The notes beneath the pieces were generated by a model, which was not told where the DNA came from, ran no database searches, and saw only the letters and a list, made by a program, of their open reading frames with translations. 41,441 bases of DNA from assembly GCA_001552765.1 (NCBI GenBank), contig KQ959422.1, positions 1 through 41,441 of the forward strand. Reading direction: 5' to 3'. Both the position numbers and the translations under genes were made by a program. This stretch comes from Bacteroidales bacterium KA00344 (GTDB taxonomy: Bacteria; Bacteroidota; Bacteroidia; Bacteroidales; Bacteroidaceae). Below, one piece after another: positions 1-41,441 of this stretch (position 1 is its first letter; every line of letters starts with the position of its first letter).

Positions 1-2
1 AC

Positions 3-209
3 ACATCTGTCGTCGGGGACCTTTTTTATTGTCGGTTTTTCATTGTTTCTTTTATCATCTTTTTAATTGTCAGCGGATTCTTATGTCTAGATTCTACTTC
101 ACTATTTACAAATGTTGATTTGAAAAACTTTTCGGCAGGATTATTTATTCTGTTTATTAGACAGCTTTTTATTTTGATTTTTAGTGCTTTTATTTTTCTC
201 TATTTTTAG
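3..209 (+). CDS. C-terminal end of an integral membrane protein (partial)
   Basis: An uninterrupted frame runs from the left edge to a TAG stop (207-209), 68 residues. It reads as two hydrophobic membrane segments separated by a short polar loop (LDSTSLFTNVDLKNFSAG). No start is inside the window, so the gene begins upstream. The region is T-rich, which by itself favours Phe/Leu/Ile codons, so the hydrophobicity is weak evidence; the absence of stops over 68 AT-rich codons is the stronger argument. The family cannot be named from this fragment. It could also be a chance frame. Confidence 0.4.
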   Translation, partial: TSVVGDLFYCRFFIVSFIIFLIVSGFLCLDSTSLFTNVDLKNFSAGLFILFIRQLFILIFSAFIFLYF

Positions 210-493
210 AGGGAGCTTCTCACATTGTTATTTTATAGGATTGGAAATGATGCAGGTTATTGTATGCAGATAATAAATAGTTTTAATTAGAAGCTCTTGC
301 CGGAGGGATTTTTGGATTTTATTATTTGTAGGGAACAATGGTTTTGATATAATTGAATAGAGTTTTAAAAGATGGTCTTGAATAGTTGAGATGAAAAAAT
401 GATGGAGTGTATTTTTAATGGTTGTGATCCCGTATCTTTCTGTATTCCAGAATTTTATAACGTTAATACAAGTGTTTAAAATGGTGAAATAGC

Positions 494-524
494 TTGGTGG
501 AACAGCTTTTTTTTCGTACCTTTG
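494..524 (+). promoter_or_regulatory. Bacteroidota-type promoter upstream of the transglycosylase-like gene
   Basis: TTGG at 494-497, a 19-nt spacer, then TACCTTTG at 517-524 match the Bacteroidota -33/-7 pattern. It implies a leader of about 145 nt before the ATG at 678. Apart from this promoter, I see nothing convincing between 210 and 677. Confidence 0.65.
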
Positions 525-677
525 CACCCGATAAGAATAAGGATAACAACTGCTTTTTGTTTTGGTGGTGCTATTCGCTAAGGTATCAGCTAACGGAACT
601 GAGACTATAGCTAAACTTTTTCTCATAAGCATAGTCGTGAATTACATTTGTTTTTCAGGTTCCATAAATTTTTAAAT

Positions 678-1124
678 ATGGAGAAATTAAAGAGGACATT
701 ATTAATTTTAGTAATGCTTTTTACAGTTTGTTCAATTCAAGCAGCGAATGCTTTAAAGAAGACAGATAAGGTATCTATTTTTGATTGGAGTAGGGTGATT
801 GATGCCATTATTATGGTTGAGAGTGAAGGAAATCCTTATGCAAAAAGTGGAAATTCTGTGGGTGCGATGCAAATTACACCTATCATGGTTGCAGAATGTA
901 ATCAGATTTTAAAGAGCAAAAAAAGCAGACGACGTTACACTTTGGCTGATCGCTTCAGCATTAAAAAGTCGAAAGAGATGTTTTTACTTTATCAATCAAA
1001 ATATAATCCCAAAAACAGTATTGAGAAAGCAATTCGATCTTGGAATGGAGGAAATAACTACAGTTTACGTAGTACACAGCGTTACTTTGAAAAAGTAAAA
1101 GCAGCCATGAAGCGTAGAAGGTAA
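678..1124 (+). CDS. Small secreted lytic-transglycosylase-like (SLT-domain) protein
   Basis: 148 residues from the ATG at 678. An upstream in-frame TTG at 648 would only add an unlikely N-terminal tail ahead of the signal peptide. Residues 1-24 form a signal peptide (KR, hydrophobic core, cleavage near QAANA). The mature part has the compact lysozyme-like SLT signature: VESEGNP with the probable catalytic Glu48, then GAMQITP, and later RSWNGG. Such enzymes cleave the glycan strand of peptidoglycan in the periplasm. It is small for the family, essentially a bare catalytic domain with a very basic C-terminus (KAAMKRRR). It stands alone, with its own promoter and a strong terminator. The SLT fold is assigned from motifs only, so activity is inferred. 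Confidence 0.75.
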   Translation: MEKLKRTLLILVMLFTVCSIQAANALKKTDKVSIFDWSRVIDAIIMVESEGNPYAKSGNSVGAMQITPIMVAECNQILKSKKSRRRYTLADRFSIKKSKEMFLLYQSKYNPKNSIEKAIRSWNGGNNYSLRSTQRYFEKVKAAMKRRR

Positions 1125-1137
1125 GCCGCTATTATAG

Positions 1138-1178
1138 CAAACAAGCCCATAATTTGAAAAAAAATATGGGCTTGTTTG
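1138..1178 (+). terminator. Rho-independent terminator after the transglycosylase-like gene
   Basis: A perfect 14-bp inverted repeat (CAAACAAGCCCATA at 1138-1151, TATGGGCTTGTTTG at 1165-1178) with a 13-nt A-rich loop lies 13 nt after the stop codon. It is followed by TATATATG rather than a pure T run. Confidence 0.8.
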
Positions 1179-1361
1179 TATATATGAACTTTATATGTAT
1201 GCCAATAATGTGTAATTGGCTGTTTGTCAATTTCTTATCATGGTTAGAGAGAGGGCTTTTTCAGCGGATTGTTGAAGTAGCATTTCTGGTTTAGGGGGGT
1301 GACGTGGTTAAATGTTTATTTGGCGATCATTTTTGTTTTTTTGTGTTTCTAATTTGATTGT

Positions 1362-1765
1362 GTAAAAATTAAATACTGTTTTTTGAAGATTTTATTTGGA
1401 GCATCCAGCGCAAAAAGGGCTATGTATATGCCCTGATTATTGATATGCTCATTCTGAAAATTATTCGGGTATCTAAATTTTTATTTTATCATGTTGCGAC
1501 AAGGCCTTAATCGCAGTGCAGTTAGACTTTAGAGGGGATGCGGAGGAGGCTTAAACGAGTTGCGATTAAGGCTCTTCCGCCACGCCATTAGATGCTTAAT
1601 CGCAAATGACGAAACAGACGATGCAAGTGGTATTTTGCAAAAACCACTGACAATCAATAGAGTACGAAAATGCGCGAATTTTGCGAAATTCGGACAGAGA
1701 GAAAAGTTTTTTCAGAATATTCGAATTTTAGAGAGGGTTTTGTCAAAAAAAATCATTGATTATCA
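1362..1765 (+). repeat. Dispersed intergenic element, copy A (forward)
   Basis: Left end GTAAAA followed by TACTGTTTTTTGA, then the head motif with ATCCAGCGCAAAAAGGGCTA (1403-1422). The core holds five degenerate GGCC-centred pseudo-palindromes, centred near 1504, 1526, 1549, 1571 and 1593 (steps 22, 23, 22, 22); the best unit reads AAGGCCTTAATCGC. The tail has a GACAATCA box and a GAGAGGGTTTTGTCA end. The first and fourth units carry GCCTTAATCGC and GCGATTAAGGC, an 11-bp inverted match. No conserved reading frame. Boundaries come from alignment with copies C and E and are good to about 10 bp at the left end and less well fixed at the right. Confidence 0.8.
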
Positions 1766-2052
1766 GTCCCCTTCGGAAATTAGGTGTTATATGAATTTCA
1801 GGCTAAATGTAGTGTCGTTGCTGAATTTATAAAATTTGAGAGGTGCTTGTAGAAGGAAAATGAAGATACCCAATATGTTTTAAGCTTTTCTGAAATTAAC
1901 CGCTCAAGATGCTATCCTGTAATCTTCTGTTCGTACTTCCATCATTAAAATAGTTTCATAATTCATTGAAAAGATTTTCATACTTGTCCATTTGCCAACG
2001 ACGTAGTTGTTTTTAATTATCCTGATGTGAGCCGAATGGATGGGGGCATAAA
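1766..2052. other. Intergenic stretch without recognised features
   Basis: About 290 bp between repeat element A and the tRNA-Met terminator. I see no plausible gene, promoter or repeat in it. Confidence 0.5.
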
Positions 2053-2057
2053 AGAAA

Positions 2058-2096
2058 AACGCTCAGAAGCCTTTATGTATTAGCTATCTGAGCGTT
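2058..2096 (-). terminator. Terminator of initiator tRNA-Met
   Basis: Read on the - strand, AACGCTCAGA (2087-2096) pairs perfectly with TCTGAGCGTT (2058-2067) and is followed by TTTCTTTT. It begins a few bases after the tRNA 3' end. Confidence 0.85.
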
Positions 2097-2100
2097 ATAG

Positions 2101-2173
2101 TTGCGGAGGCAAGACTCGAACATGCGACCTCCAGGTTATGAGCCTGGCGAGCTACCAACTGCTCCACTCCGCG
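2101..2173 (-). tRNA. Initiator tRNA-Met (CAT)
   Basis: Cloverleaf with anticodon loop CTCATAA. The C1 x A72 mismatch at the acceptor end (CGCGGAG against CTCCGCA) identifies an initiator rather than an elongator. Discriminator is A73 and CCA is not encoded. Two oddities: the anticodon stem is CCAGG/CCTGG, so the first of the three G:C pairs typical of initiators is A29:U41; and the T stem (GCATG/CTTGC) has a T52 x T62 mismatch. Confidence 0.92.
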
Positions 2174-2229
2174 ATATTTATGTAAAGGTATTTGGTATAT
2201 TAGTTATACTGTTTCCTTATTTGCATTTG

Positions 2230-2261
2230 CAAAGGTAGCGCTTTTTATTGTTATTTCCAAA
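2230..2261 (-). promoter_or_regulatory. Promoter of initiator tRNA-Met
   Basis: On the - strand, TTTGG (2257-2261), a 19-nt spacer, then TACCTTTG (2230-2237), about 57 nt ahead of the tRNA 5' end. Consensus-quality Bacteroidota promoter. Confidence 0.8.
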
Positions 2262-2316
2262 TGTTTCTGCCATTATTTTATGTTTTTTAATATTTTCACT
2301 TTTTTTTGTTACGATG

Positions 2317-2348
2317 TTTGTTAGTTTCAAGGAAAAATGATATTTTTG
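2317..2348 (+). promoter_or_regulatory. Promoter of the TetR-fabG operon
   Basis: TTTG at 2317-2320, a 20-nt spacer and TATTTTTG at 2341-2348. Expected leader about 55 nt before the ATG at 2411. It lies back to back with the tRNA-Met promoter. Confidence 0.65.
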
Positions 2349-2410
2349 CACTACCTATGAATGGTGTGCAATGTTGTGATTACCATTTTGATTTTGAATA
2401 AATTATAGAT

Positions 2411-3007
2411 ATGTCAATTTCTAAAACGAGGCAGAAACTTGTAGACGTGGCGCGTCAGCTCTTTGCGAAGAATGGTTTTGCGGCCACGACAATGAATGAT
2501 ATTGCTGTATCGTCGGGAAAGGGTCGTCGTACGCTTTATACTTATTTCAGTAGGAAGGAGGATGTCTATTATGCTGTAATAGAGTCGGAGTTGGAGCGTT
2601 TGAGCGACAAATTGGATGAAGTTGCGTCTAAGAATATTCAACCTCATGAGAAAATCATAGAGCTTATTTATACTCACTTGAGCATGATCAAGGAGACTGT
2701 CGTGAGAAATGGCAATCTTCGTGCAGAGTTCTTCAGGAATATCTGGACAGTAGAGAAGGTGAGAAAGAATTTTGATGAAGACGAGATAGAGCTTTTCTGT
2801 AAGGTTTATGCTGAAGGAAAGGAGGAGGGCGAATTTGACATAGACAATGTTGAATTGGTGGCCGACATTACTCATTATTGTATTAAGGGGCTGGAGGTGC
2901 CGTTTATTTATGGCCGTTTAGGTCATGGCCTGACCGAGGAGTCGAGCAGGCCATTGGTTGCCAAGGTGGTTTATGGAGCTTTGGGCAAACGTGGAATGTC
3001 TAAGTGA
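2411..3007 (+). CDS. TetR/AcrR-family transcriptional regulator
   Basis: 198 residues. The N-terminal helix-turn-helix is typical: residues about 7-50 read LVDVARQLFAKNGFAATT, then GKGRRTLYTYFSRKEDVYYAV, the classical TetR recognition helix followed by the YxYF turn. The rest is helical and ligand-binding with no recognisable effector signature. It is the first gene of a run with the FabG-type reductase 35 nt downstream, so control of that operon, perhaps of fatty-acid functions, is a reasonable inference. I saw no clear palindromic operator near the promoter. Family assignment is firm; target and ligand are unknown. Confidence 0.9.
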   Translation: MSISKTRQKLVDVARQLFAKNGFAATTMNDIAVSSGKGRRTLYTYFSRKEDVYYAVIESELERLSDKLDEVASKNIQPHEKIIELIYTHLSMIKETVVRNGNLRAEFFRNIWTVEKVRKNFDEDEIELFCKVYAEGKEEGEFDIDNVELVADITHYCIKGLEVPFIYGRLGHGLTEESSRPLVAKVVYGALGKRGMSK

Positions 3008-3042
3008 TTTTTTATATTTTATAACAACTAATCATAATAAAT

Positions 3043-3795
3043 ATGGGATTATTAAGCGGGAAGACGGCACTGATTACCGGTGCTGCACGTGGAATTGGAA
3101 AGGCTATAGCTTTGAGGTTTGCTCAAGAAGGTGCTAACATTGCTTTTACCGATCTTTTTATAGATGAGGAGCATGGTGGTCTGCCCACAGAACGTGAGAT
3201 AGCGTCTTTGGGCGTTAAGACTAAGGGGTATGCAAGTAATGCTGCCGATTTTGCTGAAACAGAGAAGGTGGTGAAGCAGGTCAAGGAAGATTTCGGCTCT
3301 GTGGATATTCTGGTGAACAATGCCGGAATTACCAAAGACGGCCTCATGCTCCGTATGACCGAGCAGCAGTGGGACGCTGTTATAGCTGTAAACCTAAAGA
3401 GTGCTTTCAACTTTATCCATGCTTGTGTGCCGATCATGATGCGTCAGCGTAAGGGCAGCATCATCAATATGTCGAGCGTAGTTGGTGTGCATGGTAATGC
3501 CGGGCAGTCCAATTATGCTGCATCGAAGGCTGGCTTGATAGCATTGGCTAAGAGTGTTGGTCAGGAAATGGGGCCCAAGGGTATTCGGGCCAATGCCATT
3601 GCTCCGGGTTTTATCGATACTGCCATGACCCAGGCATTGCCTGATGACATTCGCACAGAGTGGATTTCCAAGATTCCGCTTCGTCGAGGCGGCACGGTGG
3701 ACGACATCGCAAACACTGCCGTTTACTTGGCTTCAGACCTTTCCAGCTATGTTTCCGGACAGGTTATTCAGGTAGATGGCGGTATGAATATGTAA
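3043..3795 (+). CDS. fabG: 3-oxoacyl-[ACP] reductase (FabG-type SDR)
   Basis: 250 residues, normal for FabG. Classical short-chain dehydrogenase motifs: TGAARGIG (residues 12-19) for NADP(H) binding, NNAG (92-95), Asn118, the active-site Ser in NMSS (142-145), and Tyr158/Lys162 in YAASK. FabG reduces 3-oxoacyl-ACP to the 3-hydroxy form in type II fatty-acid elongation in the cytoplasm. The C-terminal VSGQVIQVDGGMNM is characteristic of FabG-like reductases. A somewhat long insert (FIDEEHGGLPTERE, 39-52) follows the second beta strand, so another SDR substrate cannot be excluded. It is 35 nt behind the TetR gene and 24 nt ahead of the pseudouridine synthase, suggesting one transcript. Confidence 0.85.
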   Translation: MGLLSGKTALITGAARGIGKAIALRFAQEGANIAFTDLFIDEEHGGLPTEREIASLGVKTKGYASNAADFAETEKVVKQVKEDFGSVDILVNNAGITKDGLMLRMTEQQWDAVIAVNLKSAFNFIHACVPIMMRQRKGSIINMSSVVGVHGNAGQSNYAASKAGLIALAKSVGQEMGPKGIRANAIAPGFIDTAMTQALPDDIRTEWISKIPLRRGGTVDDIANTAVYLASDLSSYVSGQVIQVDGGMNM

Positions 3796-3819
3796 TTTGA
3801 AAATGATAAAAAGATTAGG

Positions 3820-4512
3820 ATGAAAGTCGTTTACGAAGATAATCACCTAATCATCGTATATAAAGAAAGTGGGGAGATCGTTCAGGGAGATAAGACCGGC
3901 GATGTCCCCCTTTCTGAAACGGTGAAGGGCTACATCAAGGAGAAGTATCATAAGCCCGGAGCGGTGTTTCTGGGTGTTGTGCATCGCCTTGACCGCCCGG
4001 TTTCCGGATTGGTTGTATTTGCGCGTACCAGTAAGGCTTTGACACGTCTCAACGATATGTTTCGCCGGGGAGATGTGCATAAAACCTATTGGGCTATCAC
4101 CAAGAATGCCCCACCTCATGCTATGGGAACGCTCGTTAATTGGTTGGTGAGGAATGAGAAACAGAACAAAAGTTATGCTTACGACCGTGAGGTATCGGGG
4201 TCGAAGAAGGCTGTTCTCAATTATCGTCTCGTAGGGCATACGGATAATTATTATCTGTTGGAGGTTCAGCTTCTCACCGGTCGCCATCATCAGATAAGAT
4301 GTCAGCTTGCGCATATAGGGTGCCCCATAAAGGGAGATTTGAAATATGGGGCAAGACGCAGCAACCGGGATGGCAGCATCTCTTTGTTGGCCTGTCGGAT
4401 AGAGTTTGTTCACCCTGTTTCAAAGAGAACCATAACTTTAGAATCCCCTCTGCCCAACGATGTGTTGTGGCATGATATTACAGAAAGTGTCAAAAATGGG
4501 CAAATTAAGTAA
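3820..4512 (+). CDS. RluA-family pseudouridine synthase
   Basis: 230 residues. Carries the RluA catalytic motif VVHRLDRPVSGLVVF (about 53-67), with Asp58 as the nucleophile that isomerises uridine, and a later LLTGRHHQIRCQLAHIG block that binds the base. There is no N-terminal S4 RNA-binding domain, as in the short RluA/RluC-like forms of Bacteroidota. The substrate (23S rRNA or tRNA position) cannot be read from sequence. Position 24 nt after fabG suggests cotranscription. Family is secure, target is not. Confidence 0.9.
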   Translation: MKVVYEDNHLIIVYKESGEIVQGDKTGDVPLSETVKGYIKEKYHKPGAVFLGVVHRLDRPVSGLVVFARTSKALTRLNDMFRRGDVHKTYWAITKNAPPHAMGTLVNWLVRNEKQNKSYAYDREVSGSKKAVLNYRLVGHTDNYYLLEVQLLTGRHHQIRCQLAHIGCPIKGDLKYGARRSNRDGSISLLACRIEFVHPVSKRTITLESPLPNDVLWHDITESVKNGQIK

Positions 4513-4551
4513 TTTCTATCCCAAACAGGCTGTTAATTCCCATTTTTTTAT

Positions 4552-4560
4552 TTACTTTGC
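4552..4560 (+). promoter_or_regulatory. Possible -7 box ahead of tamB
   Basis: TTACTTTGC, one base off TAnnTTTG, 25 nt ahead of the tamB ATG. No good -33 box at the right distance, so a separate tamB promoter is only possible. Confidence 0.35.
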
Positions 4561-4584
4561 ACCATACGCTTTGAGCAGTGTCTT

Positions 4585-7500
4585 ATGAGAAAATATGTAA
4601 AGTGGGGCGGTATAGCCATTGGAATACCGTTTCTTCTGATAATTATATTGTGTCTTCTGTTTTATTTCCCCCCATTCCAGAGATGGGCGGTGAAAGAAGT
4701 CACGGCCTACGCGTCGGAAGAAATGGGTATGCAGATCAGTGTAGATCGTGTTAGTCTTAAATTTCCATTGGATTTGGCTTTGGAGGAGGTCAAGGTGTTG
4801 CAACCCAACGATTCCATTGAAAATGTTAAGGATACTGTAGCCTATATCGGAAAAGTAGTCGCTGATGTGCAGCTTTTGCCTCTTTTCAGCAAAAAGGTCA
4901 TGATAGACGAGTTGGCTTTTGAGCGCGTGAAAGTGAACACCGGACAACTCATTCCTTCTATGTGCATCAAGGGCCATGTGGGACATTTTGATCTAAAAGC
5001 TCATGACATCAATCTTAAAAACGAGTTGGGCAATATAGACAAAGTCTTGCTGAGCGATGCAGTTTTGAGCATTGAGCTGAGCGACACTGTTCCGCCCGAC
5101 ACGGCTCTAAGCGAAAACAACTGGAAGATAAGGCTGGCAGAGATTAAAGCCAACAATGCCGCCCTGACCATCCACATGCCGGGCGACACGATGGCTGTTA
5201 ATGCGTATCTGGGCGATGCCGTTGTAAAGAACACATACCTCGATCTTCAAAAGAGCCTTTATACGGTCTCGCATCTGGATTTGGATAGGGGTCATGTGAA
5301 GTATGACCTAAACTTTGAGCCGAAGATCAAGGGTTTTGACCCCAACCATCTCTCACTTGACAGATTGAAATTCAAGGCCGATTCGTTCTATTATGGAGAC
5401 AACCGTATGGGTGTAAAAATACTGGAGGCAGCTTTTCTTGAAAGAAGCGGCCTGGATGTTGATAGCCTGCGCGGGAAGTTTTTGATGGACAGCATACGGC
5501 TTTCCCTGCCCGATATGTATCTGAAAACCAAGGCCGGAACGGCTTTGGCTTTGGATTACAAAATGGATCTTAACGCGTTTGATGACCATCTGCCCGGACA
5601 ATTTGCGGCAAATGTTGCGGGCCACGTCGGCAAGCAAGACCTGATGATGTTCGCCGGCGACGGTATGCCGCGTGAAACGAAACGGCAATGGCCCAACAAA
5701 CCTATGGTTGTGGTTGGCAAGGTGTATGGCAATACTCAGAAGGCGTACATTAAGAATCTATCCCTGAATCTTCCCGGTGCGTTTAAGATAAAGGCCGATG
5801 GCGTTGCTGAGAATATTATGGACAGTGGCCGCCTGAAGGCTTATATGGATGTAAAAGCCCAAACGGGCAAGGTGGATTTTTTGACAGCCATGCTGGATAG
5901 GGAAACGAGACAAACAGTCCGGATTCCACGGGGCATAGCGCTAAATGGCAATGTCGAGGTGAACGGCAGTCAATACGCCGGCAAGTTCACGGCATCGCAA
6001 GGTGGCGGAAGCCTGCGTGGCGGAGTGGTGTTAGACGCCTCGAAAATGGCGTATAATGTAAAGATGGCGGCACGCGCTTTCCCACTTCAGAACTTCCTAC
6101 CCAATATGCAGCTGCACCCCTTTACAGGCACAATAGCTGCCAGCGGAAAGGGCACCGACTTTATGTCTTCCAACACACGTTTGGTGGCTAAGGCCAAGGT
6201 GCAAGACTTCAGGTATGGCGATTATAACCTGAATCATATCGATGCGGACGCCACTATACACAATGGGCATGTTGTGGCCAACATTGAAAGTCGAAATTCT
6301 TTGATAGACGGCAATTTCACCGTAGACGCGCTAACCGGCGGCAGAGAGCTTCGGGGCACGGTGTCGGGCGATTTCAGACAGATCGATTTGCAAGGCCTCC
6401 ATGTAGTCGATGAGCCATTAACCCTTGCGGCGTGCGCCCACTTGGACCTTTCCTCCGACTTGAAACAGAAGCACCATTTGAGGGGCACGTTGAGCGAACT
6501 GACGTTTAAGACCCAGACTGAAGAATATCATCCGGAGAATGTCGAACTCGACTTGTTCACGTCGCGTGATACCACCCATGCCATTGTGGAGACTGGGGAT
6601 TTCACGCTGAACATGGGCACTTCCGGCGGATATGAGCAGTTGCTCGAAAACAGCAATGCCTTTGTTGCTGAACTTCAAAGCCAACTCAAGAACAAATACA
6701 TAGACCAGACGCGTCTGCGCGCCCGACTTCCCAATGCCCGCATATTCCTCTTTACCGGTAAAGACAACATTTTCGTTCACACACTGAACCACTTTGGCTA
6801 TGGATTGGGCAGCGCTTTTGTGGATATGGATTCTTCGCCGTCGTCCGGTTTGAATGGCAATGCCTTTGTGGACTCATTGATGTTGGGCGACTTTCAGGTT
6901 GATACGGTGAGATTTGGCTTTTCTTCAAGCGAGGGCAATACAACCTACACTGCGCAGCTCCGTAATGGTAAGGGCAATCCCCATTATGTCTTCAACGCAT
7001 TCCTTGACGGATCTATCAACGAGAAAGGTACTTTTGTGCGGACACGTATATATGACGAGAACGACTCTCTGGGTGTGCGCCTGGCATTGCAAGGCTCGAT
7101 GGAGGAGCATGGCGTCAGCATCCATCTCTTTGGCGACAAGCCGATCTTGGGCTACAAGGAGTTTTCCGTAAACGACAGCAACTATATTTTCCTTGGCGAA
7201 GACGAGCGTGTGCGGGCGAATATGGCGCTTCGGTCTGCTGACGGAATGGGTATCCAAATCTATAGTAATGATGAAAATATGGATGCTCTTCAAGACTTAA
7301 CCATCGGCACACGGCATTTCGACCTTGGTGAAGTATTGTCGATGATTCCCTTCACGCCGGACATAGGCGGTATCATGAACGGCGATTTCCATATCGTGCA
7401 AACTCCGGAGGCGACAACCGTTTCGTCTTCGATATACATTGATGACATGGTATACGAAGGGAACGCAATGGGCGATATAGGCTCTGAGTTCACCTATATG

Positions 7501-9213
7501 CCACGTCGGGACGGCGGTCATTACGTGGATGGAATATTCACGCAAAACGGCGTAGAGGTAGGTGTGCTCTCGGGTACTTATTTTGCCACAGAGCAGGGAA
7601 AAGTTGATGCGCAGCTCGACTTGGAGCGCTTCCCCATGGATTTGGCCAACGGATTTATTCCGGACAGGATCATTGGTTTCAGAGGTTATGCCGAAGGCTC
7701 GCTGAATATCAGCGGCACGCTGTCTAAACCCGATGTCGACGGAGAGGTATATCTTGATTCTGCCTATATGTTCAGTGAGCCGTACGGGGTGGAGATGCGC
7801 TTTGCCAACGACCCGGTTACCATTAAGGACAGTCGCGTGCTGTTTGAAAACTTTGAAATGTTCGCTCATAATGAGAGTGCTCTCAACGTTCAGGGCTATT
7901 TTGATTTTTCAAATACCGACCGCATGAACATGAATATACGTATGCGTGCAGATAATTATCTGCTTGTGGATTCAAAGGAGACAGAGCGGTCGGATGCCTA
8001 CGGACAGGCTTATGTTAATTTTTACGGCACCATGCAGGGATTGCTTGATAATCTCCGCATGCGGGGTCGGTTGGAGGTGCTCGGCACTACAGACTTGAAA
8101 TACAACCTAAAGGATTCGCCCCTCTCTAATGACAACCAATTGGAAGGTTTGGTCGAGTTTGTGAATTTCGAGGATACCACAGCAACCCAGATTATCAGTC
8201 GTCCGCCCCTCACCGGCTTCAATATGGACCTCTCGATTAATATTGATGAGGGAGTCCACGTAAACTGTTATCTCAATGCCGACCACTCGAACTATATAGA
8301 CATAGTGGGTGGTGGAGAAATGCGTTTGCTGTATAATACGGTTGATGAGATGCATCTCACGGGTCGTTATACCATAGGTAGCGGCGAAATGAAGTATTCG
8401 CTGCCCATCATTCCGCTCAAGACATTCACGATTCAAGACGGCAGCTACATACAGTTTCGTGGCGACCCGATGAATCCGGCCCTCAATCTCACGGCTACGG
8501 AGGAGGTGAAGGCTGCTGTGGGTGGCACGTCGGGCAATGAACGAGTGGTGAAATTCACCAGTGGGGTGGTTGTCACCAAGACGCTCAATGACATGGGACT
8601 TGAGTTTATTATCGATGCGCCGGAAGATATGACCATTCATAATCAGTTGCAGGCCATGTCGAAGGAGGAACGAGGAAAAATGGCAGTTACCATGCTCACA
8701 ACAGGTATGTATCTGGCCGATGGCAACACGTCCGGGTTTACCATGAACTCTGCACTCAGTGCCTTCCTTAACAGCCAGATCAACCAGATATCGGGCAAGG
8801 CCCTGCGCACGTTGGATGTCAGCTTTGGCGTTGACAACTCTTTCAACGATCATGGCGACCTGCACACAGATTATTCTTTCAAGTTTGCCAAACGTTTCTG
8901 GAACAACAGACTGCGTATTGTCGTGGGTGGCAAACTGTCGTCGGGCTCGGATGTTGTTTATGAGGATGAGACTTTCTTCGACAATGTCACGTTCGAATAC
9001 CGACTTAGTCCCACTTCCAACAAGTATCTCAATTTGTTTTATAAGCGCGATGACTATGATTGGCTGGAGGGCAGTGTGAGTAAATTCGGTGCAGGCTTTA
9101 TGTGGAAGCGCAAGCTGCGCCACTTCAAAGATATTTTCCGGTTTGACAAAGATGTAGACCTTATGCGTCCGGTCGAAGCCGACACCCTTAAGCAAGATAC
9201 GATAAAGAAATGA
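4585..9213 (+). CDS. tamB: TamB-like translocation and assembly module protein
   Basis: 1542 residues, in the usual range for Bacteroidota TamB. An N-terminal membrane anchor (residues about 9-28, hydrophobic after MRKYVKW) is followed by a very long periplasmic region of beta-strand-rich repeats typical of the AsmA/TamB bridge-like proteins. The last roughly 450 residues form the DUF490/TamB domain. TamB spans the periplasm and works with an outer-membrane Omp85 partner in envelope protein assembly or phospholipid transport. Here the next gene overlaps it by 4 nt (ATGA) and encodes that partner, a strong sign of translational coupling. The start at 4585 is supported by the immediate anchor. 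Confidence 0.92.
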   Translation: MRKYVKWGGIAIGIPFLLIIILCLLFYFPPFQRWAVKEVTAYASEEMGMQISVDRVSLKFPLDLALEEVKVLQPNDSIENVKDTVAYIGKVVADVQLLPLFSKKVMIDELAFERVKVNTGQLIPSMCIKGHVGHFDLKAHDINLKNELGNIDKVLLSDAVLSIELSDTVPPDTALSENNWKIRLAEIKANNAALTIHMPGDTMAVNAYLGDAVVKNTYLDLQKSLYTVSHLDLDRGHVKYDLNFEPKIKGFDPNHLSLDRLKFKADSFYYGDNRMGVKILEAAFLERSGLDVDSLRGKFLMDSIRLSLPDMYLKTKAGTALALDYKMDLNAFDDHLPGQFAANVAGHVGKQDLMMFAGDGMPRETKRQWPNKPMVVVGKVYGNTQKAYIKNLSLNLPGAFKIKADGVAENIMDSGRLKAYMDVKAQTGKVDFLTAMLDRETRQTVRIPRGIALNGNVEVNGSQYAGKFTASQGGGSLRGGVVLDASKMAYNVKMAARAFPLQNFLPNMQLHPFTGTIAASGKGTDFMSSNTRLVAKAKVQDFRYGDYNLNHIDADATIHNGHVVANIESRNSLIDGNFTVDALTGGRELRGTVSGDFRQIDLQGLHVVDEPLTLAACAHLDLSSDLKQKHHLRGTLSELTFKTQTEEYHPENVELDLFTSRDTTHAIVETGDFTLNMGTSGGYEQLLENSNAFVAELQSQLKNKYIDQTRLRARLPNARIFLFTGKDNIFVHTLNHFGYGLGSAFVDMDSSPSSGLNGNAFVDSLMLGDFQVDTVRFGFSSSEGNTTYTAQLRNGKGNPHYVFNAFLDGSINEKGTFVRTRIYDENDSLGVRLALQGSMEEHGVSIHLFGDKPILGYKEFSVNDSNYIFLGEDERVRANMALRSADGMGIQIYSNDENMDALQDLTIGTRHFDLGEVLSMIPFTPDIGGIMNGDFHIVQTPEATTVSSSIYIDDMVYEGNAMGDIGSEFTYMPRRDGGHYVDGIFTQNGVEVGVLSGTYFATEQGKVDAQLDLERFPMDLANGFIPDRIIGFRGYAEGSLNISGTLSKPDVDGEVYLDSAYMFSEPYGVEMRFANDPVTIKDSRVLFENFEMFAHNESALNVQGYFDFSNTDRMNMNIRMRADNYLLVDSKETERSDAYGQAYVNFYGTMQGLLDNLRMRGRLEVLGTTDLKYNLKDSPLSNDNQLEGLVEFVNFEDTTATQIISRPPLTGFNMDLSINIDEGVHVNCYLNADHSNYIDIVGGGEMRLLYNTVDEMHLTGRYTIGSGEMKYSLPIIPLKTFTIQDGSYIQFRGDPMNPALNLTATEEVKAAVGGTSGNERVVKFTSGVVVTKTLNDMGLEFIIDAPEDMTIHNQLQAMSKEERGKMAVTMLTTGMYLADGNTSGFTMNSALSAFLNSQINQISGKALRTLDVSFGVDNSFNDHGDLHTDYSFKFAKRFWNNRLRIVVGGKLSSGSDVVYEDETFFDNVTFEYRLSPTSNKYLNLFYKRDDYDWLEGSVSKFGAGFMWKRKLRHFKDIFRFDKDVDLMRPVEADTLKQDTIKK

Positions 9214-11534
9214 AAATATACCGTGTAATCATCAGCCTACTGACGTTAGCATTGCTGTCGGCCTGCTCGACCACAAAGGGCATTCCCGACGACGACCAAC
9301 TGTTCATAGGCCTATCGAAAATAGAATACAATGCTCCGGAGAAGGGCAAGAACTTTGTCGCAACTCAGGAGGAAGTCGAGGCAGCCCTTGCCACTGCTCC
9401 CAATGGGGCGCTTTTCGGGAGCAGCAAGATACGTTCGCCATTCCTTTTCGGATTGTGGATATGGAATGAATATGTGGATGCCGAAGACGGTTTTGGCAAA
9501 TGGATGCGCAATACGTTTGGCTCTAGGCCCGTCTTGATGAGTTGGGTTAATCCCGAACTGCGTGCATCGGTAGCGAAGGAGGTGTTGCGTGCTCACGGTT
9601 ATTTTCAGGGAAGCGTCGATCATGAGGTTGTCGAGCAGCGCAATCCCAAGAAGGCTAAGATAGGCTATAAGGTGAATATGGGGCACCTGTTCACCATAGA
9701 CAGCATCAGTTACGGTGGTTTTCAGGCTAATGCCGATAGCTTGATAGACAGCACGATGACTGAGTCCTTGATTAAGAAAGACGACCCTTTCGAGGTGGCC
9801 ACCCTTGAGGGAGAGAAGCAGCGTATCAGCAAGTTGCTCCGTAACAATGGTTTTTATTATTATCAACCGTCCTATTCATCCTATCTTGCCGACACACTTT
9901 CTGTTCCCGGCAAGGTGCTTTTGAAATTGCAGCAACATTCCAACATTCCCGAAGCAGCCAAGCGCAAATGGCACATCGGAAAGATCGCGATAGAGATGCG
10001 CAAGCAGTTTATGGAGCAGCTCCATGATTCTGTAAACCGTCGCTTCCTTACCGTCAGATACAATGGGCGTCGCACACCGGTGCGCACCTCCGTAATTCTC
10101 CGCTCTATGGGGCTTCGTCCCCGCCAGCTTTACAACTATGCCGACCATCAGGAGAGCCTCGCCCGACTCACGAGCACCGGTATGTTCAGCATAATCGATT
10201 TTAATTTCACTCCTCGCGACACGACGGGGATGAGTGATACGCTCGACTTGAAGCTGAACTGCGTACTCGACAAGCCCTACGATTTTTATGTAGAGGCCAA
10301 CATGATGGGCAAAACCAACAACCGATTTGGTCCCGGTGCGGTTATCGGTCTTACCAAGCGCAACGCCTTCCGGGGAGGCGAACTGTTGGATATCAATCTT
10401 CGCGGCAGCTATGAGTGGCAGACGGGGCATCGCGCTGAGGGTACATCGTCCCGATTCAACAGTTATGAATACGGATTCGATGTGTCGTTGCATTTCCCAC
10501 GACTCGTGATGCCCTTCAGTAAAAAAATCCATCGACGCTTGCGCCGCCGTTTCCGCCGCAGCCATTATTTCTCTACACCGACAACAATACTCAAACTTTC
10601 TTCTGACATCATCAACCGGGCAGATTATTTCAGACGTCACGTGCAGTCAGGAGAGTGGACCTATAACATTCAGCCGTCGCCAACCGTCAGGCATCAGTTC
10701 AGCCCGCTTATCTTTTCCTATGAACACATGAGAAGTACCACCCACACTTTCGATTCCATCATGGAGAAGAATCCCTATTTGTATTATACCATGCGCAATC
10801 AGTTTATACCCAAGCTGCAATATGTCTTCACCTACACCAGTCCCACCAGCTATCGCAACCCTATATGGTGGCAAACCACGGTGAGCGAGTCTGCCAACTT
10901 GATGTCGCTGGGCTATATGATAGGCGGGAGCAAATGGAGCGACAAAGACAAACGCTTGTTTGGCAATCCGTATGCACAGTTTGTAAAACTGGAGACCGAG
11001 CTTGTAAAAACGTGGCGACTGTCGGAGCGAAGCAGCTTGGTGGCTCACTTCAATGCCGGTGCAATATGGAGCTTCGGCAACTCTTCCGGTGCTCCCTACA
11101 GCGAGCAATTCTACGTGGGTGGAGCCAACAGCATCCGAGCTTTCACCGTGAGGTTTATAGGACCGGGAAGCTACCACACTGCGGGAGATTCCTATATTTC
11201 ATACCTTGACCAGACCGGCGACATCCGTTTGCTGGCCAATCTGGAATATCGTCCCCGCCTTTTTGGAAATCTCTATGGTGCATTGTTCCTCGATGCCGGT
11301 AATGTTTGGGAGATGCACAGCAGCTATCGTGAAGGCGGAAAGTTCAAGTTGAAAAACCTTCCTAAGGAAATGGCTCTCGGCACAGGTGTCGGCCTACGCT
11401 ACGATTTGGACTTCCTCGTCATCCGTGTGGACTGGGGCTTAGGCCTGCACGTGCCTTATAAGTCGGGCTTCTACAACGTGGGCTCTTTCAAAGACAGCCA
11501 AAGCCTCCATTTTGCAATCGGCTATCCGTTCTAA
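9210..11534 (+). CDS. tamL: TamL: lipidated TamA-like Omp85 outer-membrane protein
   Basis: 774 residues. The N-terminus is a lipoprotein signal: hydrophobic core then LLSAC with Cys19 as the lipidated residue. POTRA-like segments follow (about 95-300), then a C-terminal 16-strand Omp85 barrel ending in an aromatic-rich strand (SLHFAIGYPF). The GGANSIRAF motif (about 640) is the conserved barrel loop motif of the BamA/TamA family. Proteobacterial TamA is not lipidated; the lipidated form coupled to TamB is a known Bacteroidota variant called TamL. The start codon overlaps the tamB stop, so the two are made together. Confidence 0.9.
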   Translation: MKIYRVIISLLTLALLSACSTTKGIPDDDQLFIGLSKIEYNAPEKGKNFVATQEEVEAALATAPNGALFGSSKIRSPFLFGLWIWNEYVDAEDGFGKWMRNTFGSRPVLMSWVNPELRASVAKEVLRAHGYFQGSVDHEVVEQRNPKKAKIGYKVNMGHLFTIDSISYGGFQANADSLIDSTMTESLIKKDDPFEVATLEGEKQRISKLLRNNGFYYYQPSYSSYLADTLSVPGKVLLKLQQHSNIPEAAKRKWHIGKIAIEMRKQFMEQLHDSVNRRFLTVRYNGRRTPVRTSVILRSMGLRPRQLYNYADHQESLARLTSTGMFSIIDFNFTPRDTTGMSDTLDLKLNCVLDKPYDFYVEANMMGKTNNRFGPGAVIGLTKRNAFRGGELLDINLRGSYEWQTGHRAEGTSSRFNSYEYGFDVSLHFPRLVMPFSKKIHRRLRRRFRRSHYFSTPTTILKLSSDIINRADYFRRHVQSGEWTYNIQPSPTVRHQFSPLIFSYEHMRSTTHTFDSIMEKNPYLYYTMRNQFIPKLQYVFTYTSPTSYRNPIWWQTTVSESANLMSLGYMIGGSKWSDKDKRLFGNPYAQFVKLETELVKTWRLSERSSLVAHFNAGAIWSFGNSSGAPYSEQFYVGGANSIRAFTVRFIGPGSYHTAGDSYISYLDQTGDIRLLANLEYRPRLFGNLYGALFLDAGNVWEMHSSYREGGKFKLKNLPKEMALGTGVGLRYDLDFLVIRVDWGLGLHVPYKSGFYNVGSFKDSQSLHFAIGYPF

Positions 11535-11634
11535 TGGGACGTCCTTTTGTGCAGGGTTTTGTCCAAGAAAATGAGCAGACCGCAGCACGATGACGCGGTG
11601 TATCGGCACCTATCCAACAGATGAGAACATAGAC

Positions 11635-12255
11635 ATGGAAGACAGGTTTTTTATTGTAGACAAGCAAGCACTGGCTCGATTGAGAGTGGCATTGATACTC
11701 ATTTTTATAATTATGTTCTATTATAGCTTTCGCGGAACGATTATAAATATGGGCTATGATAATCCGCTGTTCATGTTGATTTATCCGGTCATACAGTCGT
11801 CGCTGTTCAATAGGCTCGTTGCCTTTGCGCTCATGTTGGCGAAAGGCTTGTTTTATTTTGACCTCATGAAGCAGTTTCAGCAGCGTGACAGCAAGGCTCA
11901 TCTGTTATGCCTTTGCGTTATTGCGATGTTGTCATCTGTTTTTGTCTTGGGTTTCTTCCAGTCAATGCGATGGGTTGAGACAGGCGTAATCATCCCGAAT
12001 ATCCTCCGCTTGCTCAACACCGTTTTCCTTCTGCTGCTATCCCTTGTGTTCATCTCTCAGTATCGGGGCTATATGAAGTTGGCGGGTATATGCCTGTTGG
12101 CTTCAATCATCATTGCCTACGTCTTGTCCGTAGGGTTATTCTTCTTACTCCAAAACAATTATCCCACGACTTTGGGTATGGTGTTAAACCTGATGACGAC
12201 AACTTGCGAATGTCTGGCCTATTTCTTCTATTTCCGTTCGTTCAAGTTGGCATAA
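11635..12255 (+). CDS. Polytopic membrane protein, family not recognised
   Basis: 206 residues from the ATG at 11635. An earlier in-frame ATG at 11590 would put 15 polar residues in front and is less likely. After a short polar N-terminus (MEDRFFIVDKQALARLR) come about six hydrophobic segments, with conserved-looking tails such as FISQYRGYMKLAG and a final SFKLA. No motif identifies a transporter or enzyme. It lies 100 nt behind tamL on the same strand, so it may be the last gene of that transcript. Function unknown. Confidence 0.65.
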   Translation: MEDRFFIVDKQALARLRVALILIFIIMFYYSFRGTIINMGYDNPLFMLIYPVIQSSLFNRLVAFALMLAKGLFYFDLMKQFQQRDSKAHLLCLCVIAMLSSVFVLGFFQSMRWVETGVIIPNILRLLNTVFLLLLSLVFISQYRGYMKLAGICLLASIIIAYVLSVGLFFLLQNNYPTTLGMVLNLMTTTCECLAYFFYFRSFKLA

Positions 12256-12306
12256 CGTTTCCGCTTCAGGTTTTCCCACGTTTCCTGTTCAACCGGACAA
12301 ACTGAA

Positions 12307-12338
12307 AGGGCCGCACTCCCAGCGAAGAGTTCGGCCCT
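12307..12338. terminator. Bidirectional terminator between convergent genes
   Basis: AGGGCCG (12307-12313) pairs with CGGCCCT (12332-12338) across an 18-nt loop, between the membrane protein (+) and the endonuclease (-). No strong T run on either side. Confidence 0.5.
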
Positions 12339-12361
12339 AATATTGTGTTCAGTCATCAGTT

Positions 12362-13489
12362 TTACCAGAAGTTCACAAGACTTCTATGTTCTTCGGGATT
12401 AAATCCCGGCAGTTCTGCTCCTTCCCTATAGAACGACACTCCCCAATATGAGGCATTAGCATTACTGCGATCCGATTCCACTTTGCTTTCGATTTCATCC
12501 GGCAGGTTGCAGAAGAAGTCGATGCCTGTCCGTTTCTCCAGCTCCGCGATGGTGATATATGCGGTGGAACTTGCCTTGTGATGAGGCGACCAGATGCCGA
12601 GTGCGTGGTATTCGTCTTTAGCCTTATCATAGGCCAGCAGTGCCATGTAGAAATATTTGGGCACGAGCAGGTTGCCACTGATCGAACGCCCTGCCACATC
12701 CTCTTTCTTGTCGATGGTGGCTGCCTTGATCACGTAAAGCGTGTCGCATCGATCAGCATATTTCCTTACTTTCTCTTCTAACTGTTGCCACACTCCACCA
12801 TTATGGCTCTGAATTTGTGCCTGCATATTGCTCAGGAAGAATGTCTGGCTGTTTTGTTCTCTCGTATTCACTCTGTCGCCCGAAGGGCACAGGTGTCCGC
12901 GCGAATAGCCGGAGCCTTTATATTGCCCCAAAGTGGTCCGATGTTGCCGATTTGTGATGTCCGGGTCTTCTCTGAAATTATTGTCACGACTAACGTTATT
13001 AACGAGATTGTCGGCATACAGCTGATAGCAGGTCCATCGGTTGGCTTGCTTTTGTCCGTCCCATTCCAGCGAGAAGTTCACTACCGTAGCACCATGTATA
13101 TCTCTTGCAGAATGGGTTATCTCGTATGTGAAATTCTCATCTCCTTGGTGCAGTCTTGGAAATTCCAGTCTCCATGCTTCCGAGTTTCTTTTTAGGTCGT
13201 CGCTGTTGTTTCGGTTTGCGTTATTGGGATCGATAGTTGCTGTCCAGAATTCCACATGGTGAATTTGGGAATAGAGGAAGTCTATCTCACCGGTGTTCTT
13301 GTCGTATATCTTGATGCCGAGCGAATCATTGCTTGGCGTAAAGATAACGCGCGCACTGTCTTGTGTGTCTTTTTCAAAATGAAATTGGTAGCCGGTCGTC
13401 AGTTCTACGGTCTTTACTTTCTTACCGGTTTGAGCCGACATGCCCATTGCCATGAATATGGTGACCAAGTATAATAGTTGTCTTTTCAT
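12362..13489 (-). CDS. Secreted DNA/RNA non-specific endonuclease (NUC, beta-beta-alpha-Me)
   Basis: 375 residues with a signal peptide (MKRQLLYLVTIFMAMGMSAQ). The NUC domain occupies about residues 105-350. The catalytic block reads GYSRGHLCPSGDR (194-206), a variant of the DRGH motif with His199 as general base. Metal-ligand candidates are Asn221 and Asn230 in FFLSNMQAQ and SHNGGVW, and Glu238. Such enzymes cut DNA and RNA outside the cytoplasm with Mg2+. A roughly 80-residue N-terminal extension precedes the domain. It is 38 nt downstream of the OB-fold protein gene and has no separate promoter visible, so the two are probably one operon acting on extracellular nucleic acid. Confidence 0.9.
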   Translation of the reverse strand: MKRQLLYLVTIFMAMGMSAQTGKKVKTVELTTGYQFHFEKDTQDSARVIFTPSNDSLGIKIYDKNTGEIDFLYSQIHHVEFWTATIDPNNANRNNSDDLKRNSEAWRLEFPRLHQGDENFTYEITHSARDIHGATVVNFSLEWDGQKQANRWTCYQLYADNLVNNVSRDNNFREDPDITNRQHRTTLGQYKGSGYSRGHLCPSGDRVNTREQNSQTFFLSNMQAQIQSHNGGVWQQLEEKVRKYADRCDTLYVIKAATIDKKEDVAGRSISGNLLVPKYFYMALLAYDKAKDEYHALGIWSPHHKASSTAYITIAELEKRTGIDFFCNLPDEIESKVESDRSNANASYWGVSFYREGAELPGFNPEEHRSLVNFW

Positions 13490-13527
13490 AATTTTCTAAA
13501 TCAATCGTTGTGTAATTCGATCACTGA

Positions 13528-14802
13528 TTATTTAACATACTTCTTACCGTTGATAATATACACTCCCTTAGTCATTTGACTTGGAGAAATTCGGCGCCCC
13601 ATCAGGTCATAAACAATGATGTTCTTGTTCTGCTCCATGTTCATTTGATGGATGCCGGTTGGGGTCAGAGGCAGGAAGTCTGCTTGCATGTCGGCAGCAG
13701 GATTGCCAGTGCGCTTGTAGGCCACATTATGTATGAGCGACAGGTTGAGATTGCTGTCTGCCGTAGAGTTTACGATGCCAAAGAAGTCGTATTCTTTTCC
13801 CGATTGAATATCGGCATATTCCGATACATTGAAAGTGTTGGCCACGTTTACAGTGCCTGTGGCATCCTGCCCTTGTTGGCCATCGGACATTTTCACGTTC
13901 TTGATGGTCACCCAGTCTGCATAGTGCTCAGACATCGCAGCGGCAGTAGTTTCAATAGGCTCCACGTTCGGTTCAGTCACCGGGTCGGCAGCAATCAGCA
14001 TATAGGCGTTGGTGGTTGGTGATGCCGTGAAGGCGGGCATGTTGCCGATAACGGTTTTCTTGCCCGTGATGTAGCCGGCCACATGTTGATTGTAGGTCAT
14101 TTTCTTATCAATGTTATACAAACAAACCGCCCCCGTATTGTCGCGCAGATAAATATATTTGTCGTGCGCGAAGGTAACGCGTGCGTTTGCCTCGTCGCTC
14201 AAATAGAGAGCAGCCACCTGACCGTCTTTCAGCGCGTTCAGCTCGGCAATGCTGGCCACGGAAGCAATTTCCTCAGGCTTCGGCTCTATTTCGCCTCCCG
14301 ATTCTCCTTCGCCATAGTAAACCTTGATGGCCTTGATGTAAATGGCTTTAAGCGGTTCGCTGTTGCTGTAGACCAATTTAATTTCTCCGGCCGCACTTCC
14401 CGTGAAGGTAGCTTCCGTAGATTCTTTGGTCAGATGATAGGCGTTGCCGTCGCTTGTGGCGTATGCGTTTCCTCCTACAGAGACTTCAAGCGTGGCCGAG
14501 ATATCCCTGGCACCGCTGGTCTCCACAACGATTTTGGAAACTTGTTGCGTGATGCCAGTGGTCGATAATGTCACGGTTTGTGCAGGTTTGCCTGCACTAC
14601 CAATCTGTTGGCCTTTATTTTTGGCGAAACCCCAAAAAATCTTTCCGGGCACTTGGATTGTCCAGTCGATAGAGCCGAGTGTCTTCGTGCCCTCGCCGGT
14701 AAACACCTTATTGCTGAATTCGTAGCTGTATTCTCCTGCTGATACCGACGTGGTAACCCATGCCAGAAGAAACAGAACCATAAATCGTAAACTTTTCTTC
14801 AT
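13528..14802 (-). CDS. Secreted OB-fold protein with C-terminal sorting tail, upstream of the endonuclease
   Basis: 424 residues. Signal peptide (MKKSLRFMVLFLLAWVTTSVSA), then a beta-sandwich-like domain (about 25-165) of the type found at the front of Bacteroidota secreted nucleases. A short Glu/Pro linker leads to an OB-fold-like nucleic-acid-binding region (about 180-365) recognisable from AALYLSDEANARVTF, YIYLRDNTGAVCLYN and HVAGYITGKK. The C-terminus (NIIVYDLMGRRISP ending in GVYIINGKKYVK) resembles the type IX secretion sorting tail of Prevotella. No catalytic nuclease motif was seen, so it may bind nucleic acid for the endonuclease encoded next. I found no convincing - strand TAnnTTTG upstream. 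Confidence 0.75.
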   Translation of the reverse strand: MKKSLRFMVLFLLAWVTTSVSAGEYSYEFSNKVFTGEGTKTLGSIDWTIQVPGKIFWGFAKNKGQQIGSAGKPAQTVTLSTTGITQQVSKIVVETSGARDISATLEVSVGGNAYATSDGNAYHLTKESTEATFTGSAAGEIKLVYSNSEPLKAIYIKAIKVYYGEGESGGEIEPKPEEIASVASIAELNALKDGQVAALYLSDEANARVTFAHDKYIYLRDNTGAVCLYNIDKKMTYNQHVAGYITGKKTVIGNMPAFTASPTTNAYMLIAADPVTEPNVEPIETTAAAMSEHYADWVTIKNVKMSDGQQGQDATGTVNVANTFNVSEYADIQSGKEYDFFGIVNSTADSNLNLSLIHNVAYKRTGNPAADMQADFLPLTPTGIHQMNMEQNKNIIVYDLMGRRISPSQMTKGVYIINGKKYVK

Positions 14803-15277
14803 TTTTAGTTTTTATTTGTTATATGGTTTATAGTTATAAATAATGCATTATAGAAGGCTGATGGGAAATTGATTTTAGGTTGATTCCGGTCGCCTTTTGC
14901 TTTTTCAGTTTCCAACAGTTAGATGTCAGGTCGATATATTTGCAGCCTCATCTGCTGTATTCGAGACTTGCCCACCCCCAAACAGCGAACAACTTGGAAA
15001 AGGGAGTATAAAATTACATATAATATAACAAGAGTTGGCATTTTTAGGCAGATTTTTCAAAACCGCCCCTGTTTTTTAACGTTTAAGCGACGTTTTTTAA
15101 TAGATATGGTCGTTTTCCACCTGTCAGTTGGTTGTATGTTCCCCGCATTCTTAAAAGCGGTGTTATGTTTATTTTTCTTACATTTGTCTTCCTGCCCTTT
15201 TGCTTTTTTATTACCTTTCCTTCAAAGAAAAACGAAACTTTCTTTATCCCAAAGGCCTGTAAATCGCAGTTTTTGTG
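14803..15277. other. AT-rich gap between divergent genes
   Basis: About 475 bp between the secreted-protein operon (-) and the nucleotidyltransferase (+). It contains TATATTTG at 14935-14942 on the + strand without a good -33 box. No credible gene: the + strand frame at 14923-15303 has no homology I recognise. Confidence 0.5.
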
Positions 15278-15285
15278 TAAATTTG
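15278..15285 (+). promoter_or_regulatory. -7 box of the nucleotidyltransferase promoter
   Basis: TAAATTTG, followed by CA, 40 nt ahead of the ATG at 15326. The -33 region is poor. Confidence 0.5.
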
Positions 15286-15325
15286 CATACAGTGAACAAT
15301 TGATTAACTTCTAAACATATTACAA

Positions 15326-16237
15326 ATGAAACCAACATTGTTACTCCTTGCTGCTGGTATGGGGAGCCGCTATGGCGGGTTGAAGCAGCTGGACGGTCTG
15401 GGCCCCAATGGCGAGACCATCATGGACTATTCTATTTATGATGCCATCAAATCCGGCTTCGGAAAGATTGTGTTTGTTATCCGTAAGGATTTCGAACAGC
15501 AGTTCCGTGAGCAGGTGCTTTCAAAATATGAGGGACACATCCCCGCAGAACTTGTGTTTCAGAGCTTGGATGCTCTTCCTGAGGGATTTTCCGTTCCGGA
15601 GGGGCGCGAGAAGCCTTGGGGCACCAACCATGCCGTGCTCATGGCCAAAGACGTGATCAAGGAGCCTTTCTGCGTGATCAACTGTGACGACTTCTACAAT
15701 CGCGACTGCTTTAAGGTGGTAGGCAAATTCTTGGCCGATCTGCCGGAGGGAAGCAAGAACCGCTATGCTATGGTCGGCTTCCGTGTGGGCAACACCCTGA
15801 GCGAGAATGGTACGGTGGCTCGCGGCATCTGCTCGAAAGACAACGAGGGCAATCTGACCACCGTTGTGGAGCGCACGGAGATTGAGCGCCATGGCGAGGA
15901 CATTCAATACAAGGACGACAACGGAGCATGGGTGACGGTGGCCGACAACACACCGGTATCGATGAACGTATGGGGATTTACGCCCGACTATTTCGATTAC
16001 AGCGAAGACTATTTCAAGAGCTTCCTGTCTGACCCCAAGAATTTGGAGAACAAGAAGGCAGAATTCTTTATTCCGCTGATGGTCAATAAGCTCATCAACG
16101 ACAATACGGCTACGGTGAAGGTGCTCGACACCACCAGCAAATGGTTTGGCGTGACCTATGCTGCCGACCGTTCCGGTGTTGTGGAGAAAATACAGAAACT
16201 TGTAGACGAGGGAGTTTACCCTGCAAAACTGTTCTAA
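15326..16237 (+). CDS. Sugar-phosphate nucleotidyltransferase-like protein
   Basis: 303 residues. The N-terminus has the nucleotidyltransferase signature LLAAGMGSRYGGLKQL (residues 6-21), the loop that binds the NTP phosphates, and a metal-binding INCDDFY (about 118-124). The family joins a sugar 1-phosphate to an NTP to make an NDP-sugar. The exact sugar is not evident; no C-terminal beta-helix acyltransferase or second domain is present. It stands alone, with a promoter box upstream and a strong hairpin downstream. Related Bacteroidota proteins are annotated only as nucleotidyltransferases, so function beyond the fold is inferred. Confidence 0.85.
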   Translation: MKPTLLLLAAGMGSRYGGLKQLDGLGPNGETIMDYSIYDAIKSGFGKIVFVIRKDFEQQFREQVLSKYEGHIPAELVFQSLDALPEGFSVPEGREKPWGTNHAVLMAKDVIKEPFCVINCDDFYNRDCFKVVGKFLADLPEGSKNRYAMVGFRVGNTLSENGTVARGICSKDNEGNLTTVVERTEIERHGEDIQYKDDNGAWVTVADNTPVSMNVWGFTPDYFDYSEDYFKSFLSDPKNLENKKAEFFIPLMVNKLINDNTATVKVLDTTSKWFGVTYAADRSGVVEKIQKLVDEGVYPAKLF

Positions 16238-16257
16238 AAAACGCTGGTATAATCATG

Positions 16258-16304
16258 AGAATGGCCGTGTGGTGCATGAGATTGTTGCATTGCGCGGCCA
16301 TTCT
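16258..16304 (+). terminator. Terminator after the nucleotidyltransferase
   Basis: AGAATGGCCG (16258-16267) pairs perfectly with CGGCCATTCT (16295-16304), with additional pairing in the loop (TGCA/TGCA), followed by GTTTAT. It starts 20 nt after the stop. Confidence 0.7.
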
Positions 16305-16442
16305 GTTTATGTCTCGTGCCGATAATGGGAAAGGGCATGGTGCCTGCTCCGTCTTGGTTTCCTCATATTCCTGATAGGGTTGCTGTCTGCGAGGGGCCGA
16401 CATGGCTGAATTGGAGTTGGCCAAATATGTAATAAAAACGCC

Positions 16443-16830
16443 CCCTAAAAATATTTACAAAAGGTCTGAAATGCTTCGCTTATTTCAAAATGAAAAGCAA
16501 TTCATTTTGAATAGGCCAAAATTTTCGGTTTTCCATAATGGCTTGATTCTCTTTGGTTTATCTTTCTTCTCCCGTTTCAGACGCGCTGAGAGTTTTCTGG
16601 TGGCCCCGCGATTGAGGCCTAACCGTAGGGCCGATAGGCCTTAACCGCGTGTCCTTTAGACTCTTTTCGGAGTGCGGATAGGCCTTAGTCGCAGAGCCAT
16701 TAGGCTGTAATCGCAAACTCCGGAGTTGTTTGTCGGCATCTCGTCCGGTTTTGATGATGGAAAACATAGCCTTTTTTGAGCTGGTTGATGGCAGCAAGCG
16801 AGATGGTTTTTTAACCAAAAAGATTTATAA
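16443..16830 (-). repeat. Dispersed intergenic element, copy B (reverse)
   Basis: Read on the - strand it has a degraded head (ACCAGCTCAAAAAAGGCTAT at about 16763-16783), then five GGCC-centred pseudo-palindromes. Their centres are near 16704, 16682, 16660, 16638 and 16617 (steps 22, 22, 22, 21). The tail is AT-rich (FATTC/GAATAAGCG-like arms) and ends TTTTGTAAATATTTTT. This is the most diverged head of the family, but the core spacing is intact. Ends are approximate. Confidence 0.7.
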
Positions 16831-17053
16831 TTCACAATCTTTTATAATTCACAATGCACAATCGTTTACAATTCATAATTCACAATTTTCAATTCACAAT
16901 TAAAGTCCATCGTAGACCAGTGTTCATTCCAAATTCTCGAAAGATGACGAGTTGATATGCACGCGAATAACTGTGAATTGAAAATTGTGAATTATGAATT
17001 GTAGACGATTGTGCATTGAAAATTGTGAATTATGAATTACAAATGATTGTGCA
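16829..17053. repeat. Long AATTCACAAT inverted repeat with a 38-bp tandem repeat
   Basis: The left arm (about 16846-16900) and right arm (about 16972-17020) are complementary over roughly 50 nt with few mismatches, separated by a loop of about 70 nt. The right arm contains two tandem 38-bp units (16978-17015 and 17016-17053), both beginning TTGAAAATTGTGAATTATGA and ending GATTGTGCA. Transcribed, this would be one large hairpin. AATTCACAAT-type intergenic repeats are common in Bacteroidota genomes. The right arm runs into the DHH promoter. Confidence 0.85.
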
Positions 17054-17078
17054 TTGTGAATTAAAAAACTTACCTTTG
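17047..17078 (+). promoter_or_regulatory. Promoter directly abutting the DHH gene start
   Basis: TTG at 17047-17049, 21 nt, then TACCTTTG at 17071-17078. The box ends only 9 nt before the ATG at 17088, so the transcript would be leaderless or nearly so. Confidence 0.65.
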
Positions 17079-17087
17079 CAGCTAATT

Positions 17088-18131
17088 ATGGAATTGAATC
17101 TTTTATCAGCAGAACAGGCTGAGACACTGGAGCGCATGATAGCGGCTGCAGAACATATAGTGATCACGACCCATTCGCGACCGGATGGAGACGCGCTGGG
17201 GTCTTCTTTGGGCTGGGCGGAATATCTGCGAGAACGTTATGGCAAGACGCCGACGGTGATTGTGCCCAACGGTTATCCCGATTTCCTACAATGGCTGCCA
17301 ATGAGCGACAGCATCATCAGGCACGACAAGCACCCGCAGGAGGTGCAGCAGCTGCTTGACAATGCTCAGCTGGTATTCTGCATCGACTACAATGGACTTA
17401 ACCGCGTAGAAGGCATGGAGGAAGCGCTGACACAATGCAAGGCTCCGCGAGTGATGTTCGATCATCATCTGGACCCCACGTTGCCGGCCGAGATCGCGGT
17501 TTCGCATCCCGATTTGAGTTCCGCCTCGGAGGTGGTGTTTCGTGTTGTGTGGCAGTTGGGCGGTTATGAGCAACTGACAAAGAAGTTTGCCGTGCCCATC
17601 TATTGTGGCATGATGACCGATACGGGAGGTTTCACCTTCAATTCCACGCGTCCGGAAATCTATTTCATCATTTGCCAGTTGCTCACCAAACGCATAGACA
17701 AAGATAGGATTTATCGCAACGTTTACAACAATTACAGTCAGTGGGCCATACGGCTGCGCGGCTATCTGATGTCTCAGAAGCTCAATGTGTTTGATGATCT
17801 GCACGCTTCCTATTTCACGCTGACGCGCCAAAACATCCGCGATTTTCACTATGTGCGCGGAGACGCAGAAGGGCTGGTCAATGTGCCGCTGCGCATCAAG
17901 GGCATGAAAGTGTCTATATCTCTGCGCGAGGACGACCGTGTGGACAACAAGATATGGGTGAGCCTGCGGTCTGTGGACGATTTTTCGGTAGAGGAAATGG
18001 CGAAGCGTTTTTTCAATGGCGGAGGCCATTTCAATGCCAGCGGAGGCCAGTTGGACTGCACGATGGAAGAAGCCGAACGAATAACGCGCGAGGCCATCCA
18101 CTTCTATGCTGACCGGCTGAAGGGCAAATGA
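17088..18131 (+). CDS. DHH-family phosphoesterase (NrnA-like oligoribonuclease/pAp phosphatase)
   Basis: 347 residues from the ATG at 17088. An in-frame ATG at 17016 lies in the intergenic repeat and upstream of the promoter, so it is rejected. The DHH domain shows THSRPDGDALGSS (about 28-40) and MFDHHLDP (about 123-130), both metal-binding. The C-terminal DHHA1 domain ends with GGGHFNASGG, the RNA-binding glycine motif. NrnA-type enzymes degrade 2-5 nt RNA fragments and dephosphorylate 3'-phosphoadenosine 5'-phosphate in the cytoplasm. Substrate preference is inferred from family. It is followed 114 nt later by a gene with its own promoter. Confidence 0.88.
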   Translation: MELNLLSAEQAETLERMIAAAEHIVITTHSRPDGDALGSSLGWAEYLRERYGKTPTVIVPNGYPDFLQWLPMSDSIIRHDKHPQEVQQLLDNAQLVFCIDYNGLNRVEGMEEALTQCKAPRVMFDHHLDPTLPAEIAVSHPDLSSASEVVFRVVWQLGGYEQLTKKFAVPIYCGMMTDTGGFTFNSTRPEIYFIICQLLTKRIDKDRIYRNVYNNYSQWAIRLRGYLMSQKLNVFDDLHASYFTLTRQNIRDFHYVRGDAEGLVNVPLRIKGMKVSISLREDDRVDNKIWVSLRSVDDFSVEEMAKRFFNGGGHFNASGGQLDCTMEEAERITREAIHFYADRLKGK

Positions 18132-18211
18132 AGCCCAATGCACGAGGTGGAAAAGATGGACAACGGAAGCGTTTTTAATCTTTAATATTCGTAGGTTTAT
18201 AGGGTTTTTAT

Positions 18212-18219
18212 TACCTTTG
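18212..18219 (+). promoter_or_regulatory. -7 box of the DUF4827 lipoprotein gene
   Basis: TACCTTTG, 26 nt before the ATG at 18246. The -33 region is poor (TTTAATATT). Confidence 0.5.
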
Positions 18220-18245
18220 TATCCATAAACAAAATAAATACGACG

Positions 18246-18893
18246 ATGAAGAATTTGACCTATTTGCTTGTGTTGCTGCTCGGCATGACGACATTTGTTG
18301 CCTGCAATAATAGTGAAACCTATGCCGACCAGAAAAACAGGGAGCGCACGGCCATCAAAAAATACATTCAGGACGCTGCCATTTCGGTGATATCGGAGGA
18401 AGAATTTGCCCAAAAGCATTATACGACAGACGTCAGCAAAAACGAGTATGTGCTTTTCGAGTCTGAGGGAGTGTATATGCAAATTGAACGCAAGGGATGC
18501 GGCGAGAAGATTAAAGACGGCGAAACCGTGACAGTGCTCTGTCGCTTTACGGAGCGCAACTTGTTGACCGATTCTATCGAAGTTTCCAACGTTTTGGCCT
18601 CTCAGTTTGGCAATTGGGTGGATAAAATGTCGGTTTCCAATAACTCCGGCACATTCACCGGCTCCTTTATTTCGGGAGGAAGCATTTTGATGGCAGCTCA
18701 TCGGCTGTCGTCTACGGCTGTGCCTGAGGGCTGGCTGCTGCCGCTTACTTTTATCAATGTTGGCCGTCCGGCTTTGGCAAACGATGAAATAGCCAAGGTG
18801 CACATCATCGTTCCCCACGACAAGGGACACATGATGGCAACGTCTCGTGTGGTTCCCTACCTCTATGATATAACCTATGAGCGAGGAAGGTAA
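18246..18893 (+). CDS. DUF4827 lipoprotein, FKBP-like
   Basis: 215 residues. Lipoprotein signal with Cys20 after TFVA, followed by NNSETYADQKNRER. The body resembles the Bacteroidota DUF4827 family, whose C-terminal half has an FKBP-type peptidyl-prolyl isomerase fold (VYMQIERKGCGEKIKDGETVTVLCRFTER). FKBP active-site aromatics are not obvious, so isomerase activity is doubtful. The gene ends 32 nt ahead of glmM, and the pair appears cotranscribed. Role unknown; periplasmic or outer-membrane location is inferred from the lipobox. Confidence 0.78.
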   Translation: MKNLTYLLVLLLGMTTFVACNNSETYADQKNRERTAIKKYIQDAAISVISEEEFAQKHYTTDVSKNEYVLFESEGVYMQIERKGCGEKIKDGETVTVLCRFTERNLLTDSIEVSNVLASQFGNWVDKMSVSNNSGTFTGSFISGGSILMAAHRLSSTAVPEGWLLPLTFINVGRPALANDEIAKVHIIVPHDKGHMMATSRVVPYLYDITYERGR

Positions 18894-18925
18894 ATAATTT
18901 TTGTAAACTTTAAAGACTTGATGTA

Positions 18926-20317
18926 ATGACATTAATCAAATCAATATCAGGCATTCGGGGTACTATCGGAGGCCCTGTTGGTGACACCCTGAACCCGTTG
19001 GATATCGTGAAGTTCACATCTGCATACGCTACATTCATCCGCCGCAGCGGGAAGTCGTCGAGCAACAAGATTGTTGTAGGACGCGACGCGCGCATTTCCG
19101 GCGAGATGGTTAAGAATGTGGTGTGTGGCACATTGATGGGAATGGGCTACGATGTTGTTAATATCGGGCTTGCCACCACGCCTACCACCGAACTCGCCGT
19201 GCGCATGAGTGGAGCAGAGGGTGGCATTATCATTACCGCCAGCCACAATCCCCGCCAATGGAACGCTTTGAAACTGTTGAACAATGAGGGCGAATTTCTG
19301 ACGGCTGCCGATGGCAAGGATGTGTTGGATATTGCTGAAAGAGAAGATTTTGAGTATGCGGATGTAGATCATCTGGGCTGTTATACGGAAGACAACACGT
19401 TCAACAAACGTCATATTGATGAGGTGCTGGCCTTGGAACTGGTGGATGTTGAGGCTGTCAGGAATGCCAAATTCAAGGTTGTAGTAGACACGGTGAACTC
19501 TGTGGGAGGTGTGATTCTCCCTGATCTGTTCAAGGCTTTGGGAGTAGAAGCAACCTTCCTCAATGCGGAGCCGACGGGCGATTTTGCCCATAATCCTGAG
19601 CCAATAGAGAAAAATCTCGGTGGCATCATGGGCGAATGTGCCGGTGGAGGATACGATTTGGGCGTCGTGGTGGACCCCGATGTAGACCGATTGGCCTTCA
19701 TACAGGAAGACGGAAAAATGTATGGCGAGGAATATACGCTCGTAACAGTGGCCGACTATATCCTCAGTCACAAGAAGGGACCTACGGTGAGCAACTTGAG
19801 TTCCACACGGGCGTTGCGTGATGTGACCGAGAAACACGGTTGCAAATACTACGCGTCGGCAGTGGGCGAGGTCAATGTGACCACCAAGATGAAGGAAGTT
19901 AGTGCCGTTATCGGTGGCGAAGGTAACGGCGGAGTGATCTATCCGGAAAGCCATTACGGCCGTGACGCATTGGTGGGAATAGGCTTATTCCTAAGCTCAA
20001 TGGCTCAGAAGAAACTCACAGCAAGTGCTCTTCGTGCCACGTTTCCCAATTATTTCATTGCCAAGAATCGCATAGACCTCACACCGTCTACCGATGTGGA
20101 TGCTATCCTTGTGAAAGTGAAGGAGATGTATGCTCAGGAAAACGATGTGCAGGTGACCGATATAGATGGTGTGAAAATTGACTTCCCGGACAAGTGGGTG
20201 CATCTTCGCAAATCCAACACTGAGCCTATCATTCGTGTCTATAGCGAGGCTTCGACGATGGAAGAGGCCGATAGGTTAGGCAAAAAACTGATGCAGGTAG
20301 TCTACGATATGCAATAA
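18926..20317 (+). CDS. glmM: Phosphoglucosamine mutase / phosphohexomutase
   Basis: 463 residues, normal for the family. Active-site phosphoserine loop TASHNPRQWN with Ser106 (104-113), metal-binding DPDVDR (250-255), sugar-recognition GEGNGG (331-336), and the C-terminal phosphate-binding loop RKSNTEPIIRVYSEA (about 435-450). GlmM converts glucosamine-6-P to glucosamine-1-P for UDP-GlcNAc, hence peptidoglycan and LPS. Phosphomannomutase/phosphoglucomutase relatives share these motifs; the GEGNGG loop and overall resemblance favour GlmM, but I cannot exclude another hexose. It follows the DUF4827 gene and ends in a strong hairpin. Confidence 0.85.
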   Translation: MTLIKSISGIRGTIGGPVGDTLNPLDIVKFTSAYATFIRRSGKSSSNKIVVGRDARISGEMVKNVVCGTLMGMGYDVVNIGLATTPTTELAVRMSGAEGGIIITASHNPRQWNALKLLNNEGEFLTAADGKDVLDIAEREDFEYADVDHLGCYTEDNTFNKRHIDEVLALELVDVEAVRNAKFKVVVDTVNSVGGVILPDLFKALGVEATFLNAEPTGDFAHNPEPIEKNLGGIMGECAGGGYDLGVVVDPDVDRLAFIQEDGKMYGEEYTLVTVADYILSHKKGPTVSNLSSTRALRDVTEKHGCKYYASAVGEVNVTTKMKEVSAVIGGEGNGGVIYPESHYGRDALVGIGLFLSSMAQKKLTASALRATFPNYFIAKNRIDLTPSTDVDAILVKVKEMYAQENDVQVTDIDGVKIDFPDKWVHLRKSNTEPIIRVYSEASTMEEADRLGKKLMQVVYDMQ

Positions 20318-20372
20318 GAATGAACCCAAAAGAATAGCACAAACGGCTCATGCCACACACAGAATATAGCGT

Positions 20373-20401
20373 AAGCCCTTCTCTGATCCGGAGAAGGGCT
20401 T
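20373..20401 (+). terminator. Terminator-like hairpin after glmM
   Basis: Perfect 11-bp stem, AAGCCCTTCTC (20373-20383) with GAGAAGGGCTT (20391-20401), 7-nt loop. Only a weak T run follows (GCTGTTTAG). Confidence 0.65.
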
Positions 20402-20563
20402 GCTGTTTAGTTGTCCGAGTTGCATTTCTTAATTGAACTTACGCAGGCTTCCATGCCACGGGAGTGCAATAAAAGTCAGAGAGGCAGGTTTTCATCCATC
20501 CAATGTCATGGCTGCCACATTCTACTGAGGCGTGGACGTAGGATAAAGCTGAGCGATAAATAA

Positions 20564-20598
20564 ACAAAAAAGCCAGGCAAACTTGTTGTTGCTTGGCT
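20564..20598 (-). terminator. Terminator of the tRNA-Lys pair
   Basis: On the - strand, AGCCAAGC pairs with GCCTGGCT and is followed by TTTTTTGTTT. It begins a few bases after the CCA end of the downstream tRNA-Lys. Confidence 0.7.
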
Positions 20599-20603
20599 TA
20601 CTT

Positions 20604-20679
20604 TGGTACACCCTTAGGGATTCGAACCCTAGACCCACTGATTAAGAGTCAGTTGCTCTACCAACTGAGCTAAGGGTGC
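20604..20679 (-). tRNA. tRNA-Lys (CTT), copy 2, CCA encoded
   Basis: Anticodon loop CTCTTAA gives CTT. Acceptor GCACCCT pairs with AGGGTGT (G1:U72 wobble), A73, and CCA is encoded. Same mature sequence as the copy 25 nt upstream. Confidence 0.95.
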
Positions 20680-20704
20680 ATGAGAAACTATCTTGAACGG
20701 TGAG

Positions 20705-20777
20705 TACACCCTTAGGGATTCGAACCCTAGACCCACTGATTAAGAGTCAGTTGCTCTACCAACTGAGCTAAGGGTGC
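20705..20777 (-). tRNA. tRNA-Lys (CTT), copy 1, CCA not encoded
   Basis: Identical 73-nt body to the following tRNA-Lys, but the bases after A73 are CTC, so CCA must be added by the nucleotidyltransferase. Both are transcribed from the promoter at 20823-20854. Confidence 0.95.
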
Positions 20778-20822
20778 ATAGTCTCATGCTTCAAGAGTAG
20801 CACACTCTTCTAAAAGCGATTG

Positions 20823-20854
20823 CAAAATTACAGTTTTTTTTTATAACAGCCAAA
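20823..20854 (-). promoter_or_regulatory. Promoter of the tRNA-Lys pair
   Basis: On the - strand, TTTGG (20850-20854), 19-nt spacer, TAATTTTG (20823-20830), about 45 nt ahead of the first tRNA. Confidence 0.75.
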
Positions 20855-21149
20855 TGTTTCTTGTCTTTTTTGAAAAACATTTTAATTACAGAACTAGTCG
20901 TAATATGGCAGATAGGTATTCGTCTTGGTAATATTTTGATTGTCAGACAATAAATGTCGATGATAGTATAAGGGGCGCTGCCTATGCAGAAGAATATGAT
21001 CCGTTTATAAATAAAACATGATAGAATACAAGTTTTATGTGCCCCCCTCAGGATTTCCAAAATAAACAGGATGATGTATTCTCCTTATATTATAAATATT
21101 ATAAGTACAATTTGTAAAACAAAAAAAATAAATTACGATATAAACAAAA
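20855..21149. other. AT-rich gap between tRNA-Lys and tRNA-Pro
   Basis: About 295 bp with no credible gene or repeat. Short frames on the - strand overlap tRNA-Pro and are not real genes. Confidence 0.5.
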
Positions 21150-21177
21150 ACGCAAGTGGTTGAAAAACCACTTGCGT
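21150..21177 (-). terminator. Terminator of tRNA-Pro
   Basis: Perfect 12-bp stem, ACGCAAGTGGTT with AACCACTTGCGT, 4-nt loop, followed on the - strand by TTTTGTTTA. Confidence 0.9.
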
Positions 21178-21188
21178 TTCTTGAATTG

Positions 21189-21262
21189 TCGGGGCGACAG
21201 GATTCGAACCTGCGACCGCCTGGTCCCAAACCAGGAGCGCTACCGGACTGCGCTACACCCCG
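21189..21262 (-). tRNA. tRNA-Pro (TGG)
   Basis: Anticodon loop TTTGGGA gives TGG. Acceptor CGGGGTG pairs with CGCCCCG, with A73 and no encoded CCA. Confidence 0.95.
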
Positions 21263-21313
21263 CGAGGCATATAGAAAGGCGGTGTAATCCCAACCGTTTC
21301 TAATTTGCGCTTG

Positions 21314-21345
21314 CAAAGGTATGCTATTTTTGTCATATAACCAAA
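21314..21345 (-). promoter_or_regulatory. Promoter of tRNA-Pro
   Basis: On the - strand, TTTGG (21341-21345), 19-nt spacer, TACCTTTG (21314-21321). Same architecture as the tRNA-Met and tRNA-Lys promoters. Confidence 0.8.
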
Positions 21346-21393
21346 GTTTTTTCTGTTTTTATATATGAATGAACACAAAAATAGGGTTTAGGT

Positions 21394-21481
21394 GAGACGT
21401 CCGGTGGCGGATGGGCTCGTAATCGTCGTAACAATAGTGGTCGGTGCCAATAGTTTGGGCGAGACGTCCGGTGGCGGATGG
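21394..21481. repeat. Direct repeats bracketing a copied GH57 gene fragment
   Basis: A perfect 21-bp direct repeat (GAGACGTCCGG then TGGCGGATGG) is at 21394-21414 and 21461-21481. Between them, 21417-21452 matches 34 of 36 bases with 27639-27674 inside the GH57 coding region (codons about 23-35, GTDHYYYDDYE), in the same orientation relative to the + strand. Confidence 0.85.
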
Positions 21482-21527
21482 ACGACAGAATATTTAAAAA
21501 ATATGAAACAATAGAAATAAAAAGCCG

Positions 21528-21535
21528 TAACTTTG
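21528..21535 (+). promoter_or_regulatory. -7 box of the unknown gene at 21565
   Basis: TAACTTTG followed by CA, 29 nt before the ATG. No clear -33 box. Confidence 0.5.
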
Positions 21536-21564
21536 CAATTGTGAATTATAATAAGCAATAAATA

Positions 21565-22110
21565 ATGGTGGATTCCAAAATAGATTATGAAGCGTTAATC
21601 CGGACAAATATTGCCGGGTATCTGCAAAGTAAGAACGAGGTGGACGAACATTTGCCCGAAGCTCCCGATATAGAGGGGCTCTGGGCTAAAATCGGCGAAT
21701 CTTACTTGCCTGATGGAATGCGGGAGTTTAATGACTATCCAACGGTTGCTTTGGGATGGATTATGTATGTGGGAATGGCCGTCGCCAAATATTGGGATGA
21801 GGATTGGGAGCTTTACGGGAAGGTGCCCGACCTCTATGTCTACCTTCGTGACAAGATAGATTTTGACCACATGGATGATTATATACGTGAGAAGGTGCTC
21901 ATGCTCGATGCTGCGCAGGCCGATGTTTTGCAGGCCATTGTGGGCGAGACGTCTGCCAGGGTATATAACCAACTTTGCCATTTCAATTTTGAGCCGGGCA
22001 CAGAGAAGGCTTTTCGCGGATTTGTGGCTGCTCTCCACCAGATGTATCTCATGGGCGCGGCCATGCAGTTGAAGCGAATGGGATACCACATGACACAACT
22101 TGGGGGCTGA
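21565..22110 (+). CDS. Conserved cytoplasmic protein, family not recognised
   Basis: 181 residues, acidic and largely helical, without signal peptide or membrane segment. Notable stretches are PEAPDIEGLWAKIGESYLPDG, YPTVALGWIMYVGMAVAKYWDEDW and HFNFEPGTEKAFRGF. It looks like a Bacteroidota-specific protein, but I cannot name a family or function. Upstream lie the paired 21-bp direct repeats; 12 nt after the stop, CCGGACGTCT is the inverse of part of those repeats. It is followed 54 nt later by crcB on the same strand and is probably cotranscribed with it. Confidence 0.75.
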   Translation: MVDSKIDYEALIRTNIAGYLQSKNEVDEHLPEAPDIEGLWAKIGESYLPDGMREFNDYPTVALGWIMYVGMAVAKYWDEDWELYGKVPDLYVYLRDKIDFDHMDDYIREKVLMLDAAQADVLQAIVGETSARVYNQLCHFNFEPGTEKAFRGFVAALHQMYLMGAAMQLKRMGYHMTQLGG

Positions 22111-22164
22111 GAACGGATGCCGGACGTCTGAGTTATTCTTTGATTATGTAATTAAGTATAGGGC

Positions 22165-22563
22165 ATGAGCGATATGTGGAAAGATTTTTTGATAGTAAGC
22201 GTAGGTAGTTTCTTTGGTGGAGGAGCACGTTTTTTGCTGTCCCGCTTTATTCAAGCCGTCACGGTTGTTACATTTCCTTTCGGAACATTCATGGTGAATA
22301 TATTTGGTTGTTTGCTCATAGGGTTCTTTTCCGGGCTCCCGGCCGTGGGGACGGTGGCGCACGAATGGATGTCGCCTTCTGCGAAACTCCTGCTCACCAT
22401 GGGATTCTGTGGGGGATTCACCACATTTTCCACATTTATGAATGAGAGTTTAATGCTTGTAAAAGATGGGCACGTCGCCTCTTTGGCACTGTATCTTTCG
22501 GGCAGTCTTGTGCTGGGATTTTTGGCAGTTTTAGCGGGTTACGCGATGGCAAAACTGCTTTGA
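22165..22563 (+). CDS. crcB: Fluoride channel CrcB/Fluc
   Basis: 132 residues with four membrane helices. Family motifs are present: GGGARFLLSRF (about 12-22), FGTFMVNIFGCLLIGF (about 37-52, with the conserved Asn), and GFCGGFTTFSTFMNE (about 83-97, the Phe/Thr/Ser pore track). Fluc proteins form antiparallel dimers that export fluoride passively. No room for a fluoride riboswitch directly upstream (54 nt), so expression probably depends on the preceding gene's promoter. Confidence 0.93.
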   Translation: MSDMWKDFLIVSVGSFFGGGARFLLSRFIQAVTVVTFPFGTFMVNIFGCLLIGFFSGLPAVGTVAHEWMSPSAKLLLTMGFCGGFTTFSTFMNESLMLVKDGHVASLALYLSGSLVLGFLAVLAGYAMAKLL

Positions 22564-22698
22564 GGGACACATTTTTTGCTACTTCCTTCGTAATAGGTGG
22601 AATGCAGCTCCTCTTTCAGTAAGTACAAAAATAAACGTTAACAGATGTTGTGCGCGTACACATAATTGTTGAAATCGGTTAAAAGAACACTCCAAAAG

Positions 22699-22729
22699 TT
22701 GTATGGCACCAATAAAACACTTATATTTG
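22699..22729 (+). promoter_or_regulatory. Promoter of a candidate small RNA
   Basis: TTG at 22699-22701, a 20-nt spacer, TATATTTG at 22722-22729 and then CA. No gene lies downstream on the + strand, so it appears to drive a non-coding transcript. Confidence 0.65.
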
Positions 22730-22735
22730 CAATAT

Positions 22736-22975
22736 CATAAGAAAATAAATCATTTAGGTTATAGGTTAGTAGTATAATTAAGTTTAAGTTTTCATAAGGT
22801 AGAACAAGAGAGATTGTTCAGTTAATTAGGTTTTAGTTTTAAGGTATATAAAGATTAGGATAACAAGATGATGCGAGATTGATGGTGTACGCCGCGAGGC
22901 GTTATCCACTTTCAAGCTTCATAAATTTATTAAGGAAATTACATAAGCAAGGACTGTGAGGCCCTTGCTTTGTCG
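22736..22975 (+). ncRNA. Candidate small RNA of about 235 nt
   Basis: Bounded by the promoter at 22699-22729 and a hairpin at 22945-22970 (AAGCAAGG with CCTTGCTT, then TTGTCG). The first half is purine- and T-rich with recurring TTAGGTT and TTTTAG runs; then comes a GC-rich patch (GTACGCCGCGAGGCG). The longest frame is 25 codons (ATG at 22882, MVYAARRYPLSS...), without a visible ribosome site. I do not recognise an RNA family. Confidence 0.45.
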
Positions 22976-23183
22976 TTATATTCAGTCTTGTGTAGCATAG
23001 TTTTATTAAAAGTTTGATAGCAGGAAGATAGGACGTAGGAATAAGAGTTCGTACATGTAAACACGTCTATTGTACTCAGATGCTTCAGATACATTCTTTC
23101 CTCTTCATTCTAGCTCTAATTTGTCCGCTTCGTTTTTCTCTCCTCACTCTTCACTTTAATTTATATTCTTCCCTCTCCACTTA
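22976..23183. other. Gap with a pyrimidine-rich tract
   Basis: About 210 bp between the candidate RNA and repeat element C. 23090-23180 is strongly C/T-biased (TTTCCTCTTCATTC, TCTCCTCACTCTTCAC). No gene seen. Confidence 0.5.
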
Positions 23184-23560
23184 GTAAAATATTATTACCG
23201 TTTTTTGATCATTATTTTCGAGTCATCCAGCGCAAAAAGGGCTATGTTTTTTCGTCAAAATCGGGCTAAACATTCCTAAAAAATGTAAGGCTGCTGCGAT
23301 TGAGGTCTATTCACAGCCTGGTTAGGCCTTATCGGCAGTGCGGAAGAGCCTCAATCACGCTGCGGTTACGCCCTTGTCGTCATGCCGTTCAATACTTAAT
23401 CGCAGGCGGAAAAATAGAAGAATACGGGGCGTTTTTTCAAAGACGTTGATTGTCAGGTGTTTATAAATCATCGCTATTTTCGCGTATTTCGGACGAAGAC
23501 AAACTTTTTTTTAAATACGCGAATTTGAGAGGGCTGTTTGTCCATAAAAATGACAGTTTC
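23184..23560 (+). repeat. Dispersed intergenic element, copy C (forward)
   Basis: Left end GTAAAA, then TACCGTTTTTTGA and the head motif ATCCAGCGCAAAAAGGGCTA (23225-23244). The core has five pseudo-palindromes centred near 23305, 23326, 23348, 23370 and 23393 (steps 21, 22, 22, 23). The tail has TTGATTGTCAGGTGTTT followed by a perfect 11-bp hairpin, TTCGCGTATTT (23479-23489) with AAATACGCGAA (23513-23523), and ends GAGGGCTGTTTGTCCA. Best-preserved copy for the tail. Confidence 0.85.
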
Positions 23561-23876
23561 TAATTCTTCAAGACCTGTATTCGGGATGAGCAGGTATTTT
23601 CAAGATACCCTTAAAAAGTGTGTAAGCAAACTGTTGCGATCTTGAATCGGCACACATCCCTTTCGTCCCCTATGTAGTGCATGATTATTATTTCCAAAAA
23701 TAGACCTATGACCACCTATTACAATAAAGGGATAATCTTAAAAGCAAAAATGCCTTTCCACATTTTTTCTACTGAACCAAAGTTTGTGCTCTAAATTGAA
23801 TGTCCTGACACGGGGCGGGACGTTTTATAGAGATTGAGGGAATTGGGGATAAAGTCTGATGAGGCCTATGTTTTCA
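23561..23876. other. Gap without recognised features
   Basis: About 315 bp between repeat element C and the nitroreductase stop codon. I see nothing convincing in it. Confidence 0.5.
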
Positions 23877-24521
23877 TCATTCATCGTATGCGTCATAAGA
23901 GACACGGTCTTCGTCCCACTTATCTTTGGGCTTTGCTGTCTGAAGGGGATAGCCTATGGCAATGACGTTGAGTGGTATCACCTCGTTTGGCAATTCCAAT
24001 ATTTCCGCTATAGCTTTGCAGCGCTTTCTGATGGGGTGGCAGCCTGTCCACACGGCTCCCAACCCAAGTGCGTGGGCAGCCAGAAGTATGTTTTCGGTTG
24101 CGGCGGATGCGTCTTGCACCCAGAAATCCCTGCCTTCTCCATCAAAGGTCTTGCGCGTGTCCCCACACACAATGATTGCTAAGGGCGCTTTGGCGATGAA
24201 TTCAGCGTAAGGACTGGTTTCGCCAATGGCCTCAAGTTGGTCTTGGTCGGTCACCACAACAAATCGCCAAGGACGCTTGTCGCCGGCGGTAGGAGCTGCC
24301 ATACCGGCCCTGAGCAGGGTATCTATCTTGCCGTCTTCTACAGCTTTCTCTTTGTAGGCACGCACGCTGGCGCGTGTCATGATGTTGTCGATGGCGGGAT
24401 TGGAAATGGAATCGGTCTTCGCAGTGGCAGCTCCCCGTTCTTTTCCGCCAATGACCATCTTGCCGCAGACAATGACCAGTGCAATGGCTAATATCAGACT
24501 TAATAATGTATTTGCCTTCAT
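23877..24521 (-). CDS. Membrane-anchored nitroreductase-family flavoprotein
   Basis: 214 residues from the ATG at 24521, which opens a signal-anchor (MKANTLLSLILAIALVIVCGK). The in-frame ATG at 24587 would bury this behind 22 polar residues. The nitroreductase domain follows, with FMN-phosphate binding RASVRAYKEKAVE (about residues 51-63), GMAAPTAGDKRPWRFVVV and the C-terminal ALGLGAVWTGC plus NVIAIGYP. Enzymes of this fold use FMN and NAD(P)H to reduce nitro compounds, quinones or flavins. It sits 87 nt downstream of the membrane FMN/4Fe-4S protein gene, which could supply electrons. Substrate unknown. Confidence 0.85.
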   Translation of the reverse strand: MKANTLLSLILAIALVIVCGKMVIGGKERGAATAKTDSISNPAIDNIMTRASVRAYKEKAVEDGKIDTLLRAGMAAPTAGDKRPWRFVVVTDQDQLEAIGETSPYAEFIAKAPLAIIVCGDTRKTFDGEGRDFWVQDASAATENILLAAHALGLGAVWTGCHPIRKRCKAIAEILELPNEVIPLNVIAIGYPLQTAKPKDKWDEDRVSYDAYDE

Positions 24522-24608
24522 TGTATATTCTTTTTGTTTGATTCTGTTGTTTTTATCGATGGAAATGTTGGTTGTTCGAGCCTTCATGGTGCCATGAGGG
24601 CGAGACTG

Positions 24609-25688
24609 TTACTTGTTGTTTTCGGAAACTTTGAGCAGTGTGCCGGTGGGGCATATAAAGCGACAATATGGGCGCGGCACGAAAACGGCGAGAAGAACAA
24701 ACACGATTGCCATCACGATGACAACGGTGGCAGCCGATTGGAAGATAAAAGCTGAGAACACTTCGTAATCCATCCATTCAAATCCCACACCAACAAGCAT
24801 GAGTATCATGAGTACGGCAAACAGTGCCTGGCGAAAATATCTTAATCGCCTGGCAGTCTTCTTACCCATCTTCCATTTCCTATGGTTTGCCTTGCCGGCC
24901 AAGTCCTGAGCTGAGCCGAAAGGGCAGACCTGGTTGCAATAATATTGTTTTTTACCAAAAAGCGGATAGATAAACGCCGTGATGAGCATCACGATGGGGA
25001 TGAGCGATATCCAGACGTTGATGCCATTGGACATATATCCCACAAATAACGACCAGTTGAGGAACGTGCCACACCACAGCCCCAGCACCGCGACGTTGAG
25101 TGCGAGCTGAACAATGCGATAGGTCTTGTTGCGAAAAAACAGCGGGATGATGGCCGCCATAAGCACAACAATAAGCCCCGCGATGTTTTTTAGACTAAGA
25201 TCTATTTGGTTAAAAACGGTGGGAGCGACGGAGTTTTGAGAAGCATACTGCAAACCAGCCTGCACATTTTGGATAATGGCGCGAGAAGTAAATGTGGCTC
25301 CGCTCACCACGTCCACCTTAGCGTTCTGAGCTTCTTCCACTGTTTTGCCGTTCCAAAGATTGAGAAGCTGCTTTGCCTCCTCAAAAAAATCGGGTGTTTC
25401 ATTGTTTTTCAGAGCAATGACTTGGCTTACGACTCCGCCTTTCAAATGAATTTCCAGAGGCACAGGTCCGGCATAGCCGGGAATGTCTTTGCCCAGCGTA
25501 GTCGTGTTGATGATCGTAGTGCCGTCATCGAGAACAGTCATGGGGCTTATGGCGGCTTGGCTTGTCGTGTCTGCCTTTGAGGAGTCAGCGAGTTCGTGCC
25601 CCCACACCCTGCCGTCGCGCTGAATGGCACATACCACCATAATGACAAGACAAGTTGCCAATAATACGATTTGTTCTAACTTTTTCAT
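24609..25688 (-). CDS. Membrane FMN-binding / 4Fe-4S electron-transfer protein (NosR/NapH-like)
   Basis: 359 residues. N-terminal membrane segment (about 5-21), then a periplasmic FMN-binding domain with VVSGATFTS (127-135), whose Thr is where RnfG/NqrC-type proteins attach FMN covalently. Four to five membrane helices follow (from about 168). Two cysteine pairs, CNQVCPFG (251-258) and CRFICPTG (342-349), resemble the polyferredoxin-like CxxxCP motifs of NosR/NapH. The combination suggests electron transfer across or along the cytoplasmic membrane, with the adjacent nitroreductase as possible partner. Promoter-like boxes on the - strand (25761-25768, 25803-25810) lack -33 boxes. Confidence 0.82.
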   Translation of the reverse strand: MKKLEQIVLLATCLVIMVVCAIQRDGRVWGHELADSSKADTTSQAAISPMTVLDDGTTIINTTTLGKDIPGYAGPVPLEIHLKGGVVSQVIALKNNETPDFFEEAKQLLNLWNGKTVEEAQNAKVDVVSGATFTSRAIIQNVQAGLQYASQNSVAPTVFNQIDLSLKNIAGLIVVLMAAIIPLFFRNKTYRIVQLALNVAVLGLWCGTFLNWSLFVGYMSNGINVWISLIPIVMLITAFIYPLFGKKQYYCNQVCPFGSAQDLAGKANHRKWKMGKKTARRLRYFRQALFAVLMILMLVGVGFEWMDYEVFSAFIFQSAATVVIVMAIVFVLLAVFVPRPYCRFICPTGTLLKVSENNK

Positions 25689-25959
25689 AAATACATGAAG
25701 AATTATCCGAATAACGTGTCCAACCCTAAAACCTATCTGTCGGACCTTTATTCCTATCTACAAAAATACGCCAATTATTCCGAAGAGCAGGTCGGGGAAG
25801 TGCAAATCTAACGTTCCTTATTCCATATTTGGCTTTATTAACAAGTTCGTGGGAAGGCATCATTCAGAACGGGTCGCGCTGTTTGTTTCACGAGAAGCAT
25901 CGTTCATACGTAGTCCCCTCTCCATCTATCCATGTGTAGCTGAAACTGCGGTCGTCTTT
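25689..25959. other. Leader of the FMN/4Fe-4S gene and gap
   Basis: About 270 bp. Contains the weak - strand boxes TATTTTTG (25761-25768) and TAGATTTG (25803-25810). Nothing else supported. Confidence 0.4.
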
Positions 25960-26236
25960 ATTTTATGCTACCGTCAAGAAAGGATGCCGGTGTTTTCACG
26001 GCAGTCTTACAACGGGCAATCCCGACACTCTTTGTCTTGTGGAGTATCGGGATTAACCTTACAGTGTATCACGGCCTATTTTACAGCGTGCCGGGTTTAG
26101 TCTTGCGGAGTATCGCGGCATACTTTGTAAAGCACCGGCGTTTACCTTGTACTGTTCCAAATTTTATTCTGCGGCATACGCCTGTTTATTTTGAGGAGCA
26201 CTCGAAATCATCTTTTCGTTTCGCAGAATAATATTG
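25960..26236. repeat. 22-bp tandem array behind the GH57 gene
   Basis: Nine units start at 26036, 26058, 26080, 26102, 26124, 26146, 26168, 26190 and 26212, an exact 22-bp period. Approximate consensus (C/T)TTGnGGAGTATCGCGGnnTAn. More degenerate units may extend left to about 25960. The array ends at the GH57 stop codon (26237-26239). Units are degenerate (roughly half the positions conserved) and there are no unique spacers, so this is not a CRISPR. Confidence 0.8.
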
Positions 26237-27742
26237 TTACTTCTTTGTTTCTGCTTTAGCTGTCTTCTTTTTTGCCGTTGCCGTTGACTTTGTGCCAGTG
26301 CTTTTCGGCTTTGCAGGCGTTGTTGCTGCCTTTGCCTTACGGCTTGCAGATGTTTTCTTGGCAACCTTAGCCGTTGTTTTTTTCGCAGTCTTCTTTGTCG
26401 AAGCAGAGGCTCCTTCATGTTGCTCACGGAGTTTCTCGGCTGCGGCTTCTATCTTTTCTATCTTAGCTTGAAGGCGGGCAATCTCCTTGTCCTTCATGGC
26501 AATCTCCTCGCCTTCGTTCTTGATGGTGGTGAGAAGAGAATTGAGCTGCTCGTTGTCGATGTCTGTGGAATACATGTTGTTGATTCGAGTGATGAAATCA
26601 CCAAGTATGTTCATGTAGTTGGTGAAGGCATCGAACGGACTGCTGTATATTCCCCGATCAAGTCCAACGTTGGAGGGTTTGGTCGTCATGAAGCGGAAAT
26701 TGTTGCTTGCCTGCAGGTAGTCCCAGTCCTGATTGATGCGTGGGTCGTTGGCAATGCGTACGCGTTCCGACACACTATAGAGCTTGCCAAATGCCTCGCG
26801 CTGCATGGAGTTGCCGAGCCAGCAGCTCACGTCGCGTTCCTCGTCTGCCCACGAGAGAGTGTCGGGCACGTCGAGCGTTCCCACACTCTTGAACTTGTCA
26901 CATATCTCTGACGGTGTAGAGAAGGTGATGCCTCTCATCTTTGCAAATTCAGGCAGGGCTTGGAGGAAATCCAAAATGCGTGACGACAGAGGTTGGGCAA
27001 TGCCGAGTGCGGAAAGCTCCATGAAGATATTGACTATCTGTGAAGCTTCGGGCAATGAGGCGATGGTGTCGATGTATTGGTCGGCAAACATGGGGTAGCC
27101 TTCCCAGTCGGCATTGTTGAATCGGAGACTGATGTCGTCGCTCAACTTAATGTCGCGCAACAGCAGCTTCAGGTCGGGAGCCAGCGCACAGCCATATACG
27201 TAATGTGGCGACTTCCAACCCAACACATGCTTGGCACCTTCGGTCAGCATCCCCTTGAAACCCATGTTGTAGGCCTGCAGGCCGATGTCGTCGCTGTAGA
27301 TGAGCGAGGAGTTGCGCAGTACGGTTGGCGCCTTGCCAAAGTACTCCTTGATTTTTTTACATTGTTTCTTTACATCGAGAGCAAAACATTCTGCATCGAT
27401 GAGCGAGGACAGACCGTGCGAATAAGGCTCTGCCAGAAACTCCACACAACCGGTTTCGTTGAGTGATTGCAGCTTCTCAATAACCTGTGGAGCGTGCATC
27501 TCCATCTGCTCAATGCCCACCCCCGACAACGAGAAGGCCACCTTGAAATAGCCGTCGCTTTTCCGAATCATCTGCTCCAGAGCGTTCAGCGCGGGCATAT
27601 ACGAGCGTTCAACGATGTCTGTGATGCTACGCTCGTTTTCGTAATCGTCGTAATAATAATGGTCGGTGCCAATATCAAAGAAGCGATAGCGTTTCAGGTG
27701 TATAATCTGATGTATCTCGAAATATAAACAAATTGTCTTCAT
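26237..27742 (-). CDS. GH57 alpha-amylase-like protein with altered catalytic sites and a histone-like tail
   Basis: 501 residues. The GH57 domain is recognisable from FEIHQIIHLKRYRFFDIG (8-25), FLAEPYSHG (102-110), RNSSLIYS (143-150) and IFMELSALG (239-247). In active GH57 amylases the third block normally reads RNTELIY with the Glu nucleophile, and the fourth carries the Asp acid/base (FMDYE). Here these positions are Ser146 and Glu242, and the usual HQP is HQI. Amylase-like GH57 homologues lacking catalytic residues are known in Bacteroidota. Residues about 405-443 look coiled-coil and about 445-501 are Lys/Ala/Thr-rich. Third gene of the glycogen operon, 183 nt behind the glycosyltransferase. 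Confidence 0.85.
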   Translation of the reverse strand: MKTICLYFEIHQIIHLKRYRFFDIGTDHYYYDDYENERSITDIVERSYMPALNALEQMIRKSDGYFKVAFSLSGVGIEQMEMHAPQVIEKLQSLNETGCVEFLAEPYSHGLSSLIDAECFALDVKKQCKKIKEYFGKAPTVLRNSSLIYSDDIGLQAYNMGFKGMLTEGAKHVLGWKSPHYVYGCALAPDLKLLLRDIKLSDDISLRFNNADWEGYPMFADQYIDTIASLPEASQIVNIFMELSALGIAQPLSSRILDFLQALPEFAKMRGITFSTPSEICDKFKSVGTLDVPDTLSWADEERDVSCWLGNSMQREAFGKLYSVSERVRIANDPRINQDWDYLQASNNFRFMTTKPSNVGLDRGIYSSPFDAFTNYMNILGDFITRINNMYSTDIDNEQLNSLLTTIKNEGEEIAMKDKEIARLQAKIEKIEAAAEKLREQHEGASASTKKTAKKTTAKVAKKTSASRKAKAATTPAKPKSTGTKSTATAKKKTAKAETKK

Positions 27743-27925
27743 ATACTTTGAAATTTTACTTTGAACTTTATGATTGCCATGTTCTTTGAACGTTGAGCAT
27801 TGCTTGTTTTCACATTATAGTTGCCGTGTCCTTAGAACATTACGATCAGAACTTTATGCTTTGTGGGTTGTTTGTTTCGATGCTCTCATCCAATTCTTCT
27901 CTGCGAGAAGGGTGGAAGTGAGCAG

Positions 27926-29194
27926 CTAATTCCAATTTAAGGTACGTCTATACAGTTCTCGAATCCATGCTCCGACTTTGTCCCATGTAATCTCTGCCAC
28001 CTCTTTGCGCCCTTCTTCCTGAAGATATGTAAAGAGGCTGTTGTTGTGGCAAATGCTGTATATGGCGTCGGCAAGTGCATGGATATCCCAGTAGTCCACT
28101 TTGATACAGTTGGTCAGTATCTCTGCACATCCGCTCTGCTTAGAGATGATGGTCGGCGTGCCACACTGCATGGCTTCCAACGGCGAGATGCCAAAGGGTT
28201 CGCTCACCGATGGCATGACATACACGTCGGACGCTTTCAGGCACTCGTACACCTGCTTGCCCCGCATGAAACCGGGGAAGTGGAACCGGTCGGCAATGCC
28301 CCGTTCGGCAGCCAGATAAATCATCTGTTCCATCATGTCTCCCGATCCTGCCATCACAAAACGGATGTTTCTCGTGCGGTGGAGCACCATGTTGGCGGCC
28401 TCCACGAAATATTCGGGACCTTTCTGCATGGTGATGCGTCCGAGGAAAGTCACGATTTTTTCCTTGTCGGCGTTGTCGCTGCGGGGAATGGCCTCGTTTT
28501 CTTCGCTCAGTGGGTACACCGCGTTGTGCACGGTAAACACCTTGCGCGGGTCTTGGTGATACTGGTGAATGACCGTATTCCGAGTTAGATTGCTCACACA
28601 CATGATGCAGTCTGCGTTGTCCATACCATCTTTCTCAATGGAGTAGACGGTGGGATTTACCTTGCCTCGACTGCGATCATAGTCGGTGGCGTGAACGTGT
28701 ATGCACAGCGGTTTGCCGCTCACCTGCTTGGCGTGGATGCCGGCCGGATAGGTGAGCCAATCGTGTGCATGGATAATGTCGAATTCTTCTGCGCGCGCCA
28801 CCACACCGGCAATAATCGAGTAGTTGTTGATTTCCTCGTGCAGGTTGCCCGGATAGCCACCGGCAAACTCCATGCAGCCAAGATCATTGACGTGCATATA
28901 GTTGAAATCGGAATAGATATGGTCACGATAACGATAATACTCGTTGGGGTCCATCAGATTGCCCACGCGTCCGTTTACGTAATCATAGTCTACGTCACGA
29001 TAGGCGATGGGCACACAGTTCATGGGCACAATCCTTGCGTATGTGCGGTCTTCGTCGCCCCAAGGCTTGGGCAGACACAATATGGTTTCTATGTCTCCCT
29101 GCGCGTGCAGCCCTTCGGAGATTCCGAAGTTGGCCGTGGCGAGTCCGCCGTAAACATGGGGAGGATACTCCCATCCAAACATTAATACTTTCAT
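27926..29194 (-). CDS. GT4-type glycosyltransferase, probable glycogen synthase
   Basis: 422 residues with two Rossmann domains (GT-B fold). The N-terminus MFGWEYPPHVYGGLATAN (5-22) has the glycine loop that contacts the sugar nucleotide; HAHDWLT (142-148) is typical of starch/glycogen synthase-like GTs. The C-terminal EPFGISPLE (332-340) carries the E-x7-E nucleotide-binding motif. Between a debranching enzyme (15 nt upstream) and a GH57 gene, it most likely elongates alpha-1,4-glucan from an NDP-glucose in the cytoplasm. The genes of this set occur in this order in Bacteroides. Glycogen synthase is inferred from context; other hexosyl transfer remains possible. Confidence 0.85.
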   Translation of the reverse strand: MKVLMFGWEYPPHVYGGLATANFGISEGLHAQGDIETILCLPKPWGDEDRTYARIVPMNCVPIAYRDVDYDYVNGRVGNLMDPNEYYRYRDHIYSDFNYMHVNDLGCMEFAGGYPGNLHEEINNYSIIAGVVARAEEFDIIHAHDWLTYPAGIHAKQVSGKPLCIHVHATDYDRSRGKVNPTVYSIEKDGMDNADCIMCVSNLTRNTVIHQYHQDPRKVFTVHNAVYPLSEENEAIPRSDNADKEKIVTFLGRITMQKGPEYFVEAANMVLHRTRNIRFVMAGSGDMMEQMIYLAAERGIADRFHFPGFMRGKQVYECLKASDVYVMPSVSEPFGISPLEAMQCGTPTIISKQSGCAEILTNCIKVDYWDIHALADAIYSICHNNSLFTYLQEEGRKEVAEITWDKVGAWIRELYRRTLNWN

Positions 29195-29209
29195 TTGCTG
29201 TTCCTCCCT

Positions 29210-31153
29210 TTAATATTTATACTTTTCCAATTGCTCAAGTGAGCGGAGAATTTCTGCCACATTCATGGCGAACGACACGGCTCCGCGCCCGTGGAACGGG
29301 GGATTACCGTCGAAAAGTTCGGGCAGCGTGCCCAAGCAGTGATAGAACATTTCGTTTTCGTAGCCCACCATCTGCCGCTCGATGAAACTCAACCGCGTGC
29401 GCTTATAGAGCTTCAGGCAGGCTTCCATGTAGAAACCGCCCAGCCATGGCCATGCCGTCCCCTGATGGTAGGCATAGTCGCGTTGCACCTGTGGCCCTGT
29501 ATACATGGGGTTGTAGCCGTTGCTCTTGGGCGACAGCGAGCGCAGTCCCTTGGGCGTGAGCAACTCGCGCGTACATATATCTATCACATTCTTTTTCTGG
29601 TCTTGCGAAAGGGGCGAATAGTCGAAGGCTGCCGCAAAAATCATGTTCGGACGCACGCTCCAGTCTTGGTCTGAGCCGTCTACATAATCGAAAAGATAAC
29701 CGTGCTCATTGACAAATGTCTCCACAAACGACTTTTGGCATTTCGCCGCGAGCCTTTCGAGCCTGTCGGCTCGTTTTTGGTCTTCACCCGTTTCGGCTAA
29801 GGCGGCACCGAATTTCAGTGCATGATACCACAGCGCGTTAAACTCCACGATATACCCTGTGCGCGGCACCACCGGCCGACCGCTGCTCATGGAGTTCATC
29901 CATGTCACCGGGCGCTCTTTGCCGTCGGTCTTCACCAGTCCGTTGTCTTCGAGCGTAAGGTTGGGGTGTCGCTGGTCTTCGATGTAGCTGATGATGTTGA
30001 GCACCAACTTGCCATATTTTTTTCCGCATTTCTCGATGCCTCTTTCCTTGGCATATTGCTGAATACACCACACGGCCCACAGCAGCACGTCGGGTTGTTC
30101 TATTTCGTATAGTTTCACCGATAGTGGCTTGCCGTCCATAAATTCGCGCAGCCCTTTTTCTGCGGTTTTCATGGCATTCTCGAAGTAGTCGTCCTCCTCG
30201 ATAGACAGCGTCAGCCCCGGCAGGGCGACGAATGTGTCTCGGGCACGAGCCTTAAACCAAGGATAGCCGGCGAGAATGTATTTGTCGCCATTCTTGTCTT
30301 CCACATGAAATTGGTGTGCGGCGTTGACCAGACAGTGGAAAAAGTTGTCGCGCGGAGCACGGTCGTCTACTTCCTTGGCGAACAGCGACCGCAGTCCCCG
30401 TGTGTTGCTTTCGCTCGTGGAAGCGGCGAAAACCACACTGTCGCCTTTCCTGACGTTCAATTCGAAATAGCCCGGCACATAGAGATCTTCATTCGAGGCA
30501 TAGCCGCGCTCCTGCTCTTTGGGATATTCGATGCCACGATACCAGTCTGGCTCAAATACAAAATTGCACTTGCGCGAGAATTGCATATAAAGTTCCGGAT
30601 AGCCGGCATACAGGCAGGTCTTGATGCCGTTGTCCACTTCTTGATAATCTCGGTTGACGATGGTGTTCTCGTGCGTAAACTGTCGCACGCTCCTAAAGGC
30701 CAGAAAAGGTTTGAAACGCAACGTCGTCGGCGAGTGGGCATCGAGCAGCGTGTAACGAATCAGGATGCGGTCCTCATAGTGCTGAAATACCACTTCCTTC
30801 TTCATCACTACTCCGCCGACGCGGTAGACGGTGGTCGGCACCTTGTCGCAATCGTAAGAGCGGATATATTTGTGCCCATTCGGGCTGTAGTTGTTGCCCT
30901 GATACTTATGCAGACCGAGGTTGAAAGCCGCTCCGTGCTGAATGACAGTACAGTCGAGCGAAGATAGGAGAACGTGGCCGTCATCGTCGAGTTCCGGTAT
31001 CGGAACGACGAGCAGACCATGATATTTCCTCGTGTTGCAATCAACAATGGTGGAGCATGAGTAAGCACCGGAACGGTTCGTGCGGAGAATTTCCTTTGGC
31101 AAGGACTCCTGCAGGTTGGTCATCAGCGCTTTTTCGAATCTTATATAACTCAT
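29210..31153 (-). CDS. Glycogen debranching enzyme (amylo-alpha-1,6-glucosidase type)
   Basis: 647 residues. N-terminal bacterial GDE domain (about 1-260; FEKALMTNLQ, NTRKYHGLLV) followed by an (alpha/alpha)6 catalytic barrel. Barrel motifs are LAGYPWFKARARDTF (294-308, with the family's RDTF acid region) and GTAWPWLGGFYMEA near residue 580. The enzyme removes the alpha-1,6-linked branch stubs of glycogen. First gene of the operon, expressed from the promoter at 31244-31274 with a leader of about 85 nt. The start is the ATG at 31153; no earlier in-frame ATG is plausible. Confidence 0.9.
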   Translation of the reverse strand: MSYIRFEKALMTNLQESLPKEILRTNRSGAYSCSTIVDCNTRKYHGLLVVPIPELDDDGHVLLSSLDCTVIQHGAAFNLGLHKYQGNNYSPNGHKYIRSYDCDKVPTTVYRVGGVVMKKEVVFQHYEDRILIRYTLLDAHSPTTLRFKPFLAFRSVRQFTHENTIVNRDYQEVDNGIKTCLYAGYPELYMQFSRKCNFVFEPDWYRGIEYPKEQERGYASNEDLYVPGYFELNVRKGDSVVFAASTSESNTRGLRSLFAKEVDDRAPRDNFFHCLVNAAHQFHVEDKNGDKYILAGYPWFKARARDTFVALPGLTLSIEEDDYFENAMKTAEKGLREFMDGKPLSVKLYEIEQPDVLLWAVWCIQQYAKERGIEKCGKKYGKLVLNIISYIEDQRHPNLTLEDNGLVKTDGKERPVTWMNSMSSGRPVVPRTGYIVEFNALWYHALKFGAALAETGEDQKRADRLERLAAKCQKSFVETFVNEHGYLFDYVDGSDQDWSVRPNMIFAAAFDYSPLSQDQKKNVIDICTRELLTPKGLRSLSPKSNGYNPMYTGPQVQRDYAYHQGTAWPWLGGFYMEACLKLYKRTRLSFIERQMVGYENEMFYHCLGTLPELFDGNPPFHGRGAVSFAMNVAEILRSLEQLEKYKY

Positions 31154-31243
31154 AGCTGGTAATTAAGGCGGTTATTTTTTTATATTAGTTTGTAATAGGT
31201 CGTAGAGGATAGGAGCTAAGGCCCCGATAGCCTCTTGCTTTGC

Positions 31244-31274
31244 CAAAGGTAAGTAAAAATTGATATAAATCAAA
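31244..31274 (-). promoter_or_regulatory. Promoter of the glycogen operon
   Basis: On the - strand, TTTG (31271-31274), 19-nt spacer, TACCTTTG (31244-31251). Consensus quality. Confidence 0.8.
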
Positions 31275-31568
31275 ATAATAAACTACATATTTTGTTTATT
31301 TTTTATTTTTATCCGAATGGACATATTACGTGTTGAGAAAGGGAGTGAAATGCAACACAGAGGTATAGAAACAGAAACACAGTTTAGAAAAGAGCGCATT
31401 TTGTGGTCGGAAAGTTTTTGTCGTTCATTTTTTATTACCATTTTTGCATTGTGATTTGTGCTGAATGACAGTTGGGGGCATGATCATGTTTTCCTCTGTG
31501 GTCGTTTATGCGCCATGTGGATTTCGTTGGAAATGGAGATGTTTCAGGCTGAAATACGGTGAGGCTCT
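31275..31568. other. AT-rich gap upstream of repeat element D
   Basis: About 290 bp. No credible gene or promoter for the + strand gene at 31977. Confidence 0.4.
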
Positions 31569-31955
31569 GTAAAGAATACTTCACTAAAATCCTGTCAGGA
31601 TTTTCGGTCGTTATAGCGTGCAAAATGCCTTTTTTTGTCAATTATGATGCTGTTTTGGAAGCTCAATAATTCCGGGCCATTGCGATTGGGGCCTAACGGC
31701 CTCATGGTAGAGGCCTAACGGCATCATGGAAACGGCTTTGACGCCTCACGATTGCTACTTTATCGCGATGCGAAAAGGCCCTAACGATATGACGAAAGGA
31801 TGAATAAAATGCCGATTTTAGGGTTTTTTGAAAGCAACTGTTTGATTGTTAGGTGTTTGCGAAAAGGTGCTCATTTTTCTCGTATTTCGGGCAAAAAGAT
31901 TTGCATTTTCAAATACGCGCAGCATAATAGAGGTTTTGTCAAGAAATATTCGTGG
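31569..31955 (+). repeat. Dispersed intergenic element, copy D (forward)
   Basis: The head is degraded (GTAAAGAATACTTCACT, later AGCGTGCAAAATGCC). The core is clear: five units centred near 31691, 31713, 31735, 31757 and 31779 (22-bp steps), best as GGGGCCTAACGGC and GAGGCCTAACGGC. The tail has TTGATTGTTAGGTGTTT and a 7-bp hairpin, CGTATTT (31881-31887) with AAATACG (31911-31917), ending AGAGGTTTTGTCAA. The element stops about 20 bp before the start of the next gene, so that gene's promoter must lie in or be replaced by the element. Confidence 0.75.
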
Positions 31956-31976
31956 AATTAAGAGATATACGAAGTA

Positions 31977-32438
31977 ATGAAAGGATTTTTTATAATTACA
32001 GTGTTTGGTGCGATGTTGGGGCTTCTTGTCTGCTGCGGCACGCACAAAAAAGCCTTCTCGGAGATAAGGAATGTGGAGTTCACGGTGCTGCGTAACTATT
32101 ATTTCAACAGCGATGCCATTGTGCCTGACAATCCGATAGTAACCACGCGGGAGCAATTTGAAAAACTCTTTGGAGCGGCTGCCGTGATGGGAAAATACGG
32201 TATTCCTACGACGATAGATTTCAAACGTCAGTTTGTTATAGGCATAGTGTTGCCGCTGACGAACGATGAAACGGAAGTCGTTCCTACGCATCTCACGACA
32301 GACGGGAAAATGCTTGTACTATATTATAAGGTGAACATGGGTGCGCGCAATATGTCGTCGACCATGCGTCCGATGGCTCTTGTCGCGGTAGACAGGCTGC
32401 ATCTGGCCGGAGAGTGTCTGTTGCAGCGGGAATGGTGA
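31977..32438 (+). CDS. Small probable lipoprotein, family not recognised
   Basis: 153 residues. Hydrophobic signal ending GLLVCCG; Cys19 or Cys20 would be lipidated, although Val or Cys at the -1 position is not ideal for a lipobox. The mature part (VLRNYYFNSDAIVP, TTREQFEKLFGAA, IDFKRQFVIGIVLP) vaguely recalls PrcB-type periplasmic proteins, but this is a weak impression. The start lies just behind repeat element D, and no TAnnTTTG promoter is seen in the tail of the element. Convergent with the DUF4112 gene. Confidence 0.65.
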   Translation: MKGFFIITVFGAMLGLLVCCGTHKKAFSEIRNVEFTVLRNYYFNSDAIVPDNPIVTTREQFEKLFGAAAVMGKYGIPTTIDFKRQFVIGIVLPLTNDETEVVPTHLTTDGKMLVLYYKVNMGARNMSSTMRPMALVAVDRLHLAGECLLQREW

Positions 32439-32456
32439 GTTTGCATGGGCAGCGCT

Positions 32457-32479
32457 CCGGAGGGTTGTTTCACCTCCGG
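32457..32479. terminator. Hairpin between convergent genes
   Basis: CCGGAGG (32457-32463) pairs with CCTCCGG (32473-32479), 9-nt loop, in the 55-nt gap between the convergent genes. No T run, so terminator function is uncertain. Confidence 0.4.
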
Positions 32480-32493
32480 CGTGGCCTGAATTG

Positions 32494-33036
32494 TCATGAA
32501 AAAATGTGGGACAAGAGCGACAAGGTGAACTTGACGAGCAGGACGATGATGACGATGCAGCCCAGAATGGCTCCGGCAAAGGCAAGGGCTTTGCGGTTTA
32601 CCTCATGAATGATGGCCCGATCGTTCTCGACAAAACCTTGTATGAGTCTCATGTTGCGAATGTAGGAATGGTGGAAAAAGTCGATAATGTCACCAATGAA
32701 AAAGGGAATGAGACCCAAGACCATGTCCCGGAGCGTGTTGTAAATGACAGCCAGGGTGAGTGGCAGCGATTTTACTACAAACAGGCTGAACCATACAAAC
32801 GGTAACAGCATGACAGCGGAAACCATGTCGCCCCAACCTCCCGGCACCAAACCGAGGATGGGGTCTATGTGGTGGCGGTCCATCCATTTCGTGATTTTTG
32901 ACATGATTCTGTAAGGTCGGGTGTCTTTCACCTGCAGCCTTCGCGTTGCTTTGTCGTATGATGGGCTAACTGTTTCGTCGTATGATTGGGTATGGGTCGG
33001 CACATTTGTTTTGCTGCTTGTCACTTCATTTTTCAT
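32494..33036 (-). CDS. DUF4112 membrane protein
   Basis: 180 residues. Polar N-terminus, then the DUF4112 signature MDRHHIDPILGLVPGGWGDMVSA (from about 51), where a conserved short loop precedes two to three membrane helices (ends LLPFVWFSLFVV, LIPFFIGDIIDFF). A last helix is at about 148-170. The family is widespread in bacteria without a known function; it is probably an inner-membrane protein. A shorter start at Met45 is possible. Single gene; no - strand TAnnTTTG found upstream. Confidence 0.82.
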   Translation of the reverse strand: MKNEVTSSKTNVPTHTQSYDETVSPSYDKATRRLQVKDTRPYRIMSKITKWMDRHHIDPILGLVPGGWGDMVSAVMLLPFVWFSLFVVKSLPLTLAVIYNTLRDMVLGLIPFFIGDIIDFFHHSYIRNMRLIQGFVENDRAIIHEVNRKALAFAGAILGCIVIIVLLVKFTLSLLSHIFS

Positions 33037-33161
33037 CGTTTCTTACTTTTCTTATCATGACGCATAAAGTCGTGAAACAGTTACATGGCACACCCAACAT
33101 TGTGTTTGCCCCGCGATTCGTGCGTCATGGCGGATGAGCCGAAAGTTTGTTCAAAAAGAAA
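33037..33161. other. Short intergenic stretch
   Basis: Upstream region of the DUF4112 gene; no promoter motif recognised. Confidence 0.3.
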
Positions 33162-33200
33162 AACGTGTCAAATGGTCGATAATAGACCATCCGGCACGTT
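33162..33200 (-). terminator. Terminator of tRNA-Leu
   Basis: On the - strand, AACGTGCCGGATGGTC folds back on GACCATTTGACACGTT (stem with a small internal loop) and is followed by TTTCTTTTTG. Confidence 0.75.
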
Positions 33201-33217
33201 GCATTTCTTGTTAGATG

Positions 33218-33299
33218 TGCGCCTGACAGGAATCGAACCTGCACGTCGTGAAACACTAGATCCTAAGTCTAGCGCGTCTGCCAATTCCGCCACAGGCGC
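33218..33299 (-). tRNA. tRNA-Leu (TAG)
   Basis: Long variable arm typical of Leu. Anticodon loop CTTAGGA gives TAG. Acceptor GCGCCTG pairs perfectly with CAGGCGC, A73, CCA not encoded. Confidence 0.95.
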
Positions 33300-33309
33300 A
33301 TCTGGGGTG

Positions 33310-33317
33310 CAAAGATA
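33310..33317 (-). promoter_or_regulatory. -7 box of tRNA-Leu
   Basis: TATCTTTG on the - strand, 10 nt ahead of the tRNA. TTTG runs upstream (33330-33334, 33342-33345) are not at the standard 19-nt distance. Confidence 0.5.
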
Positions 33318-33380
33318 CACAAAAATTTTCCAAACGTTGTACAAACTAGGGAGAAATTATCAGATTATTCTAATTTATGA

Positions 33381-33597
33381 TTAGAATTTGGGTGTATCTC
33401 TATTATAAATTGGGCGCATCGCTATTAGGGTTTAGGCGTGTACCTATTAGAATTACATAATCTCTTATTAGAATTTGAATATTCTCCCTATTAGAATTTG
33501 AGAGAGTTTCTATTAGAATATAGCCGTATTTCTATTAGGGTTTAGCCGAATTCCTATTTGAATTGCATAATCTGTTATTAGAACTTCATAGTCAGGG
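33381..33597. repeat. 22-bp tandem array behind tex, with 110-bp higher-order repeat
   Basis: Ten units begin at 33381, 33403, 33425, 33447, 33468, 33491, 33513, 33535, 33557 and 33578 (22 bp, occasionally 21 or 23). Consensus TTAGAATTTGnnnnnTnnCTA; unit junctions read TTCTATTAGAA, a near-perfect palindrome. Units 3, 4 and 5 match units 8, 9 and 10 better than their neighbours (for example TTAGGGTTTAG at 33425 and 33535), giving a 110-bp period. The last unit contains the tex stop codon. Confidence 0.85.
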
Positions 33598-35710
33598 CGA
33601 TGCGGTTTCGTCGGCGGTCCACCGAAATAACTTTGACCCTGACGTGCTGGTGAAGTTTCACTACGTCGTTTGGGTCTTTCACAAAGCGGTTGGCCATTTG
33701 GGAGATGTGAACGAGCCCGTCTTGATGAACGCCAATATCGACAAAGGCACCGAAATTGGTAATGTTGGTCACGATACCCGGCAACTCCATACCCGTTACG
33801 ACGTCTTCCGGCGTCTTGACGCGTGGGTCAAATTCAAAGGTTTCTATCTTGTCGCGTGGGTCGAGGCCGGGTTTTTCCAACTCCTTGAGAATGTCGTGCA
33901 ACGTTGGAAGTCCCACTTCGGTCGTGACATAGCGATTGATGTCTATTTTCTTGCGCAGTTCGGGATTCTTCATTAGGTCAATAACCTTGCAGCCGTTGTC
34001 ATCGGCCATACGTTTCACGAGGGGATAACTTTCGGGATGTACCGCGCTGCCATCGAGCGGATTCTTGGCATTGGGGATGCGCAGAAAGCCGGCACATTGC
34101 TGAAAGGCAGCCGGACCGAGACGTGGAACTTCCATGAGTTGGCTGCGCGAGATGAAGGCTCCGTTTTCTCTGCGATAGTCCACGATGTTCTGTGCTAATG
34201 CCGGACCGAGTCCGCTTACATAGGTCAGCAGATTCTTACTGGCTGTGTTGAGGTTTACGCCAACGGAGTTTACGCATAACGCTACAGTCTGGTCGAGCGA
34301 ATGTTTGAGCTTGGTAGGGTCTACATCGTGTTGGTATTGTCCCACGCCGATGTTTTTGGGGTCAATCTTTACAAGTTCGGCGAGGGGATCCATGAGGCGT
34401 CGCCCGATGCTGACAGCACCCCGCACGGTGACGTCTTGGTCGGGAAATTCCTCGCGTGCCACTTCGGATGCCGAGTAGATGCTGGCTCCATCTTCGCTCA
34501 CCACATAGGTAGGAATATCCTCGATTTGGCGTAGAATGTCTGAAGTTTCACGCGAAGCGGTGCCGTTGCCCACTGCAATCGCTTCGGCTTTGTATTTCAG
34601 AGCGATGTCCTTGAAGCGCTGCAGGGGAGTAGGACTGCCCGGCTTGGAACTTTCTGACTTGTGCCCAACGGCATACACCACGTCGTGGAAGAGCAGGTTT
34701 CCCTGTGCATCGAGCATCACAACTTTGCATCCCGTGCGGATGCCGGGATCGACACCCATCACGCGCTTTTGTCCCAACGGGGCAGCAAGGAGCAACTGTC
34801 GCAGATTCTCCTTGAACACTTTGATGGCCTCGTCGTCAGCTTTTTCTTTGCTGATCGCTGCAAATTCGTTCTCCATAGAGGGGCGCATGAGTCGTTTGTA
34901 AGCGTCTTCCACAGTTTCGCTCACCAATTTTTGGCATGGCCCGGAGCCGTGCACATAGTAGCGTTTGAGTCTTTCCACGCACTCGTCGTCGTCAGCTGTA
35001 ATCGTCACCTTGAGTATTCCCTCAGCCTCTCCACGTCTCATGGCAAGCAAGCGATGGGAGGAACAGCGTCTGAGTTCTTCGCTGAAGATGAAATAATCGG
35101 AGTATTTCTGTGCCTTTTCCTCATCTTTCATCTTAGGGATAACACGTGAAGTTATGGTAGCTTCGCGCCTGAACACGCTGCGCACACTTTTTCGTGCCCC
35201 TTCGCTTTCACTGATTTTTTCGGCAATAATGTCCTTGGCGCCTTGAAGGGCAACCTCGACACTCTCCACATTTTCTTTCACGAAGCGTTGAGCAATGCCT
35301 TCGGGGTCGCGTTCCCGCTGCTTCAGAATGATGTCGGCAAGAGGCTCCAGACCTTGCTCGCGGGCAATTTGGGCACGTGTTCGGCGTCGTGGTTTGAAAG
35401 GCATATAGATGTCTTCCAGTTCGGTTGCGTTCCAACTGGCAGTGATGCGTTGCTGCAAATCTTCGGTGAGTTGGCCCTGCTCGTCTATGGTTTTGAGGAT
35501 GGTGTCCTTGCGCTTTTGCAGTTCTTTGAGTTTATCGTTAAGGTCACTGATGGCCGCCACCTGCACTTCGTTGAGGTTTCCGGTGGCTTCTTTGCGGTAT
35601 CGGCTGATGAAAGGAATGGTGCAACCGGCTTCGAGCAGGTCGAGTGTCGCGTCTACTTGGGCCTCCCTGATGTTGAGTTTGGAGGCGATGTGGGGAGTAA
35701 ATATATTCAT
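33578..35710 (-). CDS. tex: Tex-family RNA-binding transcription accessory protein
   Basis: 710 residues, normal for Tex. The N-terminal helical Tex domain (ITASWNATELEDIYMPFKPRRRTRAQIA, about 90-115) is followed by a YqgF/RuvX-like domain starting VMGVDPGIRTGCKVV (about 316), helix-hairpin-helix repeats (NLLTYVSGLGPALAQNIVDYR, about 488-508), and a C-terminal S1 domain (GIVTNITNFGAFVDIGVHQDGLVHISQM, about 650-680). Tex binds nucleic acid and affects transcription; precise role varies by species. The stop codon forms part of the downstream 22-bp array. A weak - strand -7 box (TATTTTTG, 35775-35782) lies 64 nt upstream of the start. Confidence 0.93.
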   Translation of the reverse strand: MNIFTPHIASKLNIREAQVDATLDLLEAGCTIPFISRYRKEATGNLNEVQVAAISDLNDKLKELQKRKDTILKTIDEQGQLTEDLQQRITASWNATELEDIYMPFKPRRRTRAQIAREQGLEPLADIILKQRERDPEGIAQRFVKENVESVEVALQGAKDIIAEKISESEGARKSVRSVFRREATITSRVIPKMKDEEKAQKYSDYFIFSEELRRCSSHRLLAMRRGEAEGILKVTITADDDECVERLKRYYVHGSGPCQKLVSETVEDAYKRLMRPSMENEFAAISKEKADDEAIKVFKENLRQLLLAAPLGQKRVMGVDPGIRTGCKVVMLDAQGNLLFHDVVYAVGHKSESSKPGSPTPLQRFKDIALKYKAEAIAVGNGTASRETSDILRQIEDIPTYVVSEDGASIYSASEVAREEFPDQDVTVRGAVSIGRRLMDPLAELVKIDPKNIGVGQYQHDVDPTKLKHSLDQTVALCVNSVGVNLNTASKNLLTYVSGLGPALAQNIVDYRRENGAFISRSQLMEVPRLGPAAFQQCAGFLRIPNAKNPLDGSAVHPESYPLVKRMADDNGCKVIDLMKNPELRKKIDINRYVTTEVGLPTLHDILKELEKPGLDPRDKIETFEFDPRVKTPEDVVTGMELPGIVTNITNFGAFVDIGVHQDGLVHISQMANRFVKDPNDVVKLHQHVRVKVISVDRRRNRIALTMKF

Positions 35711-35828
35711 TTCGATGAGTATTTATGGAATGATTGCAGCCGAATGGCAAACTGTTGAATCACAATTGATTTTGCAAAAATATAAAAGAGGTGATAATCA
35801 AAAGAAATGATGTTGGGAAGCTCGGAGC

Positions 35829-36833
35829 CTATGAACTGTGTAGAAAAGCTCTGGCAGCCTCTATGAGCGTGTCTCGCCCCCGATGGAAATCGATGGGAGA
35901 GAGTGACACATTGATGTCGGGGGCGATGCCGTCTTCCGTGCTTTGCTTATCCTTATCATACATGGGGCAGGCCGAAAAACGCACGCTCCACCCGTTGGGA
36001 ATCTCACTGGAGAATGGGAGACCGCCCCCACCGCCTGTTTGGTCACCGATGACGGTTACCTGAGGACAGCATTTCATGTATTTCACAAACTCGTTGGCAG
36101 CAGAGAAAACATGTCGGTTGGTCAGCACAACAACTTTCTTTTGCCACCGCACGGCTTTGGCGGGTTTCAGTCTCTGTGCTTTCATCTTGGAGAAGTCGTT
36201 GTGCCCTTTGCCGGTCTTGTGTCGCATATATCCCACAAGGATGGTCTCATTGGTGAAACGAGCGGCAAATTCTTCGGCAGCAGTGAGCATACCTCCACCG
36301 TTCTGTCTGAGGTCTATGATAAGTCCGTTGCAGGGAGCCAGATACAGCAGAATGTTGTCAAGGTTGACCGATCCGATAGCATTCACAAAGCTCGCAAACC
36401 TGATATATCCCACGTTATCATCGAGTATGCGGTAGCGGAAACCGTTCGTGATTCTGTAATCCCTACTCAAATACTTGTTGATCAGCGTGTCACTGTAGTT
36501 GCTTGGATGGTTTTCATGGAATCCCCAGTATCGACCGGTGTCGAAAGAAGTAAACAAATTGACGTGCCCGTCTTTGAGTTCGGCCAACATATTGCCCAAA
36601 ACCTCAAGCAGTTGGCCTTCTGTCATGCCGTCGTTCACTTGTTTATGATAGCGCGTGTACACCTCGTTCCAATCCACACCCTTCTCTTGGAAGAAGCAAT
36701 AATGCTCGTCCATAATCTTCCACAAAGCCTCAAAATTGCCACGGGGATTGTCAGCAAATTCTTCTTCTTGGACACATGACGAGAGCAACAGCATCAAGGC
36801 AGGGAGAAAATATGTCAGGAACGATTGTTTCAT
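35829..36833 (-). CDS. S41-family peptidase, lipoprotein
   Basis: 334 residues. Lipoprotein signal with Cys20 after LLLSS. The peptidase part has the S41B/tricorn-like features LKDGHV (86-91, His90), LRQNGGG (175-181) and NRHVFSAANEF with the probable nucleophile Ser244 (239-249), then GDQTGGGGGLP. The CtpA-type catalytic Lys (S-x-K spacing) is not evident; the tricorn-type Ser-His-Glu arrangement fits better. No PDZ domain is obvious. Last gene of the parC operon, 18 nt behind the DUF3316 gene. Probably a periplasmic or outer-membrane protein; substrate unknown. Confidence 0.85.
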   Translation of the reverse strand: MKQSFLTYFLPALMLLLSSCVQEEEFADNPRGNFEALWKIMDEHYCFFQEKGVDWNEVYTRYHKQVNDGMTEGQLLEVLGNMLAELKDGHVNLFTSFDTGRYWGFHENHPSNYSDTLINKYLSRDYRITNGFRYRILDDNVGYIRFASFVNAIGSVNLDNILLYLAPCNGLIIDLRQNGGGMLTAAEEFAARFTNETILVGYMRHKTGKGHNDFSKMKAQRLKPAKAVRWQKKVVVLTNRHVFSAANEFVKYMKCCPQVTVIGDQTGGGGGLPFSSEIPNGWSVRFSACPMYDKDKQSTEDGIAPDINVSLSPIDFHRGRDTLIEAARAFLHSS

Positions 36834-36851
36834 AGTTATGGTTTGTAGGTC

Positions 36852-37670
36852 TTAATATTTCCATCCCAGCACCACCCCGTGACTGTATTGATGGTATTTC
36901 AGGCTGTTGGCCCTCATCTGTCGTATGTCTCCGAGATACCCCACACTGAATGTTGATCGCCAAAGTCGGAAGTCGAGCGTGAGCCGCATCTGTAGCTGGG
37001 GCCCGCTGAAAGGTGATGTTACTACAATGTTGTGGTCGTAGTTCCCCTCCGAAAAAATCTCATAATACGACTGTCCGTAGTTTGGCGAGAAGGCCAATCC
37101 TATCAACGGCATCGCTATTTCATAGTTTAACGCGAATGGGTGTTCCTTGATATGGAAGTCCCAGCAAACCTTTGCCGAGGGATCGATAGACAGGGATAGC
37201 CGTGCCTGCGCGGGGTTGTTGGAATTATGCGTGTTGTATGACCCGCCGAGCGTACCATCGACCAGCCCGCCAACCTTGAACTTGAGGTCCGGACGGCCCA
37301 ATTGCCAGTTGTAGTGCCATCCTATTTTAAAATTATACATTGCGGTCAGCAGGGAGTTGTTATTGCCCCGTGTTCCTGCCGAAGACAGGAAGATATGGTG
37401 TGTCACTTCGCTCGACACTCTACTGCCGACACGCTGTCGTTGTGTTTGCGAAACGTATCTTAGTTCCGTGCCTTTGAACGTTTCCTGCGAGAGATAAGTG
37501 TCGAGAATGTCGGTGTGGCTTATCCCAAACATACCGCGTCGCTCCGTCAGTCTTGCCGGCTTCCTCCTGATGGAGTCGCTTTGAGCATAGACGGAGAGGC
37601 ACGCGAGCAGCAGCATGCACATGGCCGGCAGCCTTGTCAGATTATGATTTATGGCTTGAATCCTCATCAT
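36852..37670 (-). CDS. DUF3316 secreted protein
   Basis: 272 residues. N-terminal signal peptide (cleavage near LSVYAQ, residue about 29), then a beta-rich domain with VSSEVTHHIFLSSAGTRGNNNSLL, WHYNWQLGRPDLKFKVGG and a C-terminal LDFRLWRSTFSVGYLGDIRQM. This matches the DUF3316 family of Bacteroidota, which resembles outer-membrane-associated beta proteins and has no established function. The start overlaps the parC coding region by 29 nt, so translation may be coupled to parC. A later start at Met17 would remove the polar N-terminus and shrink the overlap. Confidence 0.75.
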   Translation of the reverse strand: MMRIQAINHNLTRLPAMCMLLLACLSVYAQSDSIRRKPARLTERRGMFGISHTDILDTYLSQETFKGTELRYVSQTQRQRVGSRVSSEVTHHIFLSSAGTRGNNNSLLTAMYNFKIGWHYNWQLGRPDLKFKVGGLVDGTLGGSYNTHNSNNPAQARLSLSIDPSAKVCWDFHIKEHPFALNYEIAMPLIGLAFSPNYGQSYYEIFSEGNYDHNIVVTSPFSGPQLQMRLTLDFRLWRSTFSVGYLGDIRQMRANSLKYHQYSHGVVLGWKY

Positions 37671-40413
37671 TGAATAAGCTCAGCTGACCGGTCATCTCGT
37701 CAATGATTTGTTGTTGAGATTTCCCTGCATCGGGGTCGAGGTTTTCCTCCTTCTCCTCCTCCGCATCTTCGTCTTCATCCGCAGATGCTGATTCGGGGAA
37801 GCGCAGGGGCTCCAACTCCTCTATCTTGTCGATGGTCCATGTCGAAATTCGCTTGCCTTTGGCTTTGAATCCCTTGACAGCGATAAACTCGTCGGCGTCA
37901 ATCTCCATCGGCTGGCGCACGGCATCATCTCCGCCAAAGGTCACAAGAAATCGCGGATAGGCCGTGTCGGTCAGCGTGATCAGCTGACTTTCCGGATTGT
38001 CGCCAATATAGTTTTGGTGGCGTTTGGTAGCCTCCATCTGGAATCGCTTGATGTACGGATAACCCTCGTTTTCGGCATCATAGAGCAGGGCGGTCCACAC
38101 TTTGTCGGGATCCCACTTCTCCAACACCTTGATGTTCTTTTCGTAATGGTTGTTTACGTCAAAATCGGTGATATAGAAGTCGCCGTTGTCGAGCACCACC
38201 AATATGCTGTCGTCGTCGTTAAACTCGCCGAGCAGTCGTCCGTGTTCCTCGTAGTTGATGCGGTTTACATCCTTGTCAAACCACACCTTGCGCCCGCCCA
38301 GCGTGGAGCGACCATGACTTTTCAGCGTCACGCGATGCACACTGCGCTTCGTCAGTATGTTTCCCTTTGCCGTGCGTCCCTTGATTTTGATTTCGGAGAA
38401 GTCCATCTCCATGAAAATGTTTTGTCTTTTCTTCTTGGGCTCCGGGTTGAGCGTCACCTTGATGATTTCGGCTTCGCCATTGGGGTTGGCCGTGAAATAG
38501 AGCACTTTCGAGCCCGGTTTGCCTTGCGTAACGTCGTATTCCCGGTCGCGGGTCATGCTCGTCACGTTGAAACGCTTGATATAGCTGTAGCCGCTTTTCC
38601 CGTCACGATAGACAACATTGTATATGGTGCGCTTGTCGTTCTTGTTGAACACCTGCACCCATATCACGTTTTTGCCCACAAAAATCTTGTCGGCCACCTT
38701 TGTTATCTTGTATTTTCCGTCTCGATAGAAGATGATGATGTCATCCAGATCAGAGCAGTTGCATACATACTCATGCTTTTTCAGTCCCGTTCCTACGAAT
38801 CCATCCTGACGGTTGATGTAGAGTTTTTCATTGGCTTCCACCACCATTGCCGCTTCTATCGTGTCGAAACTGCGAATCTCCGTGAGTCGCGGATGGTCCT
38901 TGCCGTAGGTGGCTTTCAGGTGTTTATACCATGCAACGGTGACGTCGGTCATGTGTGCTAGGTCGTGTTCGATGCCTTTGATTTCGGCTTTCACCTTTGC
39001 CATGAGTTGTTCGGCCTTGTCCTTATTATATTTAAGGATGCGTTGCATCTTGATTTCGAGCAGCCGGAGATAGTCGTCCTCTTTGATCTCGCGTATCAGG
39101 TCTTTCTTGAACGGGTCGAATTTCACGTCGAGAAATGCCACGACGGCTTTCTGGTCGGGCGCCTGTTCAAATTTCTTTTCCTTATACATACGCTCTTCGA
39201 TGAAGATGCGCTCCAAGGAAGCAAAGAAGAATTGTTCCTCCAACTCTCCCTTTCGGATGAGGAGTTCCAGCCTGAGCAGTCCCATCGTGCGGTCCACATT
39301 GTGCTTCAGCACATCGCTCACCGTGAGGAACGCCGGTTTGTCGCCGTCGATGACGCAACAGTTTGGCGATATGTTGATTTCGCAGTCGGTGAAGGCATAG
39401 AGGGCATCGATGGTCTTGTCCGACGATATTCCCGGCGACAGCTGCACCTGTATTTCCACCTCTCTTGCCGTCATGTCGGTCACGCGTCTGGCCTTGATTT
39501 TTCCTTTCTCAATGGCTTTGGTAATCGAATCCTGCAGCGAGGCAGCCGTCTTGGTGAACGGCACTTCGCGAATGACGAGCGTCTTGCTGTCTAATTTTTC
39601 TATTTTTGCACGCACGCGCACCGTTCCTCCGCGCTGCCCGTCGTTGTATTTTTCTACGTCGATGGCGCCGCCTGTGGGGAAGTCGGGATAAAGCTCAAAC
39701 GCTTTGCCACGAAGATAACTAATGGCGGCATCACACAGCTCGTTGAAGTTGTGTGGCAACACCTTACTGCTCAGTCCCACTGCAATACCTTCCGCACCCT
39801 GTGCCAGCAGCAGGGGGAACTTCACCGGAAGCGTAACCGGCTCCTTGTTGCGGCCGTCATAACTCTGCTGCCATTGCGTAGTCTTGGGATTGAACACGGT
39901 TTCCAAGGCAAATTTCGAGAGTCTGGCCTCGATGTATCTTGGTGCGGCAGCACGGTCGCCGGTGAGAATGTTTCCCCAGTTACCCTGAGCATCGATGAGC
40001 AGGTTTTTCTGTCCGAGCTGCACGAGGGCATCGCCGATAGAAGCGTCGCCGTGAGGGTGAAACTGCATGGTGTGCCCCACGATGTTGGCCACCTTGTTGT
40101 AGCGCCCGTCATCCATGCGCTTCATCGAGTGGAGGATGCGCCGCTGCACGGGTTTCAGTCCGTCTTCGATATCGGGCACGGCTCGTTCGAGTATGACGTA
40201 GGAGGCATAGTCGAGAAACCAGTTTTTGTACATGCCGCTCAGATGGTGCACGGCCGACGCGTCGAATCGGTCAGCCGGCATATAGTCGGAATGTTGGTCG
40301 TCGTCGGCCATGTCGTCTGTGCTGTAATCAGCAGTCTCCTTGTATTCGGAATTTTCGGGGGTTACTTCTTCAGAAATCCCGCCTTTGTTGTCTATGTTTT
40401 TATCGTTGCTCAT
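37642..40413 (-). CDS. parC: DNA topoisomerase IV subunit A
   Basis: 923 residues from the ATG at 40413. An upstream in-frame ATG (40569) would place the -7 box inside the coding sequence, so the later start is preferred; it also opens MSNDKNIDNKGG. The N-terminal breakage-reunion domain has the catalytic Tyr160 in RAAAPRYIEAR and the HPHGDASIGDAL stretch (119-130) where quinolone contacts lie. A large N-terminal acidic extension (about 1-55) and an acidic C-terminus (DEDEDAEEEKEENLD) are present. ParC and ParE form topoisomerase IV, which decatenates chromosomes. Bacteroidota ParC carries this divergent quinolone region naturally. First gene of the operon. Confidence 0.9.
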   Translation of the reverse strand: MSNDKNIDNKGGISEEVTPENSEYKETADYSTDDMADDDQHSDYMPADRFDASAVHHLSGMYKNWFLDYASYVILERAVPDIEDGLKPVQRRILHSMKRMDDGRYNKVANIVGHTMQFHPHGDASIGDALVQLGQKNLLIDAQGNWGNILTGDRAAAPRYIEARLSKFALETVFNPKTTQWQQSYDGRNKEPVTLPVKFPLLLAQGAEGIAVGLSSKVLPHNFNELCDAAISYLRGKAFELYPDFPTGGAIDVEKYNDGQRGGTVRVRAKIEKLDSKTLVIREVPFTKTAASLQDSITKAIEKGKIKARRVTDMTAREVEIQVQLSPGISSDKTIDALYAFTDCEINISPNCCVIDGDKPAFLTVSDVLKHNVDRTMGLLRLELLIRKGELEEQFFFASLERIFIEERMYKEKKFEQAPDQKAVVAFLDVKFDPFKKDLIREIKEDDYLRLLEIKMQRILKYNKDKAEQLMAKVKAEIKGIEHDLAHMTDVTVAWYKHLKATYGKDHPRLTEIRSFDTIEAAMVVEANEKLYINRQDGFVGTGLKKHEYVCNCSDLDDIIIFYRDGKYKITKVADKIFVGKNVIWVQVFNKNDKRTIYNVVYRDGKSGYSYIKRFNVTSMTRDREYDVTQGKPGSKVLYFTANPNGEAEIIKVTLNPEPKKKRQNIFMEMDFSEIKIKGRTAKGNILTKRSVHRVTLKSHGRSTLGGRKVWFDKDVNRINYEEHGRLLGEFNDDDSILVVLDNGDFYITDFDVNNHYEKNIKVLEKWDPDKVWTALLYDAENEGYPYIKRFQMEATKRHQNYIGDNPESQLITLTDTAYPRFLVTFGGDDAVRQPMEIDADEFIAVKGFKAKGKRISTWTIDKIEELEPLRFPESASADEDEDAEEEKEENLDPDAGKSQQQIIDEMTGQLSLFNDEDSSHKS

Positions 40414-40442
40414 AGGTGATTTGACTAATCCTTTTAATGCTC

Positions 40443-40473
40443 CAAAGGTACGAAAAAAAACGGGAAAAGCAAA
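40443..40473 (-). promoter_or_regulatory. Promoter of the parC operon
   Basis: On the - strand, TTTG (40470-40473), 19-nt spacer, TACCTTTG (40443-40450). It gives a leader of about 25 nt before the ATG at 40413. Confidence 0.8.
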
Positions 40474-40835
40474 AATATATTTAAATGTAGGATAATCTTT
40501 TAAAACATTTTTGTGTTTTTCGTGTTTGGCCTGTTCTCTGGCAGGCGCAAAGCCGTCGCAGGGTTTCATGCCATCTGTAAGGAGCCTTGGCGTGTCTGCC
40601 TTTTTGAGGAGCGTGATGTCCGTTTTTTTGATAATGTTTGCAGGTCGTTTTCTTCTTTTCTTGTTGAAGCTGTTTTGCAGGAGGCCGTATGAGCCGACCG
40701 TTTCGAGGCTGTTGTTGGTGGTTCCCGTTTTTCGGGGAAGTAACTTTTAAATCTTGGGAACGAGACTTAAAATGAGGGGACAATAGAGCGCAATCCCCCT
40801 TGCTGTGTGACACGAAACGGAAACAGAAAATGAGG
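40474..40835. other. Gap upstream of parC
   Basis: About 360 bp. Small frames on both strands look spurious. Nothing else supported. Confidence 0.5.
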
Positions 40836-41228
40836 TTATTTTCTTTTACAAACACTCGTTTATGCTTGGCTTATTCAAAAATGATTTTGTTTTTGCCCGA
40901 AATACGCCAAATATGCGGACGTTTGTAAACGTCTGATAGTCAGTCCTGTTTGTAAAAGTGCCATGGTGCCTCCTGTTTTCTGCCTCGCGGTTGCATATCG
41001 AATGGCTGTGTGGGAAGGCCTTAATCGCCATGCGTTTAGGGCTTCCTTGTCCGGCGGTTAAGGCTTAATCGTGTGGCGATAAAGGCCTTGTCACGAAACG
41101 GCAGGATTCAAAACTAAGGATATGCACGTTTTTGAGGCTTCCCGACCACACAACGAAGGTGAAAAGATAGCCCTTTTTGTGCTGGATGCTCAGTGAACAG
41201 TTGTTAAAAAACAGTAACTAAATTTTAC
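40836..41228 (-). repeat. Dispersed intergenic element, copy E (reverse)
   Basis: Read on the - strand: left end GTAAAATTTAGTTACTGTTTTTT, split here as GTAAAATTTAG then TTACTGTTTTTT; head ATCCAGCACAAAAAGGGCTA (about 41168-41187). Four clear core units are centred near 41085, 41063, 41041 and 41018, plus one weak unit near 41107. The tail hairpin pairs TTGGCGTATT with AATAAGCCAA (40866-40876 and 40899-40910 on the + strand). It ends with TGTTTGTAAAAGAAAAT. Confidence 0.8.
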
Positions 41229-41411
41229 ATGCAAAGGTTGATGGACGGACCATGGCTTGATAAAAACGCATCCGCCAAGTTGCCGGAAACGGTCTCTTGT
41301 ACCATTGCTATACAGTGATGTTTAAACGCAGCCGATGCATGGGGAAATTTGCTTTTGACGGGAGGCGGATGTTCACCGGTCAGATGTTTTGTGAAAAAAT
41401 AAGGAGGGGAC

Positions 41412-41441
41412 ATGCTGCTACTCAAAAAGTTTACACGTAAA
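41412..41441 (+). CDS. Possible start of a gene running off the right edge
   Basis: ATG at 41412 opens MLLLKKFTRK to the last base. AAGGAGG (41401-41407) lies just upstream, a strong Shine-Dalgarno sequence, unusual in Bacteroidota. Only ten codons are visible and no promoter motif was found, so this is tentative. Confidence 0.3.
   Translation, partial: MLLLKKFTRK

What the first reader, a model, noticed from the sequence alone, without database searches (positions are those of the whole stretch)
1362..41228. A five-copy, structured, non-coding intergenic element family (A-E)
Copies at about 1362-1765 (+), 16443-16830 (-), 23184-23560 (+), 31569-31955 (+) and 40836-41228 (-) share the same order: left end GTAAAA...TACTGTTTTTTGA, a head with ATCCAGCGCAAAAAGGGCTA, a core of five about 22-bp units, a GATTGTCAGGTGTTT-like box, an AT-rich hairpin, and a GAGGGTTTTGTCA end. 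All are about 380-405 bp and lie only between genes, in either orientation and in convergent, divergent or tandem gaps. None has a conserved reading frame. Five copies in 41 kb implies many in the genome. I do not recognise it as a described family; it could be a MITE-like element, a structured RNA, or a chromosomal protein-binding array.
Basis: seen in the sequence. Interest (0 to 1): 0.78.

Follow-up and report, generated by a model that had tools for sequence, protein, structure and literature searches.

The report
Evenly spaced DNA arrays in Prevotella
Four Prevotella-group genomes carry roughly 90 to 230 copies each of a non-coding DNA element that keeps a nearly fixed length and mostly lies thousands of bases from its neighbours, and that likely serves as a docking array for an unknown protein that would organise the chromosome.

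Summary
The five window copies are real and belong to a genome-wide family: at least 142 copies in this 3.04 Mb genome, 94 in G255 (Hallella bergensis), about 130 in G016, and 227 places of a shorter relative in G108.

Copies are non-coding, almost all intergenic, in either orientation. Often only 50-66% identical, they keep lengths of 369 or 391-392 bp, one 22-bp step apart. The core has dyads every 11 bp; no RNA covariation was found. G016 has another array motif but the same lengths.

Copies avoid each other: 2 of 89 gaps under 7 kb in own plus G255, against a mean of 32 (minimum 19) for random intergenic placement. In G108 the rule is weaker.

Closest in print: PINSR of P. intermedia (188 bp, 177-184 copies, function unknown). 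The G108 repeat (188-189 bp) is probably PINSR or close kin; the printed sequence was not seen.

Best reading: a species-specific protein binds the arrays as chromosome anchors (inferred). Main rival: selfish DNA with target immunity. Against a host role: few sites are shared with G255 (5 of 26; about 2 expected).

The parts
1361..1753 (+). copy A, long class (393 bp)
1402..1428 (+). head box of copy A (25 of 27 letters of the consensus)
1495..1604 (+). array of copy A: five 22-bp units with alternating inverted 11-bp half-sites
16424..16830 (-). copy B; left end degraded next to AATTGTG-type repeats
   Evidence: (profile positions 44-397)
16607..16716 (-). array of copy B (unit frame less certain)
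23183..23551 (+). copy C, short class (369 bp)
23224..23250 (+). head box of copy C (27 of 27 letters)
23295..23404 (+). array of copy C: five 22-bp units
31568..31949 (+). copy D, divergent (382 bp)
   Evidence: left end read by eye
31680..31789 (+). array of copy D (frame read by eye, one unit later than the anchor)
40838..41229 (-). copy E, long class (392 bp)
41162..41188 (-). head box of copy E (25 of 27 letters)
40986..41095 (-). array of copy E: five 22-bp units

Best explanation
Each element is a non-coding, nearly fixed-length DNA array of alternating inverted 11-bp half-sites that is likely bound by several copies of an unidentified sequence-specific protein, and the evenly spaced set of such arrays would act as anchors dividing the chromosome into loops or domains of roughly 7-18 kb. 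Shown: copy number, length kept in 22-bp steps, dyads every 11 bp, the spacing rule, mostly intergenic placement, either orientation, no RNA covariation in the parts tested, and different array motifs inside a shared frame in two lineages. Inferred: that a protein binds; that its specificity changes together with the array; that the spacing serves chromosome architecture rather than only reflecting how copies arise. Predicted mode: protomers dock every 11 bp along the array and, with the head box, the TGATTRTCA box and the GCGTATT/AATACGC pair, build one nucleoprotein complex of fixed shape, which would explain why length changes come mostly in whole helical turns.
For: Length: 28 of 36 long-class own copies are exactly 392 bp and 35 of 36 lie within 391-394, at a mean of 132 substitutions per pair; 17 of 18 short-class own copies 367-371; 39 of 45 G255 short-class copies 367-371. 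Box distances are constant within about a base and most larger departures are near 10-11 or 21-22 bp; in G016 box to tail is 89 bp in 29 of 30 and 99 in one. Array: period 22, dyads every 11 bp, also in G016 and G108 with other motifs; 606 motif hits inside elements against 50 outside, 46 of these in ORFs. Same total lengths in G016 (369-370: 6; 390-392: 11; 413: 1, of 18 measured). Spacing: 2 of 89 gaps under 7 kb, null mean 32.2, minimum 19 of 5000; with wider intergenic gaps only, 30.7, minimum 20; 30 of 36 G255 gaps within 9.0-18.1 kb, null 8.7, maximum 19; G016 1 of 129 gaps under 4 kb, uniform null 19.3, minimum 8. No orientation preference against neighbouring genes. Duplicates lack a fixed boundary.
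Against: No protein, gene or binding datum was found. Few sites are shared with G255: 7 of 32 flank tests, 5 of 26 after removing loci counted twice, about 2 expected; gene-level adjacency 6 of 17 against 8 of 49, p 0.165. At the paired sites that could be compared, 10 of 11 element pairs are no more alike than ordinary own-G255 pairs. Young subfamilies of 85-92% identity show that copies still spread. A hard minimum distance is also what target immunity would give. In G108 the rule is weak (1 gap under 2.5 kb against 8.8, but 7 under 3.5 kb against 12.1, on 100 of 227 places). Copies with unrecognised ends were left out of the length counts (99 of 125 used).
Confidence: 0.5

Rival explanations
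1. A selfish, non-autonomous mobile element whose insertion machinery shows target immunity: it would insert between genes but not within several kb of an existing copy, so the genome fills to an even spacing without service to the host.
For: Sharp minimum distance, 30 of 36 G255 gaps between d and 2d; turnover of sites between species; young subfamilies; spread through one genus only in the searches made.
Against: No inverted ends and no consistent target duplication (6-mers 12 of 83 against 5.7 expected, no 9-mer); duplicated units end at different points; most measured copies keep their geometry at 50-66% identity; no transposase was linked (only the RAYT family was searched).
Confidence: 0.27
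2. Boundary or terminator elements of transcription: each copy would stop or insulate transcription between neighbouring units, in both directions.
For: Intergenic, orientation-indifferent; none of 39 gene pairs adjacent in both species holds a copy; one subfamily carries a hairpin followed by T's downstream (read by eye).
Against: Convergent gaps are not clearly preferred: 24 of 95 against 131 of 678 background gaps; gives no reason for a minimum distance or 22-bp steps.
Confidence: 0.1
3. A REP/BIME-like topological site, bound by a general enzyme such as gyrase rather than a dedicated protein.
For: Alternating palindromic units, over 100 intergenic copies; BIMEs are reported to bind gyrase and IHF (PMC2817692, passages).
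Against: RAYT genes absent from 3 of 4 genomes; array motifs differ completely between lineages, which a conserved enzyme would not require.
Confidence: 0.08
4. A structured regulatory RNA.
For: Fixed length and inverted repeats; copy A folds somewhat better than shuffles (z -2.40).
Against: 0 pairs over 66 copies; head pairs without compensatory change; copy C z -0.86; no Rfam family.
Confidence: 0.04

Closest known systems
[quoted passage not shown] abstract, sections 7 and 14 and passages read)
   Same: Non-coding, intergenic, no inverted ends, 177-184 copies, few in mobile regions by the authors' account; the G108 repeat, probably PINSR or kin, has 188-189 bp in 10 of 11 measured copies, four 22-bp palindromic units, a TTTTGTAAAGATAAT left end and a TTGATAAC box.
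   Different: Half the length; another array motif; by profile it is not a significant match (E 0.042). The paper's sections that I read give no array, spacing rule or function, and its PCR found the repeat in four related species only.
BrickBuilt, Porphyromonas gingivalis (PMC4596501; abstract, section 5 and part 1 of section 7 read)
   Same: Intergenic element with leader, tail and tandem units of similar length (23 nt).
   Different: 19 copies, 1-23 units, direct repeats, IS5-like inverted ends; here 5 units, palindromic, fixed length, no inverted ends.
REP/BIME with RAYT (PMC2817692; passages only)
   Same: Many intergenic palindromic units in alternating orientation.
   Different: No GTAG-type foot seen in the consensus; RAYT absent from three of four genomes; one composite element of fixed length.
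Tn7- and Mu-type ends with target immunity (recalled, no call)
   Same: Copies keep away from each other; binding sites of about 22 bp.
   Different: Here contiguous palindromes with dyads every 11 bp, no defined ends or target duplication.

Membership tests
PINSR | 188-bp repeat length | tested here: not met
   window copies are 369-407 bp; the G108 repeat meets it (188-189 bp, 10 of 11)
PINSR | sequence of the printed consensus | not testable with these tools
   Fig. 4A is not held; G108 species not identified
PINSR | non-coding, intergenic, no terminal inverted repeats, high copy number | tested here: met
MITE | terminal inverted repeats | tested here: not met
   consensus ends read TGTAAAATA and TTTGTAAAG in the same direction
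MITE | target site duplication | tested here: inconclusive
   weak 6-mer excess (12 of 83, null 5.7, maximum 14 of 500), none at 9
REP/BIME-RAYT | cognate Y1 (RAYT-type) transposase in the genome | tested here: not met
   0 in G000, G255, G108; 3 in G016
BrickBuilt | 23-nt direct repeats in variable number with IS5-like inverted ends | tested here: not met
   22-bp palindromic units, fixed length
structured RNA | compensatory base-pair changes | tested here: not met
   the spacer between head and core was not tested
transposon with target immunity | minimum distance between copies | tested here: met
transposon with target immunity | transposase and regulatory ATPase acting on the ends | not tested
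   only the Y1 family was searched
chromosome-anchoring array | bound in cells by a chromosome-organising protein | not testable with these tools
   no occupancy or contact data

The most novel reading that the evidence does not exclude
Prevotella chromosomes carry a genome-wide lattice of evenly spaced, helically phased protein-docking arrays, each lineage with its own recognition motif in a conserved frame: a bacterial chromosome-anchoring system in which the spacing of sites, not their position or exact sequence, is what evolution keeps.
Probability: 0.35. Interest if true: 0.92.

Novelty: new variant of a known kind. Interest (0 to 1): 0.74.

Why it matters
Dispersed intergenic repeats are usually treated as debris. 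This family obeys two rules seldom seen together: a length kept in whole helical turns at 50-66% identity, and a minimum distance between copies, clear in three genomes and weaker in a fourth. If the arrays anchor chromosome domains, Prevotella offers a sequence-defined, countable system for asking what sets domain size in bacteria. If instead they are selfish DNA with target immunity, they are a clean natural record of that process. It also gives PINSR, whose function its authors left open, likely relatives with a readable anatomy.

Tried and rejected
Structured RNA: speak against it; copy A alone folds slightly better than shuffles.

MITE and REP/RAYT.

An ordinary regulator with single promoter sites: the 22-bp motif outside elements is rare and lies mostly in ORFs (50 hits, 46 in ORFs, in 1.59 Mb).

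Chance spacing from limited intergenic room: two nulls, gaps of 100 bp or more and of 250 bp or more.

Species-restricted family: it first looked so (0 of 35 same-genus genomes with the head model under stricter filters; one named genome in an exact scan; 2 of 249, the own one included, by pattern). The core-to-tail model then matched 75 of 129, many with a single weak match.

Shared sites as proof of vertical inheritance: weak. In one search, 7 of the 18 listed pairs could not be compared because a member was missing from the alignment; some of the 11 others share a gene but not the same side of it. The '103 own elements' printed contain loci counted twice.

Orientation along G016: 76 plus, 54 minus, no pattern by eye in ten bins. 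The strand pattern of the G108 listing was left alone because the listing is cut.

A candidate binding protein was not found; only the sites, not proteins, were searched for.

Full report
WHAT WAS CHECKED. The five copies were read and aligned (mean column identity 64%). A search of the own genome (3,035,871 bases, 142 contigs) with the 20-base head box found 87 places with up to two mismatches and none for the reversed control. A head profile from 28 copies found 142 at E <= 0.01; the tool scored 150 of 1541 candidates, so the true number is probably higher.

RELATIVES. An exact scan of the species-genome collection gave one hit, Hallella bergensis DSM 17361; records of the own or a very near genome may be left out there. 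G255 has 106 matches at E <= 1, 94 of them at E <= 0.01. A core-to-tail profile from 66 copies of both species matched 75 of 129 genus genomes of 90% completeness or more at E <= 0.001. A tail profile over 159 genomes of the family hit 14, all in the same genus, 1 of 16 genera. Such wide searches use stricter filters. In the single-contig genome G016 the core-to-tail profile gave 140 matches at E <= 0.1.

CATALOGUE. From stretches fetched (0.80 Mb of G255, 0.79 Mb of the own genome with the window) a full-length profile gave 103 elements in 1.59 Mb; 97 score over 100 bits.

PLACEMENT. 95 copies could be placed between called ORFs: 24 convergent, 16 divergent, 55 tandem, against 131, 135 and 412 background gaps; 5 overlap an ORF of 100 aa or more by over 50 bp. 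ORFs were called by a longest-first rule, not by a trained gene finder.

SPACING. Own genome: 53 gaps, median 11.7 kb; the only gap under 5 kb is a 100%-identical local tandem duplication. G255: 36 gaps, median 13.6 kb, smallest 9,083, then 9,114, 9,307, 9,333. Random choice of the same number of real intergenic gaps gives 32.2 gaps under 7 kb on average (minimum 19 in 5000); observed 2. With gaps of at least 250 bp as the null: 30.7, minimum 20. In G255 30 of 36 gaps fall within 9.0-18.1 kb (null 8.7, maximum 19), near what is expected if every stretch that could hold a copy has one; in the own genome 50 of 53 lie within 6.7-23 kb (null 23.9, maximum 38). These two ranges were chosen after seeing the data. 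G016: 1 of 129 gaps under 4 kb (uniform null 19.3, minimum 8) and 3 under 5 kb (23.7, minimum 11); in one fetched 100-kb stretch its own profile finds 11 matches 5-16 kb apart. G108, from 100 of 227 listed places: 1 gap under 2.5 kb (null 8.8, minimum 2) but 7 under 3.5 kb (12.1, minimum 2), so the rule is short-ranged and weaker there. Of three element-free stretches of G255 looked at, two hold mobile-type genes among the longest ORFs (DUF2958/N6-methylase and two topoisomerases at 632-774 kb, 8 of 109 ORFs scanned; a microvirus-type capsid and a DNA methylase at 391-436 kb, 4 of 35); the third, 139-203 kb, shows none in 6 of 44. Reading them as mobile-type rests on recall.

GEOMETRY. In 125 distinct copies the distances between recognisable boxes are constant within about a base, and larger departures are mostly near 10-11 or 21-22 bp: head to unit 5 is 159-161 or 180-182 (one 138), unit 5 to box 61-63 with three of 73 and one of 84, inverted pair 32-34 with two of 43. 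Other departures (-3, 30, 34, 36, 37, 47, 50, 56, 59, 60 and 21-22 for box to inverted pair) also occur; some are probably misplaced anchors. Long-class own copies: 28 of 36 exactly 392 bp, 35 of 36 within 391-394, at 132 substitutions per pair. The aligner opened about 5 gaps per pair there, mostly compensating, since total lengths agree. Only copies with both ends recognised enter (99 of 125), so decayed copies are under-represented.

ARRAY. The core repeats at 22 bp and has dyad centres every 11 bp: half-sites in alternating orientation. The profile also matches the core on the opposite strand. Motif hits: 606 inside elements, 50 outside, 46 of these in ORFs. In G016 the frame is similar (TTTGTAAAGATTAT left end, TTTGATTGTCAA box, GCGCGTATTT/AAATACGCG pair, GGCATTTGTAAAGAT tail) but the array motif is another one, roughly GCAATTTGACGCAAATTGC, again with 22-bp period and 11-bp dyads, and with total lengths 369-370 (6), 390-392 (11) and 413 (1) in 18 measured of 30. 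Two different array sequences thus share the same lengths in 22-bp steps.

NOT RNA, NOT A MITE. RNAalifold finds no pair over 66 copies from core to tail and four pairs without compensatory change in the head of 28 copies. Copy A folds at z -2.40, copy C at -0.86. Rfam gives only tRNAs. Ends are not inverted, target duplications are not seen beyond a weak 6-mer excess (12 of 83, null 5.7, maximum 14 of 500), and recent duplicates differ in extent (from about -91 to -8 on the left, +383 to +598 on the right). RAYT-type genes are absent from three of four genomes.

SITE TURNOVER. Some sites are shared with G255 on the same side of the same gene, window copy C among them (C82_23183 and B30a_72097), and at least one site with both flanks matching carries the element in the opposite direction (C142_51632 and L093). 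Sharing is modest: 7 of 32 flank tests with 2.2 expected, 5 of 26 after removing loci counted twice (recounted by hand). Gene adjacency gives 6 of 17 against 8 of 49, p 0.165. Of 11 paired elements that could be compared, 10 lie between the 15th and 94th percentile of all own-G255 pairs; C142_22078 with L095 is 96% identical, in a 98.6%-identical flank. The spacing rule is thus better kept than the positions.

PUBLISHED RELATIVE. Naito et al. (PMC4755523) described PINSR in Prevotella intermedia: 188 bp, 177 and 184 copies in two strains, intergenic, no inverted ends, no coding sequence, function open; about three quarters of its sites agree between the strains. In G108, a two-contig 2.7 Mb genome of the genus whose species I could not name, a repeat found by self-comparison has 188-189 bp in 10 of 11 measured copies and four 22-bp palindromic units, with 227 places genome-wide. 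I take it to be PINSR or near kin; the printed consensus was not available. Common ancestry with the window family rests on layout and short boxes, not on a significant profile match (E 0.042).

JUDGEMENT. A length kept in helical turns at low identity argues for a protein-DNA complex of fixed shape and for selection on single copies. Orientation indifference, array-only motifs and lineage-specific motifs in a common frame fit a dedicated binding protein that changes its recognition over time. Even spacing with site turnover fits either selection for spacing (anchors of chromosome domains) or insertion rules (target immunity). I favour the first at 0.5 because old copies stay intact and duplicates lack fixed ends, and keep the second at 0.27. 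That a protein binds is inferred, not shown.

Noticed in passing
window 33380-33586: A 22-bp direct-repeat array (CTATTAGAATTT-type, about 9 units) beside a tRNA-Leu gene; no second copy in the 1.59 Mb scanned.
   Followed up: partly
window 20604-20777: Two tRNA-Lys genes (ctt) whose 76-bp stretches are identical, 98 bp apart.
   Followed up: no
window 16829-17067: Degenerate AATTCAC/TGTGAAT heptamer tracts facing each other, beside the degraded left end of copy B.
   Followed up: no
own genome, e.g. C29, C34, C42, C43, C94, C102 ends and 100-N gaps in C61, C134, C142: Many copies lie within a few hundred bases of contig ends or hold a 100-N scaffold gap, so the assembly seems to break at them.
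   Followed up: no
G255 C30 8769, 246548, 445508, 576844: A young subfamily, 85-92% identical, sharing about 150 bp beyond the tail.
   Followed up: partly
own short-class copies such as C134 46641 and window copy C: They share a downstream extension with a possible hairpin followed by T's, and TTCACTC heptamers before the left end.
   Followed up: partly
C134 14754-16072: A 100%-identical local tandem duplication, offset 954 bp, that contains one element.
   Followed up: no
C142 22078 and G255 L095: Flank 98.6% and element 96% identical between the two species, far above the rest.
   Followed up: no
G209 C1 300001-400000 and G085 C1 100001-200000: With the own-genome and G016 profiles only one clear copy was found in 100 kb of G209 and only a chance-level hit in G085: density differs inside the genus, or the arrays there are too divergent.
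   Followed up: no
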